Shown: one piece after another, positions 1 through 49,848 of the stretch
Position numbering within the stretch: the first letter of the stretch is position 1
How the letters are laid out: every line of letters starts with the position of its first letter
Source of the DNA: a virus
Strand: one strand, 5' to 3'
Length of the DNA: 49,848 bases
Virus record (IMG/VR): IMGVR_UViG_3300023179_000003
Span: 1-49,848 of that record
Position numbers and translations under genes: made by a program
The notes under the pieces: generated by a model
The model's input: only the letters and a program-made list of their open reading frames with translations
Told to the model about the DNA's origin: nothing
Database searches by the model: none

Positions 1-127
1 GGAACCAGCAACGACGCGACAGCGTGGACGGCGGCCATTCTGTACGCCAAGAGGGGATCGACTAACTCCAACCTAGGCCTACGCACGGTGGACGGGCTTG
101 GCTTGCGTTATCGCCTCACTGCTAGGA
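1..127. repeat. Direct terminal overlap, first copy
   Basis: These 127 bases are identical to the last 127 bases of the window (49722-49848). The tail-spike reading frame continues through the join without interruption, so the copies are the same locus read twice. An overlap of exactly 127 bases is a common assembler k-mer length and indicates a circularly closed contig. It is probably not a biological terminal repeat. Confidence 0.95.
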
Positions 128-1683
128 TTGGATCTCTGGCCACCGACGGTTACGGCGTCGGAGTCGCCATTGTCAACGCGTCGTTCGTTCAGGCGACTGC
201 CAACACTCCGATTCTTGCATGGGATATTACTAGCACTACCAATCTTGTTACTGGTGATAGTGGATGGACTTTCCAGAATCTAAGCTTCAACTGGGCTAAC
301 CAGCCTGCACCAGGAGAAAGCAACGCTGTGGCGTTCTATCTGGCGGCTCCGAACATCACCAATGCTGCGCGGGATTACAGCATGATTTACAACAGCACGT
401 TGCGTGATCTGACATTTGTAAATGCACATACAGGCTTCCGTAGTTACGGAAAGGTGGCTATCTGGGGTTGCGAGTTTTCAAATATTCGCTGGTACGGAGG
501 CTGTGTTGGGCCGTTGATTGACTGGAGTCAGCCTCGCCAATGCCAGACATCTAGTCCTGGAAATCAATTCCGACTGATTTATGCACGCGTTGATGGATTT
601 ACTGATTCATCCGCTGGTGGTACGTTCATGGCGCTAAATACGCAGCGCGATTGCTTGATTGACGGTGTTGAAATCAATCTTGCTCGTACAAATATCACAA
701 CCTATCTGCGAATTGACCAGCCGCAAAATCTTTCAATTCGCAACATTCGACTTGAAGCAAATTCTGCTACGGCACCTGGCTGGGCTCCTAATTATGATGG
801 TTTTATTTCTCTGCCGGGCGCAATAGCAGCAATACGCATCGAAGGTCTGTCATTTCAAAATATCACTGTTAATGGCAATGGATACCTTGTTCGATTCCCT
901 TCGTCATCTACGGCAGTAGAATCGTCTGTCACAGGGTTGTCGTTGGATACCGTCACAGTTGCATCTGGAGCATTGTGGGGAATCGCAAGCTCATCTAGTG
1001 GTGCCTCTGGCGAGATGTCTCCAATTGTGCAGTTGTCATGTTCTGGAACAATCGGCCAAATCTTTCCATACGATACTAGCGGTACGATCTGGGGCATCCG
1101 TCGGGCAACACGGTTTCGCACTTCCGCGGACCGTGGAGACGCTTCTGTTACGTTGGTTCCAGGTGTGGACGCAGGTATTCAGCGGTTTAACACAGCGTTG
1201 ACCGCCAATCGAACCATCACACTCGGCGGCAGCTTCACGGCCGGCACGGTAGCAAATGGCGACGAGTTCACAATTGTACGTAATGATACAGCGTCGTTCA
1301 CATTAAATGTTGGTGGTTTGGTAACATTTGCGTCTGGTCAATCAGGTACTGTGCGAGTTCGTTGGGTTGGTGATGGATCTACTGGTGGTGCATGGACATT
1401 GATCGACGATGATCGAGCCCGCAGCATCAGCGGAACAGTTGCTATTACGGCGCAAACTGTGACCGCATTGAGCACATATTCTGCTACCGCCGCTGTGCCT
1501 AGTGCGTCATTCTCTGGAGATCGATACACGTGGGCGCTGCCAAACGGCATTGGTGGTCAGCCATTCGTTGTGTGGGCTGAAACTAGCTCGGCTGGCAATG
1601 CTATCATTCGGTTCTATAATCCAACTGCAGGAAGTCTGAATTTGGCTGCACAAACTATCACCATTACTAAATTGTTTCCATGA
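1..1683 (+). CDS. Tail spike, beta-helix (pectate-lyase-like), 3' portion
   Basis: This is the C-terminal 560 residues of an 804-residue protein whose start lies at 48990 across the circular join. The join falls in the motif QFGAYGNGTSNDATAW, typical of the pectate-lyase-3/rhamnogalacturonase-type beta-helix found at the base of phage tail spikes. The following 300 residues alternate short beta stretches with Asn/Gly turns, and the C-terminus (from about nt 1150) is a Thr/Val/Ala-rich beta region that could trimerise. It would bind or cleave a surface polysaccharide of the host. The stop overlaps the next start by ATGA. The ATG-like GTG at 88 is internal and should not be used as a start. Confidence 0.85.
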   Translation, partial: GTSNDATAWTAAILYAKRGSTNSNLGLRTVDGLGLRYRLTARIGSLATDGYGVGVAIVNASFVQATANTPILAWDITSTTNLVTGDSGWTFQNLSFNWANQPAPGESNAVAFYLAAPNITNAARDYSMIYNSTLRDLTFVNAHTGFRSYGKVAIWGCEFSNIRWYGGCVGPLIDWSQPRQCQTSSPGNQFRLIYARVDGFTDSSAGGTFMALNTQRDCLIDGVEINLARTNITTYLRIDQPQNLSIRNIRLEANSATAPGWAPNYDGFISLPGAIAAIRIEGLSFQNITVNGNGYLVRFPSSSTAVESSVTGLSLDTVTVASGALWGIASSSSGASGEMSPIVQLSCSGTIGQIFPYDTSGTIWGIRRATRFRTSADRGDASVTLVPGVDAGIQRFNTALTANRTITLGGSFTAGTVANGDEFTIVRNDTASFTLNVGGLVTFASGQSGTVRVRWVGDGSTGGAWTLIDDDRARSISGTVAITAQTVTALSTYSATAAVPSASFSGDRYTWALPNGIGGQPFVVWAETSSAGNAIIRFYNPTAGSLNLAAQTITITKLFP

Positions 1684-2048
1684 AAAGAATTGCTATACTT
1701 TTAGTCTGCACCGCCATTGCCGCAAGTGCGGCTGAAGAGGCAGTGATTGTCTCCGAAACTCTAATTCAACCGCCAGCTTACACCGAATCAGTGCAAATCC
1801 GGCCGCGTCGGATCGTAATTGAGTATGCCGATGATTCGGACGTGAATCCCACTGTTTCAGCCATCTACGAGCGGCTCGTGCTTCGAACCATTGAAACTAA
1901 CGAGCCAACGATCATATCAAGGGAGAATGCGCGTATTGTGGCACTTCCATGGGCTTCTGCAACCAACAAGGTCCCCGCGCTGGCAACGGCCAGAGAGCAG
2001 TTTGCGGCCGTCTTCCGAGCGATATTCACCGGCACCAATGCACCGTGA
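1680..2048 (+). CDS. Small secreted protein with Sec signal peptide
   Basis: A 122-residue protein starts with MKRIAILLVCTAIAASAAEE: a basic N-terminus, a hydrophobic core and an Ala-X-Ala cleavage site near residues 16-18. The mature part has no recognisable domain. It overlaps the tail-spike stop (ATGA) and precedes two membrane proteins and a lipoprotein, so an envelope role in lysis or superinfection control is possible but only inferred from position. I do not recognise the family. Confidence 0.7.
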   Translation: MKRIAILLVCTAIAASAAEEAVIVSETLIQPPAYTESVQIRPRRIVIEYADDSDVNPTVSAIYERLVLRTIETNEPTIISRENARIVALPWASATNKVPALATAREQFAAVFRAIFTGTNAP

Positions 2049-2331
2049 TATGCTATACTTCAAACATCAACTCGTCGAAATCATTGACAACAGCAAAGTA
2101 GGTTTGATTGGTAGCGGATTCATGCTGGCTATCACTACTACTTACGATTTCGTCGGAGAGCGCGGACTAAGGATCGCTATGCTGTTCATCGGACTTATCG
2201 TAGGTATTCTTACGATGGTCAAATTGGGATTCGAAGTTTATGCGGCAGTGATCAAGTTCATTGGCCGCAGGCGAATGCTTCACGAACATGACGAACGTCG
2301 GCAGGAAAGGAAAGAAAGGGAATCGAAATGA
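2038..2331 (+). CDS. Holin-like membrane protein
   Basis: A 97-residue protein has two hydrophobic stretches (about residues 20-35 and 46-72) and a highly charged C-terminal tail (RRRMLHEHDERRQERKERE). Size, two membrane segments and a charged tail fit a class II holin-like protein, but holins share little sequence and this is inference. The ATG at 2038 overlaps the previous gene; an alternative ATG at 2050 sits two bases after that gene's stop. Its stop overlaps the next start. Confidence 0.6.
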   Translation: MHRDMLYFKHQLVEIIDNSKVGLIGSGFMLAITTTYDFVGERGLRIAMLFIGLIVGILTMVKLGFEVYAAVIKFIGRRRMLHEHDERRQERKERESK

Positions 2332-2612
2332 GTATGTGGGCGTTTCTTGGTCAGTTCTTTAAAAACAATGGGCATTTGAGAGGTGCCCTTTATTTCACAA
2401 CGGCCTCGCTGGCCGTGCTTACGAGTGCCTTTGTGCACTGGACGGACAACAACCCGAAGAATGTTTATGAAATTATCGCGACCTTGCTCGGCGCACTTAG
2501 CGCTGGCTTGATCGCACTTCGGGCATATCTCGACACTCACCTCAGCCGTTTCACAAAACCAGAAGATGAAAAGCCTACTCAAGTTCCTATTACTGATCGC
2601 ACTGATCGCTAA
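2328..2612 (+). CDS. Small membrane protein, holin or antiholin candidate
   Basis: A 94-residue protein has two predicted membrane helices (about 20-37 and 48-68) separated by a short polar loop containing HWTDNN, and a charged C-terminus. A purine-rich Shine-Dalgarno-like stretch (GGAAAGGAAAGAAAGGGA) precedes the start, unlike many minus-arm genes. Together with the upstream membrane protein and downstream lipoprotein it resembles a holin/antiholin/spanin cassette; the assignment rests on topology and context. Confidence 0.55.
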   Translation: MSMWAFLGQFFKNNGHLRGALYFTTASLAVLTSAFVHWTDNNPKNVYEIIATLLGALSAGLIALRAYLDTHLSRFTKPEDEKPTQVPITDRTDR

Positions 2613-2922
2613 TCTTGGCTGTCAGTCCACAATCGCGCCGGGTGCAGATCCGGTCATCGTAACCACACAGCAAGTGCTCGAAGTTAGTTTGGGCACTGTT
2701 GATAAGTTCCTCAAGTTCGAATACGCCAATCGTTCGAAGGTTTCGCCCGGAGTTAGTGAAGCCGCTGAGCAGTTGAGGAAAGAATTCCCACCGGCATTCC
2801 GACTCGCTCGCGGTCTGCTTACGACCTACAAACAGTCCCGAACGCCTGAAAACAAGAAGCTGCTCGACGACTACGTGTTGATGGTCAAGCGCATGGCGGT
2901 CAAAGCGCAGGAGGCCAAATGA
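2566..2922 (+). CDS. Lipoprotein, spanin-like
   Basis: A 118-residue protein begins with MKSLLKFLLLIALIANLGCQ: a signal peptide ending in a lipobox (L-G-C) with Cys19 as the lipidated residue. The mature part is mostly helical and charged. It starts 47 bases inside the previous membrane-protein gene in another frame. Nested lipoproteins are characteristic of Rz1-type outer-membrane spanins, although Rz1 proteins are usually shorter and Pro-rich. An outer-membrane lysis or exclusion lipoprotein is the best guess. Confidence 0.6.
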   Translation: MKSLLKFLLLIALIANLGCQSTIAPGADPVIVTTQQVLEVSLGTVDKFLKFEYANRSKVSPGVSEAAEQLRKEFPPAFRLARGLLTTYKQSRTPENKKLLDDYVLMVKRMAVKAQEAK

Positions 2923-3107
2923 GTCCAGTCGTAATTCAAGCTATTGTGCTTGCGTTTCAGGAGATTGTTGAGATTCGTGCCGCGCTCTTGCAGAAGGGTG
3001 AATGGAGTCCGGAGCAGGAAGCAGCATTCAATGCCAAGAGTGAGAAGATTCTGAGTGAAAAGCAATGGCAGATTAAAGGCACACATTCTGCTGCGTTCGA
3101 TGAGTGA
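2919..3107 (+). CDS. Small hypothetical protein
   Basis: A 62-residue acidic protein with a helical N-terminus (MSPVVIQAIVLAFQEIVEIR) follows by ATGA overlap. A good Shine-Dalgarno (CAGGAGG) lies seven bases upstream. No family is recognised. Its position between a lipoprotein and a glycosyltransferase gives no firm clue. Confidence 0.6.
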   Translation: MSPVVIQAIVLAFQEIVEIRAALLQKGEWSPEQEAAFNAKSEKILSEKQWQIKGTHSAAFDE

Positions 3108-4042
3108 AGGACAAACTTAGTATCTATACACCTACATCCGACCCAAGCGTTTCGTTTGGTCGTGTTACACATAGCCTAGCTGCGTGCTTTCGCAGACTAG
3201 GCTATTCTGTTACTATTGGCGAAGATCGCAAAGCAGAGTACTTCGCAGCTATCGACGGGCCGTCATCTGTTGTCAAGACCAAACATCTAATCACATTTTG
3301 GGAAACAACTGAGCTACATCCCCCTGATATTGCATGCCTCAAGATGCAGGCACGTAGCCGAAAAATTCATGTCACATGCAAGCAAGCAGCTGATGTGATT
3401 GGCCAATACGGAATTAAGACATCGAAGATTCCACTGGCTTCTGAGTATACGCCATGCGTACTAGCGCCGATGAAACCGTTCACGTTTTATACAATCTACC
3501 AAGATGCAGGTTATTGGGAACGTAAGCGTGCACAGGATGTTGTTGATGCGTTCGAGTTGGCATTTCCAAAAGTATTCGATGTTCGTCTGATTGCCAAACA
3601 GAATCCAAACTGCAAAGAGCTTATAACGTTTGATAAACGCATCGAAGTTATTCGTCAAAGCTTGCAAAGCGTAAAGCATATTCACGAAACAGGCCACGTG
3701 TTTGTGAGCGCCTGTGGTGCTGAAGGCTGGGGCTACCCGCATCACGATGCTATTGCGCATGGAAGGCCTGTGATTTGTCAACGCATTGGAGGGCCTCTTG
3801 AATTTCTTGACGCAACTTGCGCGTGGTTTGTCAAACCTTATATGCATAAGGCGCCTAAAGGAATCTATTCTGGTATGGGTAAGATTGGTCGAGTAAATGT
3901 TAACGAATTAGCCGCAAAAATGCGTTATGTATATGACAATCGCGCAGAAGTCATGGAGAAATCCACAGCCGCTTTTATTCGGGCAAGGAATTTCACTCTC
4001 GATCAGATGACAGTTAGTGTCAAGAAAGATTTCGGTCTATGA
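3104..4042 (+). CDS. Glycosyltransferase, GT4-like (GT-B fold)
   Basis: The 312-residue product looks like a retaining GT-B glycosyltransferase. The C-terminal half has the sugar-nucleotide-binding pattern EGWGYPHHDAIAHGRPVI (Glu207 to about 224), matching EG(F/W)G-x(n)-(E/D)A-x-A-x-G-x-P of GT4/GT1 families, with Asp215 where Glu is usual. The start is GTG, overlapping the previous stop by GTGA. It sits in the late operon between envelope proteins and tail proteins. It could modify a virion protein or the host surface polysaccharide (blocking readsorption). The acceptor cannot be deduced. Confidence 0.75.
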   Translation: MKDKLSIYTPTSDPSVSFGRVTHSLAACFRRLGYSVTIGEDRKAEYFAAIDGPSSVVKTKHLITFWETTELHPPDIACLKMQARSRKIHVTCKQAADVIGQYGIKTSKIPLASEYTPCVLAPMKPFTFYTIYQDAGYWERKRAQDVVDAFELAFPKVFDVRLIAKQNPNCKELITFDKRIEVIRQSLQSVKHIHETGHVFVSACGAEGWGYPHHDAIAHGRPVICQRIGGPLEFLDATCAWFVKPYMHKAPKGIYSGMGKIGRVNVNELAAKMRYVYDNRAEVMEKSTAAFIRARNFTLDQMTVSVKKDFGL

Positions 4043-4566
4043 AGAAATTTACCTACATGCCCGTCACAAGGGCGCCAATCAAATCCTACACGCCCGTTGT
4101 TCTCAACAGGCAAGTCAATCAGTCACTTGCGATTACAGGATTCACGGCGAGTCTAGGCGCATGGCCCGGAGCGACGCGAATCTTTGCGCTTCAGAAACTC
4201 TTGCTACCGGGCACAAACTTCAGCGTACGAGCAGGACAAAACTTCACATACAGCAATTTCTTCATCTGTGTAAAATGGAGTGTCAGCAGCGTCGTGCGCC
4301 GATATCGACTCTTCGACAATACCAAAGCGTTGCCCTCGTACCCACTCTATGCCGGCGAGATCATTCCGGGCACCGGCGCTGAGCTTGAATATTGGAACAC
4401 AGCCACTTCGACAACTCCAATCATCCCGACTTTCAACATTCTCACCGACATCCTCGAAGCGCCAGACGACTGCTGTGACGTGATTGGTACGGCACTTGCA
4501 AACGGAATATGCTCGATCGGCGCTCCTACGACACTCGATGGAATGTTCTATCAGTGCCGATCATAA
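4039..4566 (+). CDS. Hypothetical late protein, probably structural
   Basis: A 175-residue protein overlaps the glycosyltransferase stop by ATGA and is the last gene before a strong terminator. It is rich in Thr, Ser and aromatic residues with few charged runs, suggesting a beta-rich fold. It has four Cys, two of them adjacent (DDCCDVIG). I do not recognise it. A minor virion or tail-associated protein is plausible from context. Confidence 0.55.
   Translation: MKKFTYMPVTRAPIKSYTPVVLNRQVNQSLAITGFTASLGAWPGATRIFALQKLLLPGTNFSVRAGQNFTYSNFFICVKWSVSSVVRRYRLFDNTKALPSYPLYAGEIIPGTGAELEYWNTATSTTPIIPTFNILTDILEAPDDCCDVIGTALANGICSIGAPTTLDGMFYQCRS
4485..4500 (+). promoter_or_regulatory. Sigma-54-like -24/-12 sequence inside a gene (weak)
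   Basis: TGGTACGGCACTTGCA differs from the sigma-54 consensus by one base (T for C in the -24 box) and has the correct ten bases between GG and GC. It lies inside the 3' end of the 4039 gene and upstream of a terminator, so its relevance is doubtful. It resembles the capsid-gene element at 46235 (same GCACT spacer). Confidence 0.25.
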
Positions 4567-4582
4567 ATCCTAAATCGACTCT

Positions 4583-4617
4583 AGGGGTCATCTGCTTCGT
4601 GCAGGTGACCTCTTTTT
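4583..4617 (+). terminator. Intrinsic terminator
   Basis: A 13-bp stem (4583-4595 with 4601-4613, two G-T wobbles) with a TTCGT loop is followed by five T residues. The wobbles pair only on the plus strand, which supports its direction. It separates the tail-spike/envelope block from the tail-fibre block. Confidence 0.85.
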
Positions 4618-4624
4618 CATTTCT

Positions 4625-5815
4625 ATGGCTCTTAATTCAAACGCTTTCGTAGAGGGAATTGACCCAACAAGCACGTTCGGAGGCTATGCCTCGGTGCTAT
4701 TGCAGTTGATTCGTCAGGCTCTTCCGTCGTCGACTTACGGAATGATTCTGTTCGACAGCACGACGCCCGACGTTACCGGTGCGAATGCGTGGCGGAAGCG
4801 TTGTGTGTGGATCAACACCGCAGTGCCTGCGACGCCAACAATCAACATCTATCGCGACACTGGATCGCCGGGCTGGATCAACATTAACTCCGTAATTCCG
4901 GCCGGAAGCATCACCGGAACGCAGATTGCCAACGCGACAATTACGCTCGCGAATATGGCTGTTGGTGGTGGAACGGCTGGGCAGCTTATTCGAGTCAATT
5001 CTGGAGCGACGGGCTTTGAATACATAAATTTTTCGAGTCTGTTTACGTCCGGAATAGTGCCTGTTAATTCAGTCGTTACAAGTGCTGTACCTGCAGGTAC
5101 TATGCGGGTACTCGGCAGTTATGGAGGAGCTGCATCAAATTGGTTTGGAATAAATGATCTAGTGGCTGATCTTACTCAAGGCATCTTGACCAATCTTGTA
5201 ATCTCAACTCCGGCGCTACTGACAGATAAAGCACAGTTCTTGGCAGCTAAGACTGGTGACGTTACAGCGGTTTGGCGTTACATTGATCCAGCTAATGATA
5301 TTAATGATGGAGGTTTGAGTGGTGTTAAGCTGACTAACTTGACGGTGTCGCTTGGCAAAGTCAGTCAGTCGGCAGCAACGACCGGTCAAGTGCCTACGTG
5401 GAATGGATCTGCATGGGCTCCTGCGACTCCTGCCACAGTGGCTGTTACAAAATATGTTACGCCAACGGCTTCGATTCCGTATATGCCTTTGCAAGGACAA
5501 CAGGTATCTTTTACGCACGGATTGGCAGGCATTCCGCAAAGTGTTCGCGTTGTTCTTTATTGCCTCATAGATGACCCACCGACTAACTATATTGTAGGTG
5601 ATGAATTGGATGCTGCCTACCCATTTTCATCTAATGGATTTAGTAGCGACGACCAAGGAACTCCATTCAATTTACGTGTTACCGCTAGCTCAATTATATT
5701 TGGTCAAAATGATCTAGGTTATCCTATTTACGTTGCCAGTAAAACAGACCGAGCAAAATCGGTAATTACACAAGCTAGGTGGGGTGTGCGTGCTTACGCT
5801 CTTTATATCGCCTAA
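4625..5815 (+). CDS. Tail fibre / receptor-binding protein
   Basis: A 396-residue protein has a phage-fibre composition. Residues 90-140 contain the repeat-like segment SITGTQIANATITLANMAVGGGTAGQ, common in collar and tail-fibre shafts. A second shaft-like segment (LTNLTVSLGKVSQSAATTGQVPTWNGSAW) precedes a C-terminal beta-sandwich-like domain (about 275-396) that is probably the receptor-binding tip. It starts seven bases after the terminator. The stop overlaps the next start (TAATG). Confidence 0.7.
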   Translation: MALNSNAFVEGIDPTSTFGGYASVLLQLIRQALPSSTYGMILFDSTTPDVTGANAWRKRCVWINTAVPATPTINIYRDTGSPGWININSVIPAGSITGTQIANATITLANMAVGGGTAGQLIRVNSGATGFEYINFSSLFTSGIVPVNSVVTSAVPAGTMRVLGSYGGAASNWFGINDLVADLTQGILTNLVISTPALLTDKAQFLAAKTGDVTAVWRYIDPANDINDGGLSGVKLTNLTVSLGKVSQSAATTGQVPTWNGSAWAPATPATVAVTKYVTPTASIPYMPLQGQQVSFTHGLAGIPQSVRVVLYCLIDDPPTNYIVGDELDAAYPFSSNGFSSDDQGTPFNLRVTASSIIFGQNDLGYPIYVASKTDRAKSVITQARWGVRAYALYIA

Positions 5816-6801
5816 TGACTCCTCTATTCCAACAAATTTCAGAGACAATCGGCGTATTGCCGAACAGTCTCGACGAGAGTAACATTCTGCTCGCGTGGGC
5901 TAATCGCGCCGGAAAGTTGCTATTCGACGGCTATGATTTGCCCGGCACGGTCATCGAGCAGTTCTTCTGCTATGATACGGCGCAGCACGTCATCAGCCTT
6001 CCGTGGTATGTTGGATCGGTGCGAGGTATTCGCCGCAGTGCTTCAAGCCGCAAAGTATCATTGCTCGACATGCGGCCGCGATACAACGTCAGTCCGTGGA
6101 CGCAGCCGCTGTTTAAATTCCGCCAGCTTGCCCCGTCGCCTTTGTCCACTGGCCTGACTCAGAGCGGAACTTTGACTTTCGTCTTGTCCGCCGCCGAGAC
6201 TTTCCCTGTCAACATCACGATCATCGGCCAGACCGCAACGGCGTCGCGAGTGGTCGAAATCCTCACGTTCAATGTCGGCGATACGTCCAAGACCACAGTC
6301 AACCAGTGGAGCCAAGAAGCTCCGTTTGGCATTACGGCACTGAAGAAAGATGTGCTTACGTCCAGCGACGTTCAGGTGCTTCAGACGGCCAATTCGCTTG
6401 TCGTCGGAACCATCGCAAATACCCAACTCGAAGCACAGAACATTCGCGTTCAGGTTCTGGACTGGAATCTCACACAGTCGTGGAACTCGCAAGATGACGA
6501 TTGTCTTGAAGTTCTGTACAAGAAACGCTATACTCCGTTCGTCTCAATCGACGACAGTTGGATTGACGAGCGGCTCGATCAAGCTCTGGTCTATGCGGTG
6601 AAGTATCTGTGGGCCGTAGAAAAGGGAAAGGCCGACGACATTGCACAGTACCAGGGAATGTACATGAGCGCCTGTGAAAGCGTCTGCACGAACATGGAAG
6701 CGTCGCAGGAAATCCTAATCACGATGGAGCCGCTTGGGTCGGCTAATGCCTCAATTCGGGCGCCAATGTGGCCCTTCTTCTACTCCTATGATCGCTACTA
6801 A
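5815..6801 (+). CDS. Tail tubular protein A-like / head-tail adaptor
   Basis: A 328-residue protein. The start at 5815 (TAATG overlap) is preferred over the upstream ATG at 5779, which overlaps the fibre gene by 37 bases. The N-terminus (SETIGVLPNSLDESNILLAWANRAGKLLF) and C-terminal helices (DERLDQALVYAVKYLWAVEKGKADD) resemble helical adaptor/tail-tube A proteins of podoviruses, with a beta domain in between. Position immediately before the tube-B-like gene supports a tail-neck role. No diagnostic catalytic motif is present. Confidence 0.5.
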   Translation: MTPLFQQISETIGVLPNSLDESNILLAWANRAGKLLFDGYDLPGTVIEQFFCYDTAQHVISLPWYVGSVRGIRRSASSRKVSLLDMRPRYNVSPWTQPLFKFRQLAPSPLSTGLTQSGTLTFVLSAAETFPVNITIIGQTATASRVVEILTFNVGDTSKTTVNQWSQEAPFGITALKKDVLTSSDVQVLQTANSLVVGTIANTQLEAQNIRVQVLDWNLTQSWNSQDDDCLEVLYKKRYTPFVSIDDSWIDERLDQALVYAVKYLWAVEKGKADDIAQYQGMYMSACESVCTNMEASQEILITMEPLGSANASIRAPMWPFFYSYDRY

Positions 6802-9241
6802 GAAAAGCTTCGTTGGCGGAATTAATCAGCTCGTTGACATCACGAAGCTTGGGCCAGACGAATACTGGCTCTTGATGAACGCTCGCGTTCGTACGAATGC
6901 CGTTGAGGCTGTTTATCTTCCGTCGGATGAAACTGGGAATCTTTCCAATGTCACAAAGTTTCAGGACATTATTGCCGCCGGGGCGCTGCTCATTGCCTTT
7001 GCGGACGGCAAGGCTTATTACCGCACGACGACTGGAGCATGGCAGCTAATCCCGAGCTTCACGATGGGCTCGACGCAGGATCGCATTTACAGCGCTCTTG
7101 TGCCCGGATCAACGGTCAATTTCCGTCGCACTGCTTCGGCGCCAACAGGCACATTCGACCTCACCTCGACCCAGACTGCCTCGCCGGCCGCACTTGTTGT
7201 GATGGATGGCGTTCGTCAGCCGTGGGTAATTCTGCCAGATGGAAGTGCTCGGGTTACGCAGACATATAACCAATGGAGTCTTACATCTCCGGAGTATGTT
7301 CCGATCGCGAATAAGCCCATGTTTTACAGCGGCGTTCTTTATTCTGTCGCGAAGGATTCCGCCGGGCGCGAGACCCAGATTGTGCGCAGTTGCACCGGGC
7401 AGCCGCTGAATTACATGATTCAGGTCACTCCGGCAGGAGCTAAAACCTCAGCTAGTGAATCCGAAGGCGGAGCATTGGGCATGGCTCACAGTGTCGGCTA
7501 TGATGCAATCACGTCACTATCGGCCATCAATTCCGTCGAGGGCGGATTTGTCGTATGCACCACTCAGAAGACCTTTATCGTTTCGCCTGACACTACGGTT
7601 AAGAACCTTATTTACGGCGAACCTACTTTCCGGAATCAGGATATTACTTCGATTGGAGCGCTGAATCAAGACTCTGTTGTCGATGTGCTCGGTGATGTGG
7701 CCATCGTGCACGACACGGGCATCAGAAGTTTTAACGGAATCATGCAGTTCCGATATGAGGGCCGGAATGCACCGTTCAGCGCTCCAATCAACTCTTTGCT
7801 CGACGGAATCACTCAGTCTAAAGCCGCGACCGGAACGCATGATAACTATGCGATGTTCGCCGTGCAGACTGTTTATGGCTATGGAATCTTGTTCTATGAC
7901 ATGTTGCTCGGCAAGTTCGTGTCGCTGGACATTTATCCCGGCATCGGCCAGATTCTGAAGTTCACGTCGGTGCTCGACAATGGAATACGCTACACGTATT
8001 TCATGACGGCGACGAAGATCTATAAGCTATTTGGTTCTAGTGTGCGAGCCACGGCAACGATGTACGGCGGCGAGATGATCGCGTCGCAGGATTACAATGC
8101 CGTCAAGCTCACAACGGCGCGGCTGGAATTCAACGGAGTTCAGGAGGGCGGATATGCCGAAGCACTTATGTATGTCGACGGGCAGCTTTCGAATTGGAAA
8201 AGCGCCACGATCAATGCCGTCGCCGGAAACTATGCCACGCAGCGCAGTTTGCCTTATGACACTCCATTGACCGAGGGCGCTGTTGTGCCGGCCGAATTTA
8301 ACATGCAAGATACCTCGCCTGAAGGTGTGCGAGTTGGATTGCTCGTCAGGTTTAATACCGACGGGCGACTTGTTTCAGCGTCGGCGAATGTTGAGGAAAT
8401 CGCCAAGTGGCCCATCGTGACGTTCAATGGATTGACCCGAAATGAGCCTGAGTTCTTCGTGATCATCGGCGACGATGGAGTTGGGCCGAGCGGCTTTACG
8501 CCCGAAGAATATGCGAATCGAGTCGCGCTGAATAACTACGTCCAGAAGCTGAAGAACGTTACGAAGTTCATCGGCACCGGCGATCATGCTTATAGCAGCG
8601 GCACGTTGACTGAAGTAACGAATAATCTCGCCGCATTCTGGGGCAATGTCAAAGATCGATGCGCATTTGTGCCGGGCAATCACGACAACGACACGGCCGC
8701 TGGGCAGGCGTTCTTCGAATACTTTGCTCAGCCTCGTTATTCAGTCGTGTCGACGGGCAATGTTGATATCTTCCTTGTCAATACCGGATTCAATACGGCT
8801 GGAACGCAGACTGAATTGGATAATGCTGGGACACTCGCGACAAGTGTTCAGTTCACGTGGTTGAAAACTGCCCTCGCCGCCTCGACCAAGAAGCACAAGT
8901 GGGTTATTTGGCATCATCCGCCGGTGACTTCAGCCTCATCGTATTATCCCGGCAACACTCAAATGGCCACTATTCCGCTCAAGGAATGGGGCGCGACGAT
9001 GTTGATGTGCGGCCACGGTCATATTGTCGAGCGACTCGATTGGAACGGATTGCCTGTGATTATCTCTGGCGCCGGCGGTCGGGCTCTTGTTGGGCTTCAT
9101 GATCCTCGAAGCGTGTATTCACAATTTGCCGCCGCATATATTCCGGCTTATTGGGAAGCCACAGTCACGCCGCTCGGCGCGAACTTCGTCTGCAAGTCTT
9201 CAACTGGTGCGATACTTGATAGATATTTTCAGGCAATATGA
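6788..9241 (+). CDS. Tail tube B/stabilisation-like protein fused to purple-acid-phosphatase-type phosphoesterase
   Basis: An 817-residue protein starting at ATG 6788 (14-base overlap with the previous gene). Residues 1-540 look like a beta-propeller-type podoviral tail protein (KSFVGGINQLVDITKLGPDEYWLLMNARVR at the N-terminus; P22 gp10 or T7 gp12-like). Residues about 555-760 carry all five metallophosphoesterase blocks in purple-acid-phosphatase form: GDDG (561-564), GDHAY (598-602), GNHD (630-633), VIWHH (706-710) and GHGH (742-745), including the Tyr of GDxxY that ligates Fe(III) in that family. The domain therefore looks catalytically complete. Its substrate (phosphate monoester, phospholipid or teichoic/LPS phosphate) is unknown; it would be displayed on the tail. 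Confidence 0.75.
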   Translation: MIATKKSFVGGINQLVDITKLGPDEYWLLMNARVRTNAVEAVYLPSDETGNLSNVTKFQDIIAAGALLIAFADGKAYYRTTTGAWQLIPSFTMGSTQDRIYSALVPGSTVNFRRTASAPTGTFDLTSTQTASPAALVVMDGVRQPWVILPDGSARVTQTYNQWSLTSPEYVPIANKPMFYSGVLYSVAKDSAGRETQIVRSCTGQPLNYMIQVTPAGAKTSASESEGGALGMAHSVGYDAITSLSAINSVEGGFVVCTTQKTFIVSPDTTVKNLIYGEPTFRNQDITSIGALNQDSVVDVLGDVAIVHDTGIRSFNGIMQFRYEGRNAPFSAPINSLLDGITQSKAATGTHDNYAMFAVQTVYGYGILFYDMLLGKFVSLDIYPGIGQILKFTSVLDNGIRYTYFMTATKIYKLFGSSVRATATMYGGEMIASQDYNAVKLTTARLEFNGVQEGGYAEALMYVDGQLSNWKSATINAVAGNYATQRSLPYDTPLTEGAVVPAEFNMQDTSPEGVRVGLLVRFNTDGRLVSASANVEEIAKWPIVTFNGLTRNEPEFFVIIGDDGVGPSGFTPEEYANRVALNNYVQKLKNVTKFIGTGDHAYSSGTLTEVTNNLAAFWGNVKDRCAFVPGNHDNDTAAGQAFFEYFAQPRYSVVSTGNVDIFLVNTGFNTAGTQTELDNAGTLATSVQFTWLKTALAASTKKHKWVIWHHPPVTSASSYYPGNTQMATIPLKEWGATMLMCGHGHIVERLDWNGLPVIISGAGGRALVGLHDPRSVYSQFAAAYIPAYWEATVTPLGANFVCKSSTGAILDRYFQAI

Positions 9242-9588
9242 GCCCAATCGAAGCCCAACTCAAGATGTTTGATTGGCTGACGGAGCATCCGAAGGCGCGC
9301 AAGTCTTTTCGAGGCGCCAAGAATCCTCTTGATATCGTGGTCGATTTCTGCGATAAGATCAACAACGGATTTGAGGTTAGACTGCTGGCCTCGCCTCAGG
9401 AAGAGTTTCAGGCAATGATTATGTTCAAGATTGTGCCTGATGAAAAGCACATTCACATTGCACATATTCTGTGCGACTCAGGCTCGATGAGATATTTTGT
9501 TGATGCATGGAAGGCTGAATTTCCTGACTATACTGTCGGCGGACAGCGGCCGCGTGGGTACAAAACTTTCAACGCTTCGAATTTTTAA
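9238..9588 (+). CDS. Small virion-associated protein, GNAT-like guess
   Basis: A 116-residue protein overlaps the previous stop by ATGA. The middle (HIHIAHILCDSGSMRYFVDAW followed by FPDYTVGGQRPRG) recalls the beta4/helix region of GNAT-like phage proteins that sit next to internal virion genes, such as T7 gp13-type proteins. The similarity is by eye only and no complete acetyl-CoA loop is seen. Confidence 0.5.
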   Translation: MSPIEAQLKMFDWLTEHPKARKSFRGAKNPLDIVVDFCDKINNGFEVRLLASPQEEFQAMIMFKIVPDEKHIHIAHILCDSGSMRYFVDAWKAEFPDYTVGGQRPRGYKTFNASNF

Positions 9589-9593
9589 TCTGT

Positions 9594-10901
9594 ATGAACT
9601 TTGAGTTTAACTTTGGTCTTGTTATCGCCCATACGATTCTGCTCGAATCAAAGGGCATTGAGCCACTTGGTGCCACGTGGGCTGTTAATGGCGGCGATAA
9701 TGCTGCGCCCTCGACACAGGAAAGCATGGATCAGATTCTCCGTGCTTACTCCTCGAACCTTCCGAACATGGTTCGGGCGCAGACCGAAGCCGCTCAGCAA
9801 TACGAGCCGGCGATGTTGGCGCTTCGGGGGCAGGTTTCCCCGGGGCAGAATCAGCTTGATCTTGACTTGCTCAATCGCTTCGGTGGCCAGTTTGCCGCCG
9901 CTAATCAGCGCATTGCTGGCGATACGGCGATGTCCCGAGCCGGCGACGATCTGCGGCTTATCAATGGCCCCGGTCGCGATCTGGCCCGGTCGGCGATGGC
10001 CATGCAGCGCGAGTCTGATCCCGAAGCTTATCGCGCTCGCGAGTTGGCTGTTGGACAGCTTGGGCGTCTGAACGATAGCCTCATTAATCCCGACGCGGGC
10101 ATGAGTGAGTCGCAGCGCATGGAGATGGATCGGTCGCTGGCCCGAGATAACTTCAGTCGCGGAACGGGCGCTAATCCCACGGCGACTTCGACTGTGTCCA
10201 ATGCGATGCAGTTTGGACAGGCTGGCGAGGCTCTGCGCAATAATCGGCAGAGTGCTATTGCTGAGGCGGCGAAGATCAGTGCTGGTGCTGTTCAGCCTCT
10301 GTCGAGCGGAATCGACACGTTCCAGCTTACGACTGGTCGCCCGTCGGCGATTGGGCCGAATGGTAGCGGCAGCCGTGAAGTTGGTGCCGACACGAATGCG
10401 CTGGGATCTGGACTGTTGAATAATACCACGAACGTCCGTCAGCAAGAGAATCAGATCAACAGTCAGCGCCGCGATGCACTTGATCGTGTGTCGCAGGTCA
10501 TGTCGTCGTTGCCCTCAGTTAGTTGCTGCTGGACCTTTGCTGAGGCTTACTACGGCTGGGATAATATTCCCGACGAAGTTCGCATTAGTCGCGACATGCA
10601 CTACACTTTGCAGCGGCGTGAAGGCTACCGCATGATGAGCAAGTGGCTCGTCCCACAGATGCGGTCTTCTCGTACACTACGCTTCGTGACTATGCTGTGC
10701 CTTGTCTGGCCTATGACTTGCCATGCAAAGTGGTACGTCAACAATAAGGGAATCGGCTGGATCTTCACGCCGCTGCAGCAACTCTATCTAGCAATATGGG
10801 AATACTACGGAAAACGCGCTGGAATGCCTGCCGAGGTCTACAACTTGCACTTGGCAGATGGGCCGTGGAACTCTGGTATCTTCCCGCCGACACATTCGTA
10901 A
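9594..10901 (+). CDS. Internal virion / ejection protein
   Basis: A 435-residue Ala/Gln/Arg-rich protein. Residues 35-300 are helical and low in aromatics (ANQRIAGDTAMSRAGDD, QQENQINSQRRDALDR), as in DNA-ejection proteins. The C-terminal 130 residues change character: SCCWTFAEAYYGWDNIP, EGYRMMSKWLVPQM and a hydrophobic segment (LRFVTMLCLVWPM), a module seen at the C-termini of several phage structural proteins. Its last 106 bases overlap the next ORF in the -1 frame, so the C-terminus may be extended by frameshifting or corrected by resequencing. Confidence 0.6.
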   Translation: MNFEFNFGLVIAHTILLESKGIEPLGATWAVNGGDNAAPSTQESMDQILRAYSSNLPNMVRAQTEAAQQYEPAMLALRGQVSPGQNQLDLDLLNRFGGQFAAANQRIAGDTAMSRAGDDLRLINGPGRDLARSAMAMQRESDPEAYRARELAVGQLGRLNDSLINPDAGMSESQRMEMDRSLARDNFSRGTGANPTATSTVSNAMQFGQAGEALRNNRQSAIAEAAKISAGAVQPLSSGIDTFQLTTGRPSAIGPNGSGSREVGADTNALGSGLLNNTTNVRQQENQINSQRRDALDRVSQVMSSLPSVSCCWTFAEAYYGWDNIPDEVRISRDMHYTLQRREGYRMMSKWLVPQMRSSRTLRFVTMLCLVWPMTCHAKWYVNNKGIGWIFTPLQQLYLAIWEYYGKRAGMPAEVYNLHLADGPWNSGIFPPTHS

Positions 10902-11131
10902 CGCCTCATTATCACGATTTCGACGGCAAGTTCATCAAGATTTTCGGCCGCGGCACGATTAACAAAGAAGAAATCACAAAGACTTGGTCTTGGTTTGATT
11001 TCAACCTTTATACGATTCGAGCCCGTGAAAGTCACTGGCTGCTGAATAGCAAGTTTCCTTTGGTATTTCTCAATTTTCAAAAACATAACGCCGCCGTTCA
11101 AAGCGCCGGCGAAAACTTTGTGGAGAGCTAA
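10796..11131 (+). CDS. Cupin-like small protein overlapping the previous gene
   Basis: The frame encodes WAVELWYLPADTFVTPHYHDF, a cupin-like strand pair with an HxH metal-binding motif, then FIKIFGRGTI. The nominal start at 10796 lies 106 bases inside the previous gene. The first 20 residues (MGILRKTRWNACRG) look unnatural, whereas the same DNA in the previous frame reads like real protein (WEYYGKRAGMPAEVYNLHLADGPW). This could be a true overlap, a -1 frameshift fusion, or an assembly indel near 10850-10880. Confidence 0.5.
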   Translation: MGILRKTRWNACRGLQLALGRWAVELWYLPADTFVTPHYHDFDGKFIKIFGRGTINKEEITKTWSWFDFNLYTIRARESHWLLNSKFPLVFLNFQKHNAAVQSAGENFVES

Positions 11132-11133
11132 TT

Positions 11134-12390
11134 ATGCCTAAAATCGAAATCGCGACAGTTAAGCCGGCGTATTTCTATTCGTCGAAAGATCGACGCGTAA
11201 ATGCGCATGGAGGTAAAGGATCACAGCGGGCGAGTCTTGACCTTAGTGGAGTTACTGGCAAGAAGAATAAGGGTGCCAGTGGCGGAGGCGAAGATTCGGC
11301 CGGACCAGCTTCTCACGACAGCGGCAAGATGGTTGATAGTGGCGCTGCGGCTAATGCCGAAGGTGATCCGTTGATGGTACCTGAGAAGGAAACTCAGGCG
11401 CCAATTATGGCCACTGGGCGTAAGCCTGCGTTCTCGATTGGCAATTCGGCCAACGGTAACATTGATCTTGGCAGCTTACTGTCTGAGCGGACTAATGCCG
11501 CGTTCGATGCGACTAAGCCTGTCGGCGGCGACAATGTTCCTTTTCAACCCACGACCGGGCTCGGCGGCTGGTTTCGTCGGGCATTTGGCGATCAGAGCAA
11601 CGAGAAGAATCTTCAGGCGCAGGGTCAGCAAGGTGCTAGGTGGGAAGCTGAGAAAGCCTTGAAGGATCAGCAGGCTCGCGAAGATGCTCGCGACATGAAT
11701 AAGTTCAATCAGCAACTTGCAATTCAGACGAATGCTGATGAGGAGCGAAAGGCTGAACGGGCGGCCGCTCAGAAGATGCATGAGGAAGATCGCGATGCGG
11801 CTCAGCGGCGTTGGGCGTCTACTGAGACTGCGAATATCTACGACAGGGAGCAGGCTGATATTGATAGGAATCTGAATCGGACTGCGACTACTAATCACCA
11901 GAGGGCAATGGAAGACCTTGCGAAGCAGGAGCTTGAAATTAAGAAGAAACTTGCCGAAGCTAAAGGCGACCCAACTCCTCACGTAACTGCATTGCAAGAT
12001 GGCAGCATAGTTATTGCCGGACCGAATGGTGTGAACATGTTCGACAAAGGTACGCAGGACGTTGGCAATATCAAAGGCCGTCCGGCTTATTTTGGGCCTG
12101 TAAATATGTATGGACAAAAGCCGCCGCTTCCTAAGGGTCCGCCGGCGACCGGGGCTCCGGCGGCCGCGATGCCTCAGGAGCAGGCTCCGGCTGTTATGCC
12201 GATTCCCGGTGGCGTAATGCCTCCAAATCAGCGTATTCCAGTCGTAGATCCTGCCGAAGAATCTATGGATCCTTATGAGCTGCAAGCAAAATTGCCTCAG
12301 ACTGGCACAATGGTTGATTATTCCGGAAACACACGTAGAGCTCCTAAGTTTCTAGCTCCGACATTCCAGGGCTGGAGGATCGGCCAATGA
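11134..12390 (+). CDS. Ejection / internal virion protein, coiled coil
   Basis: A 418-residue protein. Residues 1-130 are Gly/Ala/Ser-rich and disordered; residues 155-290 form a long charged helix rich in Ala, Glu, Arg and Gln (EKALKDQQAREDARDMN, EERKAERAAAQKMHEED) typical of coiled coils; and a Pro-rich linker (LPKGPPATGAPAAAMP) precedes the C-terminus. The architecture fits podoviral DNA-ejection proteins. A purine-rich TGGAGAG lies upstream. The stop overlaps the 1750-residue gene by ATGA. Confidence 0.6.
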   Translation: MPKIEIATVKPAYFYSSKDRRVNAHGGKGSQRASLDLSGVTGKKNKGASGGGEDSAGPASHDSGKMVDSGAAANAEGDPLMVPEKETQAPIMATGRKPAFSIGNSANGNIDLGSLLSERTNAAFDATKPVGGDNVPFQPTTGLGGWFRRAFGDQSNEKNLQAQGQQGARWEAEKALKDQQAREDARDMNKFNQQLAIQTNADEERKAERAAAQKMHEEDRDAAQRRWASTETANIYDREQADIDRNLNRTATTNHQRAMEDLAKQELEIKKKLAEAKGDPTPHVTALQDGSIVIAGPNGVNMFDKGTQDVGNIKGRPAYFGPVNMYGQKPPLPKGPPATGAPAAAMPQEQAPAVMPIPGGVMPPNQRIPVVDPAEESMDPYELQAKLPQTGTMVDYSGNTRRAPKFLAPTFQGWRIGQ

Positions 12391-15300
12391 CAAACATTCA
12401 AGAAAAGTGGCTTCGTGATAACGGATTTGATCCGGCGAAGTATGACATGGAGCCGAATGGGCAGGTCATTGAGCGACCGCCACAAGAACCAATCTCCGGC
12501 GCGAAAGCATTCGGTGCGTCGTTCCTGAAGAACATTGGGCCGACTGCTGCCGCGATCGCAGCGGGGGCTGGTATCGGTGGTCTTGAAGGTCTGGCCGGTG
12601 GACCAGCAGCACCGATCACTGTTCCGCTTGCCTCGATCGCTGGCGGACTTGCGGCTGGCTATGGCGTCGGTTGGGGGCAAGATAAGGCGATTCAGAAGTT
12701 TGCTCCCGGCGCAGCTGAGTATCTCCAGCGCGCCGAAGAGCAGCATCCAGTCGCATCGTATCTTGGTGGTTTTGCGCCGAATGCCCTTGCGTTGAAGCCC
12801 TCTTTGAGCGGACTTCGTGGCTTGGCAAATCCGGCAATGGGGCTTAAGACTAGCCCAGCGTTTATGAAAGCTGCTGCGAATGTCGGCGCGAATGTGGCCG
12901 GATCGACGGCGGGTCAGCTTGTGAATATGTCGCAGGGCGGCGAGTTTTCGCCCGGACGATTCGCGGCGGATGTGGCGCTTGGGTCGCTGTTCAATGAACC
13001 AACCAAGCTTGGATCGCGGCTCGGACTACATTCGAATCCGGCCGCGCCTGCTGCGGAGAAGTTTAATCTGCATGAATCTCAGGTCAATCAGGCATTCGAT
13101 AATGCGCTTGCATCAGGTGAGCGTAGTGTGCCTGAACCACGGACAGAAGTTCCTGTGGCTGAGGAATCTCGGGAAAGCTATACCGATGATCCTGAGAAGT
13201 ACACCAAGTGGTGGACTGATAAAGCTGCTCCGACTGAGAAGCTGATTGCCAACGCAGCTAAGTCGGTGAAGATGAAGCTCTCTCCAGAGCGCATCGCCGA
13301 GATTGCAAATGAGCCTTATGCCAACGAGATCATAGCCGGTAACTATGAGAACTGGCCTGACTTCCTTGCCGATCAGGCTGAGAAGGCTCTTACTTCGGCA
13401 CTGAATAGCGGCAAGCTCAATGAGGCTGTGTTTCGTCCGAGCGATGAAGGATATGGTGAACATAGCGAAACTCCGGTCTTTAACAAGAAGACTAAAAAGT
13501 TTGAAAAGTACGATGCTCGTCCTCCGCGATTCGAAGATCAGCCTGAGCGTTATCCGGTTTTGACGGCTGAGGAAGTTGCGTCGAAGCGATTTGAAATGAC
13601 GCCGGAAAGGCAAGCGCAGTTGGATAAAATCAAGGCAAATCGTGAGGCTGATGCGAAGGCTCAAGCTAGTCGTGCAATCGAGAATGAACGTGTTGCGGCG
13701 GCTGAATCTACTCGTAAGGCTGCATTCCGTAAGCAGACTGAAGATGCTGAGTTGGCCGCCACGATGAACGCTCAGCGTGAGCGGGCTGCAAATCTGCGCT
13801 CAATCGCTGAAGGTAAGGCTGAGGAACTTCGCAGGCTTACGCAGATGAGCAGGCCGCAGCTTGATGCTCCAGTGACGCGTGAGCTTGCGCCGCGTAATGA
13901 GGCGCAGCTTGGGCGTGAGAATTGGCTTAAGGCGTCGCCGGAAGAACAGGCTGCTGTGGCAGAGAATGCCCGGAAGCTTGATGAACAAGCTCAGGCCGCC
14001 GAGGCTGAGAAGCAGGCTAAGTTGCCTGATCTCGAAGCCGCGCAGGCTCTTGTCGACGAGGCGGCTGATCGTCGTGCGGCAGCCGAACTAAAGCAAGAAG
14101 AGCTTGAACAGCTTGCGAAGAAGCTTAGGTTGCCGAGGGCGATGATGGACGATGTTGTCTCTGGCCGCTCGACGCTTCAGGAAGCTTACAAGGCTGAAGC
14201 TACTGCGCGGGAGATGCGCGATGAACTCTATGCGCGTTTCCAGAACAAGTCTGATGGCACTCCGCTAACGCAAGAAGCACTCGATGCGATCGCGAAGATT
14301 GCAGCCAAGCGCGGATTGAAGATTGAGCTTGGGCCGATTGACGCCGCGAATGGACAGTGGCGCATTGACAAGGATGGCAACGCGGTAATGCGTCTTGATC
14401 CGCTTCATGCGCGTATTGACACGGCCGCTGAGGAGCTTGGGCATGATGTGTTTAATCGGTCGGCGACTGGGCGTATGCAGAAGTCGCTGACTGAAGCGGT
14501 GCAGGATTCGCCGGCTTATGAGGCCGAGCTTGCACGGCGCATGAAGGATGTTGAGGCTGGAAAGATGACTCAGCAGAAGGCTGAAGATATTGCGAGGGAA
14601 GAAGGATTCATGGCGGTGTTTCGTGAGAAGTTTCCCCAAGTGTCGAAGGCCGAAATGGCGTCTTGGTGGAAGGCATTCAAGGCCTCGATGAAGTCGATGG
14701 CCGGAATGAAGTTGTCGCCTGAAGATGCGATGTCGTGGATGTATTACGCCACGCATGAACATACGCCTTGGAATGCTCACGCGGCGAATGGGGTGGTGGC
14801 GACTGGAGAGAAGAGGAATCAGAAGGGTGACTATATCGCCGCCATGGAGAAAGCACGTCAGCGTAGGTTGGACATTAAAGATGTAGATTGGGATGCGCTA
14901 ACAGCGGGCAAGCCCTTGACAATCGATGACATCTTCGGTAATACAGCTGCAATGTCTCGAATGCACTTCGAGAAGCCTAAGTTGATTGAGCATGGAGATA
15001 TCGAGTTGCTCGGTGTTGAACCACGTGCAGGTCTCGTGAGTCGTGAAGGCGCCTTTGGTCGTGCTATCACGACGGGAAGCAAAAATGAGGGAACTATTCT
15101 GATCGACAAGGCCTTGTGGAATGAGGCTGTGCGTGGCGACAAAGCTTCGCGTGAACTATTCCTTAAAGTTTTGAAGCATGAGATGGGTCATGTCGACGAT
15201 GGCGCTAATGTTTATGATCGTTCGCCTACGGAACAGGAACGTGTGGCTGATGAATTTGAAGCGCGTTATCAACCTCGCGCTCTACTAGCCGGCGAACTCG

Positions 15301-17639
15301 ACAAGCTGGCCTCCAAAGGCACGCCTCATGCCCTCGCGGCCGATGCTTACAAAGCTGGCTACAACACTCGCGATGCTTATCTAGGCAGCCTTCGGGAGCG
15401 ATTCAACGAAGTCAATAAGCTCTCGCCCGAGGATCGCCTCAAGCTCGACGCGCATATGCAGAAGGAGAATGACAGCAAGATTCTCCAGACTCCTGAGCCG
15501 GAAATCGCTGATGCGTATAAGCAGCTTCGCGGCACATTCTATCCGTCGGTGCCGGCCGACTATAATCGCGAGGGATTCATGATCCGGACGGCCGCCGGTG
15601 GCGCTCGGGCGCGCGGAACTGATCCGACCTACTCGGCCGAGCATACGATCTCTGACGACGTAAAGCGAATCTTCCGCACGCCGGAAGGTGAGCCTAAGCG
15701 TCAGGCGCTTTACGACGACTTCATCAATCACTACTCGAAGCTCTATGCGGCCGATAATCCGAGCAAGACGGCGGCGGAAGTTCTTGCCTACGCTGAGGGC
15801 AAGTATCAGGAGGAGATGAAGATTATGCGCGGTGAGTCTGATGCAGGCGATGCGCATTTTGCCGGTGCAATTAAGCCGCAGGGCTATTCACTTCCGCCGT
15901 CGTGGCGCTCTAACGATCTCCTCGCCAAGCTCGATAACTATGCCCGTCGTACGGCCACTGACTTCGCCTATCAGAAGCATATCGAAAGCAATCCGAACTT
16001 GATGGCTTCGCTTGGGTCGAAGTCCTACAAGAACGGAATTGCGATTCCCGATGCAATTCTCCGCGCGAATCAGCATCAGCAGATCATTCTTGATCCGTCG
16101 ATGCAGAGTGTGATTCGTGAGTTCAACGGACAGCCGGCGCGGCCGAATGATAGTGCGATGGCTGGAGCGACAAGGCTTGTCGGAGTTGGAGCTATCGGTC
16201 CGATCAGTAAGCCTAAGGACGTAGTTGCGACCACGTTCAAAGGCCTATCGTATCTCCAGCCGACGGACTATGCTGCCGGCGTGGCAGATTTCGTCGGCAG
16301 GCTGGCGAATTGGGGCGAGCTTCGGCAGCGGTCATATGAAAGCGGTCTGAATCGTCGCGATGCGGCGGCTCAGATGAAGACTGTATTGGGCAGCGCCGAT
16401 GAGCTTTCGAACTGGATGACTAAGTCCGCCGAGAAAATCTCGAAGTATACCGGCCTGAATCAGCTTGAATCCGCCGCGAGGACAATCGCGCAAGGCTGGG
16501 GCGAGACTATTGTTGGCCTCACGAAGACTCGGGCATTGTCCGGCGACGTGAAGTCTGCTGAGTTCCTTGACAAGCTCTCGAAAGATTGGCGTAGTAGGAC
16601 AGATGCTGACCTCGCGGCTCAAGTGGGCCGGCTGCTTCAGGGCACCTATGACATGCGCACGTTGCCCGCGTGGGCACTTGAAGGTCCGGCGGCGCCGTTC
16701 CTCACGTGGAGCAAGTGGAGCATTGGCCAGTATAACAACTTCAAGAAGTTTGCGATTGAGCCTGCGATGAAGGGCGACGTTGCGCCGCTGATCGGGCAGA
16801 TGGTTATTGGTGTGGCGGGCGGTTCGGCTGTGCAGGCCGTCGCGGACTGGATGAACAATCGCGAAAACAAAGACATTAACTGGAGCGAGTTGTCGTCGTG
16901 GGTTGACCAGAATCAAGGACAGCTTGGTAAGGATGGCGTCGAGTTGCTTGGGCAGAAGCTGTTGACACTTGCGCAGAATCTCGGCACCTTTGGGTTCGCT
17001 GGCGATCTGGCTAAGACACTCGTCGATTCGGTCTCGGGCGGCGGTCAGGGAGTGGGCACGATGCCAGTGTACGACGCGGCGATTGACACCGGCAAGCGCA
17101 CGATGGCTGCGTTGAAGGCGATTGACAACGGCGAGGATTTCGGGCGTGTGTTGAGGCAACTCGTCGTGGATCTTGGTAAGGGTCATTTCCAAGTCGCCCG
17201 AGCGGCATCGAACTGGATCGACACCGACTCGAATCTGGAGTATAACGATAAGCGTCGGCGTCGGCTGTATGATGAACTAAGCGGCACGCCTCAGGCCGGC
17301 AATGCGTTCGCGGTGTCTTACGACAATCTTACCGAACGCGATCTGGACCGTGCTGAGCCCGAACAGGTTGGCGATATTGCGAGCAGGCTGATCGAACGGG
17401 CGGCCACTGAATCACGGTCGCTCGAAGAGTTCCAGCAGAAGATTCGGAAATACAAAACCTCGCAGAATGGAGTGATGCCGAACCCTGAACGTGATCCGGC
17501 GAAGGCGATGGGCTATCTGAGTTGGCTTGAGGATTCGTCGCCCGGGGCCGGAGTCGATGCTAATGTGCGATACGAAAGTAATAAGCGAATGGCAGCATTT
17601 AGGAAGGCTGCAATAGCACAAGGAAGCGGAGTTTATTGA
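12387..17639 (+). CDS. Giant ejection protein with zincin-like metallopeptidase motif
   Basis: The 1750-residue product is the largest in the genome and the last of the late operon. Residues 45-130 are Gly/Ala-rich and hydrophobic (IAAGAGIGGLEGLAGG), a possible membrane-penetrating segment. Residues about 400-620 are long charged helices. EELGH at 682-686 precedes a canonical HExxH zinc motif, HEMGH (931-935), followed about 30 residues later by an acidic candidate third ligand in ADEFEAR. The C-terminal 500 residues are mixed helical. Large polyvalent ejection proteins of podoviruses carry such domains and are injected with the DNA. Peptidase activity is inferred from the motif alone. Confidence 0.7.
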   Translation: MTNIQEKWLRDNGFDPAKYDMEPNGQVIERPPQEPISGAKAFGASFLKNIGPTAAAIAAGAGIGGLEGLAGGPAAPITVPLASIAGGLAAGYGVGWGQDKAIQKFAPGAAEYLQRAEEQHPVASYLGGFAPNALALKPSLSGLRGLANPAMGLKTSPAFMKAAANVGANVAGSTAGQLVNMSQGGEFSPGRFAADVALGSLFNEPTKLGSRLGLHSNPAAPAAEKFNLHESQVNQAFDNALASGERSVPEPRTEVPVAEESRESYTDDPEKYTKWWTDKAAPTEKLIANAAKSVKMKLSPERIAEIANEPYANEIIAGNYENWPDFLADQAEKALTSALNSGKLNEAVFRPSDEGYGEHSETPVFNKKTKKFEKYDARPPRFEDQPERYPVLTAEEVASKRFEMTPERQAQLDKIKANREADAKAQASRAIENERVAAAESTRKAAFRKQTEDAELAATMNAQRERAANLRSIAEGKAEELRRLTQMSRPQLDAPVTRELAPRNEAQLGRENWLKASPEEQAAVAENARKLDEQAQAAEAEKQAKLPDLEAAQALVDEAADRRAAAELKQEELEQLAKKLRLPRAMMDDVVSGRSTLQEAYKAEATAREMRDELYARFQNKSDGTPLTQEALDAIAKIAAKRGLKIELGPIDAANGQWRIDKDGNAVMRLDPLHARIDTAAEELGHDVFNRSATGRMQKSLTEAVQDSPAYEAELARRMKDVEAGKMTQQKAEDIAREEGFMAVFREKFPQVSKAEMASWWKAFKASMKSMAGMKLSPEDAMSWMYYATHEHTPWNAHAANGVVATGEKRNQKGDYIAAMEKARQRRLDIKDVDWDALTAGKPLTIDDIFGNTAAMSRMHFEKPKLIEHGDIELLGVEPRAGLVSREGAFGRAITTGSKNEGTILIDKALWNEAVRGDKASRELFLKVLKHEMGHVDDGANVYDRSPTEQERVADEFEARYQPRALLAGELDKLASKGTPHALAADAYKAGYNTRDAYLGSLRERFNEVNKLSPEDRLKLDAHMQKENDSKILQTPEPEIADAYKQLRGTFYPSVPADYNREGFMIRTAAGGARARGTDPTYSAEHTISDDVKRIFRTPEGEPKRQALYDDFINHYSKLYAADNPSKTAAEVLAYAEGKYQEEMKIMRGESDAGDAHFAGAIKPQGYSLPPSWRSNDLLAKLDNYARRTATDFAYQKHIESNPNLMASLGSKSYKNGIAIPDAILRANQHQQIILDPSMQSVIREFNGQPARPNDSAMAGATRLVGVGAIGPISKPKDVVATTFKGLSYLQPTDYAAGVADFVGRLANWGELRQRSYESGLNRRDAAAQMKTVLGSADELSNWMTKSAEKISKYTGLNQLESAARTIAQGWGETIVGLTKTRALSGDVKSAEFLDKLSKDWRSRTDADLAAQVGRLLQGTYDMRTLPAWALEGPAAPFLTWSKWSIGQYNNFKKFAIEPAMKGDVAPLIGQMVIGVAGGSAVQAVADWMNNRENKDINWSELSSWVDQNQGQLGKDGVELLGQKLLTLAQNLGTFGFAGDLAKTLVDSVSGGGQGVGTMPVYDAAIDTGKRTMAALKAIDNGEDFGRVLRQLVVDLGKGHFQVARAASNWIDTDSNLEYNDKRRRRLYDELSGTPQAGNAFAVSYDNLTERDLDRAEPEQVGDIASRLIERAATESRSLEEFQQKIRKYKTSQNGVMPNPERDPAKAMGYLSWLEDSSPGAGVDANVRYESNKRMAAFRKAAIAQGSGVY

Positions 17640-17646
17640 AACGAAA

Positions 17647-17674
17647 AAAGCCCACTCAATTAAGAGTGGGCTTT
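17647..17674. terminator. Bidirectional intrinsic terminator between convergent arms
   Basis: An 11-bp perfect stem (AAAGCCCACTC with GAGTGGGCTTT, loop AATTAA) has A-runs on the 5' side (17644-17649) and T-rich sequence on the 3' side, so it can end transcription from both strands. It lies exactly where the plus arm and minus arm meet. Confidence 0.9.
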
Positions 17675-17677
17675 GTT

Positions 17678-17824
17678 TTATTCCTCGCCGAGTAGTTGAT
17701 CCTTCTCGAACTCTTCGCGATCGTCGTCGTGGCGTTCGGAATCGGGCGGGTCATCATCCCACCGTGGACCGCGCTTGCGAAGATTCTCTTCAGCTTCGCC
17801 GCCGAGATATGGGTTCCAGTTCAT
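17678..17824 (-). CDS. 48-residue acidic protein, last gene of the minus arm
   Basis: This short frame encodes MNWNPYLGGEAEENLRKRG and then a strongly acidic stretch (DDDPPDSERHDDDREEFEKD). Its ATG overlaps the TGA of the MazG-like gene (ATGA), and its stop lies at the edge of the bidirectional terminator. That is the junction style used by the real genes of this arm. No function is recognised. Confidence 0.65.
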   Translation of the reverse strand: MNWNPYLGGEAEENLRKRGPRWDDDPPDSERHDDDREEFEKDQLLGEE

Positions 17825-18297
17825 TTCTCAATAAAAGTTAAATCTGCCGGACTATACGACGGACTCTTCAGCACTTTGCCTGACTGATTCGTGACGATAA
17901 AGCAGCGACCGCTCTCGGCCACACGAACTGCTTTCGACATAACTGGACGCTCGTTAACTTCGGCGTCTGTCCAGAGCTTGCTCATGTTCGACCGATGGAC
18001 TTCGGCAAAGCCACGAGCAACTTCAGCGGGTGAGATTCCGGCCGCAACAGCGTGGCCATAGGCGACATAGAGCTGATCGAGCACGGCGTCGAAATACTCG
18101 ACAAGAGACTCGGCCTCGTACATCTCGGTGACTTCCTCGTTGATGAGGTCGCAGCGAAGGTCGATGATGCTTTGAAACGGCAGAATTTTCTGCGGCGGAA
18201 TGGTCTGGCCAAAGGTCTTCATGAACTCTTGGACTTTGGAGCAGTTGTCGTTGAGATATTCCATTTGCATGATTTCGTGTTTGTCGGTGTCGTTCAT
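17821..18297 (-). CDS. MazG-like NTP pyrophosphohydrolase
   Basis: The 158-residue product has the all-alpha NTP-pyrophosphatase signature: EEVTE (54-58, EExxE) and EYFD-x3-D (67-74, ExxD), which bind Mg2+, followed by the family's EVHRSNMSKLW segment. Such enzymes hydrolyse (d)NTPs or related nucleotides, and phage versions are thought to adjust nucleotide or alarmone pools. The ATG at 18297 overlaps the upstream stop (ATGA). An extension to 18333 is open but would run into the upstream gene. Confidence 0.8.
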   Translation of the reverse strand: MNDTDKHEIMQMEYLNDNCSKVQEFMKTFGQTIPPQKILPFQSIIDLRCDLINEEVTEMYEAESLVEYFDAVLDQLYVAYGHAVAAGISPAEVARGFAEVHRSNMSKLWTDAEVNERPVMSKAVRVAESGRCFIVTNQSGKVLKSPSYSPADLTFIEK

Positions 18298-18785
18298 TTC
18301 TCTTGTCCTTTCATAATGATTCCTCCACCACAAGCTGCATATCCCGCGATATCATGCCAGTGGTCGAGATTTTTTGGTGAGGTTTTAATGCGGGAAAGTT
18401 TGACACAGATCATGGCGACAGCTACATCTTCAGCTGTAAATGGTTTGCCTTTGATTTCGAAGACAGTATTCCACAACGTGGCGATATCCGCGAAGTTATC
18501 CTCGGCGTCGCCATGTGTGGCATTGCGATCCTTTGTGATGTAGCCTCTAACGACATCGAGAAATTCGGAGCGTAGATCGGCGGAGGATTTAGCCTTAGGC
18601 GGATGTCCAAGCGAGAATGGTGTAACCTCGTCCGCATAGTTTCCATTGGTCCACATACGCTCTGGAACAGACAACCATTGCTGCATAGTAAGTGGTGAGG
18701 GTCCGCCCGCAGTTAGGCAATAGCCGACATATCTCGCATACGAATGCGGAGCTTCGTCCCGCCACTGTTTAATCTTTCCTGACAT
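18294..18785 (-). CDS. DUF6378-like phage protein
   Basis: A 163-residue protein. The C-terminal half has the pattern DRNATHGDAEDNFADIATLW (86-105) followed by DVAVAMICVKLSRI and a terminal HDIAGYAA, the layout I associate with DUF6378 phage proteins found near replication genes. Function is unknown. It overlaps the helicase-like gene by 17 bases and the MazG-like gene by four. Confidence 0.6.
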   Translation of the reverse strand: MSGKIKQWRDEAPHSYARYVGYCLTAGGPSPLTMQQWLSVPERMWTNGNYADEVTPFSLGHPPKAKSSADLRSEFLDVVRGYITKDRNATHGDAEDNFADIATLWNTVFEIKGKPFTAEDVAVAMICVKLSRIKTSPKNLDHWHDIAGYAACGGGIIMKGQEK

Positions 18786-20034
18786 AAGTTACTACTCCTT
18801 CCTTTAATGTTTCTTTGATTCGACCAAGCTCGACGAGATCTTTGATGATCGCGTCAAATTCATTTACGCTCTTACATGCGCCGTGAAACTGCATGAAGAG
18901 TTTCTTGCGCGGAATACCTGCCGCCGAGGCGCCGATTACCTTCGCCATCTGCTCGGCGACCTTAGCCGTTTCATTGCGGCCGAGGCCGACATATGGAATG
19001 TGCATGTTCTTTTCGAATCCTAGCAACATTCCCATTGTCTTCTCGCATTCGTCCAGCGTGATAACCATGTCTGTCTTCTCGGCGAAATGCACAGACAACA
19101 GAAGCTTCATGAAGTGCAGATTCTGCCGCTCGTAATAGCCGCTCAGCATCGGATGCTTGTTGGTGTGGAGCTTCTCGGAGTTGTGAACGAAGTGATGATC
19201 GCAATACTCGCGCGCTCCGGCCGCCCAAGTCATTGGGCCGAACACAGTCGCCAAAGCTCGCACATGATCTTGAAGTCGTTTCAGCGCCGCGACTTGATCT
19301 GGAGTCAAGTCTGGAATCATAAAGATGCCAAAGCGTTTCGACTGTCCATAGATAATCACCGATCGGCTCATGAAGCCGTCGGTCATGATGTCCTTATTCT
19401 GCATCGACTGGAACTTTTCGTTCGTCGTATTGCCGAGCATCGACACGCAGATGTTGGTGCAGAAATCAGATGAGCCATGCTTAAGTTTCCTGACATATCG
19501 CTTGCCGCCGTTGTAGGCTTCAAGTAGATAGTTAGTCAGGTCTTCGCTGTGGTGTTTGAAGATGGACGTAATCTCGTCGAGAACGAATACCAAGCTGCTA
19601 TGATTGTAGACTTTCGTCACGCCGTTGGCATCTTTGTAGCGATGAAGATATACCACGCGTGAAGTTTCTTGTGTGATCTGTTCGAACGTCGTGCTGTTTG
19701 GGGCGAGATAGACCAGCGGTTTTCCTCGGCCGCCAAAGTTCTTCTCGTTGTCTTCGGCTTTGAGATTGGCCTCGACTTCATTCTCCGAATCTGTCGGCGC
19801 ATTGCGAATGTCCAATACGTTCTTCATCGAGGTCGTGATGAGCGACTTGCCGCTGCCGGCTGGGCCGATGAATGTCATGTATTGATTCGCAAAGACTGGA
19901 TGTGATTCAAGGCCGCCGAGCCAAACTCGCCGCTGAAGGGCGGCTCCGATCATGAAGTAGAACGCTGCATCAATGAAAGGCTGAGGACTCATTACCTCTT
20001 TTGTGTATAGTGACCAGTCATCAAAGTTGCTCAT
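18769..20034 (-). CDS. Helicase-like P-loop ATPase (DUF3987/primase-helicase type)
   Basis: A 421-residue protein. Walker A is GPAGSGKS (57-64) and Walker B is FVLDE (150-154), followed by a sensor-like segment (SMLGNTTNEKF) and an arginine-rich region (MSRSVIIYGQSKRFG). This matches DUF3987-type ATPases that act as replicative helicases or primase-helicase partners in phages. No separate DnaB-type helicase or TOPRIM primase is seen, so this is the best candidate for the replication fork motor. It follows the polymerase C-terminal gene and a small ORF. Confidence 0.7.
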   Translation of the reverse strand: MSNFDDWSLYTKEVMSPQPFIDAAFYFMIGAALQRRVWLGGLESHPVFANQYMTFIGPAGSGKSLITTSMKNVLDIRNAPTDSENEVEANLKAEDNEKNFGGRGKPLVYLAPNSTTFEQITQETSRVVYLHRYKDANGVTKVYNHSSLVFVLDEITSIFKHHSEDLTNYLLEAYNGGKRYVRKLKHGSSDFCTNICVSMLGNTTNEKFQSMQNKDIMTDGFMSRSVIIYGQSKRFGIFMIPDLTPDQVAALKRLQDHVRALATVFGPMTWAAGAREYCDHHFVHNSEKLHTNKHPMLSGYYERQNLHFMKLLLSVHFAEKTDMVITLDECEKTMGMLLGFEKNMHIPYVGLGRNETAKVAEQMAKVIGASAAGIPRKKLFMQFHGACKSVNEFDAIIKDLVELGRIKETLKEGVVTYVRKD

Positions 20035-20242
20035 TCAGGTAAGCTAGTCGGACTGAGTTCTTGCGGATTTGAAGAGTCGTGACCACTGTCAATCCTTCGA
20101 GCTTTTCGAGCTCGGGATCGAAGTCGTCAGGCAGATGACTCTCATGGACAATAACAACCTGCGCGGGCGGAATATCTGCCGGCCAGCGCCCGAGTTTTTC
20201 TCGGATCTGATTCGTTATTTGAGTTAGGCGATCGTTTGGCAT
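20021..20242 (-). CDS. Small hypothetical protein in the replication operon
   Basis: A 73-residue protein is joined to the polymerase gene by TAATG and overlaps the helicase-like gene by 14 bases. It contains an N-terminal helix (RLTQITNQIREKLGR) and a segment with DDFDPELEKLEGLTVV. No family is recognised. Confidence 0.6.
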   Translation of the reverse strand: MPNDRLTQITNQIREKLGRWPADIPPAQVVIVHESHLPDDFDPELEKLEGLTVVTTLQIRKNSVRLAYLNEQL

Positions 20243-21234
20243 TAGGACAATTCTCTCATCCCTAGCGGATTATCGTGTTCATCATAGCCGCCCCAATTCT
20301 TACCGGCCTGAACCTCACTGCGCATCGTGAAGTTAACGCCATCGCGGCCGGTCAGGTCGGCGGCCATACAGGATGTTAGAAGCGGGGCCGTGGCCACAAT
20401 CTCTCCATCAGGAACGATCGTAAGGAAGCTATCGTGTTTGTTATTAACAGCTGGACGAATATGAGCAGGCCGTATAGTATTAAACTTGCGGATAGCGCGA
20501 TGAGTGATGCAACCCACAGTGCTTTGCGGTACCCACGAAATGGCTTCGCGGATATATCCATCAGTAATCGGCCGCTCAAATCGACGAGGAAATCCAAATA
20601 GATTTCGAAGTAGTCTTGTGCTGCGGACAGTAAATTCAATTTCATCTTGCCATTCAATGATTTCAGGGAATAGTTCGGCGAAGAACTTGAGGAACAATCG
20701 GCACTCGTCAAGCGTCAGGACCATCGTGCCGTGAGATTGCTTGAGCGCCTGAAGCTGAAAGGTGCGCTCACGCATTCGATATGAGGAGGCATGACAGGTC
20801 ATCTTGCCGACCTTGTAGGGAATGCCACTGTTCTTAATTGCCTTGTCGAGAGCTTTCCAGCCCGGTTGGGCTTTGAGTTCGGCGGGCGACAGAGACTTCC
20901 AGAACTGGGGCGACTGTCCGTCAAGTGGCCACTTCGCCGCGTATTGCTCAATGAAGATGTGCAACGCGACGAACGTGTGCGGCTTGATTCCGACCTTGAA
21001 CAACTCACGATACTTGCCCGGTCGGGTCAAGTGGGCCACGACCAATGCCTCGGCGCCCGATTGGTCGGGCTGGACGAAGCTGTGCCCGGGCGGCGCGATG
21101 TAAATATCCAGAGCTTCCTTGTCGGGATTCTGGAGATTCGCACCGTAGCGACCGAATAGCTGTCCGCTGGCGAGGCGGAAGCTATTGGTGCCGGCAGGCT
21201 TCATGCCTGTGAGACAGTGGAAGTGAAGTGACAT
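20242..21234 (-). CDS. DNA polymerase family A, C-terminal half (palm and fingers)
   Basis: The 330-residue protein contains only the polymerising half of a family A polymerase. It starts just before the conserved template/primer motif FRLASGQLFGRYGANLQN (19-36). Motif A is PDQSGAEAL with Asp57, motif B is KVGKMTCHASSYRM (141-154) and motif C is HDS (267-269), where most members have HDE. The 3'-5' exonuclease and thumb are encoded separately at 22549-23973, with three genes in between. The two chains would need to associate to form a processive enzyme. Ser269 in motif C is unusual but leaves the catalytic Asp268. Confidence 0.85.
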   Translation of the reverse strand: MSLHFHCLTGMKPAGTNSFRLASGQLFGRYGANLQNPDKEALDIYIAPPGHSFVQPDQSGAEALVVAHLTRPGKYRELFKVGIKPHTFVALHIFIEQYAAKWPLDGQSPQFWKSLSPAELKAQPGWKALDKAIKNSGIPYKVGKMTCHASSYRMRERTFQLQALKQSHGTMVLTLDECRLFLKFFAELFPEIIEWQDEIEFTVRSTRLLRNLFGFPRRFERPITDGYIREAISWVPQSTVGCITHRAIRKFNTIRPAHIRPAVNNKHDSFLTIVPDGEIVATAPLLTSCMAADLTGRDGVNFTMRSEVQAGKNWGGYDEHDNPLGMRELS

Positions 21235-21422
21235 TAGGAGAGGCTAGGATTTTTCCAGTGTTCGAGTTCTTCGACCATGTCAATATCCTTCCACCGCGCC
21301 AGACATTCGATAAACTTCCTTGCACATGAACAGCAAAGAACCTTATCGTCTTCGTCTACATTTGATTCAACAATCACATGGAATGGAGCCCTTGCACTTA
21401 TATTACACTTGAAACATCTCAT
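21234..21422 (-). CDS. Small zinc-ribbon-like protein
   Basis: A 62-residue protein with CxxC at residues 3-6 and CCSC at 30-33, giving two Cys pairs suited to one Zn site. It begins directly after the ligase stop and shares a base with the polymerase start. It lies inside the insert that divides the polymerase genes and could be a nucleic-acid-binding accessory. Confidence 0.6.
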   Translation of the reverse strand: MRCFKCNISARAPFHVIVESNVDEDDKVLCCSCARKFIECLARWKDIDMVEELEHWKNPSLS

Positions 21423-22238
21423 TTAGGTTCCTATCTCCCTCCAAGCCACAAAGCTGCTATTGTTTGGAATACCGTCGGCGCTCAGAAACAAATACTTGAT
21501 CGTGGCGCGCTTGCCAATCTGCGATTCACGGCTCCACTCCAGCCGCTCAAGATCAGTGAAGCCCGTTCCGACGCTGAACTCCTTGCCATTCTTGGCCATG
21601 AACACTAGCGCCCCGACTCGGCCTTTGATTCGCTCCTCGGTCGAAAGCTCCACGCCAACACACACAAACTCCGCGTCGACGAATGCCTTACGCTTCTGAA
21701 GATTCATCGTGGGCTTTTCGGTGTGGCCTTGACGAATGTAGCTGCCATATGGGCTCTTGAGCATCTGGCCTTCGTAGCCTTGAATCTCGTAGTTCCGATA
21801 GCAGTCGTCAATGTCGATACGAGTCAGGCACATCTTGTAGGGACAGAGCAAGACTCGTTCCGATTGGGCTACCGAATCCTGAAGGTCAATCATGCGCTGA
21901 AGGGCTTTGTCTTCCGTTACCACATCGAAAGCCCAGAGATCGACATTCGTCGCATTTGGTCCTGCTTCGTGGCGCGTGACGCCGACGGCCTTCGTGATGT
22001 CCTGAAGTCGCATTCCGTGGCAATACAACTCGCCGTCGATGATCTTATTGCCGGCCGGCTTGATGTGCGCGAGGACCGGATCATTCCAGCGAAGACCGTC
22101 GCGGCTGAAGAATCCGGCGCCCGGAATCCACATGCAGCGCAGGCCATTAAGCTTGGGCATCGAGATGGCGTGACCAAAACGGGCCTCGTCGTAATTCGAG
22201 GCCCGCATGAAACTGGCGGCTATTGTGGGATTCTTCAT
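21423..22238 (-). CDS. ATP-dependent DNA ligase
   Basis: A 271-residue minimal ligase. Motif I is KLNG with the adenylated Lys29, followed by Arg34. Motif III is IDGELY (67-72), motif IV is EGQMLK (156-161) and motif V is NLQKRK (179-184). The C-terminal OB-fold pattern GRVGAL, FSVGTGFTDLER and ATIKYLFLSADGIP is present. Size and order match small viral ligases such as those of Chlorella virus and T7-like phages. It seals nicks during replication and recombination. It overlaps the upstream small gene by ATGA. Motif I has Asn in place of the usual Asp of KxDG. Confidence 0.88.
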   Translation of the reverse strand: MKNPTIAASFMRASNYDEARFGHAISMPKLNGLRCMWIPGAGFFSRDGLRWNDPVLAHIKPAGNKIIDGELYCHGMRLQDITKAVGVTRHEAGPNATNVDLWAFDVVTEDKALQRMIDLQDSVAQSERVLLCPYKMCLTRIDIDDCYRNYEIQGYEGQMLKSPYGSYIRQGHTEKPTMNLQKRKAFVDAEFVCVGVELSTEERIKGRVGALVFMAKNGKEFSVGTGFTDLERLEWSRESQIGKRATIKYLFLSADGIPNNSSFVAWREIGT

Positions 22239-22534
22239 GTGAGACGCATCTTCGGCTTGACGCCCATCGGAAGCTCTGGATGATTATCCGGTACGTTGGT
22301 CCCAGTGGTTGCACCGGCCAACTGCTCCCTCAACTCCGCCAGCTTGGCCGCCTGACCAATCACTGTCGCCTCAAGGTCATCTCGCCGCCGAATCAACGTC
22401 ATCAGAATCTCCATCGGCTCGGCGTTGCCTCGGAGATTTAGGGTTTTGTCGCGCCGCAGGTCGACGATCTTGCTGAGAAGCTGAACAGCCGGATAGGGCA
22501 TGTTCTGCATTACGATAGGGTCCATGTCACTCAT
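22235..22534 (-). CDS. Small helical protein between polymerase halves
   Basis: A 99-residue protein. The start at 22534 is chosen because it follows the exonuclease-gene stop and carries the A/C-rich leader AACAAACTAACT; an upstream ATG at 22567 would overlap that gene. The centre is a predicted helix (EILMTLIRRRDDLEATVIGQ), the C-terminus is Pro-rich. No domain is recognised. Confidence 0.6.
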   Translation of the reverse strand: MSDMDPIVMQNMPYPAVQLLSKIVDLRRDKTLNLRGNAEPMEILMTLIRRRDDLEATVIGQAAKLAELREQLAGATTGTNVPDNHPELPMGVKPKMRLT

Positions 22535-22548
22535 AGTTAGTTTGTTGT

Positions 22549-23973
22549 TTAATACTCCCAAATCCAATTCTGAAATCCAAGCATACCTTTGAGCTTTGTC
22601 ATCCGACGCATCTCAAAGATCACATCAATCGCGATGTTGTGTGGGTTCTTAATCTTGATCTTATACAGAGCATCGCCAGCGACCGAAGCTGCTCCGGTAT
22701 CGGTTGTCTTCTCAGGCTTATAGCCCATGGCGCCATGCAGATATCTCACGACCTGATCTGGCGAGCCCGGATTAAGTGGCTTGCCGACTAAGATGTCTAA
22801 CACTCGTTGGAGGTCTTTGTGCCTGCGCTCGCAGTGTTTGATGATTGACTGCCGTCGAATCTCATTGTACTCCAGTCCGTGCAAGGACATGAAGCCATAG
22901 TCCCAGAGGGAAGACATTGCTTGCTCAACACTAGCTCGCAGTCCTTCGTCGGTTTGTACTTTAGCAAGTTGGCCATAATATATCTCCCTAAGGGCAACGA
23001 CGTCCTTGACATTATACGCGCGAAGCTGGTCAAACTGCTGCTTATTTCGGGGATCAAAGGTTCCGCTTTCGTCTTTGTGAAAGGGTCTGTTGGCGTAAAG
23101 GGTCTGCTGATGAGCGAGAGACTTTTCAGCTTCGGGCCAGATTCGATGCCCGGCTACCATTGTGCAGTAAATATCCCGCCCGAATGGAAGTCGGTAGAAG
23201 ACGGCGAGGAAGAGTAAGTCGAAGAGTGCATTGTGAATTACGATTCGGCGGCGGCTCATCTCACGTACCAATACGGCAAAGAAAGCCGGACCGACACATA
23301 GATTGCCAGTCCAATCATATACAGGAACACTGTATACAGGACTGTCGCCGCAAGCAATGGCGAGACACAGAAGCTGATTGTTCTTTGGATTGCATTCGAT
23401 ATCGAAGAAGATATCGCCTTTGAACGAAAAGACATTAAGCGCGTCGCGTGTGTTCTCGACGAAGCATGTCGCCGCTTCAGCCGGCGCCTGTAATAATTCA
23501 TAATTCAGGAGCTTCTCGACATCGCGCTGGAACCAGAAGCGATAGTTAGTGCGCTTAGTGGGCGACGTTGATTTGCCATCGCCATCGGTGTCGTCGCCAT
23601 CGTCGCCATCTACGCCGGCCAATTCGTCTTCAATCGCCCTCGCGTCGCAGCAATCCTGCGGCCAATAGGTGGCGATGTAAGGGATGCGTGAGGCGGACTC
23701 ATATACTACGCCACGATAAGCGTCAAGGGTTTTGCCCTTGGCGTTGGCTAGATACTCAAGCGACTTCTGACCGGCGAAGATAATGCGACTGATCTTTCCG
23801 GCCGGCCGATCGCCTGTGAAGAATGCCGACGCGAAGGTGGTCCAGACCTCTGAGTCGTAGTCAATGTTGAGTTTAGTGAATGTCTCCCGACAAAGGTCGC
23901 CGGCGGGGCCAAGATTAATGCCGTTGTTATCGCGATCAAATCGGTTAGGTCCATGGAGAACGAGGGCTATCAT
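22549..23973 (-). CDS. DNA polymerase family A, N-terminal half: UDG-like domain, 3'-5' exonuclease and thumb
   Basis: A 474-residue protein with three parts. Residues 1-115 resemble a uracil-DNA-glycosylase fold (LGPAGDL at 21-27, RIIFAGQKSLEYLA at 63-76, ATYWPQDCC at 101-109) without clear catalytic residues. An acidic linker (121-135) follows. Residues 185-335 are a DEDDy exonuclease: Exo I DIE (Asp191, Glu193), Exo II HN-x3-D (247-252), Exo III Tyr320 and Asp324. The end is the polymerase thumb, closing at MTKLKGML, exactly where family A enzymes continue into the palm. The palm is at 20242-21234. No intein motif is seen at the break. Confidence 0.85.
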   Translation of the reverse strand: MIALVLHGPNRFDRDNNGINLGPAGDLCRETFTKLNIDYDSEVWTTFASAFFTGDRPAGKISRIIFAGQKSLEYLANAKGKTLDAYRGVVYESASRIPYIATYWPQDCCDARAIEDELAGVDGDDGDDTDGDGKSTSPTKRTNYRFWFQRDVEKLLNYELLQAPAEAATCFVENTRDALNVFSFKGDIFFDIECNPKNNQLLCLAIACGDSPVYSVPVYDWTGNLCVGPAFFAVLVREMSRRRIVIHNALFDLLFLAVFYRLPFGRDIYCTMVAGHRIWPEAEKSLAHQQTLYANRPFHKDESGTFDPRNKQQFDQLRAYNVKDVVALREIYYGQLAKVQTDEGLRASVEQAMSSLWDYGFMSLHGLEYNEIRRQSIIKHCERRHKDLQRVLDILVGKPLNPGSPDQVVRYLHGAMGYKPEKTTDTGAASVAGDALYKIKIKNPHNIAIDVIFEMRRMTKLKGMLGFQNWIWEY

Positions 23974-24284
23974 TGTAGAAAGAATAGATCAATACGACGC
24001 CCTTGATTATCCTCAGTATGAATTACAGTTTTTGTGTCTCCTTCCTTATAATTCATGTGAGCCATTGTACGATCCGCTATAAAATTCAGACCAAATAACT
24101 GGCAAACTTCAAAAGGAGTTGGACTAGACTTACTTGTTTTTAATGGAAAAACAATTACATCAAGATCCTTAATCGACTGACCTTTGAATAATACAGATCC
24201 TGTAAGCCCAACACAGGCGTTGTGTGATTCGATCATAAGATTATTTGCTCGAATCCAATCGACAGCTTCAGTTAATGTCCACAT
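23970..24284 (-). CDS. Nucleotidyltransferase-fold (MNT-like) protein
   Basis: A 104-residue protein with the minimal nucleotidyltransferase signature TGS-x10-DLD (Gly29, Ser30, Asp40, Asp42) and a later carboxylate-bearing strand near GRRIDLFFLQ (Asp98). Such domains add nucleotides to proteins, RNA or small molecules; many single-domain forms are antitoxins or regulators. No HEPN partner is visible nearby. ATGA links it to the polymerase N-terminal gene. Confidence 0.65.
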   Translation of the reverse strand: MWTLTEAVDWIRANNLMIESHNACVGLTGSVLFKGQSIKDLDVIVFPLKTSKSSPTPFEVCQLFGLNFIADRTMAHMNYKEGDTKTVIHTEDNQGRRIDLFFLQ

Positions 24285-24293
24285 AAATGTATA

Positions 24294-24743
24294 TTACTTA
24301 ACCGGCCACCAATAGCAGTAGTTGTTCGGCTCAGTCCAGCCGAATTGTCCGTAGTGGACTGGATCTTTTCTCAAGAGATTTGAGCGGTGGGTTTCGTAGA
24401 CTCGGTTGTCATGAATCCATTTCGGCGAAACGTGTGCCACAAACCATTCATCTACATGAATTGGAAACGGCAAGTCAGGCTCGTAAGCTCGCCAGAACTT
24501 TTCGAGTGTCGTGTCTTTGAATCCACGTCGTGTCCATTCGGCCACAATCGCACAGTGATAGTAACCTAGCGCCTGCGGATATTCCCGCCACATCTTCACA
24601 GCCGGATGATTCTGCCAGCCATAGTTTGGATCGAGCAATGCCTTGAGAATCTGCAAGTTCTCGACGCGCTGCTTGCCGAGACGCTTGTTGTCGAGGACCG
24701 CCGCCGACTTGGCGTAGTCGGCAAAAGGCAAGAATGTCTGCAC
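24294..24743 (-). CDS. Pyrimidine-dimer DNA glycosylase-like protein (Pyr_excise family)
   Basis: The 149-residue product starts at a GTG giving (M)QTFLPFADYAKSAAVLD, which matches the usual N-terminus of this family, then LDNKRLGKQRVENLQIL and NHPAVKMW. The upstream ATG at 24782 would overlap the preceding membrane-protein gene by 35 bases. Relatives of T4 endonuclease V/MSMEG_6728 type remove UV dimers or act on related lesions. The lesion specificity is not visible. The gene lies four bases after the upstream stop. Confidence 0.72.
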   Translation of the reverse strand: MQTFLPFADYAKSAAVLDNKRLGKQRVENLQILKALLDPNYGWQNHPAVKMWREYPQALGYYHCAIVAEWTRRGFKDTTLEKFWRAYEPDLPFPIHVDEWFVAHVSPKWIHDNRVYETHRSNLLRKDPVHYGQFGWTEPNNYCYWWPVK

Positions 24744-24747
24744 AGGA

Positions 24748-24930
24748 TTAGAATATAAGGGCCACGATAAACCATATACCACCGGCGATCAACGAGCCGC
24801 CAAGAATTATTGCGCCGTAGCTCGCCGAGTTCTTGTTGTAGTTATAGCGGCTTTTGGCTTCGAGGAGAAGCCACGATAGCGAGGCGAGGGCGAAGCCGGC
24901 GAGGAATGCAATGGGTGGTAGGATGCTCAT
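24748..24930 (-). CDS. Small membrane protein
   Basis: A 60-residue protein has two hydrophobic helices (ILPPIAFLAGFALASLSWLL and AIILGGSLIAGGIWFIVALIF). The start at 24930 keeps the first helix at the N-terminus. The frame is open upstream to 25011, but that extension runs through the structured inverted-repeat region and is polar. Function is unknown. Confidence 0.55.
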   Translation of the reverse strand: MSILPPIAFLAGFALASLSWLLLEAKSRYNYNKNSASYGAIILGGSLIAGGIWFIVALIF

Positions 24931-24946
24931 AATTCTGTAAATGAAA

Positions 24947-25041
24947 GCACTCCATCGGTCATCACTCGAATCAAACGATTCACGTTTCATGTACCTGAAT
25001 ACACGAAACAAACAAGTGAAGATAAGTTACCGATGGAGTGC
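24947..25041. other. Structured non-coding element, outer 13-bp inverted repeat
   Basis: GCACTCCATCGGT (24947-24959) is exactly complementary to ACCGATGGAGTGC (25029-25041). Inside are GAATC-AAAC-GATTC and a two-tier hairpin with GTTTC/GAAAC and TGTA/TACA arms. It precedes the minus-strand gene starting at 24930 and may be part of its 5' leader or of a separate RNA. The inner A/C mismatch becomes a G-U pair on the minus strand, mildly favouring that strand. Confidence 0.6.
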
Positions 25042-25043
25042 AG

Positions 25044-25225
25044 AGATTGAAGTAGGCTACGAGTTGGGCTGAATCCCTCTTGGTATGCCGACTGTAACAA
25101 CACGGTTCGCTCCTACTTCAAATCTACTGCCGCGCATGAACTCACCAAACCGAGGCAGACAATCCCCGGACACCCTTAGCCTAACGCGGCAGTAGATTTG
25201 AAGTCGCAGACTTTAACCGGTCTGC
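25044..25225. other. Structured non-coding element with mutually exclusive pairings
   Basis: A 20-bp perfect inverted repeat joins 25115-25134 (ACTTCAAATCTACTGCCGCG) to 25185-25204. The first arm can also pair with 25044-25056 (AGATTGAAGTAGG) through 25113-25125, with one bulged base. The two pairings exclude each other. A third hairpin GCAGAC/GTCTGC occupies 25206-25225. No open frame of convincing coding character crosses it. It lies between two minus-strand genes (24930 and 25241). Confidence 0.65.
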
Positions 25226-25240
25226 GGGCGGCTAGCGAAG

Positions 25241-25495
25241 TTACAGCTTCAATCCATCGGCCGTCGGCTCGATCTTCGTGTTCGACGGATCTTTGCTGTT
25301 CGGATACGGATTCGGACTTGTGCCCGGAGCCATATCGTTAATACGCTTCAGATCCATTCCGAGCCACATCACAGCTTCCTGAAGCTTAGTGATTGCAAGA
25401 GACCGTTCGCGACTAGGCGACAACTTCTTGAGCTTCTGAATCTGCTCGTCAATGTCGCGACGCAGTTCCTTGTTCGCGATGATGTCGTGTTCCAT
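25241..25495 (-). CDS. Acb2/Tad1-like small protein (possible anti-CBASS/anti-Thoeris sponge)
   Basis: An 84-residue protein: a charged helical hairpin (LRRDIDEQIQKLKKLSPSRE then LAITKLQEAVMWLGMDLKRI) followed by NPYPNSKDPSNTKIEPTADG at 62-81. The helical segment ending in a TKLxEAxMWLG pattern plus NPYP...EPTADGL is what I recall from phage proteins annotated with the Acb2/Tad1 hairpin domain. Characterised members bind cyclic oligonucleotide signals and block host CBASS or Thoeris defence. Assignment is by memory of the motif and needs a profile search. It starts four bases after the DUF669-like gene. Confidence 0.6.
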   Translation of the reverse strand: MEHDIIANKELRRDIDEQIQKLKKLSPSRERSLAITKLQEAVMWLGMDLKRINDMAPGTSPNPYPNSKDPSNTKIEPTADGLKL

Positions 25496-25499
25496 AATA

Positions 25500-26033
25500 T
25501 CAGAACGCCTCAGCGTCAACCTGCACCAACTTCCGCACCTGACCGAAGTCGAACTGCGGCGTATACCGGCGCACCAGCGGCTCATTGGTCTCCGGATCAC
25601 GCTTGGCCAGCTTCAGGTCGTACTTCGCATTCTTCTCCTCGCTGTCGGTGAAGTACTCAGTCTGGCACGACACAACCATCGACACCTTGCGATGCTGAAG
25701 CTGCTTGACCAGCGCCTCGACTTCGGCCGGCCCATACTCGGCTCCGGGCGGAATCTGATCCAGAAGCCCAAGCGCCTCAAGGGGCTTGTTAAGCTGGGAC
25801 AGAGCGGCATCGACGCCGTTCTTGTTGTTGAGCATGACATACATCGTGCCCTTCGCGCCGGCAGTCTTGTAGCTGCGGCCGGCGTGTTCGACGATGTCCG
25901 GCCCGGCGATCTCTGCATCGAGCACGAGCATATCGTTACCGCTAGACGACTGCTTCTTCTCGACCGCGTGAATGAGCACGTTGTAGACTCCAACGGGCAC
26001 GTATCCGATTTCCGCTTCTTGGCCTCTAATCAT
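25500..26033 (-). CDS. DUF669-like ssDNA-binding protein
   Basis: A 177-residue protein. The N-terminus (EAEIGYVPVGVYNVLIHAVEKKQSSSGNDMLVLDAEI) has the beta-strand, KxSxSGN and long strand layout of DUF669-type phage proteins, which sit beside recombination genes and behave as SSB-like proteins. An acidic C-terminal tail (VDAEAF) is compatible with partner recruitment. It follows the Sak4-like ATPase gene with one gene between. Its own sigma-54-like promoter (26095-26110) predicts a 51-base leader, suggesting separately boosted expression. Confidence 0.65.
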   Translation of the reverse strand: MIRGQEAEIGYVPVGVYNVLIHAVEKKQSSSGNDMLVLDAEIAGPDIVEHAGRSYKTAGAKGTMYVMLNNKNGVDAALSQLNKPLEALGLLDQIPPGAEYGPAEVEALVKQLQHRKVSMVVSCQTEYFTDSEEKNAKYDLKLAKRDPETNEPLVRRYTPQFDFGQVRKLVQVDAEAF

Positions 26034-26066
26034 GGTATGTGTGTTTTTGGTTTTGTTTGCTGAACT

Positions 26067-26082
26067 CCATCCGCGTGGATGG
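26067..26082 (-). promoter_or_regulatory. Small hairpin in the leader of the DUF669-like gene
   Basis: CCATCC-GCGT-GGATGG forms a 6-bp stem with a four-base loop directly at the predicted transcript start of the sigma-54-like promoter. It could protect the 5' end or influence translation. Confidence 0.4.
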
Positions 26083-26094
26083 CAAATGGGAGGA

Positions 26095-26110
26095 AGCTAG
26101 TGGTGTGCCA
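26095..26110 (-). promoter_or_regulatory. Sigma-54-type promoter (-24/-12) upstream of DUF669-like gene
   Basis: The minus strand reads TGGCACACCACTAGCT. The -24 box TGGCAC is perfect, and GG is followed after exactly ten bases by GC. It is intergenic (between 26114 and 26033) and predicts a start near 26084. The spacer CACTAGC is nearly the same as that of the capsid element (TGGCACAGCACTAGCA at 46235). Confidence 0.75.
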
Positions 26111-26113
26111 AGA

Positions 26114-26356
26114 TTAGGCAGCTTTTGGTTCGTTGATACTTATACCCTTGCAACCCTCAAGGATAAGCGCAAGTGGATATTGAATCTCCTTGAGTAGTTC
26201 TGCTGACGCAGGTCCGTCGACCTTGATCTGTTTAACTTCTGTAATCAGCGTCTTTCCAGTTTGACCATCGTGATAGACTATCACGGTGAGATTAATTGTG
26301 GTCGAGCCGCGTCCCGGAAGTGTCGGCGATTCTTTCGTATCAGAATTTAGGTTCAT
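26114..26356 (-). CDS. Small hypothetical protein
   Basis: An 80-residue protein between the Sak4-like ATPase and the DUF669-like gene, whose centre alternates hydrophobic residues (TTINLTVIVYHDGQTGKTLI), suggesting a small beta sheet. No family is recognised. The recombination-gene context is the only clue. Confidence 0.6.
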   Translation of the reverse strand: MNLNSDTKESPTLPGRGSTTINLTVIVYHDGQTGKTLITEVKQIKVDGPASAELLKEIQYPLALILEGCKGISINEPKAA

Positions 26357-26361
26357 AAATG

Positions 26362-27048
26362 TTAAGCAACTGCCGCCTCAATCTTCTTCAATGCCTCGTT
26401 CACGTCGTTCGGAATCACATCCGCAAGGCCCCAGAATGGCGGCGTCTTGGCGAGCGTGACGCCGTCGGTTTGCGTGCCGAGGAAGTATTGGATCTTGCCT
26501 GTTTCTTTGTCGCGCTTGGCGAATGAGGTCCAGACGGCAATGCACTCGGACTCGATGCCCTTGTTCGCCCACTCCTTACCTTGCACGAATGCACGGCGTC
26601 GGGTAGTGATGCCGCCATCGAGACCTTGAATCTGTACGATTTCTTCAAGTGAGGTGATGATGCCGATTTTCCGCGTGGCCTTCAGTTCATTGAACAGATC
26701 CTGAATGCCATCGTTGTAGTTCTTCCAGATGTCGAAGCCCTTATACATCTTCTCGCAGTAGACCTGAAGCTGGTCGATGCCGGCCGTGACGCTGTCGAGG
26801 GCAATGATCTTGACTGCGGGATCTTTGGCGGCCTTACGAATCTCGACAAGAAGCTTGTCGCGATTGTCGGATGAAATGACGGCGGCCGGATTCGTCACGC
26901 GAAAGGGCATTCCCTTACGCTCGGCGTCGATGATCCGCGTGGAATCCTGTGGAAGATTCCTCAACGCCGAAGACTTGCCAGTGCCGCTTGGACCGACGAT
27001 GGCGATGAGGGTTGAGAATGGAGTTGGGGCAGGTACGGGAGGAGTCAT
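26362..27048 (-). CDS. Sak4-like RecA-fold ATPase
   Basis: A 228-residue protein with Walker A GPSGTGKS (19-26) and a RecA-like core: KIIALDSVT as Walker B, then a GIITSLEEIVQIQG segment. This is typical of phage Sak4/AAA_24 ATPases that promote single-strand annealing together with an SSB-like protein; a DUF669-like gene follows after one ORF. The start at 27048 lies eight bases after the upstream stop; ATG at 27063 would overlap it. Confidence 0.75.
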   Translation of the reverse strand: MTPPVPAPTPFSTLIAIVGPSGTGKSSALRNLPQDSTRIIDAERKGMPFRVTNPAAVISSDNRDKLLVEIRKAAKDPAVKIIALDSVTAGIDQLQVYCEKMYKGFDIWKNYNDGIQDLFNELKATRKIGIITSLEEIVQIQGLDGGITTRRRAFVQGKEWANKGIESECIAVWTSFAKRDKETGKIQYFLGTQTDGVTLAKTPPFWGLADVIPNDVNEALKKIEAAVA

Positions 27049-27056
27049 GTTTATTC

Positions 27057-27974
27057 TTACCACTTCAGAGGTTCATATTTAACTACCGGAGTTTCACCTA
27101 GAAACAGATCGACTTGATCTTTATTCTGTGCAAAGCAAAGCCGCTTGAACGGACACGATGGGCAACTGTTGGTGACCATGCCAGTGGGCGGCGGAAGCTG
27201 TTCGTCTGCGATATACTCTCGCACAGCCTCGATGAAGTGTTCGACCTCCACACCGAACTGTTCGAACTGCTCGTCGGTGAAGCTCCACTCAGGCCCGACT
27301 CGCCACGTGGGCGGCTGCGCCGAGAGCATCACAATCAGCGGACGCACCACCAGCTTATTGTACCACGCGAGATTGGCGAGATTGATGTCGGACTTGAAGA
27401 TGTCATATGCCCGACGCCGCACGATCCACGGATAGAACGTGAACTGACTGTCGCCGGTGTAAGACTCGACAACGTCCTTGAATAGATACTTGCGCGTGGT
27501 CTTATAGTCGGTGATGATGATGATGTTGCGGCGCGGATCATGGCCGATGAGATCAATCGTGCCGGTGTAGACGAAGCCCGGATAGTTGTCGATTGGGAAC
27601 TCGAACTTGTATTCGGCGCCTTGCATGGCGTCGATCTTGACCGGCACCGGAAGCTGATTGAGATTCAGGGCGGCAATAGCGGCCTTGACTAGACCTTGCT
27701 CCTTGATGCCTAGCTTATATTCCTGAGCTTGCTTCAGCGCCGCGAGCATCGCCTGCATTTGATTGTCGGCGCCTCGATCATATGCCACATCTTCGGCGTA
27801 CTTGTGAATGACCTTGCCCATCAGCAGCGACGATTCTTCCTGATGCGGGCGCAGGCCGAGATAGACCGTCAGCATCCAACGGCGCTGACAGGCGGAGACC
27901 TTCAAGCCGCTGGCGTTGATGGGGATTGTGGACGGGATACCTTCTTGTGGAAGATCTTTGAGGGTGAGTTTCAT
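27057..27974 (-). CDS. PD-(D/E)XK nuclease with Fe-S cluster (Cas4/RecB-like)
   Basis: A 305-residue protein with the RecB-family order: GKVIHKYAE (53-61, motif I His57), GTIDLIG (138-144, Asp141), ITDYKTT (154-160, Asp156 and Lys158) and the QFTFY motif (Gln177). Four cysteines, Cys29 near the N-terminus and Cys271, Cys274 and Cys280 near the C-terminus, form the split 4Fe-4S site of Cas4/AddB-type nucleases. It probably resects DNA ends to feed the Sak4-like annealing system immediately downstream. Confidence 0.8.
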   Translation of the reverse strand: MKLTLKDLPQEGIPSTIPINASGLKVSACQRRWMLTVYLGLRPHQEESSLLMGKVIHKYAEDVAYDRGADNQMQAMLAALKQAQEYKLGIKEQGLVKAAIAALNLNQLPVPVKIDAMQGAEYKFEFPIDNYPGFVYTGTIDLIGHDPRRNIIIITDYKTTRKYLFKDVVESYTGDSQFTFYPWIVRRRAYDIFKSDINLANLAWYNKLVVRPLIVMLSAQPPTWRVGPEWSFTDEQFEQFGVEVEHFIEAVREYIADEQLPPPTGMVTNSCPSCPFKRLCFAQNKDQVDLFLGETPVVKYEPLKW

Positions 27975-28183
27975 GATTTGCGCATTGTGAATTTTTGCTG
28001 TTGTTTAACCATATCCGCTAGCCCCGGAATCGAGGCCATAAGCGGATCTTTGAGAAGGTCATCGACGGTCGAGCCGACGGGGCGAGTGAAAGGAAAGTGT
28101 GGCGTGAGCGCTTTGGTAAGTTCGGCGTCGGTCATGTCGGCGATTGGTTTCGGGAAGCCGAGGAGTTTGTCGAGATCGCTCAT
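27971..28183 (-). CDS. Small hypothetical protein
   Basis: A 70-residue protein overlapping both neighbours by ATGA. It has Pro-containing helices (MTDAELTKALTPHFPF, LMASIPGLADMVKQQ) and no recognised domain. It probably belongs to the nuclease/recombination operon. Confidence 0.6.
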   Translation of the reverse strand: MSDLDKLLGFPKPIADMTDAELTKALTPHFPFTRPVGSTVDDLLKDPLMASIPGLADMVKQQQKFTMRKS

Positions 28184-28377
28184 TCATCTTCCTTTCTCTT
28201 CACATGTCGCTGTCCAAAGTTTCTCTTCCACGGATGCGGATGCTCGTCGCGAAGTTTATATTTGCGTATGGCATCTTGAGTTTGTCCCACAGCGCCACGT
28301 TTGTTGAGCACGTTGTCTGAGTCTTTGTCGCCGGTCGGAACGATGCCGGTCGTGATTCGTCTAATGCGTTCGTTCAT
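28180..28377 (-). CDS. Small basic hypothetical protein
   Basis: A 65-residue basic protein with ATGA overlaps on both sides. Many Arg/Lys/His residues (RKYKLRDEHPHPWKRNFGQ) suggest nucleic-acid contact, but no motif is diagnostic. Confidence 0.6.
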   Translation of the reverse strand: MNERIRRITTGIVPTGDKDSDNVLNKRGAVGQTQDAIRKYKLRDEHPHPWKRNFGQRHVKRKEDE

Positions 28378-28805
28378 TGACCTTTATTGTATTCGATGTA
28401 CAGATTTGCAAATCTCTCGGCTCGTTCCCTCACGACAGCAGGGCAGCTCGAGGTGAGCCAACCACGGCGGCGGAATCCCGACAGTCCAAGATTCCACATG
28501 CAATAGAGCTGGGCGGCGGAAGGTTCTCGGCCGGCATGGGCTTCCTGATATTTGTATTCGAGATAGAGAACGTGGACATATGCACAGCGCTTGGCTTCGG
28601 CTGGAATGTGCAGCTTGCATTTCTCTTTTGCAAAGTGTTTCTTCCAGACCGATGGCATGATCTGATAGCGCGACAGTTCGCCGCGCGAGCCGACGATATT
28701 GTCGCGGTCGCCTGTCTCGATAGCCGAGATGGCCCGGAGTTTGGATTCAGTTTGGATGCTGAAACCGGCGGACATAGCCGCGATGATGAGGGTGGTTGTT
28801 GTCAT
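28374..28805 (-). CDS. Lysozyme/transglycosylase-like protein, endolysin candidate
   Basis: A 143-residue protein. A weakly hydrophobic N-terminus (MTTTTLIIAAMSAGFS) could be a signal or anchor sequence. Residues 23-50 read LRAISAIETGDRDNIVGSRG and ELSRYQIMP, the pattern of SLT/lysozyme-like enzymes, with Glu30 as catalytic acid and RYQI as the substrate-binding strand. It would cut peptidoglycan glycan strands. Oddly it is in the minus-strand replication arm and not beside the holin-like genes at 2038-2922. Confidence 0.65.
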   Translation of the reverse strand: MTTTTLIIAAMSAGFSIQTESKLRAISAIETGDRDNIVGSRGELSRYQIMPSVWKKHFAKEKCKLHIPAEAKRCAYVHVLYLEYKYQEAHAGREPSAAQLYCMWNLGLSGFRRRGWLTSSCPAVVRERAERFANLYIEYNKGQ

Positions 28806-29485
28806 CCTTCCAATCCCTTCTTGGTTTCTTCACTAAGCTTCATGATTACGACTGTCTTTGTCTTGGCAACGTACTCATACACCAAGTGATCGTCTTGAAT
28901 GGCCAAGTTCTCAGCCCATTGAGATTCGTTTGCCGGCACTCCATCCCACTGATTCCGCGTGTCGAGTTCGGCATCGTTGATGAAGCTCATAAACTCCTCG
29001 CGGAACTTAGCCTGATCGAATTGAATCTCAGCGTCAGGAGATTCGTCGACTTGCACTGGCGTCAGGAAGTCGAACAAGTCCACGTTCGTCGGCACATTGA
29101 CTGAGAATCGCACTGTCATTTTGCGACATTGAGTCGCGAACGTGGGCAGATACTTCTTGATCTCTTCCCATTCGGCCTCAGTCGAGCCATGCGGGCACTG
29201 GAGTTTATTCAGTCCGCCGTCGATAAGCCACTGATAGCCTTGATTGAATTGCGCGGCAAGTGTGCGTGGCGATATGCTGAGCTGAATAGTGCTCACGTCG
29301 GCGATGCGTGAGTTGATTTTGAGCAGCCGCGAAATCATCGTGATCACACGCTCGCCGTGGTCGCGATTGTAGTAGGAACATCCGGGCTTATTCGGGAAGT
29401 CAGGGAAGTGCGGCGTGGCGAGAATCTTCTTCGCGGCTTCGATGGCTGATTCTGGATCGTAGAGTATAGCGTTGTCGAGTTTCAT
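28802..29485 (-). CDS. Hypothetical protein
   Basis: A 227-residue protein of mixed alpha/beta character, starting five bases after the stop of the sigma-54 activator gene and overlapping the transglycosylase by ATGA. A central acidic region (PVQVDESPDAEIQFDQ) is followed by a helix (FREEFMSFINDAELD). I do not recognise it. Co-transcription with the activator makes it a candidate partner, but this is speculation. Confidence 0.6.
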   Translation of the reverse strand: MKLDNAILYDPESAIEAAKKILATPHFPDFPNKPGCSYYNRDHGERVITMISRLLKINSRIADVSTIQLSISPRTLAAQFNQGYQWLIDGGLNKLQCPHGSTEAEWEEIKKYLPTFATQCRKMTVRFSVNVPTNVDLFDFLTPVQVDESPDAEIQFDQAKFREEFMSFINDAELDTRNQWDGVPANESQWAENLAIQDDHLVYEYVAKTKTVVIMKLSEETKKGLEG

Positions 29486-29490
29486 TTGGG

Positions 29491-30354
29491 TTAAGAGTCT
29501 AGTCGTGGCAACATGGTCCGGCCAAGTTCGCGATTGAGTAGCAGATTGAATAGCGCTCGGACATTACCCAGCGACACAAGTTCCAGTGGAATGTATTCGT
29601 CAGCGTCGAGTGGCTGCCACTTCTCGAAGCGAATGATTTCGTTGGCGACATGTCGAACCTCAGCCAGTCCGCGATCGCTGAGTGAATAAGTACGGAGTTG
29701 AATCTGACTGATGCGGAAGTAAAGATCCTCTCGGAACGTGCCGGCTTTGACCATCGAGAGCAAGTCGCGATTGGTTGCAAAGATAAAGCGGCACTCGATG
29801 CGCACCGGATCAACGGCGCCGACCGGAAGGACTGTCTTGTCTTGGATTACCCGCAGCAACTTAGCTTGCTGACTTAGCGGGAGTTCGCCAATCTCGTCGA
29901 GGAAAGCAAATCCCCTGCCAACATTCCGCAAGAATCCGGGCGCGCCTTTGGACAATGCCCCAGTGAATGCGCCCGGGACGTAGCCAAATAGCTGCGACTC
30001 GAACAGACTATCTGTCAGTCCGGCCATGTTAAGACTGCGGACATTTTTAGCTCCGTCGCCAGAGAATCCAATGATGCCCGCGAGTAGTTCCTTACCGGTG
30101 CCAGAAGGCCCTTCGATCAATACACTAAACTTCTCTAGCATGTATGCGAAGGCAGGAGAGTTAAGCTTGATCGCGAATCGGATAGTCTCGCGAGTGGGCT
30201 CATGTTGTGTTGCGTAGATATACCATGCCCAATCACTTACACGCTTGATGAGGTGCTTGGTGTCGATGAACTCGCGTTCGATTTCGGCTAGCTTATCGGC
30301 TTCGAATTGGGCTTTGAGTGCGGGATGTTCGAGTGGGTTGTTGGAGATTTTCAT
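29491..30354 (-). CDS. Sigma-54 activator AAA+ ATPase, stand-alone (no sensor, no HTH)
   Basis: A 287-residue protein with a complete bacterial-enhancer-binding AAA+ core: Walker A GPSGTGKE (82-89), the sigma-54-contacting loop GAFTGA (128-133) preceded by ESQLFGYVP, Walker B FLDE (151-154), ATNRD (193-197) and FREDLYFRI (207-215, arginine fingers). Residues 1-60 show no receiver, GAF or PAS domain, and the chain ends shortly after the GNVRALFNLLLN segment, so the usual FIS-type HTH is missing. Known enhancer-independent activators lack the HTH too. It would open host RpoN-RNA polymerase complexes at the -24/-12 promoters of this genome. Confidence 0.88.
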   Translation of the reverse strand: MKISNNPLEHPALKAQFEADKLAEIEREFIDTKHLIKRVSDWAWYIYATQHEPTRETIRFAIKLNSPAFAYMLEKFSVLIEGPSGTGKELLAGIIGFSGDGAKNVRSLNMAGLTDSLFESQLFGYVPGAFTGALSKGAPGFLRNVGRGFAFLDEIGELPLSQQAKLLRVIQDKTVLPVGAVDPVRIECRFIFATNRDLLSMVKAGTFREDLYFRISQIQLRTYSLSDRGLAEVRHVANEIIRFEKWQPLDADEYIPLELVSLGNVRALFNLLLNRELGRTMLPRLDS

Positions 30355-30400
30355 GAAGTACGTTTATAGAGTATTGGAATTTTGAATTGTCTATTTGATC

Positions 30401-32551
30401 TTAGCCTTCATCATCTTCATCCTCCTCAGTCTCAATTACTCCCGACGATTCATGTCCCTTCAGATCCTCAGCCGACAGCGCCTGCGCCGCGGCCCGATTC
30501 CGCATAGCTTTCTCAAGCTCACTCGCGAGGTCAACATTACTCGATCCGATCGCGTCGACTGACTTTAGCTTCGACGCCAGCCGCGAGGCCATATGATCGG
30601 CGAGCAGTGTGCGAAGTGGGATATAGATTTCCTGAATAGTGTCTGTGATAGTTGACACTCGAACGCATCGGCCAAGCGCCTGAGCAAACTCCTCGGCCCA
30701 ATAAGTCATGGTGCTCATGACCCAGCGCGGCCGACAGTGAACGTAGCGATGATCCAGCGAGATACCAGTGCCGCCGCTCGACAGGGTATAGACACAGAAC
30801 TCAGTGGCGCCTTCGAGGAACATCTTCACGTTCTCGTGCCGCTCTTCCTGTGTCTGATTGTGCAGCTTCATCTCGCGCAGCTTGATGTTGCGCTCGCGAT
30901 AGTGGTCCTTCGACATCTCTCGGAAGAGACGTTCGCTGGTGTACTTGATTCCCTTCTTGAAGCGGCGAAGTTCGGCCGCGTCTATGCCGAGTTCGTCCGC
31001 GGTCGGCATTGCGAGGCCGGGATTATCCAGCACGAACTTACCGATCAGGCCGCCGATCTCATTGGCGCGTTCGGTCGGGAGCAAGTCTTCCTCCTTGATC
31101 TCGGCCGATCCGCCCCAGATGAGGGATATCTTCTCGCGGGTATAACCCAGTGACTTGAAGTATGGCGACTCCGATAGCTTCATCACGAACTCCTTCAGCG
31201 TCTCAGTGAAGCGAATGGCCAAGACGGGCGCATAGCCTGCCTTGTGATGTTCGATTGCATCAGCGACCCACTGATCTACGCTGGCAAGTTCGGCGGCGCG
31301 GGCCATGACCATGAAGGCAACCATCACCTGACCTTGCGGGTCGATGCTCTTGCCTGTGTTCTCAAGCGACTTGAGATAGTTGTCCATTGCATTGACAACC
31401 ATGCTCCAGTTCGCGGGGTCAGTGATCTCGAATAGCTTGACGCGATTGAGCGCCCGTACTTTCTGCGGATCATTGGGCGGCCGAATGAAGCGGTTGCCGA
31501 TCGCAATACTCCATCGTTCGAGCGCGGCGGCATTAGGCTTATTGAGTGGGATCTTACTGTCGCCATTGAGTGCGCGGCAGAACTCCGTGAACGTCTCGCG
31601 ATTCACAATCCTTCCGTCGTACTCAACCTGCATCGACAGCGTCATGAATAGCGTGTCTTGCAGCGTGACCGCCGGCGTCGCTGATGTGTGAACCCACTTG
31701 ATCTTCGGGAAGGCGAGGAAACTGCGGGCATAGCGATGCCGCTTCGACTTCTCCTTCTTAAGTTCCTGAACCTCGTCGAGGATGATAAGCTTCGGCGCGG
31801 CGGCCTCAGGCAAGTTGAACTTGATGATCTTCGTCGGCTGCCCGAACACTACCTCAGTTGCCTCGCTGAAGAATGCCGCATTCGATCGGGCCATCAGTTC
31901 ATTGTAGCTGATGACTTGCACCGCAAGCCCAACATCCTTAAGGCCTAGCCGCACACAAGTCTCTCTGAACTCAAGCACTACACTGCGCTTAGTCACGATA
32001 AGAATGGGGGCGAATATGCCCATGAAGTTCAGGTACTCGCCGGGCTTATGTTGCTGAAGCCAGAGCGCAAGCCCGGCCGCAATCCAACTCTTGCCCTTGC
32101 CGGTGCCTAGCGGAACAATCGCGCCGCTCAAGTTCTCGTTGAACAGAACATCGAGCAGTGCGGCGATAGCTTTCTTCTGCTGCGGCTTGAACTCAAGTCC
32201 GGTAGGCAACTTGATGTCGATGGTGGAATAGGTTCGCTTCTCTCGCGAGGCTCGCTCTTCGGCGAGTCGAATCTGTTCCTTTCGTGCACGCTCAGGCGCG
32301 GCCGCTACCCACATCGCGGTGATGCTACTGAGCAAGTCGAGATTCAATTGCCGTTCGCGAATGCCCGGCTTGAGTTGAAGTCCAAGCGCTTTCTCGACAG
32401 TGTCCCACGAGAGCTGTCCATATCGACAGGCATCGAGAAGCTTACGCTCAACGGCACGGGCCGAAGTCAGCGCGGATTGCTCAAGTTTCTGGGCAGGATT
32501 AAGTTCTTTGGATGGTGGTTGGAATGCGGGAATAGTGTTGGATAGTTTCAT
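30401..32551 (-). CDS. SF2 helicase (SNF2/DEAD-like)
   Basis: A 716-residue superfamily 2 helicase. Motif I is PLGTGKGKS (147-155), motif II DEVQ (259-262), motif III TSATPA (289-294), motif V SSGGTGIS and motif VI QALGRCVR in the second RecA domain. A charged N-terminal 110 residues and an acidic tail (EEDEDDEG) flank the core. Roles could include origin remodelling, recombination or transcription-complex clearance. The next gene downstream, 46 bases away, is the sigma-54 activator. Confidence 0.82.
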   Translation of the reverse strand: MKLSNTIPAFQPPSKELNPAQKLEQSALTSARAVERKLLDACRYGQLSWDTVEKALGLQLKPGIRERQLNLDLLSSITAMWVAAAPERARKEQIRLAEERASREKRTYSTIDIKLPTGLEFKPQQKKAIAALLDVLFNENLSGAIVPLGTGKGKSWIAAGLALWLQQHKPGEYLNFMGIFAPILIVTKRSVVLEFRETCVRLGLKDVGLAVQVISYNELMARSNAAFFSEATEVVFGQPTKIIKFNLPEAAAPKLIILDEVQELKKEKSKRHRYARSFLAFPKIKWVHTSATPAVTLQDTLFMTLSMQVEYDGRIVNRETFTEFCRALNGDSKIPLNKPNAAALERWSIAIGNRFIRPPNDPQKVRALNRVKLFEITDPANWSMVVNAMDNYLKSLENTGKSIDPQGQVMVAFMVMARAAELASVDQWVADAIEHHKAGYAPVLAIRFTETLKEFVMKLSESPYFKSLGYTREKISLIWGGSAEIKEEDLLPTERANEIGGLIGKFVLDNPGLAMPTADELGIDAAELRRFKKGIKYTSERLFREMSKDHYRERNIKLREMKLHNQTQEERHENVKMFLEGATEFCVYTLSSGGTGISLDHRYVHCRPRWVMSTMTYWAEEFAQALGRCVRVSTITDTIQEIYIPLRTLLADHMASRLASKLKSVDAIGSSNVDLASELEKAMRNRAAAQALSAEDLKGHESSGVIETEEDEDDEG

Positions 32552-32895
32552 TCTTCGGGAGTGGGAGTTTCGATCGGAGTCGCAGGCGCTACGATGTCCA
32601 AGACTTCAAGGACGTTGTTGAATCCGTAGGCTTCGGGCGTGGTGGCTATGGCTGAGACTCGGGCCGACAAGGCTTGAGTCTCAGGCGTATCTTTCTGGAG
32701 GTCTTCGAGATGCTGTTCGAGCTTGCGCTTCTGGTCGAGCAGTGGCTTGAGTTTGTTGTTGATGGCGACAAGCTTAGTCTCGGTGGCGTTGCGGAGTTTG
32801 ACTCGGCGAATGCTAGCGGCATCGCGCTTCGCGGCAAGCTTGTGGAGTTCGGATTCAGTGCTGCGGCGGAGTCTGGACTTCGGCTGTGGATTCAT
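32548..32895 (-). CDS. Coiled-coil protein
   Basis: A 115-residue protein. The chosen start (32895) overlaps the upstream gene by 41 bases; the longer open frame upstream of it is Ser/Arg-rich and reads as an antisense-type artefact. Residues 40-72 (ETKLVAINNKLKPLLDQKRK, then LEQHLEDLQKD) form a clear coiled coil. The stop overlaps the helicase start by ATGA. Confidence 0.6.
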   Translation of the reverse strand: MNPQPKSRLRRSTESELHKLAAKRDAASIRRVKLRNATETKLVAINNKLKPLLDQKRKLEQHLEDLQKDTPETQALSARVSAIATTPEAYGFNNVLEVLDIVAPATPIETPTPEE

Positions 32896-33451
32896 TTGAT
32901 GTGAGTAGGTTACGAGTGTCGATTGACTTGATGATGATGTCGATGGGGAAATAGATTTGTTGTTCGATGAACACACCGAGCAGCATATCGTGTAGATGTT
33001 TGGCGCGCTGGCGATAGTGGTCTTCGCCTTGCGACGTGAGACTCTTTGTGAGGGCAAGAGATTTGTCGGCCGGAAATACTTTCGTGGCCATGATCGCTTG
33101 GTATAGCTGGCTGAACTGGATCTCTTCGGCGCGGCGCGTAAGATGGGCGATGTCGGTGGCGAGGAAGTTCTCGCGCACAAGACGACGGCGCTCGGCGGAA
33201 TGTTCCCACTCGGTGCGATCCCAGATCACACAGTAGTGAAGGTTGTCTTCGTTGATGGTCTGAATGTGGAACAGTTCAGACGTGAGGATTGAAGACAGTG
33301 AGTCGGCAGTGTCGGGCGTGACGACGATTGCGTAGGCAAGATGATTGCCGGCGGTGCGTCGGATGAAGTGTGAATGGGCTGCGTCTAAGGTGCAAGTGCA
33401 GCCGCGAAATAGAAGTTCATGGAGTTGTTTGGGTGATAGTTCAAGAGACAT
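32855..33451 (-). CDS. Hypothetical protein, first gene of the helicase/activator operon
   Basis: A 198-residue mixed alpha/beta protein not recognised by motif. The first gene after the sigma-54-type promoter at 33467-33482: the predicted transcript would start only about five bases before this ATG, so translation would be almost leaderless. Confidence 0.6.
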   Translation of the reverse strand: MSLELSPKQLHELLFRGCTCTLDAAHSHFIRRTAGNHLAYAIVVTPDTADSLSSILTSELFHIQTINEDNLHYCVIWDRTEWEHSAERRRLVRENFLATDIAHLTRRAEEIQFSQLYQAIMATKVFPADKSLALTKSLTSQGEDHYRQRAKHLHDMLLGVFIEQQIYFPIDIIIKSIDTRNLLTSNESTAEVQTPPQH

Positions 33452-33466
33452 AAGGTTGCTGAGGAG

Positions 33467-33482
33467 AGCTTAGCTTGTGCCA
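33467..33482 (-). promoter_or_regulatory. Sigma-54-type promoter of the helicase/activator operon
   Basis: The minus strand reads TGGCACAAGCTAAGCT: perfect TGGCAC, then GC after ten bases. It lies between the terminator of the upstream gene and the ATG at 33451. The operon it heads includes the sigma-54 activator itself, implying positive feedback. Confidence 0.75.
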
Positions 33483-33487
33483 CCCGC

Positions 33488-33529
33488 AAAACAAAAGGAC
33501 CCTGTCAGCGCCGCAGCCAACAGGGTCCT
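33488..33529 (-). terminator. Intrinsic terminator
   Basis: A 10-bp perfect stem (33496-33505 with 33520-33529) encloses a 14-base loop. On the minus strand the stem is followed by TTTTGTTTTG. It ends the transcript of the 33549-34211 gene and is followed within six bases by a new promoter. Confidence 0.88.
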
Positions 33530-33548
33530 CTTGATGGATCAGCTAGTC

Positions 33549-34211
33549 TTACTTCGCCGGCGCCGGCTTCGTGGCAGCCTTCGCCTCGCGCTTGGCCTTC
33601 GCGGCGGCCAACTCCTGCGACTTCGCATGGAGCGACACGACCGCAAGCGCGATGTTCTGCCGCTTCGCGATGGCCGCCTCACGATCAGGCACGCCGAGCT
33701 GCTTCGCGACATCGTCAGTCCACTCGCCATCGAGCGCCATGTACAGCTGACCAAGCTCCGCGCGGAGAGACTGCAACTTGGCATTGACAGACTTCTCAGT
33801 CTCGCGATCGGGCGCGACGCCGTAGACAAAGCTGCCCATATAGTCGAGCAGCTGGCCCTTCTTCAGGTACGCCTCAGTCGCATCCTCGGCAACGTCGGCA
33901 AGATACGCCTTGACTTCGTCGTCGAGCAGCGTGCTGTTCACGACCGTCTCAGTCTCCTTGCCATCGGGGCCAACAGACTTGACGCGATGCTCGGTCGGCA
34001 CGATAGCCTTGGCTTCGGCCAGTGCAATCGCAAAGGCCAGCGAAGCGACCTTCAAGACGGGCGTCTTGAACTCGACGGTGCGCTCGGCGGACCTAGCGGT
34101 CTTGCGGACGTGACGTGTGGCCACGTCGAGCCGCGGCTGACCGTCCTCCAACTCGGCGAAGACTCGGCCGGCGAAGGTTTCGATGTTATTCTGCTTGTTG
34201 TACTCGCTCAT
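33549..34211 (-). CDS. Monocistronic hypothetical protein, probably abundant
   Basis: A 220-residue mainly helical protein with a Lys/Ala/Pro-rich tail (AAAKAKREAKAATKPAPAK) and several acidic/basic patches. It has its own sigma-54-type promoter (34359-34374), a 137-base leader and its own terminator, an isolated unit in an otherwise tightly overlapped arm. That suggests strong regulated expression, for example of a DNA-binding or virion-associated protein. No domain is recognised. Confidence 0.65.
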   Translation of the reverse strand: MSEYNKQNNIETFAGRVFAELEDGQPRLDVATRHVRKTARSAERTVEFKTPVLKVASLAFAIALAEAKAIVPTEHRVKSVGPDGKETETVVNSTLLDDEVKAYLADVAEDATEAYLKKGQLLDYMGSFVYGVAPDRETEKSVNAKLQSLRAELGQLYMALDGEWTDDVAKQLGVPDREAAIAKRQNIALAVVSLHAKSQELAAAKAKREAKAATKPAPAK

Positions 34212-34348
34212 GTTGCTTGTGACTTTTATCTAACTCCTGAACTTTAGGTTGTCTCAGTTGCTTGAGGGCTGCTGAGTTTCGTGGCGTTCAGTTGTGGCCA
34301 CTGAAAATTGGTGGTACACTATCGTAGTACCCAACGTTATTCGCGACA
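34212..34348 (-). promoter_or_regulatory. Long 5' leader with hairpin potential
   Basis: This 137-base segment between the predicted sigma-54 start and the ATG at 34211 has no gene. It contains GGTAC/GTACC arms with an inner CTA/TAG pair (34312-34331 region) and CTCAG/CTGAG arms around 34240-34275. It could stabilise the message or regulate translation. Confidence 0.45.
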
Positions 34349-34358
34349 CTAGCCTCTA

Positions 34359-34374
34359 AGCTACGGCTGTGCCA
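34359..34374 (-). promoter_or_regulatory. Sigma-54-type promoter of the 33549-34211 gene
   Basis: The minus strand reads TGGCACAGCCGTAGCT with GG-N10-GC spacing and a perfect -24 box. It sits three bases after the stop of the upstream gene and predicts a start near 34348. Confidence 0.75.
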
Positions 34375-34376
34375 AC

Positions 34377-34766
34377 TTATTCAACAACTCCGCACGGATT
34401 CCACGTCTTGCCGCCGTCGGTGGAATGAGCATACAGAAGCATGAGTACATCGAACTTATGATGCTCCCTATTATTTGTGAACCAGAATCCAGTGTCATTA
34501 ATCTCTGCGATTGTTGCCCATCCAATCTGTTTTTGACAAATGTTTCGATAGATTGCACCGACTGGAACCTCCTCCGCCGTCCACGGCCTCAGCTTCGGCT
34601 CGGGTTTGACGCGCCACATAAGACGCGTGTCATAAAAGCCTGGTCGATGTGGTAGTGTCCAATCAAACCATCCATATTCGTATAGATCCGTATGTTGGAC
34701 ATCTTTTCCATCTTCCCATGCTTCACCGATATGGCGATTGGCTTTTGCGTATTCACGTTGAGTCAT
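34377..34766 (-). CDS. Hypothetical phage protein
   Basis: A 129-residue protein rich in Trp. The start at 34766 is preferred because it lies four bases after the preceding stop and has the leader ACCAACTAACATT. RPWTAEEVPVGAIYRN is a pattern seen in many uncharacterised phage accessory proteins. Function is unknown. Confidence 0.6.
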   Translation of the reverse strand: MTQREYAKANRHIGEAWEDGKDVQHTDLYEYGWFDWTLPHRPGFYDTRLMWRVKPEPKLRPWTAEEVPVGAIYRNICQKQIGWATIAEINDTGFWFTNNREHHKFDVLMLLYAHSTDGGKTWNPCGVVE

Positions 34767-34770
34767 AATG

Positions 34771-34935
34771 TTAGTTGGTATTAATTGTTTCGAACAGTCC
34801 CTTAAATTCAATCTTAAAATTCAACTTTACCTTCGGCTTCTTCTCGCCATAAGGTATGCCCATCGCATGATACATAGCTGCATTGTGACGATTGCCGAAT
34901 AGCTCCCGAAATTCTGCGCGTGATTTGCGATTCAT
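34771..34935 (-). CDS. 54-residue basic hypothetical protein
   Basis: This frame encodes MNRKSRAEFRELFGNRHNAA and continues to a Lys/Phe-rich C-terminus. The start at 34935 lies four bases after the previous stop with leader AACGCATAACATT. A longer frame open to 35241 runs antisense-like through the neighbouring gene and is not used. It may bind nucleic acid. Confidence 0.5.
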   Translation of the reverse strand: MNRKSRAEFRELFGNRHNAAMYHAMGIPYGEKKPKVKLNFKIEFKGLFETINTN

Positions 34936-34939
34936 AATG

Positions 34940-35281
34940 TTATGCGTTAGCTGTCGGCGGCGTAGCCGCTGCGTAGCTGTGCGGTCTGTTGATTTCTGCG
35001 GCCGCGAAAACATTAGCCCTGATCTCGCGGATTTGTTTGGCCGCTGTGGAAAGATTGCGGGCAGTAACACTGTCCGGATATCCTTCGATATGAACAAGTT
35101 CAAACTCAGGATGTTTTGAATCCATGACACCCTTAAGTTTGTGGATATCAGAAGCTTCATAGATATGAAGCTCACGTGCAGCATCGAGGTAGAATACTGC
35201 ATAGCTGCGCGGCTTAGCCATGGCGGTTGCGGATTTGGCAAGCACGTTATTAACGTATGCCAGTTCTTTGGACTTAATCAT
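34940..35281 (-). CDS. Hypothetical protein
   Basis: A 113-residue protein from the ATG at 35281 (leader GACAACATACAA); upstream in-frame ATGs extend to 35347 but add an unconvincing N-terminus. The middle (SYAVFYLDAARELHIYEASD) is beta-like and the C-terminus helical and Ala-rich. No domain is recognised. Confidence 0.5.
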   Translation of the reverse strand: MIKSKELAYVNNVLAKSATAMAKPRSYAVFYLDAARELHIYEASDIHKLKGVMDSKHPEFELVHIEGYPDSVTARNLSTAAKQIREIRANVFAAAEINRPHSYAAATPPTANA

Positions 35282-35385
35282 TTGTATGTTGTCGGTCAGA
35301 GTTAATTCTCCTACTGGACAATGACGTGTTAACATTAGGCGTGCCAAGCCGATGAAGCTACGCTGGCGCTACGCGCCTGAACGGA

Positions 35386-35820
35386 TTACGGAATCAACGG
35401 TTCATAAGCCGCAAGCTTTTCCCAATGTGCAATGACATCTGGATGTGCATCGTTTTTGTTCTTCAACAACTTCGTCGCCTCAGTCTTAAGCCATGTCCTG
35501 CCTCCGTCGAGGAACTCCACCACTCTTGCCGGAATATCATACTGCGGATACAGCGCATCGTTCAGTTTGAGAATCATGAACGGCCCTTCGATACGCCGGG
35601 TGCGGCGAATGATGTCTAGATAGGCACAGCTTGCTTGGAATCCCGTCACGCCCTTGACGTTGGCGATGTAGTTGTAGGTAGCCACAGCGGCAAGTGACAT
35701 TGCATAGACTGCTGTGCCATAGTCATGCTCCTGTTCGCGCAGGTCTTCGATATATTTTGTCAACTCCTCAATCTTGTTGAAGGTTGGGACAGTGTGCTCT
35801 CGCATTTCTTGTTCGTTCAT
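35386..35820 (-). CDS. Hypothetical helical protein
   Basis: A 144-residue protein. The start at 35820 is favoured by the AACACAAACACT leader directly before the ATG; an in-frame ATG at 35853 forms TAATG with the upstream stop and is the alternative. Helices predominate (IEELTKYIEDLREQEHD). No family is recognised. About 100 bases between this gene and the next (35282-35385) hold only a weak sigma-54-like sequence. Confidence 0.55.
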   Translation of the reverse strand: MNEQEMREHTVPTFNKIEELTKYIEDLREQEHDYGTAVYAMSLAAVATYNYIANVKGVTGFQASCAYLDIIRRTRRIEGPFMILKLNDALYPQYDIPARVVEFLDGGRTWLKTEATKLLKNKNDAHPDVIAHWEKLAAYEPLIP

Positions 35821-35852
35821 AGTGTTTGTGTTAGTTTCTGTTAGTGGTTTCA

Positions 35853-36119
35853 TTAAGCGTCTTTGATTATTACTGATGTCGTCCCGCGCTGCATCGCTGC
35901 ACCATTCGTGCCTTTCGCCGAGCGATGCGTGACTTTCATGTGGTTTTTGTACACTGCCGGATGAAGAGGCTTGACATTGCCGCCTGTCTTGTGGCCGTAT
36001 TCAACGGTGCCTTTGTACATCCATTGAGGCTGACACTTTAGACAGCGGTCGATGCCCAGAGCTTTACGCTCGGAGGGCATCGGGCGCAGGCAGCGAAGAC
36101 AGATAGGATTTAGGGCCAT
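35853..36119 (-). CDS. Zinc-ribbon-containing small protein
   Basis: An 88-residue basic protein with CLRC (7-10) and CLKC (26-29), a four-Cys zinc ribbon, then a Lys/His/Thr-rich tail. A good Shine-Dalgarno (GGGAGGAAA) precedes this start. It probably binds nucleic acid or an enzyme of the host. Confidence 0.6.
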   Translation of the reverse strand: MALNPICLRCLRPMPSERKALGIDRCLKCQPQWMYKGTVEYGHKTGGNVKPLHPAVYKNHMKVTHRSAKGTNGAAMQRGTTSVIIKDA

Positions 36120-36121
36120 GT

Positions 36122-36409
36122 TTAATTTCCTCCCAATTCCTGTCCGATTTCTGCGGCGGTTAGCATACAGAAATGACCAAGAGGCTCATCGACATTATAC
36201 ATAAACAGTACGTAGTACTCTGGCCACACGCATGCACGTTCGACTAGCATAAAGCGGCACTTATCCGACGGAAGCGGACGAGCCACAATCTTCCAATCAA
36301 TTCCCTCACGCGGCTGTTCGCTGAGGAATTGATGAAGATACTTACTTCCTTGAATAGGGAAGCGATCATTCCACGGCGAGTAGCAGTCAAAGATAAAGTT
36401 GCAGTTCAT
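36122..36409 (-). CDS. Hypothetical protein
   Basis: A 95-residue protein starting at 36409, 13 bases after the upstream stop. It contains several Cys and aromatic residues (MNCNFIFDCYSPW, ACVWPEYYVLFMYNV). The longer frame to 36481 overlaps the upstream gene and is not used. No domain is recognised. Confidence 0.5.
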   Translation of the reverse strand: MNCNFIFDCYSPWNDRFPIQGSKYLHQFLSEQPREGIDWKIVARPLPSDKCRFMLVERACVWPEYYVLFMYNVDEPLGHFCMLTAAEIGQELGGN

Positions 36410-36422
36410 ACGACAATTACTT

Positions 36423-36914
36423 TCAGTCCATAATCTTGGCATCGTGTGCTTCACGCCGTGCTTCATCACGTTCACGTTCAAGGCGTTCTATTTCGCTTCG
36501 AAGCAACTTGAGTGCGTCCTCTTGTTTGCAGAAATCGCCGATAGCTATTGTCTGAAATATCGCATCCGTCTCCGGTGTTGGTTGGGTGGTCACTCCACCC
36601 TCCATGCGACGGCGGGCGAGACTTTCTGGAAAATCTTTATGTGGTCTGTGCAGCACAAAATCAGCGGTGTTATTTCCGCCCTCCTTGTAAGCTTCCTCCA
36701 GCCACGCGGCCGGGACGAGTCGGTGCCAGTAAATAGGCTGCTCTAGTTTTCCCACAGCGATAGAAACTCCATTTGCTGTTGCCTTCATTTCTCCGTCAAT
36801 GATGGCAAGTGCATACGGCTTAGGATCACGCCCAAGTACCTTGCACAAATACCAACCCGACTTAGTAGGCAACTCGTCCGTGAAGACGAGGCCTTCATTT
36901 GTGATGGTTTTCAT
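36423..36914 (-). CDS. Hypothetical accessory protein
   Basis: A 163-residue protein. The start at 36914 overlaps the stop of the 32-residue membrane peptide gene (ATGA). The N-terminal half resembles small phage proteins with GWYLCKVLGRDPKP; the C-terminal half has TPETDA and a charged helix (LLRSEIERLERERDEARREA). Function is unknown. Confidence 0.55.
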   Translation of the reverse strand: MKTITNEGLVFTDELPTKSGWYLCKVLGRDPKPYALAIIDGEMKATANGVSIAVGKLEQPIYWHRLVPAAWLEEAYKEGGNNTADFVLHRPHKDFPESLARRRMEGGVTTQPTPETDAIFQTIAIGDFCKQEDALKLLRSEIERLERERDEARREAHDAKIMD

Positions 36915-37009
36915 TTCTTCCTTTCCGCCCAAGCCATAGCGATAAACGCAGTGGCCATGCAAATAACGACCATACAGAATTGAATTGTCTCAGCAGTTTC
37001 TTTATTCAT
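36911..37009 (-). CDS. 32-residue membrane peptide
   Basis: The frame encodes MNKETAETIQFCMVVICMAT and then AFIAMAWAERKK: a single hydrophobic helix followed by a basic end. AAAGGA lies five bases before the ATG, and the stop overlaps the next start by ATGA. Both features argue that this tiny gene is translated. Confidence 0.55.
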   Translation of the reverse strand: MNKETAETIQFCMVVICMATAFIAMAWAERKK

Positions 37010-37083
37010 TTCATTCCTTTCGTAACCGTCCAAGACAACCCACCCGCAGATGGGTTGAATGAATGGTCAGTAGTCGTCGACGC

Positions 37084-37236
37084 TTAGTCACGCGTGACGT
37101 ACTTATCGCCACTTTTGTTGAACGGATCGTGCCGATACATCAGCAGCTTGCCGTACGTGTACGTATGGGCATTGAGCCGCTGCGTGCGACGGCGGACGTT
37201 GGCGAGTTCTTCGGGCGGGAGCTGACGGAGCTTCAT
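37084..37236 (-). CDS. 50-residue basic protein
   Basis: The frame encodes MKLRQLPPEELANVRRRTQR and continues with Tyr/His-rich basic sequence. The leader TTAACACAAACATCCT precedes the ATG, matching other small genes of this arm. The gene is followed by 74 bases that contain a 7-bp hairpin (37036-37057). Confidence 0.55.
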   Translation of the reverse strand: MKLRQLPPEELANVRRRTQRLNAHTYTYGKLLMYRHDPFNKSGDKYVTRD

Positions 37237-37302
37237 AGGATGTTTGTGTTAACTACGTGAATGTCTCACGCTCAGGCGACGTGATTGACACCTGCGCTAA
37301 AG

Positions 37303-37324
37303 ACACTCTTGGTTAGAAGAGTGT
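37303..37324. terminator. Hairpin, possible terminator
   Basis: ACACTCTT-GGTTAG-AAGAGTGT is an 8-bp perfect stem with a six-base loop, located between the genes ending at 37336 and starting at 37236. The following T-run is weak (CTTT on the minus strand), so partial termination or mRNA processing is as likely. Confidence 0.4.
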
Positions 37325-37335
37325 TATGAAAGTTG

Positions 37336-37437
37336 CTATTCGAGGATAGCAGAGACGATCAAATAGCCAATGGCCCACATCAAAGTGAGTCCGGTGGCGA
37401 TTTGAATGCCCAATACAACGCGTTCTTTCCAGTTCAT
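37336..37437 (-). CDS. 33-residue membrane peptide
   Basis: The frame encodes MNWKERVVLGIQIATGLTLM and ends WAIGYLIVSAILE: a short charged start followed by one long hydrophobic segment. It starts 18 bases after the stop of the Ala-rich protein gene with a CTTAACTAC leader. It resembles the small membrane peptide at 36911 in size and design but not in sequence. Confidence 0.5.
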   Translation of the reverse strand: MNWKERVVLGIQIATGLTLMWAIGYLIVSAILE

Positions 37438-37455
37438 GTAGTTAAGAATAGATGC

Positions 37456-38139
37456 TCATTCGGTGATCGAAAGAAGCCGCTCGACCAGCGGGAGAGCGTC
37501 GGCAGCGGCGCCAACGCCGATGGCGACGGCAGCGTCGGCGATGGCAGCGTTAGCAGCGTCGGCGATGGCAGCAGCGTTGGCAGCAGCAGCAGCGTCGGCA
37601 GCGTCGGCGATGGCAGCGTTAGCAGCGGCGTTAGCAGCGGCAGCAGCGTTGGCAGCGGCAGCGTTAGCAGCGGCGTCTTTGGCGACGGCACGCCGACGCA
37701 CCGCCAAAGCCGCCGCCTGGCCTGCCCTGGCGCTCGGACCATCCACGATCTCCGCCAATGCCCGCAGCGTCGCAGCCTGCTCGGCCCATCCGAGCTTGTC
37801 GCATAGCTCGACTAGGATGGTTCGCACGGCCCAATCCGCGGCGGCAAATCCCCGCCGGCGGGTCAACTCCGTTGAACCCCTGCTTCCCACAAGGCGCGGC
37901 AGCAACGGCCGCAGCAACCGGCTCCGCTCCGCATTTGAGGGCAGGCGGTCATTGATGCGGCGGACCAACGCAGCGATCACTGGGCACGCGCACCGCGGGT
38001 GGTCCGAGTGCGGCTCGCCGGCCAGCCATGCGACCGTCTCCATGGCGCAGGCGCCGGCCGACGTGAACGCCTTGTGAGCGCCTTTCAGCAGCGGGATTGA
38101 GTCCAGTTGTTGGAGTCTGTCTTGGATTGGGGTTATCAT
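37456..38139 (-). CDS. Ala-rich repeat protein with conserved N-terminal domain
   Basis: A 227-residue protein. Residues 25-120 have a conserved-looking domain (ACAMETVAWLAGEPHSDHPR then CACPVIAALVRRINDRLP) seen in uncharacterised phage and mobile-element proteins. Residues about 153-210 are a low-complexity run of AAN/AAD/IAD triplets, encoded by repeated GCGTTAGCAGC-type units at 37500-37680. The repeat number probably varies between isolates. Leader TAACACAAACTAAA; the TAA is the stop codon of the upstream gene. Confidence 0.6.
   Translation of the reverse strand: MITPIQDRLQQLDSIPLLKGAHKAFTSAGACAMETVAWLAGEPHSDHPRCACPVIAALVRRINDRLPSNAERSRLLRPLLPRLVGSRGSTELTRRRGFAAADWAVRTILVELCDKLGWAEQAATLRALAEIVDGPSARAGQAAALAVRRRAVAKDAAANAAAANAAAAANAAANAAIADAADAAAAANAAAIADAANAAIADAAVAIGVGAAADALPLVERLLSITE
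37500..37680. repeat. Low-complexity Ala-codon repeat tract
   Basis: Imperfect repeats of GGCAGCGTTAGCAGCG and GGCGATGGCAGCG type fill this tract. Read on the minus strand they give Ala-Ala-Asn and Ala-Asp triplets. The plus-strand open frames here are reading-frame shadows of the repeat. Confidence 0.8.
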
Positions 38140-38150
38140 TTTAGTTTGTG

Positions 38151-38354
38151 TTAGTTGTTGACTACGGAAAGATCGACAATCCTCTTAGCTGTAAGCGACT
38201 TCAACACTTGCATGTCACTATCGGAACATCCAATTTCGGCTGCCGACTGACTTGCAAGCCATCTTATTGCAGTTGCAATAACAATCTGTTCGTCAAGTGT
38301 CGATTCAGCACAACCGCAGAGGATTTGATGAATGCGGGACATTTCGATTTGCAT
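38151..38354 (-). CDS. Small helical protein, paralogue of 38602-38787
   Basis: A 67-residue protein. Its layout (TLDEQIVIATAIRWLAS then SLTAKRIVDLS) aligns with the gene at 38602 (TIQQAAAIGAAVRYTN then FTAEGLVELC), indicating an old duplication. Leader TAACACAAATTAATT, in which TAA is the upstream stop. Function unknown; typical early host-takeover size. Confidence 0.55.
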   Translation of the reverse strand: MQIEMSRIHQILCGCAESTLDEQIVIATAIRWLASQSAAEIGCSDSDMQVLKSLTAKRIVDLSVVNN

Positions 38355-38366
38355 AATTAATTTGTG

Positions 38367-38588
38367 TTAAGCCCAAGTGATTGGAGAAAGCTTCGTGCGA
38401 TTCGACGGCACGACGAAAGTGCCCTTCATGCGCCACGAGCGGCCCTTGTTGAGACTACGCTTGTCGTGCTTTGCGGCGGACTTAGAGACGGCAGACGTTG
38501 ACGGCGCACGACGAAGAGCTTCAATCGTGCCTAGGTTATAGACGTTTCTCGGAGTCTTGTCCCATGCTGCGGATGGATTACTTCGCAT
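38367..38588 (-). CDS. Small basic hypothetical protein
   Basis: A 73-residue strongly basic protein (SAAKHDKRSLNKGRSWRMKG). Leader TAACACAAGGTAAATT; the TAA is the stop of the upstream gene. Probably nucleic-acid binding, no motif. Confidence 0.55.
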   Translation of the reverse strand: MRSNPSAAWDKTPRNVYNLGTIEALRRAPSTSAVSKSAAKHDKRSLNKGRSWRMKGTFVVPSNRTKLSPITWA

Positions 38589-38601
38589 AATTTACCTTGT
38601 G

Positions 38602-38787
38602 TTAGCTGCCACACAATTCAACCAAACCTTCCGCCGTAAATTCACCATAACGGCTAATGAAATCTTTCTTCTGTTCATCGGTGATGGTGAAGTTAGTATA
38701 CCTAACAGCTGCCCCGATTGCGGCAGCTTGCTGAATAGTAATTTTACCATCCAGAAGTAGCTTGATGGCCAAATCGTCGATTTTCAT
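38602..38787 (-). CDS. Small helical protein, paralogue of 38151-38354
   Basis: A 61-residue protein, first gene of the tiny-gene cluster next to the structured non-coding region. It shares the I-x-x-A-x-R helix and the TAxxxVxL C-terminus with the 38151 gene. Leader TTAACACAAAGTAAA. A weak sigma-54-like sequence (TGGCAGATACTATGCG, minus strand) ends 36 bases upstream. Confidence 0.55.
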   Translation of the reverse strand: MKIDDLAIKLLLDGKITIQQAAAIGAAVRYTNFTITDEQKKDFISRYGEFTAEGLVELCGS

Positions 38788-38822
38788 TTTACTTTGTGTT
38801 AATTTTATGCGCTTTACTTGAA

Positions 38823-39743
38823 CGCATAGTATCTGCCACGAAAAGGGAATAATTGCGCGAAGTGCGCGATGGAAACTAGCTAGAGGAAGCTAGGAAGTAG
38901 AGGCTACTTGCTTTTAAGACCGCTTTATCGGGGCAGATACTATGCGCCCAACAGAGCCAACTTCATCGCGTGCTGGAGTAAGCAATGGCATTGCCTACTG
39001 ATTCCAACGGGAGCAACTATCAAAACTCTGTGGGCGGTTAAGCGTCTAACATGCGGACAAGCGCATGTTATCGTCTAACTGCACGCTCTAGACTGTACCG
39101 TCCGGGGTTTTGCTTGTTGTCGCCCAATGACGATTAGCAGTCTGAGGAGTGCGGGCCGGTTCTGAGAAGCTAAACTAGACTCGTTGAAACGCTGACGTGT
39201 AACAGACGTTGCCTTTTCAGACGTTGCCCATTGCGGGCTGTCTCGGCTTCTCTGCCGGGTCGGATTAGGTGGATTGAATCCGCGAACGGATCGTTACATC
39301 CTATCCATTACCCAATCGTCCAGCATCGCTGTTTGCAGGACCGGAGAGGAGACGCAGCGGCGAGCCACTACTGTCTCATGTCTCTAGTCTAGGCTCCATT
39401 TGGTCGTTGCAGCGTCACGAATTGTCACAGGCAATACATGAGTGTGCTAGGCTCATGGCGACGACGACACTACACCTAGTGTCGTCGTGTCCCATTCGTG
39501 GGCAACGTACCTTTCGCGGACGGGTAAATCCCGCCTCACAGACGACGACGTGCTAACACGTGCCGTCTGGCTTCGGAGCATTGACGATTGAGCGCAGACG
39601 TTAGGTAAGCCGCATTGAGCGGCAGGAATTGCCTAGGCTCGTCCGCTATGCAAAAAAGAACCGTCCCACAACGCGAAGCGAAGGGACAGATTGGGCGCCA
39701 TTACGCAGGGCAATGGCGCCTATCTGTCACTTCGTCGCGTTGT
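38823..39743. ncRNA. Candidate giant structured RNA (about 0.9 kb, no genes)
   Basis: No convincing open frame fills this stretch, whereas the rest of the genome is almost fully coding. Helices seen by eye include: 38823-38837 with 38932-38946 (15 bp, perfect), enclosing three hairpins (38855-38867, 38876-38893, 38895-38909) like a cloverleaf; 38946-38956 with 39026-39035 enclosing 38977-38999; 39047-39070 (9 bp); 39081-39095 with 39138-39152; 39156-39170 with 39246-39258; 39437-39457; 39461-39488 (12 bp, four-base loop); 39491-39502 (TTCG loop); 39521-39533; 39539-39569 (two tiers); 39609-39623; and 39668-39743 (29 bp in four blocks). Strand evidence from wobble pairs is mixed, with purine-rich loops on the plus strand. 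Confidence 0.6.
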
Positions 39744-39990
39744 CCAGTGCGACGGCCAAGCTCCACGCCGATGCGAACACGCCGGCTCTCGTGGCATCAA
39801 TGCCGGCCCACGTCGCGGCCTTCGCGGCCGAGGCGGACCCGAACGAGACGCCGCCTTTCGTGGCACGTTCGGCCGTCTTGACGGCACCAAAGCCCGTAAG
39901 GATGCGTTCGCGCTTGGCTACGATTGCGTTGCGAATGTCTCCGGCCGGAATAAGTGCCGCGGCGGCGTCGAATGTCTGTCCGTTGCTCAT
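39727..39990 (-). CDS. Small Ala-rich hypothetical protein, first minus-arm gene
   Basis: An 87-residue Ala-rich helical protein (MSNGQTFDAAAALIPAGDIR at the start). Its start is preceded by AACACTAACTACCTCATT and by a nested inverted repeat in the leader. Its 3' end lies inside the large hairpin at 39668-39743, which may act as its transcript end or as the 5' edge of the structured region. Confidence 0.55.
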   Translation of the reverse strand: MSNGQTFDAAAALIPAGDIRNAIVAKRERILTGFGAVKTAERATKGGVSFGSASAAKAATWAGIDATRAGVFASAWSLAVALDNATK

Positions 39991-40590
39991 AATGAGGTAG
40001 TTAGTGTTTTGATTGAACCGTACCCTCTCCTTTTCATTGATTCCTCTTTAATTGTCAATGCCTTTCCCCATTTCAACGGTTCAATCCGGCGCGGAAACCC
40101 TTCATTATCAATGCTTTGCAACTATTTCACTTTTCTTCAAAGACTTGCCACGATTTCGCCTTCCATCTAATTCCCTTGTGCGTTTTGGATATTAAAATGG
40201 CCTGTTTTGGATATTCAACCGCGTCTTCGCATAGCTTATTCATCGTTTAACACTAACAAGACTCAAATTCTATGTCTTGGATGCTAAATAAGGTGTAGTA
40301 TAGACTTATAGACATTTTTTTGAGAGGGGGTATGAATACAATAGTATATTATATACTACATATGTTATAAAACTAGAGTCTAAGCCCTTCCTCACCTAAT
40401 AATATGTTATATTATCTACATATTATTCCAATCTTCATTCAATCTATCTTGAACGTCTTGTTCAAACTAAACGTTCAATACGTTCTAAACGCCACTAGCC
40501 ACACCGCCGCCGCACGCGAAGAGCCCGAAAAGAAGTTGATTTCCGAAACAACCACCATTTCCACATTTTATACAAATCTAGATGCAAAAT

Positions 40591-40599
40591 TGCTATACT
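40591..40599 (+). promoter_or_regulatory. Extended -10-like element TGCTATACT
   Basis: TGCTATACT matches an extended -10 promoter (TGnTATACT). The 10-mer TGCTATACTT also occurs at 1691 and 2051. Here it lies just upstream of the sigma-54-type element, so the terminase operon may have two promoters. Confidence 0.45.
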
Positions 40600-40605
40600 T
40601 TAGCA

Positions 40606-40621
40606 TGGCATTAGGCTTGCA
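40606..40621 (+). promoter_or_regulatory. Sigma-54-type promoter of the terminase/structural operon
   Basis: TGGCATTAGGCTTGCA fits the consensus TGGCAY-N5-TTGCA completely, with ten bases between GG and GC. The predicted start is near 40632, giving a 22-base leader with TAAGG before the ATG at 40654. It heads the late structural arm. Confidence 0.82.
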
Positions 40622-40653
40622 GAAGCAGAAATATGTCCTCTGTAAGGTAATTT

Positions 40654-41121
40654 ATGTCAATGCTCCGCAATCAAATATTGGGTTTTCGCCGCGCCGGAAT
40701 GGAAGAAGGAGAAATCGCCGCCACACTTGACATTGAGCCTGAAGTTGTAAGGGCCGCTCTTGGTGCAATCGGCGGAAGTAGCGTCATTCGCCAGCAGATT
40801 CGCGAGGCCGAGCCCGAAGATGAGGAAGTTTCGGCCGCCGAAAGCGGAGAAATGCTCGGGATTTTGAAGACTATCGCCCGATCCGAAGATTCTGGCGTCT
40901 TTGCACAGATGTCGGCCGCGAAATACGTGCATGGAGTTCGGGCCGGCTATCACAAACGCCACCTCGATCTCAATGTTTCCAGCGGCGGCCTGCTGAATAA
41001 GATCAACGACGCCTACGCTGACGCCGCGGCCAAAGCTTTCTTGGCCCTTAAGCGTCCGGCTCCGGAAATTAACGTGACGGCGAGCGCTGAAAAGCCTGCG
41101 GCGCCAAACCCCGGCCCTTAA
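40654..41121 (+). CDS. Terminase small subunit-like protein
   Basis: A 155-residue protein directly upstream of the large terminase. The N-terminus (ILGFRRAGMEEGEIAATLDI then EPEVVRAAL) looks like a helix-turn-helix, followed by an acidic linker (EAEPEDEEVSAAE) and a helical oligomerisation region, with a Pro/Ala-rich tail. This is the usual layout of small terminases that recognise the pac or cos site. Sequence similarity alone is weak, but position is strong. Confidence 0.7.
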   Translation: MSMLRNQILGFRRAGMEEGEIAATLDIEPEVVRAALGAIGGSSVIRQQIREAEPEDEEVSAAESGEMLGILKTIARSEDSGVFAQMSAAKYVHGVRAGYHKRHLDLNVSSGGLLNKINDAYADAAAKAFLALKRPAPEINVTASAEKPAAPNPGP

Positions 41122-41122
41122 A

Positions 41123-42862
41123 ATGTCAATTAAGCAATTCGCGAAGATCTCTGATGCTGACTTGGCCAAGTTTCGTAAGGCCAAACCGGCCGCGCAGCCT
41201 ACTAAGCAGCCCGATTCTGCTCCTGTGGAGGTAGCAGCACCAGTTCCAGAGAAGCCAAAGTGGCAAGCGCACAACATTCCGACCCCGCTGCACCTTCTTC
41301 TTGCCCACCGCAAAGACAAGAAGCCATACCAGTGGCAAGCTGAGACTCTATTCCAGCTCGCCGGCTATAACGTTAACGATCTCTCACAGCCGCCGACTAA
41401 ACCCACGGACAAGATTCCGCTCTACTACAATCTCGTCGCGGCAAACGGATCAGGAAAGGATCAAATCGTCATCGCGGCCTTCGCGGCATGGTTCGCATTG
41501 AGTAAAGTCCGGAGCCGCTGCATCATTACGTCCTCGTCGTATGAGCAGTTGAAGGATCAAACCTTCAAGTACATCCGCACACTCTGTGAAGACATCAACA
41601 TATTCCACGGCCGTAAGGTATTCGAGATCGTTGAGTTCCAAGTAACATGCAACGACACCGGCAGCGAGATCAAATGCTTCGTCACTGATGATCCGGGCAA
41701 AGCCGAAGGTCGGCATCCGTTCGATGACTACGAAGGATCGGAGATGGCAGTCATTGTTAACGAGGCAAAGTCGATTGCAGACGAGATGTTCCAAGCCTTC
41801 AGTCGATTCACAGGCTATAACTACTGGATCGAGATCTCTTCACCGGGTCCAACCACCGGACATTTCTATCGCCGATGCACGATGGCTGAATACAGTTGGC
41901 CGACCGAGATTAAACTCGGTGAGTTTTACTGGCGCCGCATTACCGCATTCGACTGCGATCATTTGCTAGGTAAACATATCGACAACCTCAAGAAAGAATA
42001 CGGTGAGAATAGCCTTCTATATCGCAGTCAGGTTCTTGCAGAGTTTACTACGCTTGATGAAGCGGCCTTCATCTCATCGATGCTGTTCGAGAATTACCCG
42101 AAGCTTCCGCCGCGCACGTTCGGGTTAAAGAATCGGGCCGGACTCGACTTGTCGATGGGCGGCGATGAGATGGTGATGTACGTATTCATGAGCGGCAAAC
42201 TTTACATGCGTCGAGCCAAGCACGAAAAGGTTGGTGCGATCGTGGCGCAGATCATTACGTGGATTAAAGAGTTCGGACTTGACCCTAGTGAAATCCGGGC
42301 GGATGATGGCGGAAGCGGCAAAGCTATCCTCGACAGACTCGAAGAGCTAGGCTATGCAGTCATTCGCGTCCGCAACGAACAGCGCGCGTCAAACCCGAAC
42401 TTCTACAAGAATCGCGGAGCTGAGAACTGGAACCGAATCAAGCGACTCACCGAAGACAAACTCCTGCCGAACCTCGAAGACACCGAGACGATCCTTCAGC
42501 TTACCAAGCGCGGATACAAAGTCACCGGCATTGTCACGGCACTCGAAAAGAAAGCCGAGATGAAAGCCCGAGGCTTATCGTCGCCCGATCGTGCAGATGC
42601 ACTGGCCCTTTGTTTCGACGGCGTTCCAATCTCGACCTTCCAAGAAGGTGCAACGGTCACCGTCGTATCAAATGATCCGCAGTCGCGATTCGACGAACTG
42701 TTGATGATCGGAAAGAATCGCCAACTTACGCCCGACGAACAAACAGAACTCATGTGCTTGTTCACAACAGTAGCCGAGCGGCGAAAGCCGGCACGACAAT
42801 CGCTAGATGGAGATGAGTCAGAAACCCAGAATCGCGGTCTATTTCACATTCACCTACAATGA
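41123..42862 (+). CDS. Terminase large subunit
   Basis: The 579-residue packaging motor. Walker A AANGSGKD (106-113), Walker B MAVIVNEA (208-215, with Asn213 where Asp is common), and coupling motif ISSPG (238-242). The RNase H-like nuclease has Asp342 in GLDLS, Asp394-Asp395 in RADDGG and a late Asp in SSPDRADALAL. An N-terminal Pro/Ala-rich 45 residues precede the ATPase. It packages and cuts DNA at the portal. It begins two bases after the small-subunit stop and overlaps the next gene by ATGA. Confidence 0.9.
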   Translation: MSIKQFAKISDADLAKFRKAKPAAQPTKQPDSAPVEVAAPVPEKPKWQAHNIPTPLHLLLAHRKDKKPYQWQAETLFQLAGYNVNDLSQPPTKPTDKIPLYYNLVAANGSGKDQIVIAAFAAWFALSKVRSRCIITSSSYEQLKDQTFKYIRTLCEDINIFHGRKVFEIVEFQVTCNDTGSEIKCFVTDDPGKAEGRHPFDDYEGSEMAVIVNEAKSIADEMFQAFSRFTGYNYWIEISSPGPTTGHFYRRCTMAEYSWPTEIKLGEFYWRRITAFDCDHLLGKHIDNLKKEYGENSLLYRSQVLAEFTTLDEAAFISSMLFENYPKLPPRTFGLKNRAGLDLSMGGDEMVMYVFMSGKLYMRRAKHEKVGAIVAQIITWIKEFGLDPSEIRADDGGSGKAILDRLEELGYAVIRVRNEQRASNPNFYKNRGAENWNRIKRLTEDKLLPNLEDTETILQLTKRGYKVTGIVTALEKKAEMKARGLSSPDRADALALCFDGVPISTFQEGATVTVVSNDPQSRFDELLMIGKNRQLTPDEQTELMCLFTTVAERRKPARQSLDGDESETQNRGLFHIHLQ

Positions 42863-43098
42863 AACTTTCACAAGAACAGAAAGATCGGATCGACGAGATG
42901 CTGAGCGATCTCGCGCCCGAGGAAAAGAAGTACGCCATTGACTGCTTGAAAGGTCAGGCCGTTGATAAGTCTTCGCCTGAAGAGAAGGCTGAATCCGACG
43001 AAGAGAAGGCGGCCGAAGACGAGATTCCGCTCGACAAGAACAAGATGTTCGAAAACGAAGAGGAAGAAATGCCGATGCCTCCCAAGACTGCTGCCTAA
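42859..43098 (+). CDS. Small acidic protein
   Basis: A 79-residue very acidic protein (SPEEKAESDEEKAAEDEIP) between the large terminase and the portal. Small acidic proteins here are often packaging or head-completion accessories; no motif is diagnostic. Confidence 0.65.
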   Translation: MKLSQEQKDRIDEMLSDLAPEEKKYAIDCLKGQAVDKSSPEEKAESDEEKAAEDEIPLDKNKMFENEEEEMPMPPKTAA

Positions 43099-43105
43099 AT
43101 AACCT

Positions 43106-44857
43106 ATGGCCACATCAACCGAAGTCGTAAAGCCTGAGAAGTTGCTAGAGTTCAGCGAAGCTGCTGGACTCTTTCAGCAATACTTGTCCGCGAATGGGCC
43201 TGTCGAAGTTGCCGTCGAGGCTTCAAGGCGCCTGCGCTCGAACAAGGTTGATGTGGCTCAGTTGCAGAACAACGGCGATCTGCAGCCCGGTCAAACTTAC
43301 ATCGGCGTCAGGCTCATCAACCAGAACATTCGCAATGCTCTGCCGCCGCTGCTTAGCTATCTCAAGAATTCGCCTCGCATGGCGACATTCTCGCCGGGTA
43401 ACAATCAGTATCTCGATCAGGAGTTTACGCGCGTAATGCAGTATACCGGCTGGGAGACAGACTACATCGAGTGTCTTGATTCCGCCGAGCAGAATGGCTT
43501 CGGATATGTCGTCGTGCGTCATAACGACACGAAAGTTGGGCATGTTGCGGTCGAGTTTGCTCCGTTCCAGAACGTAATCTACGATCGGCGCCTCACAAGC
43601 ATCCAAGATTCGCCGGCGGTTCTGGTCAAGCACGCAATCACTCGCGTGACTTTCTTCGAATGGGATGCATTCGAGCAATTCGACAAAGCCTCAGCGGCTT
43701 ATATCGCGATTCAGCAACTGCTCGCGCAGCCGACTGTCTCGAATGAGGTCTTCATTTACGAAGCCTTCATCAAAATTAGCGGCTTCGTCTATCGAGGCTG
43801 GTATTTCAATACCGGAACGGATTGGCTAAAGGCTCCAATGCCGTTCAGCAACGGAGTCATGATTAAGACTCCGCAGGTAGTTCCGCCCACGGCCGCTGAT
43901 CCGTCGATGGCTGCGACGCCGACCGAAGAACCGACTCCAGCCAATCGCACAGAATACCCAATCGTCGCCAAGCGCTTCGAAATCACGTCCGAAGCTCGCC
44001 ATAATCTTGCCGAAGGACGGGCGCAGAACGATTATCACAAGCAAGAAGCGGCGACGCAGATGATGACGGCGCTTGTGAACGGTTCGTTGCAGGCTTCGAA
44101 CACAATGTGGAGCCCGGCCGATGGCACGATGGACGGAGGCGCGCCGGCGCAGACGAACATGAAGATTAAAAATGGGCAAGTCTGGAAGTCGCCCATGAAA
44201 GCTTTCAATGCGCCGTATCCCGATCCCTCGCTGAGTCGCTCGATCGACATGATTGTCACACAGAATGCAGCCGAAACTTCTCAGGTCGCATTTGCGACAA
44301 ATAATCGCAAGGATACGCGCAAAACCGCCAAAGAAATTGAGGCCGCTGAGAGCCAACAGCAGCAGCTTACGAGTTCTGATGCGCTGGTATTCAGCATCTT
44401 TCTTCGCGAATTGTTCACTCAATGCTGGCCCATTATCCGCTCGGCGGCGATCTTCGGGCAGATTCAATTCCTCGACGAAGACCCGAATAAGCAGGAAACT
44501 CTCAGCAAAAACTACGAGATTAAGCCCGCCGGCGACGTAGATTTCCTCGAAAAGCAGCAGCGTCTGCAGGATATTCAGTCTGATCTGCCGATGTTCCAAG
44601 GAACTCCGCTCGGAAGCGAGATGACGAAGGAATACATTCGACTTCGCTATCCAGAAAAGTACGAACAGTGGAGCAAGATGTTGGTCCAACAAGATCAGGC
44701 CAAGCAACTCATTCAAGGTCTGGCTGGGGCGCTCAAAGAGACTGTCACTGATCCGGCGACCGGCCAAATTAAGCCCGAATACAAACCTGAGGAGCAGAAT
44801 CTTGAGATGCTTCAGAAGAATGTCGAGCAATTCCTCCAGCCACCCGCGAAGAAATGA
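43106..44857 (+). CDS. Portal protein
   Basis: A 583-residue protein in the canonical place between terminase and scaffold/capsid. The N-terminal half has NGFGYVVVRH, FAPFQNVIYDRRLTSIQDSP and VFIYEAFIKISGFVYRGW, the alternating strands expected in the portal wing and stem. The C-terminal third is helical (EIEAAESQQQQLTSSDALVF) with a Gln-rich end typical of podoviral portal crowns. Twelve copies would form the DNA channel. Assignment rests on size, position and fold-like pattern. Confidence 0.8.
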   Translation: MATSTEVVKPEKLLEFSEAAGLFQQYLSANGPVEVAVEASRRLRSNKVDVAQLQNNGDLQPGQTYIGVRLINQNIRNALPPLLSYLKNSPRMATFSPGNNQYLDQEFTRVMQYTGWETDYIECLDSAEQNGFGYVVVRHNDTKVGHVAVEFAPFQNVIYDRRLTSIQDSPAVLVKHAITRVTFFEWDAFEQFDKASAAYIAIQQLLAQPTVSNEVFIYEAFIKISGFVYRGWYFNTGTDWLKAPMPFSNGVMIKTPQVVPPTAADPSMAATPTEEPTPANRTEYPIVAKRFEITSEARHNLAEGRAQNDYHKQEAATQMMTALVNGSLQASNTMWSPADGTMDGGAPAQTNMKIKNGQVWKSPMKAFNAPYPDPSLSRSIDMIVTQNAAETSQVAFATNNRKDTRKTAKEIEAAESQQQQLTSSDALVFSIFLRELFTQCWPIIRSAAIFGQIQFLDEDPNKQETLSKNYEIKPAGDVDFLEKQQRLQDIQSDLPMFQGTPLGSEMTKEYIRLRYPEKYEQWSKMLVQQDQAKQLIQGLAGALKETVTDPATGQIKPEYKPEEQNLEMLQKNVEQFLQPPAKK

Positions 44858-45057
44858 TCGAACCTTCCACAGAAGCATGGCGCATGTGGGCCAGAATCCC
44901 AGAGACTCAAGTGTTCCTACTTAGCCTCCAAAATCGGGACAAAGAACTCTGCACGCTCGCCAAGAATGCAGCTAAGCGCGGCGATTCGCCGAATGAATTT
45001 CTTCTTCGAGCCTCAGTATTCGAAGAAGTTGCACAAGAGATAGCCACAAAACTATGA
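44854..45057 (+). CDS. Small hypothetical head-region protein
   Basis: A 67-residue helical protein overlapping portal and scaffold genes by ATGA on both sides. No family recognised. Confidence 0.65.
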   Translation: MIEPSTEAWRMWARIPETQVFLLSLQNRDKELCTLAKNAAKRGDSPNEFLLRASVFEEVAQEIATKL

Positions 45058-46223
45058 CACTAAGCCCCTCAGCTCCTGCTGCGTCTACGGCGCCAGCGGC
45101 AGCACCGGCATCAGCCCCAGCAACGCCACAAGGTCAGACAGCGCCACTGTCTCCCTCAACATTCCAAGGAGATAGCCACCGAGCATTGCCGCCTTCAAAG
45201 GGCACGAAGCTCGATGGCGAAATCTCTCTCGACTTCGACAACGATGACTTGGGCGTACTCAAACCGGCAGCCGAGAAAGTCACGTCTACTGACAAACCTG
45301 CTCCCGATTCTACTCCTGAGGCGGAAAAGGACGAGTTCGACCTGACGCCTGATCCAGTTAAGGAGGCGCTGAAGAAGCTCAAGGATACTCCCGAGAAGCC
45401 TGAGGAGAAAGTCGAAGAGCCTAAAGTTGAGATTCCCGACACCAAAGCGACGGCGAAAGATCATGCAGGGCGCAAGTACACAGGCGTCGATGAAGTCGAT
45501 GCGGTACTAAAGAAGCTCCCGAACGGAACATACGACAAGGTCAAGGACGAGATTCCGAAGTGGTTCGATGCTTACAAGAAGCAATCCGAAGCGCCGAAGT
45601 ATCTCGCCGCGCATCCCGATGCATACACACTGAGCCCGCAGTATAAGGCGGCGGCGTCAGATTATCAGTTCAAACAGTTCGAGGCTCAGTCGGTTCGGGC
45701 CGCATTGCTTCAATACAAGAACAATCAGCCGATTAAACTTCTCGACGGATACGACGACAAGAATAATCCGCTCTATCAAACCATCAATCCGATCAATGGT
45801 CGTCATGATCCGGCGATCGAACTGAGTCTTCAGGAATACTTCAACAACGCCAACGGAAACTTGCAGCAAGCCACGCAGGCACTTCAGGGATCGAAGCAAG
45901 CTTACGATCAGTGGGTAGCGAAAGATCATGCGTTCATTGAAGATACGTTCAAGAAGATGTTCAAGGACATCACGCCTGAGACTCTGACACCCGAAGAGAA
46001 GAAGTTCGAGAAGATGCTTGAGCCGCTGATTCCCGACAGCATCACGCCCGCTCATGCCCGGCGACTTGCACACTATGCAATGGTAAGCAACCTACGCCTC
46101 GCGAAGTCATTCGCTAAATACGTAGAGCAGACCAAGGCGCCAACGATTCGCCCGAAGGCTGGCCCGACTGGCGCCGGAGTCGGAGATGCGATCCCGCTCG
46201 CCAACATGTTCGGAGATGATTAG
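45054..46223 (+). CDS. Scaffold-like protein
   Basis: A 389-residue protein immediately before the capsid gene. Residues 1-145 are disordered and rich in Ala, Pro, Glu, Lys and Thr (APASAPATPQGQTAPLSPS, DTPEKPEEKVEEPKVE), followed by a helical part rich in Lys/Tyr/Gln and ending with PTGAGVGDAIPLANMFGDD. This is the composition and position of podoviral capsid-assembly scaffolds. Confidence 0.7.
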   Translation: MTLSPSAPAASTAPAAAPASAPATPQGQTAPLSPSTFQGDSHRALPPSKGTKLDGEISLDFDNDDLGVLKPAAEKVTSTDKPAPDSTPEAEKDEFDLTPDPVKEALKKLKDTPEKPEEKVEEPKVEIPDTKATAKDHAGRKYTGVDEVDAVLKKLPNGTYDKVKDEIPKWFDAYKKQSEAPKYLAAHPDAYTLSPQYKAAASDYQFKQFEAQSVRAALLQYKNNQPIKLLDGYDDKNNPLYQTINPINGRHDPAIELSLQEYFNNANGNLQQATQALQGSKQAYDQWVAKDHAFIEDTFKKMFKDITPETLTPEEKKFEKMLEPLIPDSITPAHARRLAHYAMVSNLRLAKSFAKYVEQTKAPTIRPKAGPTGAGVGDAIPLANMFGDD

Positions 46224-46234
46224 TCCGCGGAAGT

Positions 46235-46250
46235 TGGCACAGCACTAGCA
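46235..46250 (+). promoter_or_regulatory. Sigma-54-type promoter of the major capsid gene
   Basis: TGGCACAGCACTAGCA has a perfect -24 box, GG-N10-GC spacing and one mismatch in the -12 box (TAGC for TTGC). It starts 12 bases after the scaffold stop and predicts a start near 46261 and a 151-base structured leader before the capsid ATG. Confidence 0.75.
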
Positions 46251-46272
46251 AAACATCTTCGTCATCATAACC

Positions 46273-46374
46273 GAGAGCACTAGTTGCTCTCCGCACAATA
46301 GCTATGCTAACAGTGCGGTTACGGCTTAGGACAGTCACTAAACTTTAACCCGCTCTGGATACAGCATAGCTATT
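46273..46374 (+). promoter_or_regulatory. Structured 5' leader of the major capsid gene
   Basis: A 7-bp hairpin (GAGAGCA-CTAGT-TGCTCTC, 46273-46291) is followed by a 12-bp perfect inverted repeat (46297-46308 with 46363-46374) enclosing 54 bases that contain GCGG/CCGC and AGTG/CACT partners. TTTTGCTTT follows the last arm. It may stabilise the abundant capsid message, act as an attenuator, or be processed. Confidence 0.6.
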
Positions 46375-46411
46375 TTGCTTTCTGATCCGGGGCATTTCGG
46401 AAAGAACTAAA

Positions 46412-47713
46412 ATGCCAGCAACATGGGATCTCCCGCGCAGTTCGGGACTTTGGGATCAGCAGAACATTGAGAATTACAATCGCCTTCCCGTGTGGATGGC
46501 GATGCAGCAGTGCGAGAAGATGAAGATGTGGTCTCGGTGGAAGGACATGTTCCCCAAGATCAAGTGGAAGCAGAACATGGGCGACATCCTTCAGGGTGTT
46601 ATCGCCGAGAACTCTCCCATCGTCTCGCAGATTCACCGGCCGAAGAACATCACTGAACTCCCCAACAAGACCGTCGTGTCGACTTGGGAGCGCGGTAACT
46701 CTTCGCGCGTCAAGCGGCACAACTTCGAGTCGCCGCTCTTCAACTTCCTGCCTTCGTTCCGTGACTTCCGCACGAAGCAGTTGAAGTTCGCCGCCGATGA
46801 CTTGTCCCGCCAGATCGCCATTGGCTACGACATGTTCATTCGCGATAGCGTGTTCCAGAACAGCCAGAACGTGTTCGTCGTAAACAACGCGTCGGCGACT
46901 GATGTTCGTCCGCTCATTCGCGCTCCGTTCGGAATGCCTTCGACTACGAGCGAGGCTAAGCCTGCCGCGTGGCGCGCTGAGACTGGTGCGAAGGTCGGCA
47001 GCACCGACGGTGGCTTCCTTACCTACAAGCAGATCCTCGCGACTGCTGACTATGCCCGGCGCTATCTCGGCCTCATGCCGTATGAAGGCTCCAGTGGCGC
47101 TGCGCCGGCCGACAACTCGATCTTTCAGGGCAAGTACCTGCTGATCGGCGGCGGCGAGATCTACAATGCGCTTCCGTTCGATGCGCACATTCTGAACACC
47201 AAGCCGCTCGCGATGAACCTCTTGAACGACGGGTTCAAGGGCAGCATCGGGCCGAACATCGTCTTCAAGGAGGAGTTCTATGATCTCCGCTTCGACGAGG
47301 ATGGAGCTTTCCCGGCGCCTGAGATCGAGGAAGTTCTGACCGACACTGGCTATTCTACGCCGAATGCCACTCGTCAGACCGTCCTGAATCCGGCTTACGC
47401 CAACGCTACCTATGGCGTCGCGTTCCTCATCGGTGCCTCTGCTTATGAGGTTATCGACGTGGGTCCGCCGCCGGCTGAGTTCACTGGCGCGTCGATCAGC
47501 GGGGCTCGATTCAACAAGCTCAGCTGGAACGGTGAAGTTCGCATGACCGACAACGTTCTGGTCAACTACGGATCGGGCAATCTCGATACCAACAAGTACG
47601 GCGAGTATCTTCAGTTGATCGCCGACACCACGCTCGGCATCATCGGCAACACCCCGCGTAACGTCATTGCGATCATCTACCGCCGCCAGATCGCTCCGTC
47701 GCTGTCTCTGTAA
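46412..47713 (+). CDS. Major capsid protein
   Basis: A 433-residue protein after the scaffold-like gene, with its own promoter and leader. The N-terminal arm (WDLPRSSGLWDQQNIENYNR) and the following FPKIKWKQNMGDILQGVIAE, a central IAIGYDMFIRDSVFQNSQN and C-terminal DTTLGIIGNTPRNVIAIIYR fit podoviral HK97-fold capsid proteins by general pattern. It lacks a signal peptide and is the only gene here with the expected size, position and expression signals. Confidence 0.82.
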   Translation: MPATWDLPRSSGLWDQQNIENYNRLPVWMAMQQCEKMKMWSRWKDMFPKIKWKQNMGDILQGVIAENSPIVSQIHRPKNITELPNKTVVSTWERGNSSRVKRHNFESPLFNFLPSFRDFRTKQLKFAADDLSRQIAIGYDMFIRDSVFQNSQNVFVVNNASATDVRPLIRAPFGMPSTTSEAKPAAWRAETGAKVGSTDGGFLTYKQILATADYARRYLGLMPYEGSSGAAPADNSIFQGKYLLIGGGEIYNALPFDAHILNTKPLAMNLLNDGFKGSIGPNIVFKEEFYDLRFDEDGAFPAPEIEEVLTDTGYSTPNATRQTVLNPAYANATYGVAFLIGASAYEVIDVGPPPAEFTGASISGARFNKLSWNGEVRMTDNVLVNYGSGNLDTNKYGEYLQLIADTTLGIIGNTPRNVIAIIYRRQIAPSLSL

Positions 47714-47733
47714 TCACTAACCTCAACTAGAAC

Positions 47734-48225
47734 ATGAAGCGTTTTTATTCATTCATTGCGGCCTTGTTCGCTATTGCGAGCATGGCTTTTGGGCAGTCTT
47801 ACTCCGGGTCGCTGACCAACGGCGTTAATCTGCTGTCCACTCAGGGCGCGCTGATTAAGGGCCTTGAGCTCTTCGATACGTCCGGCGCCGCTAACACTGT
47901 CATTATCTATGATAACGACAGCTCGACCTCCACGAATCGTGTGCGTCAGGCTTACAATGCCATCACGCAGTATTCGACGAACATGGTCATGACGTTCACG
48001 AACTTCGCTGGCGTTGTGCAGACCTCGACGAACACTGTCCTTGCGACTGTGACGACTACCGTCGCTGCGACGACCAATGAGGCTCGGCGAGTCTATCAGG
48101 TTGTGCTGCCTGCGAATGGTACGGTGTCAATCAGTCCGAGCACGCCGCTTGGAACGACCTACGGTTACCAGCTTAGGACGACTGGTAACGCTCTGTACAA
48201 TACCGAGTACAGGCCGCTTCCGTAA
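47734..48225 (+). CDS. Sec-signal-bearing virion-region protein
   Basis: A 163-residue protein starting MKRFYSFIAALFAIASMAFG and cleavable after AFG. The mature part is Thr/Asn/Ser-rich with beta character (NTVLATVTTTVAATTNEARR) and resembles a decoration or fibre-like protein. It follows the capsid gene with the A/C-rich leader CTAACCTCAACTAGAAC and is closed by a terminator. A signal peptide on a gene in this position is unusual. Confidence 0.6.
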   Translation: MKRFYSFIAALFAIASMAFGQSYSGSLTNGVNLLSTQGALIKGLELFDTSGAANTVIIYDNDSSTSTNRVRQAYNAITQYSTNMVMTFTNFAGVVQTSTNTVLATVTTTVAATTNEARRVYQVVLPANGTVSISPSTPLGTTYGYQLRTTGNALYNTEYRPLP

Positions 48226-48232
48226 TCCTCAC

Positions 48233-48263
48233 AGCAACCTCTGTCAAAGGAGGTTGCTTTTTT
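48233..48263 (+). terminator. Intrinsic terminator
   Basis: A 9-bp perfect stem AGCAACCTC/GAGGTTGCT (48233-48241, 48250-48258) is followed by six T residues. It ends the capsid transcript. Confidence 0.9.
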
Positions 48264-48323
48264 CGATAGCTTGCCCAGTAAGCTGGCTATTGAGAAGAGC
48301 AACTTCGGATTAAAAGGATACTT

Positions 48324-48686
48324 ATGCCCCGCATCACTGGAATACTTGACCTTATCAAGGTCGCTAACCGCAACGCTGCCAACGCTAATACCGCGCTTGG
48401 TCTGGCTCAATCCGCTAAATCCGGAGTTGTTACCGGCCTAACTGTTGGCGCCGCCGGCACCGCCCTTACCTCGATTCGTAAGGGTCGCGCAACGCTGGTC
48501 GCTGGCGCTGTTGTTGTGGCTGACGTTAACGTTCTCACTACAACCAACATTCAGGTCAGCCGATATACTGTCGGCGGAACGCCGGGAAATCTCAACACGG
48601 CCACTCGAACGGCTGGAACTTCCTTCACGATCACTAGTTCCTCGGCGCTTGAAACGTCTGTGATTGATTGGATTGCGTTTGACTAA
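48324..48686 (+). CDS. Small Ala/Thr-rich structural-like protein
   Basis: A 120-residue protein with beta-strand-like segments (VVTGLTVGAAGTALTSIRKG, VLTTTNIQVSRYTVGGTPGN). AAAAGGA lies six bases before the start. It may be a head decoration or collar protein. No family is recognised. Confidence 0.6.
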   Translation: MPRITGILDLIKVANRNAANANTALGLAQSAKSGVVTGLTVGAAGTALTSIRKGRATLVAGAVVVADVNVLTTTNIQVSRYTVGGTPGNLNTATRTAGTSFTITSSSALETSVIDWIAFD

Positions 48687-48714
48687 GCCTCGACGCTTAT
48701 GACTAGTTCATCAC

Positions 48715-48987
48715 ATGAATATTCTTTCGCGTTCAATGCCTCCGGGCAATGCGACCTTCCTTCATCGGAAGTATATCGAAGCGCTCATTGATCAAGTTAA
48801 CGTTCTAACACGCAACATCTCCGCTATCCAAGCTAGCACTGGCGGTCGAGGACTCTATTCTGGCACAGGTTCGCCTGAAGGAGTCATTACCGCCCAGCCC
48901 GGTTCTTTGTACTTCGACACAACTACACCAAGCTCACCTGTGCAGTATGTAAAGGGCAGCGGAAGTGGTAACACTGGATGGATCTAA
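48715..48987 (+). CDS. Small tail-spike-associated protein
   Basis: A 90-residue protein. The C-terminal half (GLYSGTGSPEGVITAQPGSL then YFDTTTPSSPVQYVKGSGSG) resembles the short glycine-rich linker domains that occur in phage fibre and spike proteins. It ends two bases before the tail-spike start and may be its adaptor. Confidence 0.6.
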   Translation: MNILSRSMPPGNATFLHRKYIEALIDQVNVLTRNISAIQASTGGRGLYSGTGSPEGVITAQPGSLYFDTTTPSSPVQYVKGSGSGNTGWI

Positions 48988-48989
48988 TC

Positions 48990-49848
48990 ATGAAAACTTT
49001 TATTATCTTGCTATTTGCAGCGCTATCCATAAGCGCACAGCAGACCGTCAACAACTTTGAGGTCAAGACAAACCTGACAAGGGCTGGCCAGCCTGTAATC
49101 AGCGTCAACACCAACACAGGTGCGTTGTATGGTGGTTTGACTTTTTCGTCTAACATTTACCCCAACATTTGGCAATCAGCGTCAGATGCCCAAGATATTT
49201 CGGGCGTTAATCCTACGCTTGGTAAGTGGATCAAGTCGGTGGAAACAAGTGTTGCAGGTACTTGGACATTTAAATATCCATCGTCTATTCCGCAAAACAT
49301 TGCACAAGGCGTAATTGATTCGGCCGTTATTCCTGGAGGTCAATGGATTCGAGATGCTGGAGCAAACAACGCTCCAAATCTTGTTGCTGGAAGTAGCACG
49401 GTGCTTGATGAAAATAAGAATATTGTTTCATCAACGGCAAAACGGCTTCAAACAGATCAATCGACAATTCAGGTTGCCACTATTGCAGCACTCAAGGCTC
49501 TTACCACGGCGTCTACAAACCTCAATACAGGTCAGGTTATTGTTGTTGGGGGTTATTACGCTAATGGTGATGGAGGCGGTGGCCAGTTTTGGTATGATGG
49601 AAGTGATACCACCAGCAGCGACGACGGAGGCTCTGTAATTGTTTCTACGTCTGGCGGGTTGCGCTACAAGCGGATCTTCAACGGATCGGTCACGCCGCTT
49701 CAGTTCGGAGCTTACGGTAATGGAACCAGCAACGACGCGACAGCGTGGACGGCGGCCATTCTGTACGCCAAGAGGGGATCGACTAACTCCAACCTAGGCC
49801 TACGCACGGTGGACGGGCTTGGCTTGCGTTATCGCCTCACTGCTAGGA
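48990..49848 (+). CDS. Tail spike, 5' portion (continues at position 1)
   Basis: The first 286 codons of the 804-residue spike; the frame continues at position 128 of the window. It begins MKTFIILLFAALSISAQQ, a Sec signal peptide, then a Thr/Asn-rich shaft (TNTGALYGGLTFSS) and a collar-like segment ahead of the pectate-lyase-type motif at residues 237-255. Signal peptides are not expected on virion spikes assembled in the cytoplasm; a miscalled start is possible, but no later ATG keeps the domain well. Confidence 0.8.
   Translation, partial: MKTFIILLFAALSISAQQTVNNFEVKTNLTRAGQPVISVNTNTGALYGGLTFSSNIYPNIWQSASDAQDISGVNPTLGKWIKSVETSVAGTWTFKYPSSIPQNIAQGVIDSAVIPGGQWIRDAGANNAPNLVAGSSTVLDENKNIVSSTAKRLQTDQSTIQVATIAALKALTTASTNLNTGQVIVVGGYYANGDGGGGQFWYDGSDTTSSDDGGSVIVSTSGGLRYKRIFNGSVTPLQFGAYGNGTSNDATAWTAAILYAKRGSTNSNLGLRTVDGLGLRYRLTAR
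49722..49848. repeat. Direct terminal overlap, second copy
   Basis: Identical to 1-127; see that entry. Removing one copy gives a circular genome of 49,721 bp. Confidence 0.95.

Follow-up and report, generated by a model that had tools for sequence, protein, structure and literature searches.

Bacteriophages T4 (with gp55) and SPO1 encode sigma factors of their own for the transcription of middle and late genes. To our knowledge, phages take over bacterial transcription by sigma-70-type factors, by co-activators or by polymerases of their own. In bacterial sigma-54 activators (bEBPs), a C-terminal helix-turn-helix (HTH) domain that binds an upstream enhancer is usual but not universal, and FlgR and CtcC are natural bEBPs without a DNA-binding domain. 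Classical sigma-54 promoters carry a T just before the GC at -12 (TTGCW). The truncated activator DctD250, which consists of the AAA+ domain only, works on sigma-54 promoters without an enhancer and from solution (PMC3844500). Phage sigma factors were described in PMC9429907 and PMC4331800, where sigma-54 is unmentioned. The literature yielded no report of a sigma-54 encoded by a phage, nor of a sigma-54 regulon in one, which is no proof of absence, as subscription papers for the most part and bioRxiv lay outside the search.

The stretch of DNA analysed here (the window) comprises 49,848 nucleotides of the viral record IMGVR_UViG_3300023179_000003. Judged from its sequence, five sites of the -24/-12 type are very likely sigma-54 promoters which would be opened by host sigma-54 RNA polymerase (E-sigma54) together with a phage activator, with positive feedback through the activator's own operon. 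Like the sigma factors of phiEco32 and 7-11 (PMC4331800), such a system would redirect the host RNA polymerase to the phage's own later promoters, and here, too, a sigma gene found in sister phages would be transcribed from a phage promoter. However, the described phage sigma factors are related to sigma-70 and need no ATPase, whereas the present system would combine sigma-54 with promoters of the -24/-12 type and with an obligatory activator driven by ATP. It is probable that a large and uncultured lineage of tailed phages of about 50 kb uses sigma-54 for middle/late transcription with a dedicated activator, that one clade possesses the complete autonomous circuit with an autoregulated rpoN, and that this is the first viral sigma-54 system. 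If true, phage gene regulation would gain a new branch, in which the ATP-gated, enhancer-type sigma-54 pathway is used together with an activator that amplifies itself and, in one clade, with a sigma-54 of the phages' own.

The window and its relatives

The ends of the window share a terminal direct repeat of 127 bp, so the assembly is most likely circular and complete, with a length of about 49.7 kb. The coding share is 91.5%, and Rfam and tRNA scans were empty. The sole pointer to the host of this phage is its large terminase:

41123..42862, plus strand: large terminase subunit (TerL), 579 aa, 31% identity to Akkermansia phage terminases

With the terminase alone as query, no viral relatives were found, and portal and capsid had no match among 50,697 phage records. 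The query that yielded viral relatives was the sigma-54 activator encoded in the window. A profile search with it identified 33 viral contigs at 58–64% identity, below which identity falls sharply to around 50% and lower, in most cases along a shorter stretch. Among 84,980 species genomes, no cellular sequence exceeded 52% identity to the activator. Eighteen related viral contigs with orthologous activators were fetched and annotated, and gene content and order, from the terminase through the helicase to a split DNA polymerase A, are common to the window and these relatives.

The phage activator

The activator gene lies in an operon with a helicase gene and the cl10 gene:

29491..30354, minus strand: phage sigma-54 activator (bEBP), 287 aa, AAA+ with GAFTGA, PF00158 E=2.8e-46
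30401..32551, minus strand: DEAD/ResIII-type helicase, 716 aa, PF00270 E=4e-7, PF04851 E=3e-6
32855..33451, minus strand: cl10 orthologue, 198 aa, first gene of the activator operon by gene order and sequence similarity

The Sigma54_activat domain (PF00158) covers residues 72–220, and the motifs GPSGTGKE, GAFTGA and FLDEIGE (Walker A and B and the contact loop) are conserved among the orthologues, with GSFTGA in place of GAFTGA in relative G002. An AlphaFold model built on an alignment of 48 sequences reached a mean pLDDT of 91, and the best 50 Foldseek matches of this model in the PDB were all sigma-54 activators; solved relatives by sequence include NtrC1, NifA, ZraR, FleQ, FlrC and PspF. 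The best 50 matches in a library of viral structures were other or unnamed AAA+-type proteins (Clp/Lon proteases, MoxR-like ATPases, clamp loaders), none of them a sigma-54 activator by name. In PHROGs, phrog_7998, a family annotated there as of unknown function, matches the activators of the window (E=8e-27) and of a distant relative (E=1.5e-43). By sequence and model, the gene is thus a bona fide sigma-54 activator gene, for whose product ATPase activity and promoter opening are predicted.

The protein shares fold, GAFTGA loop and Walker motifs with the bEBPs NtrC1, FlrC, FleQ and PspF, but a Pfam scan revealed no HTH, receiver or other known sensor domain, and its C-terminus, at residue 287, is the AAA+ lid. 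It also differs from these bEBPs in that a phage encodes it, within a replication operon that has a promoter of the activator's own type. Closer in architecture are DctD250 (PMC3844500), FlgR and CtcC, which consist of the AAA+ domain only or nearly so, and for which, as for the phage activator, action from solution without an enhancer is expected; in contrast to them, it is a natural phage gene with a new N-terminal part of about 50 residues and with phage targets.

INPHARED records labelled as phages with matches to the activator or to RpoN were set aside; judged from annotations and descriptions, they look mostly like host contigs (Listeria, Acinetobacter and Salmonella records). A human gut phage (L244, MT121960.1) encodes a sigma-54-activator-like protein with an altered Walker A motif (GETGTDKE); strict sigma-54 sites were not found in MT121960.

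The five -24/-12 sites

The preliminary description had listed five intergenic -24/-12 sites, and all five 16-mers were found at the coordinates and on the strands given there:

26095..26110, minus strand: sigma-54-type site before the SSB-like (DUF669) gene, TGGCACACCACTAGCT
25500..26033, minus strand: SSB-like protein, 177 aa, target of the preceding site, phrog_378 E=4e-9, DUF669 E=7e-7
33467..33482, minus strand: sigma-54-type site before the cl10-helicase-activator operon, TGGCACAAGCTAAGCT
34359..34374, minus strand: sigma-54-type site before the cl18 gene, TGGCACAGCCGTAGCT
33549..34211, minus strand: cl18 orthologue, 220 aa, single-gene unit, putative target by sequence similarity and position
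40606..40621, plus strand: sigma-54-type site before the terminase-portal operon, TGGCATTAGGCTTGCA
40654..41121, plus strand: probable small terminase subunit (cl25), 155 aa, directly before TerL, kept in 9 contigs
46235..46250, plus strand: sigma-54-type site before the probable capsid gene, TGGCACAGCACTAGCA
46412..47713, plus strand: probable major capsid protein (cl34), 433 aa, kept throughout the lineage, distant relatives included

The assignment of cl25 is based on its position directly before TerL, and that of cl34 on its position following the portal region. All five sites lie wholly outside genes and each points towards its gene, as had been claimed. They have TGGCAY at -24 and a spacing of exactly 10 bases between GG and GC. 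The base before the -12 GC departs from the textbook element, being A in four of the five sites and T in one.

The pattern TGGCAYN6WGCW matches the window five times, compared with a mean of 0.93 (maximum 4) in 200 dinucleotide shuffles, none of which reached 5 or more. All five matches are outside genes in spite of the coding share of 91.5%. In 500 control patterns with permuted columns, the mean was 0.87 matches, 0.06 of them intergenic. The earlier statement that TGGCAC copies in coding regions lack the spaced GC did not hold strictly, as the looser TGGCAYN7GC also matches inside genes at 530 (minus), 19626 (plus) and 24424 (minus); these matches differ from the five sites only by the W flanking GC.

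The site closest to the textbook consensus, TGGTACGGCACTTGCA at 4485 (plus), was rejected since it is intragenic, at a gene end, and has no counterpart in relatives. Visual inspection of the 60 nt upstream of the sites showed no shared element. The 33467 site stands directly behind a terminator-like hairpin.

Conservation of the sites

In other phages, all five sites have counterparts ahead of the orthologous genes, and in 20 relatives bearing the activator the strict pattern yielded 44 matches, compared with 1 for the reversed control. Before the SSB-like gene, orthologous sites are present in G001, G002, G003, G006, G010, G012, G016–G019 and others, and several relatives share CTCCCATTTG downstream of this promoter. 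At the locus of the 33467 site, relatives carry the site before rpoN-cl10. The 16-mer TGGCACAGCCGTAGCT is identical in G001 at 19171 (minus), and most phages with rpoN have a site 97–112 nt upstream of cl18. Orthologous sites were found about 15 nt upstream of cl25 in G013, G014, G018, G019 and G020, and 102–157 nt upstream of the capsid gene in G009, G014, G019 and G020; in five of six distant relatives (G021, G022, G025, G034 and G038), the capsid gene has a site 115–140 nt upstream. By eye, several sites directly follow terminator-like hairpins, and at the SSB-like and capsid promoters conservation includes the beginning of the transcribed region.

The capsid-promoter 16-mer TGGCATATCGTTAGCA also occurs at G016:33482 and G006:3152, there without a called capsid ORF of the cl34 type downstream; in these two phages the cl34 gene may be replaced or interrupted.

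Sigma-54 genes in sister phages

A sigma-54 gene was found in 14 of the 20 activator-bearing contigs (PF04552, E 1e-50 to 5e-53), one of them cut by the contig end. In 14 of the 16 genomes that cover the locus, rpoN lies just before cl10 behind the same promoter, giving the order [sigma-54 site]-rpoN-cl10-helicase-...-activator. The encoded proteins have about 430 aa, and all three scanned contain PF00309, PF04963 and PF04552 (AID, CBD and DBD) above cut-off. The RpoN box ARRTIAKYRAELGI is invariant in nine aligned phage sequences, the phage sigma-54 profile can be aligned over its full length with the E. coli sigma-54 of polymerase structures, and dN/dS of 0.07–0.14 indicates purifying selection. 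No PHROGs family matches the phage sigma-54.

In the window and in G001, cl10 comes directly after the site and the rpoN slot is empty: the window has neither a PF04552 match nor a remnant detectable by tblastn, and rpoN is absent from the entire G001 contig. Phage records that matched the phage sigma-54 were discarded, most of them being host contigs by appearance. Host assignment via RpoN similarity was abandoned as well, since ten genomes from mixed phyla and 59 genomes from the phylum of a planctomycete genome alike gave identities of about 28–44%.

Alternative explanations for the motif and the activator

The motif might be the operator of another conserved phage DNA-binding protein, a repressor or activator, with an accidental likeness to -24/-12 elements. 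Four of the window sites indeed agree beyond the sigma-54 consensus (mostly TGGCACAN4TAGCW), and at the rpoN promoter of ten rpoN-bearing relatives (L170:3311-3352 and nine others) there is an extra inverted repeat, TTGGCA-N9-TGCCAA, followed by AA(C/T)-TTGGCA and present only at this locus. The repeat abuts the -24 element and is possibly an autoregulatory operator. An operator reading of the sites themselves is nevertheless very unlikely: the spacing between GG and GC is 10 in every clade, the strand agrees with the downstream gene, the motif is accompanied by a sigma-54 activator and, in one clade, also by sigma-54, and distant relatives show the textbook TTGCT form. Among distant relatives, 34 of 40 sites have T before the -12 GC; in the window's clade 8 of 9 sites, and in the rpoN-bearing clade 18 of 30, have A there. 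These counts suggest that the shift to A may predate, or be independent of, the acquisition of rpoN.

It is likewise hardly probable that the activator is host-derived cargo which reprograms sigma-54 genes of the host, with the phage sites minor or incidental. An activator without a DNA-binding domain would switch on host sigma-54 promoters as well (compare DctD250, PMC3844500), but the gene is a core gene beside the helicase even in relatives of about 30% identity, is under strong purifying selection, and the phage sites upstream of structural genes are conserved. The activator may act on the host in addition to the phage regulon instead of in its place. A regulon made up of chance motif matches has a negligible probability: the looser pattern does occur three times inside genes, but shuffles, permuted patterns and the reversed control speak against chance and orthologous conservation already refutes it.

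Proposed mechanism

A genome-wide sigma-54 regulon with a phage activator, as originally proposed, is thus supported by the activator gene, by orthologous sites in divergent relatives and by rpoN at the matching place in 14 relatives. We infer that another promoter, an early one, would supply the first activator molecules; no such start for the loop was found, sigma-70-like matches being at chance level between 33 and 41 kb. As it has no DNA-binding domain, the activator should act from solution and would use ATP to remodel sigma-54 RNA polymerase that waits at the promoters of the phage. By way of the 33467 site it would raise its own operon and close a positive loop, which in turn would switch on genes for replication (helicase and SSB-like), cl18, packaging (terminase-portal) and the capsid. 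The window, having no rpoN, would rely on the sigma-54 of its host, while the sister clade, in which rpoN heads the activator operon, should be autonomous.

The idea of a self-reinforcing late switch agrees in its first part with the site before the activator's own operon; the term late is too narrow, since replication and recombination (helicase, SSB-like) are represented among the targets besides packaging and capsid, and a middle-plus-late programme is the better guess.

If this mechanism applies, infection may also switch on sigma-54 genes of the host, and these phages would provide minimal natural sigma-54/activator pairs for mechanism studies, together with an evolutionary contrast between sister phages that do and those that do not carry a sigma-54 gene in the same promoter slot.

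Distant relatives and evolution

Another 24 viral contigs have more distant activators and none has rpoN; 9 of them carry 8–12 strict sites each, compared with 0 or 1 in the control. Six of these distant relatives were fetched and have terminase, portal, capsid, polymerase, helicase and activator in common with the window's clade at about 30% identity. Without rpoN, they mostly show canonical sites of the TGGCAYRN4TTGCT type. In a concatenated tree rooted on these six, in which some internal supports are low, the phages with rpoN form one clade, whose sister group is formed by the window, G001 and G002. The most economical account is a single gain of rpoN; a gain followed by a loss in the window's line is possible. 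According to the best reading, the ancestral strategy was to drive host E-sigma54 with a self-amplifying activator, and one clade later became autonomous by acquiring rpoN.

Other features of the window

Between 12387 and 17639 (plus), the window encodes a protein of 1750 aa without a family match. Its distant homologue in G022 has 2450 aa and contains an ADP-ribosyltransferase domain of polyvalent proteins (PF18760, E=4e-27), which was not seen in the window's protein. In a putative early region (35818–38801, minus), six small genes share the leader TAACACAA-N-ATG, and an obvious Shine-Dalgarno sequence is absent from them. Next to it, about 1.2 kb (38800–40120) contain no conserved gene and match neither Rfam nor tRNA models. 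DNA polymerase A is encoded by two separate genes, 22549–23973 and 20242–21234 (region 20242–23973, minus), with small genes between the two parts, and this arrangement is kept across the relatives.
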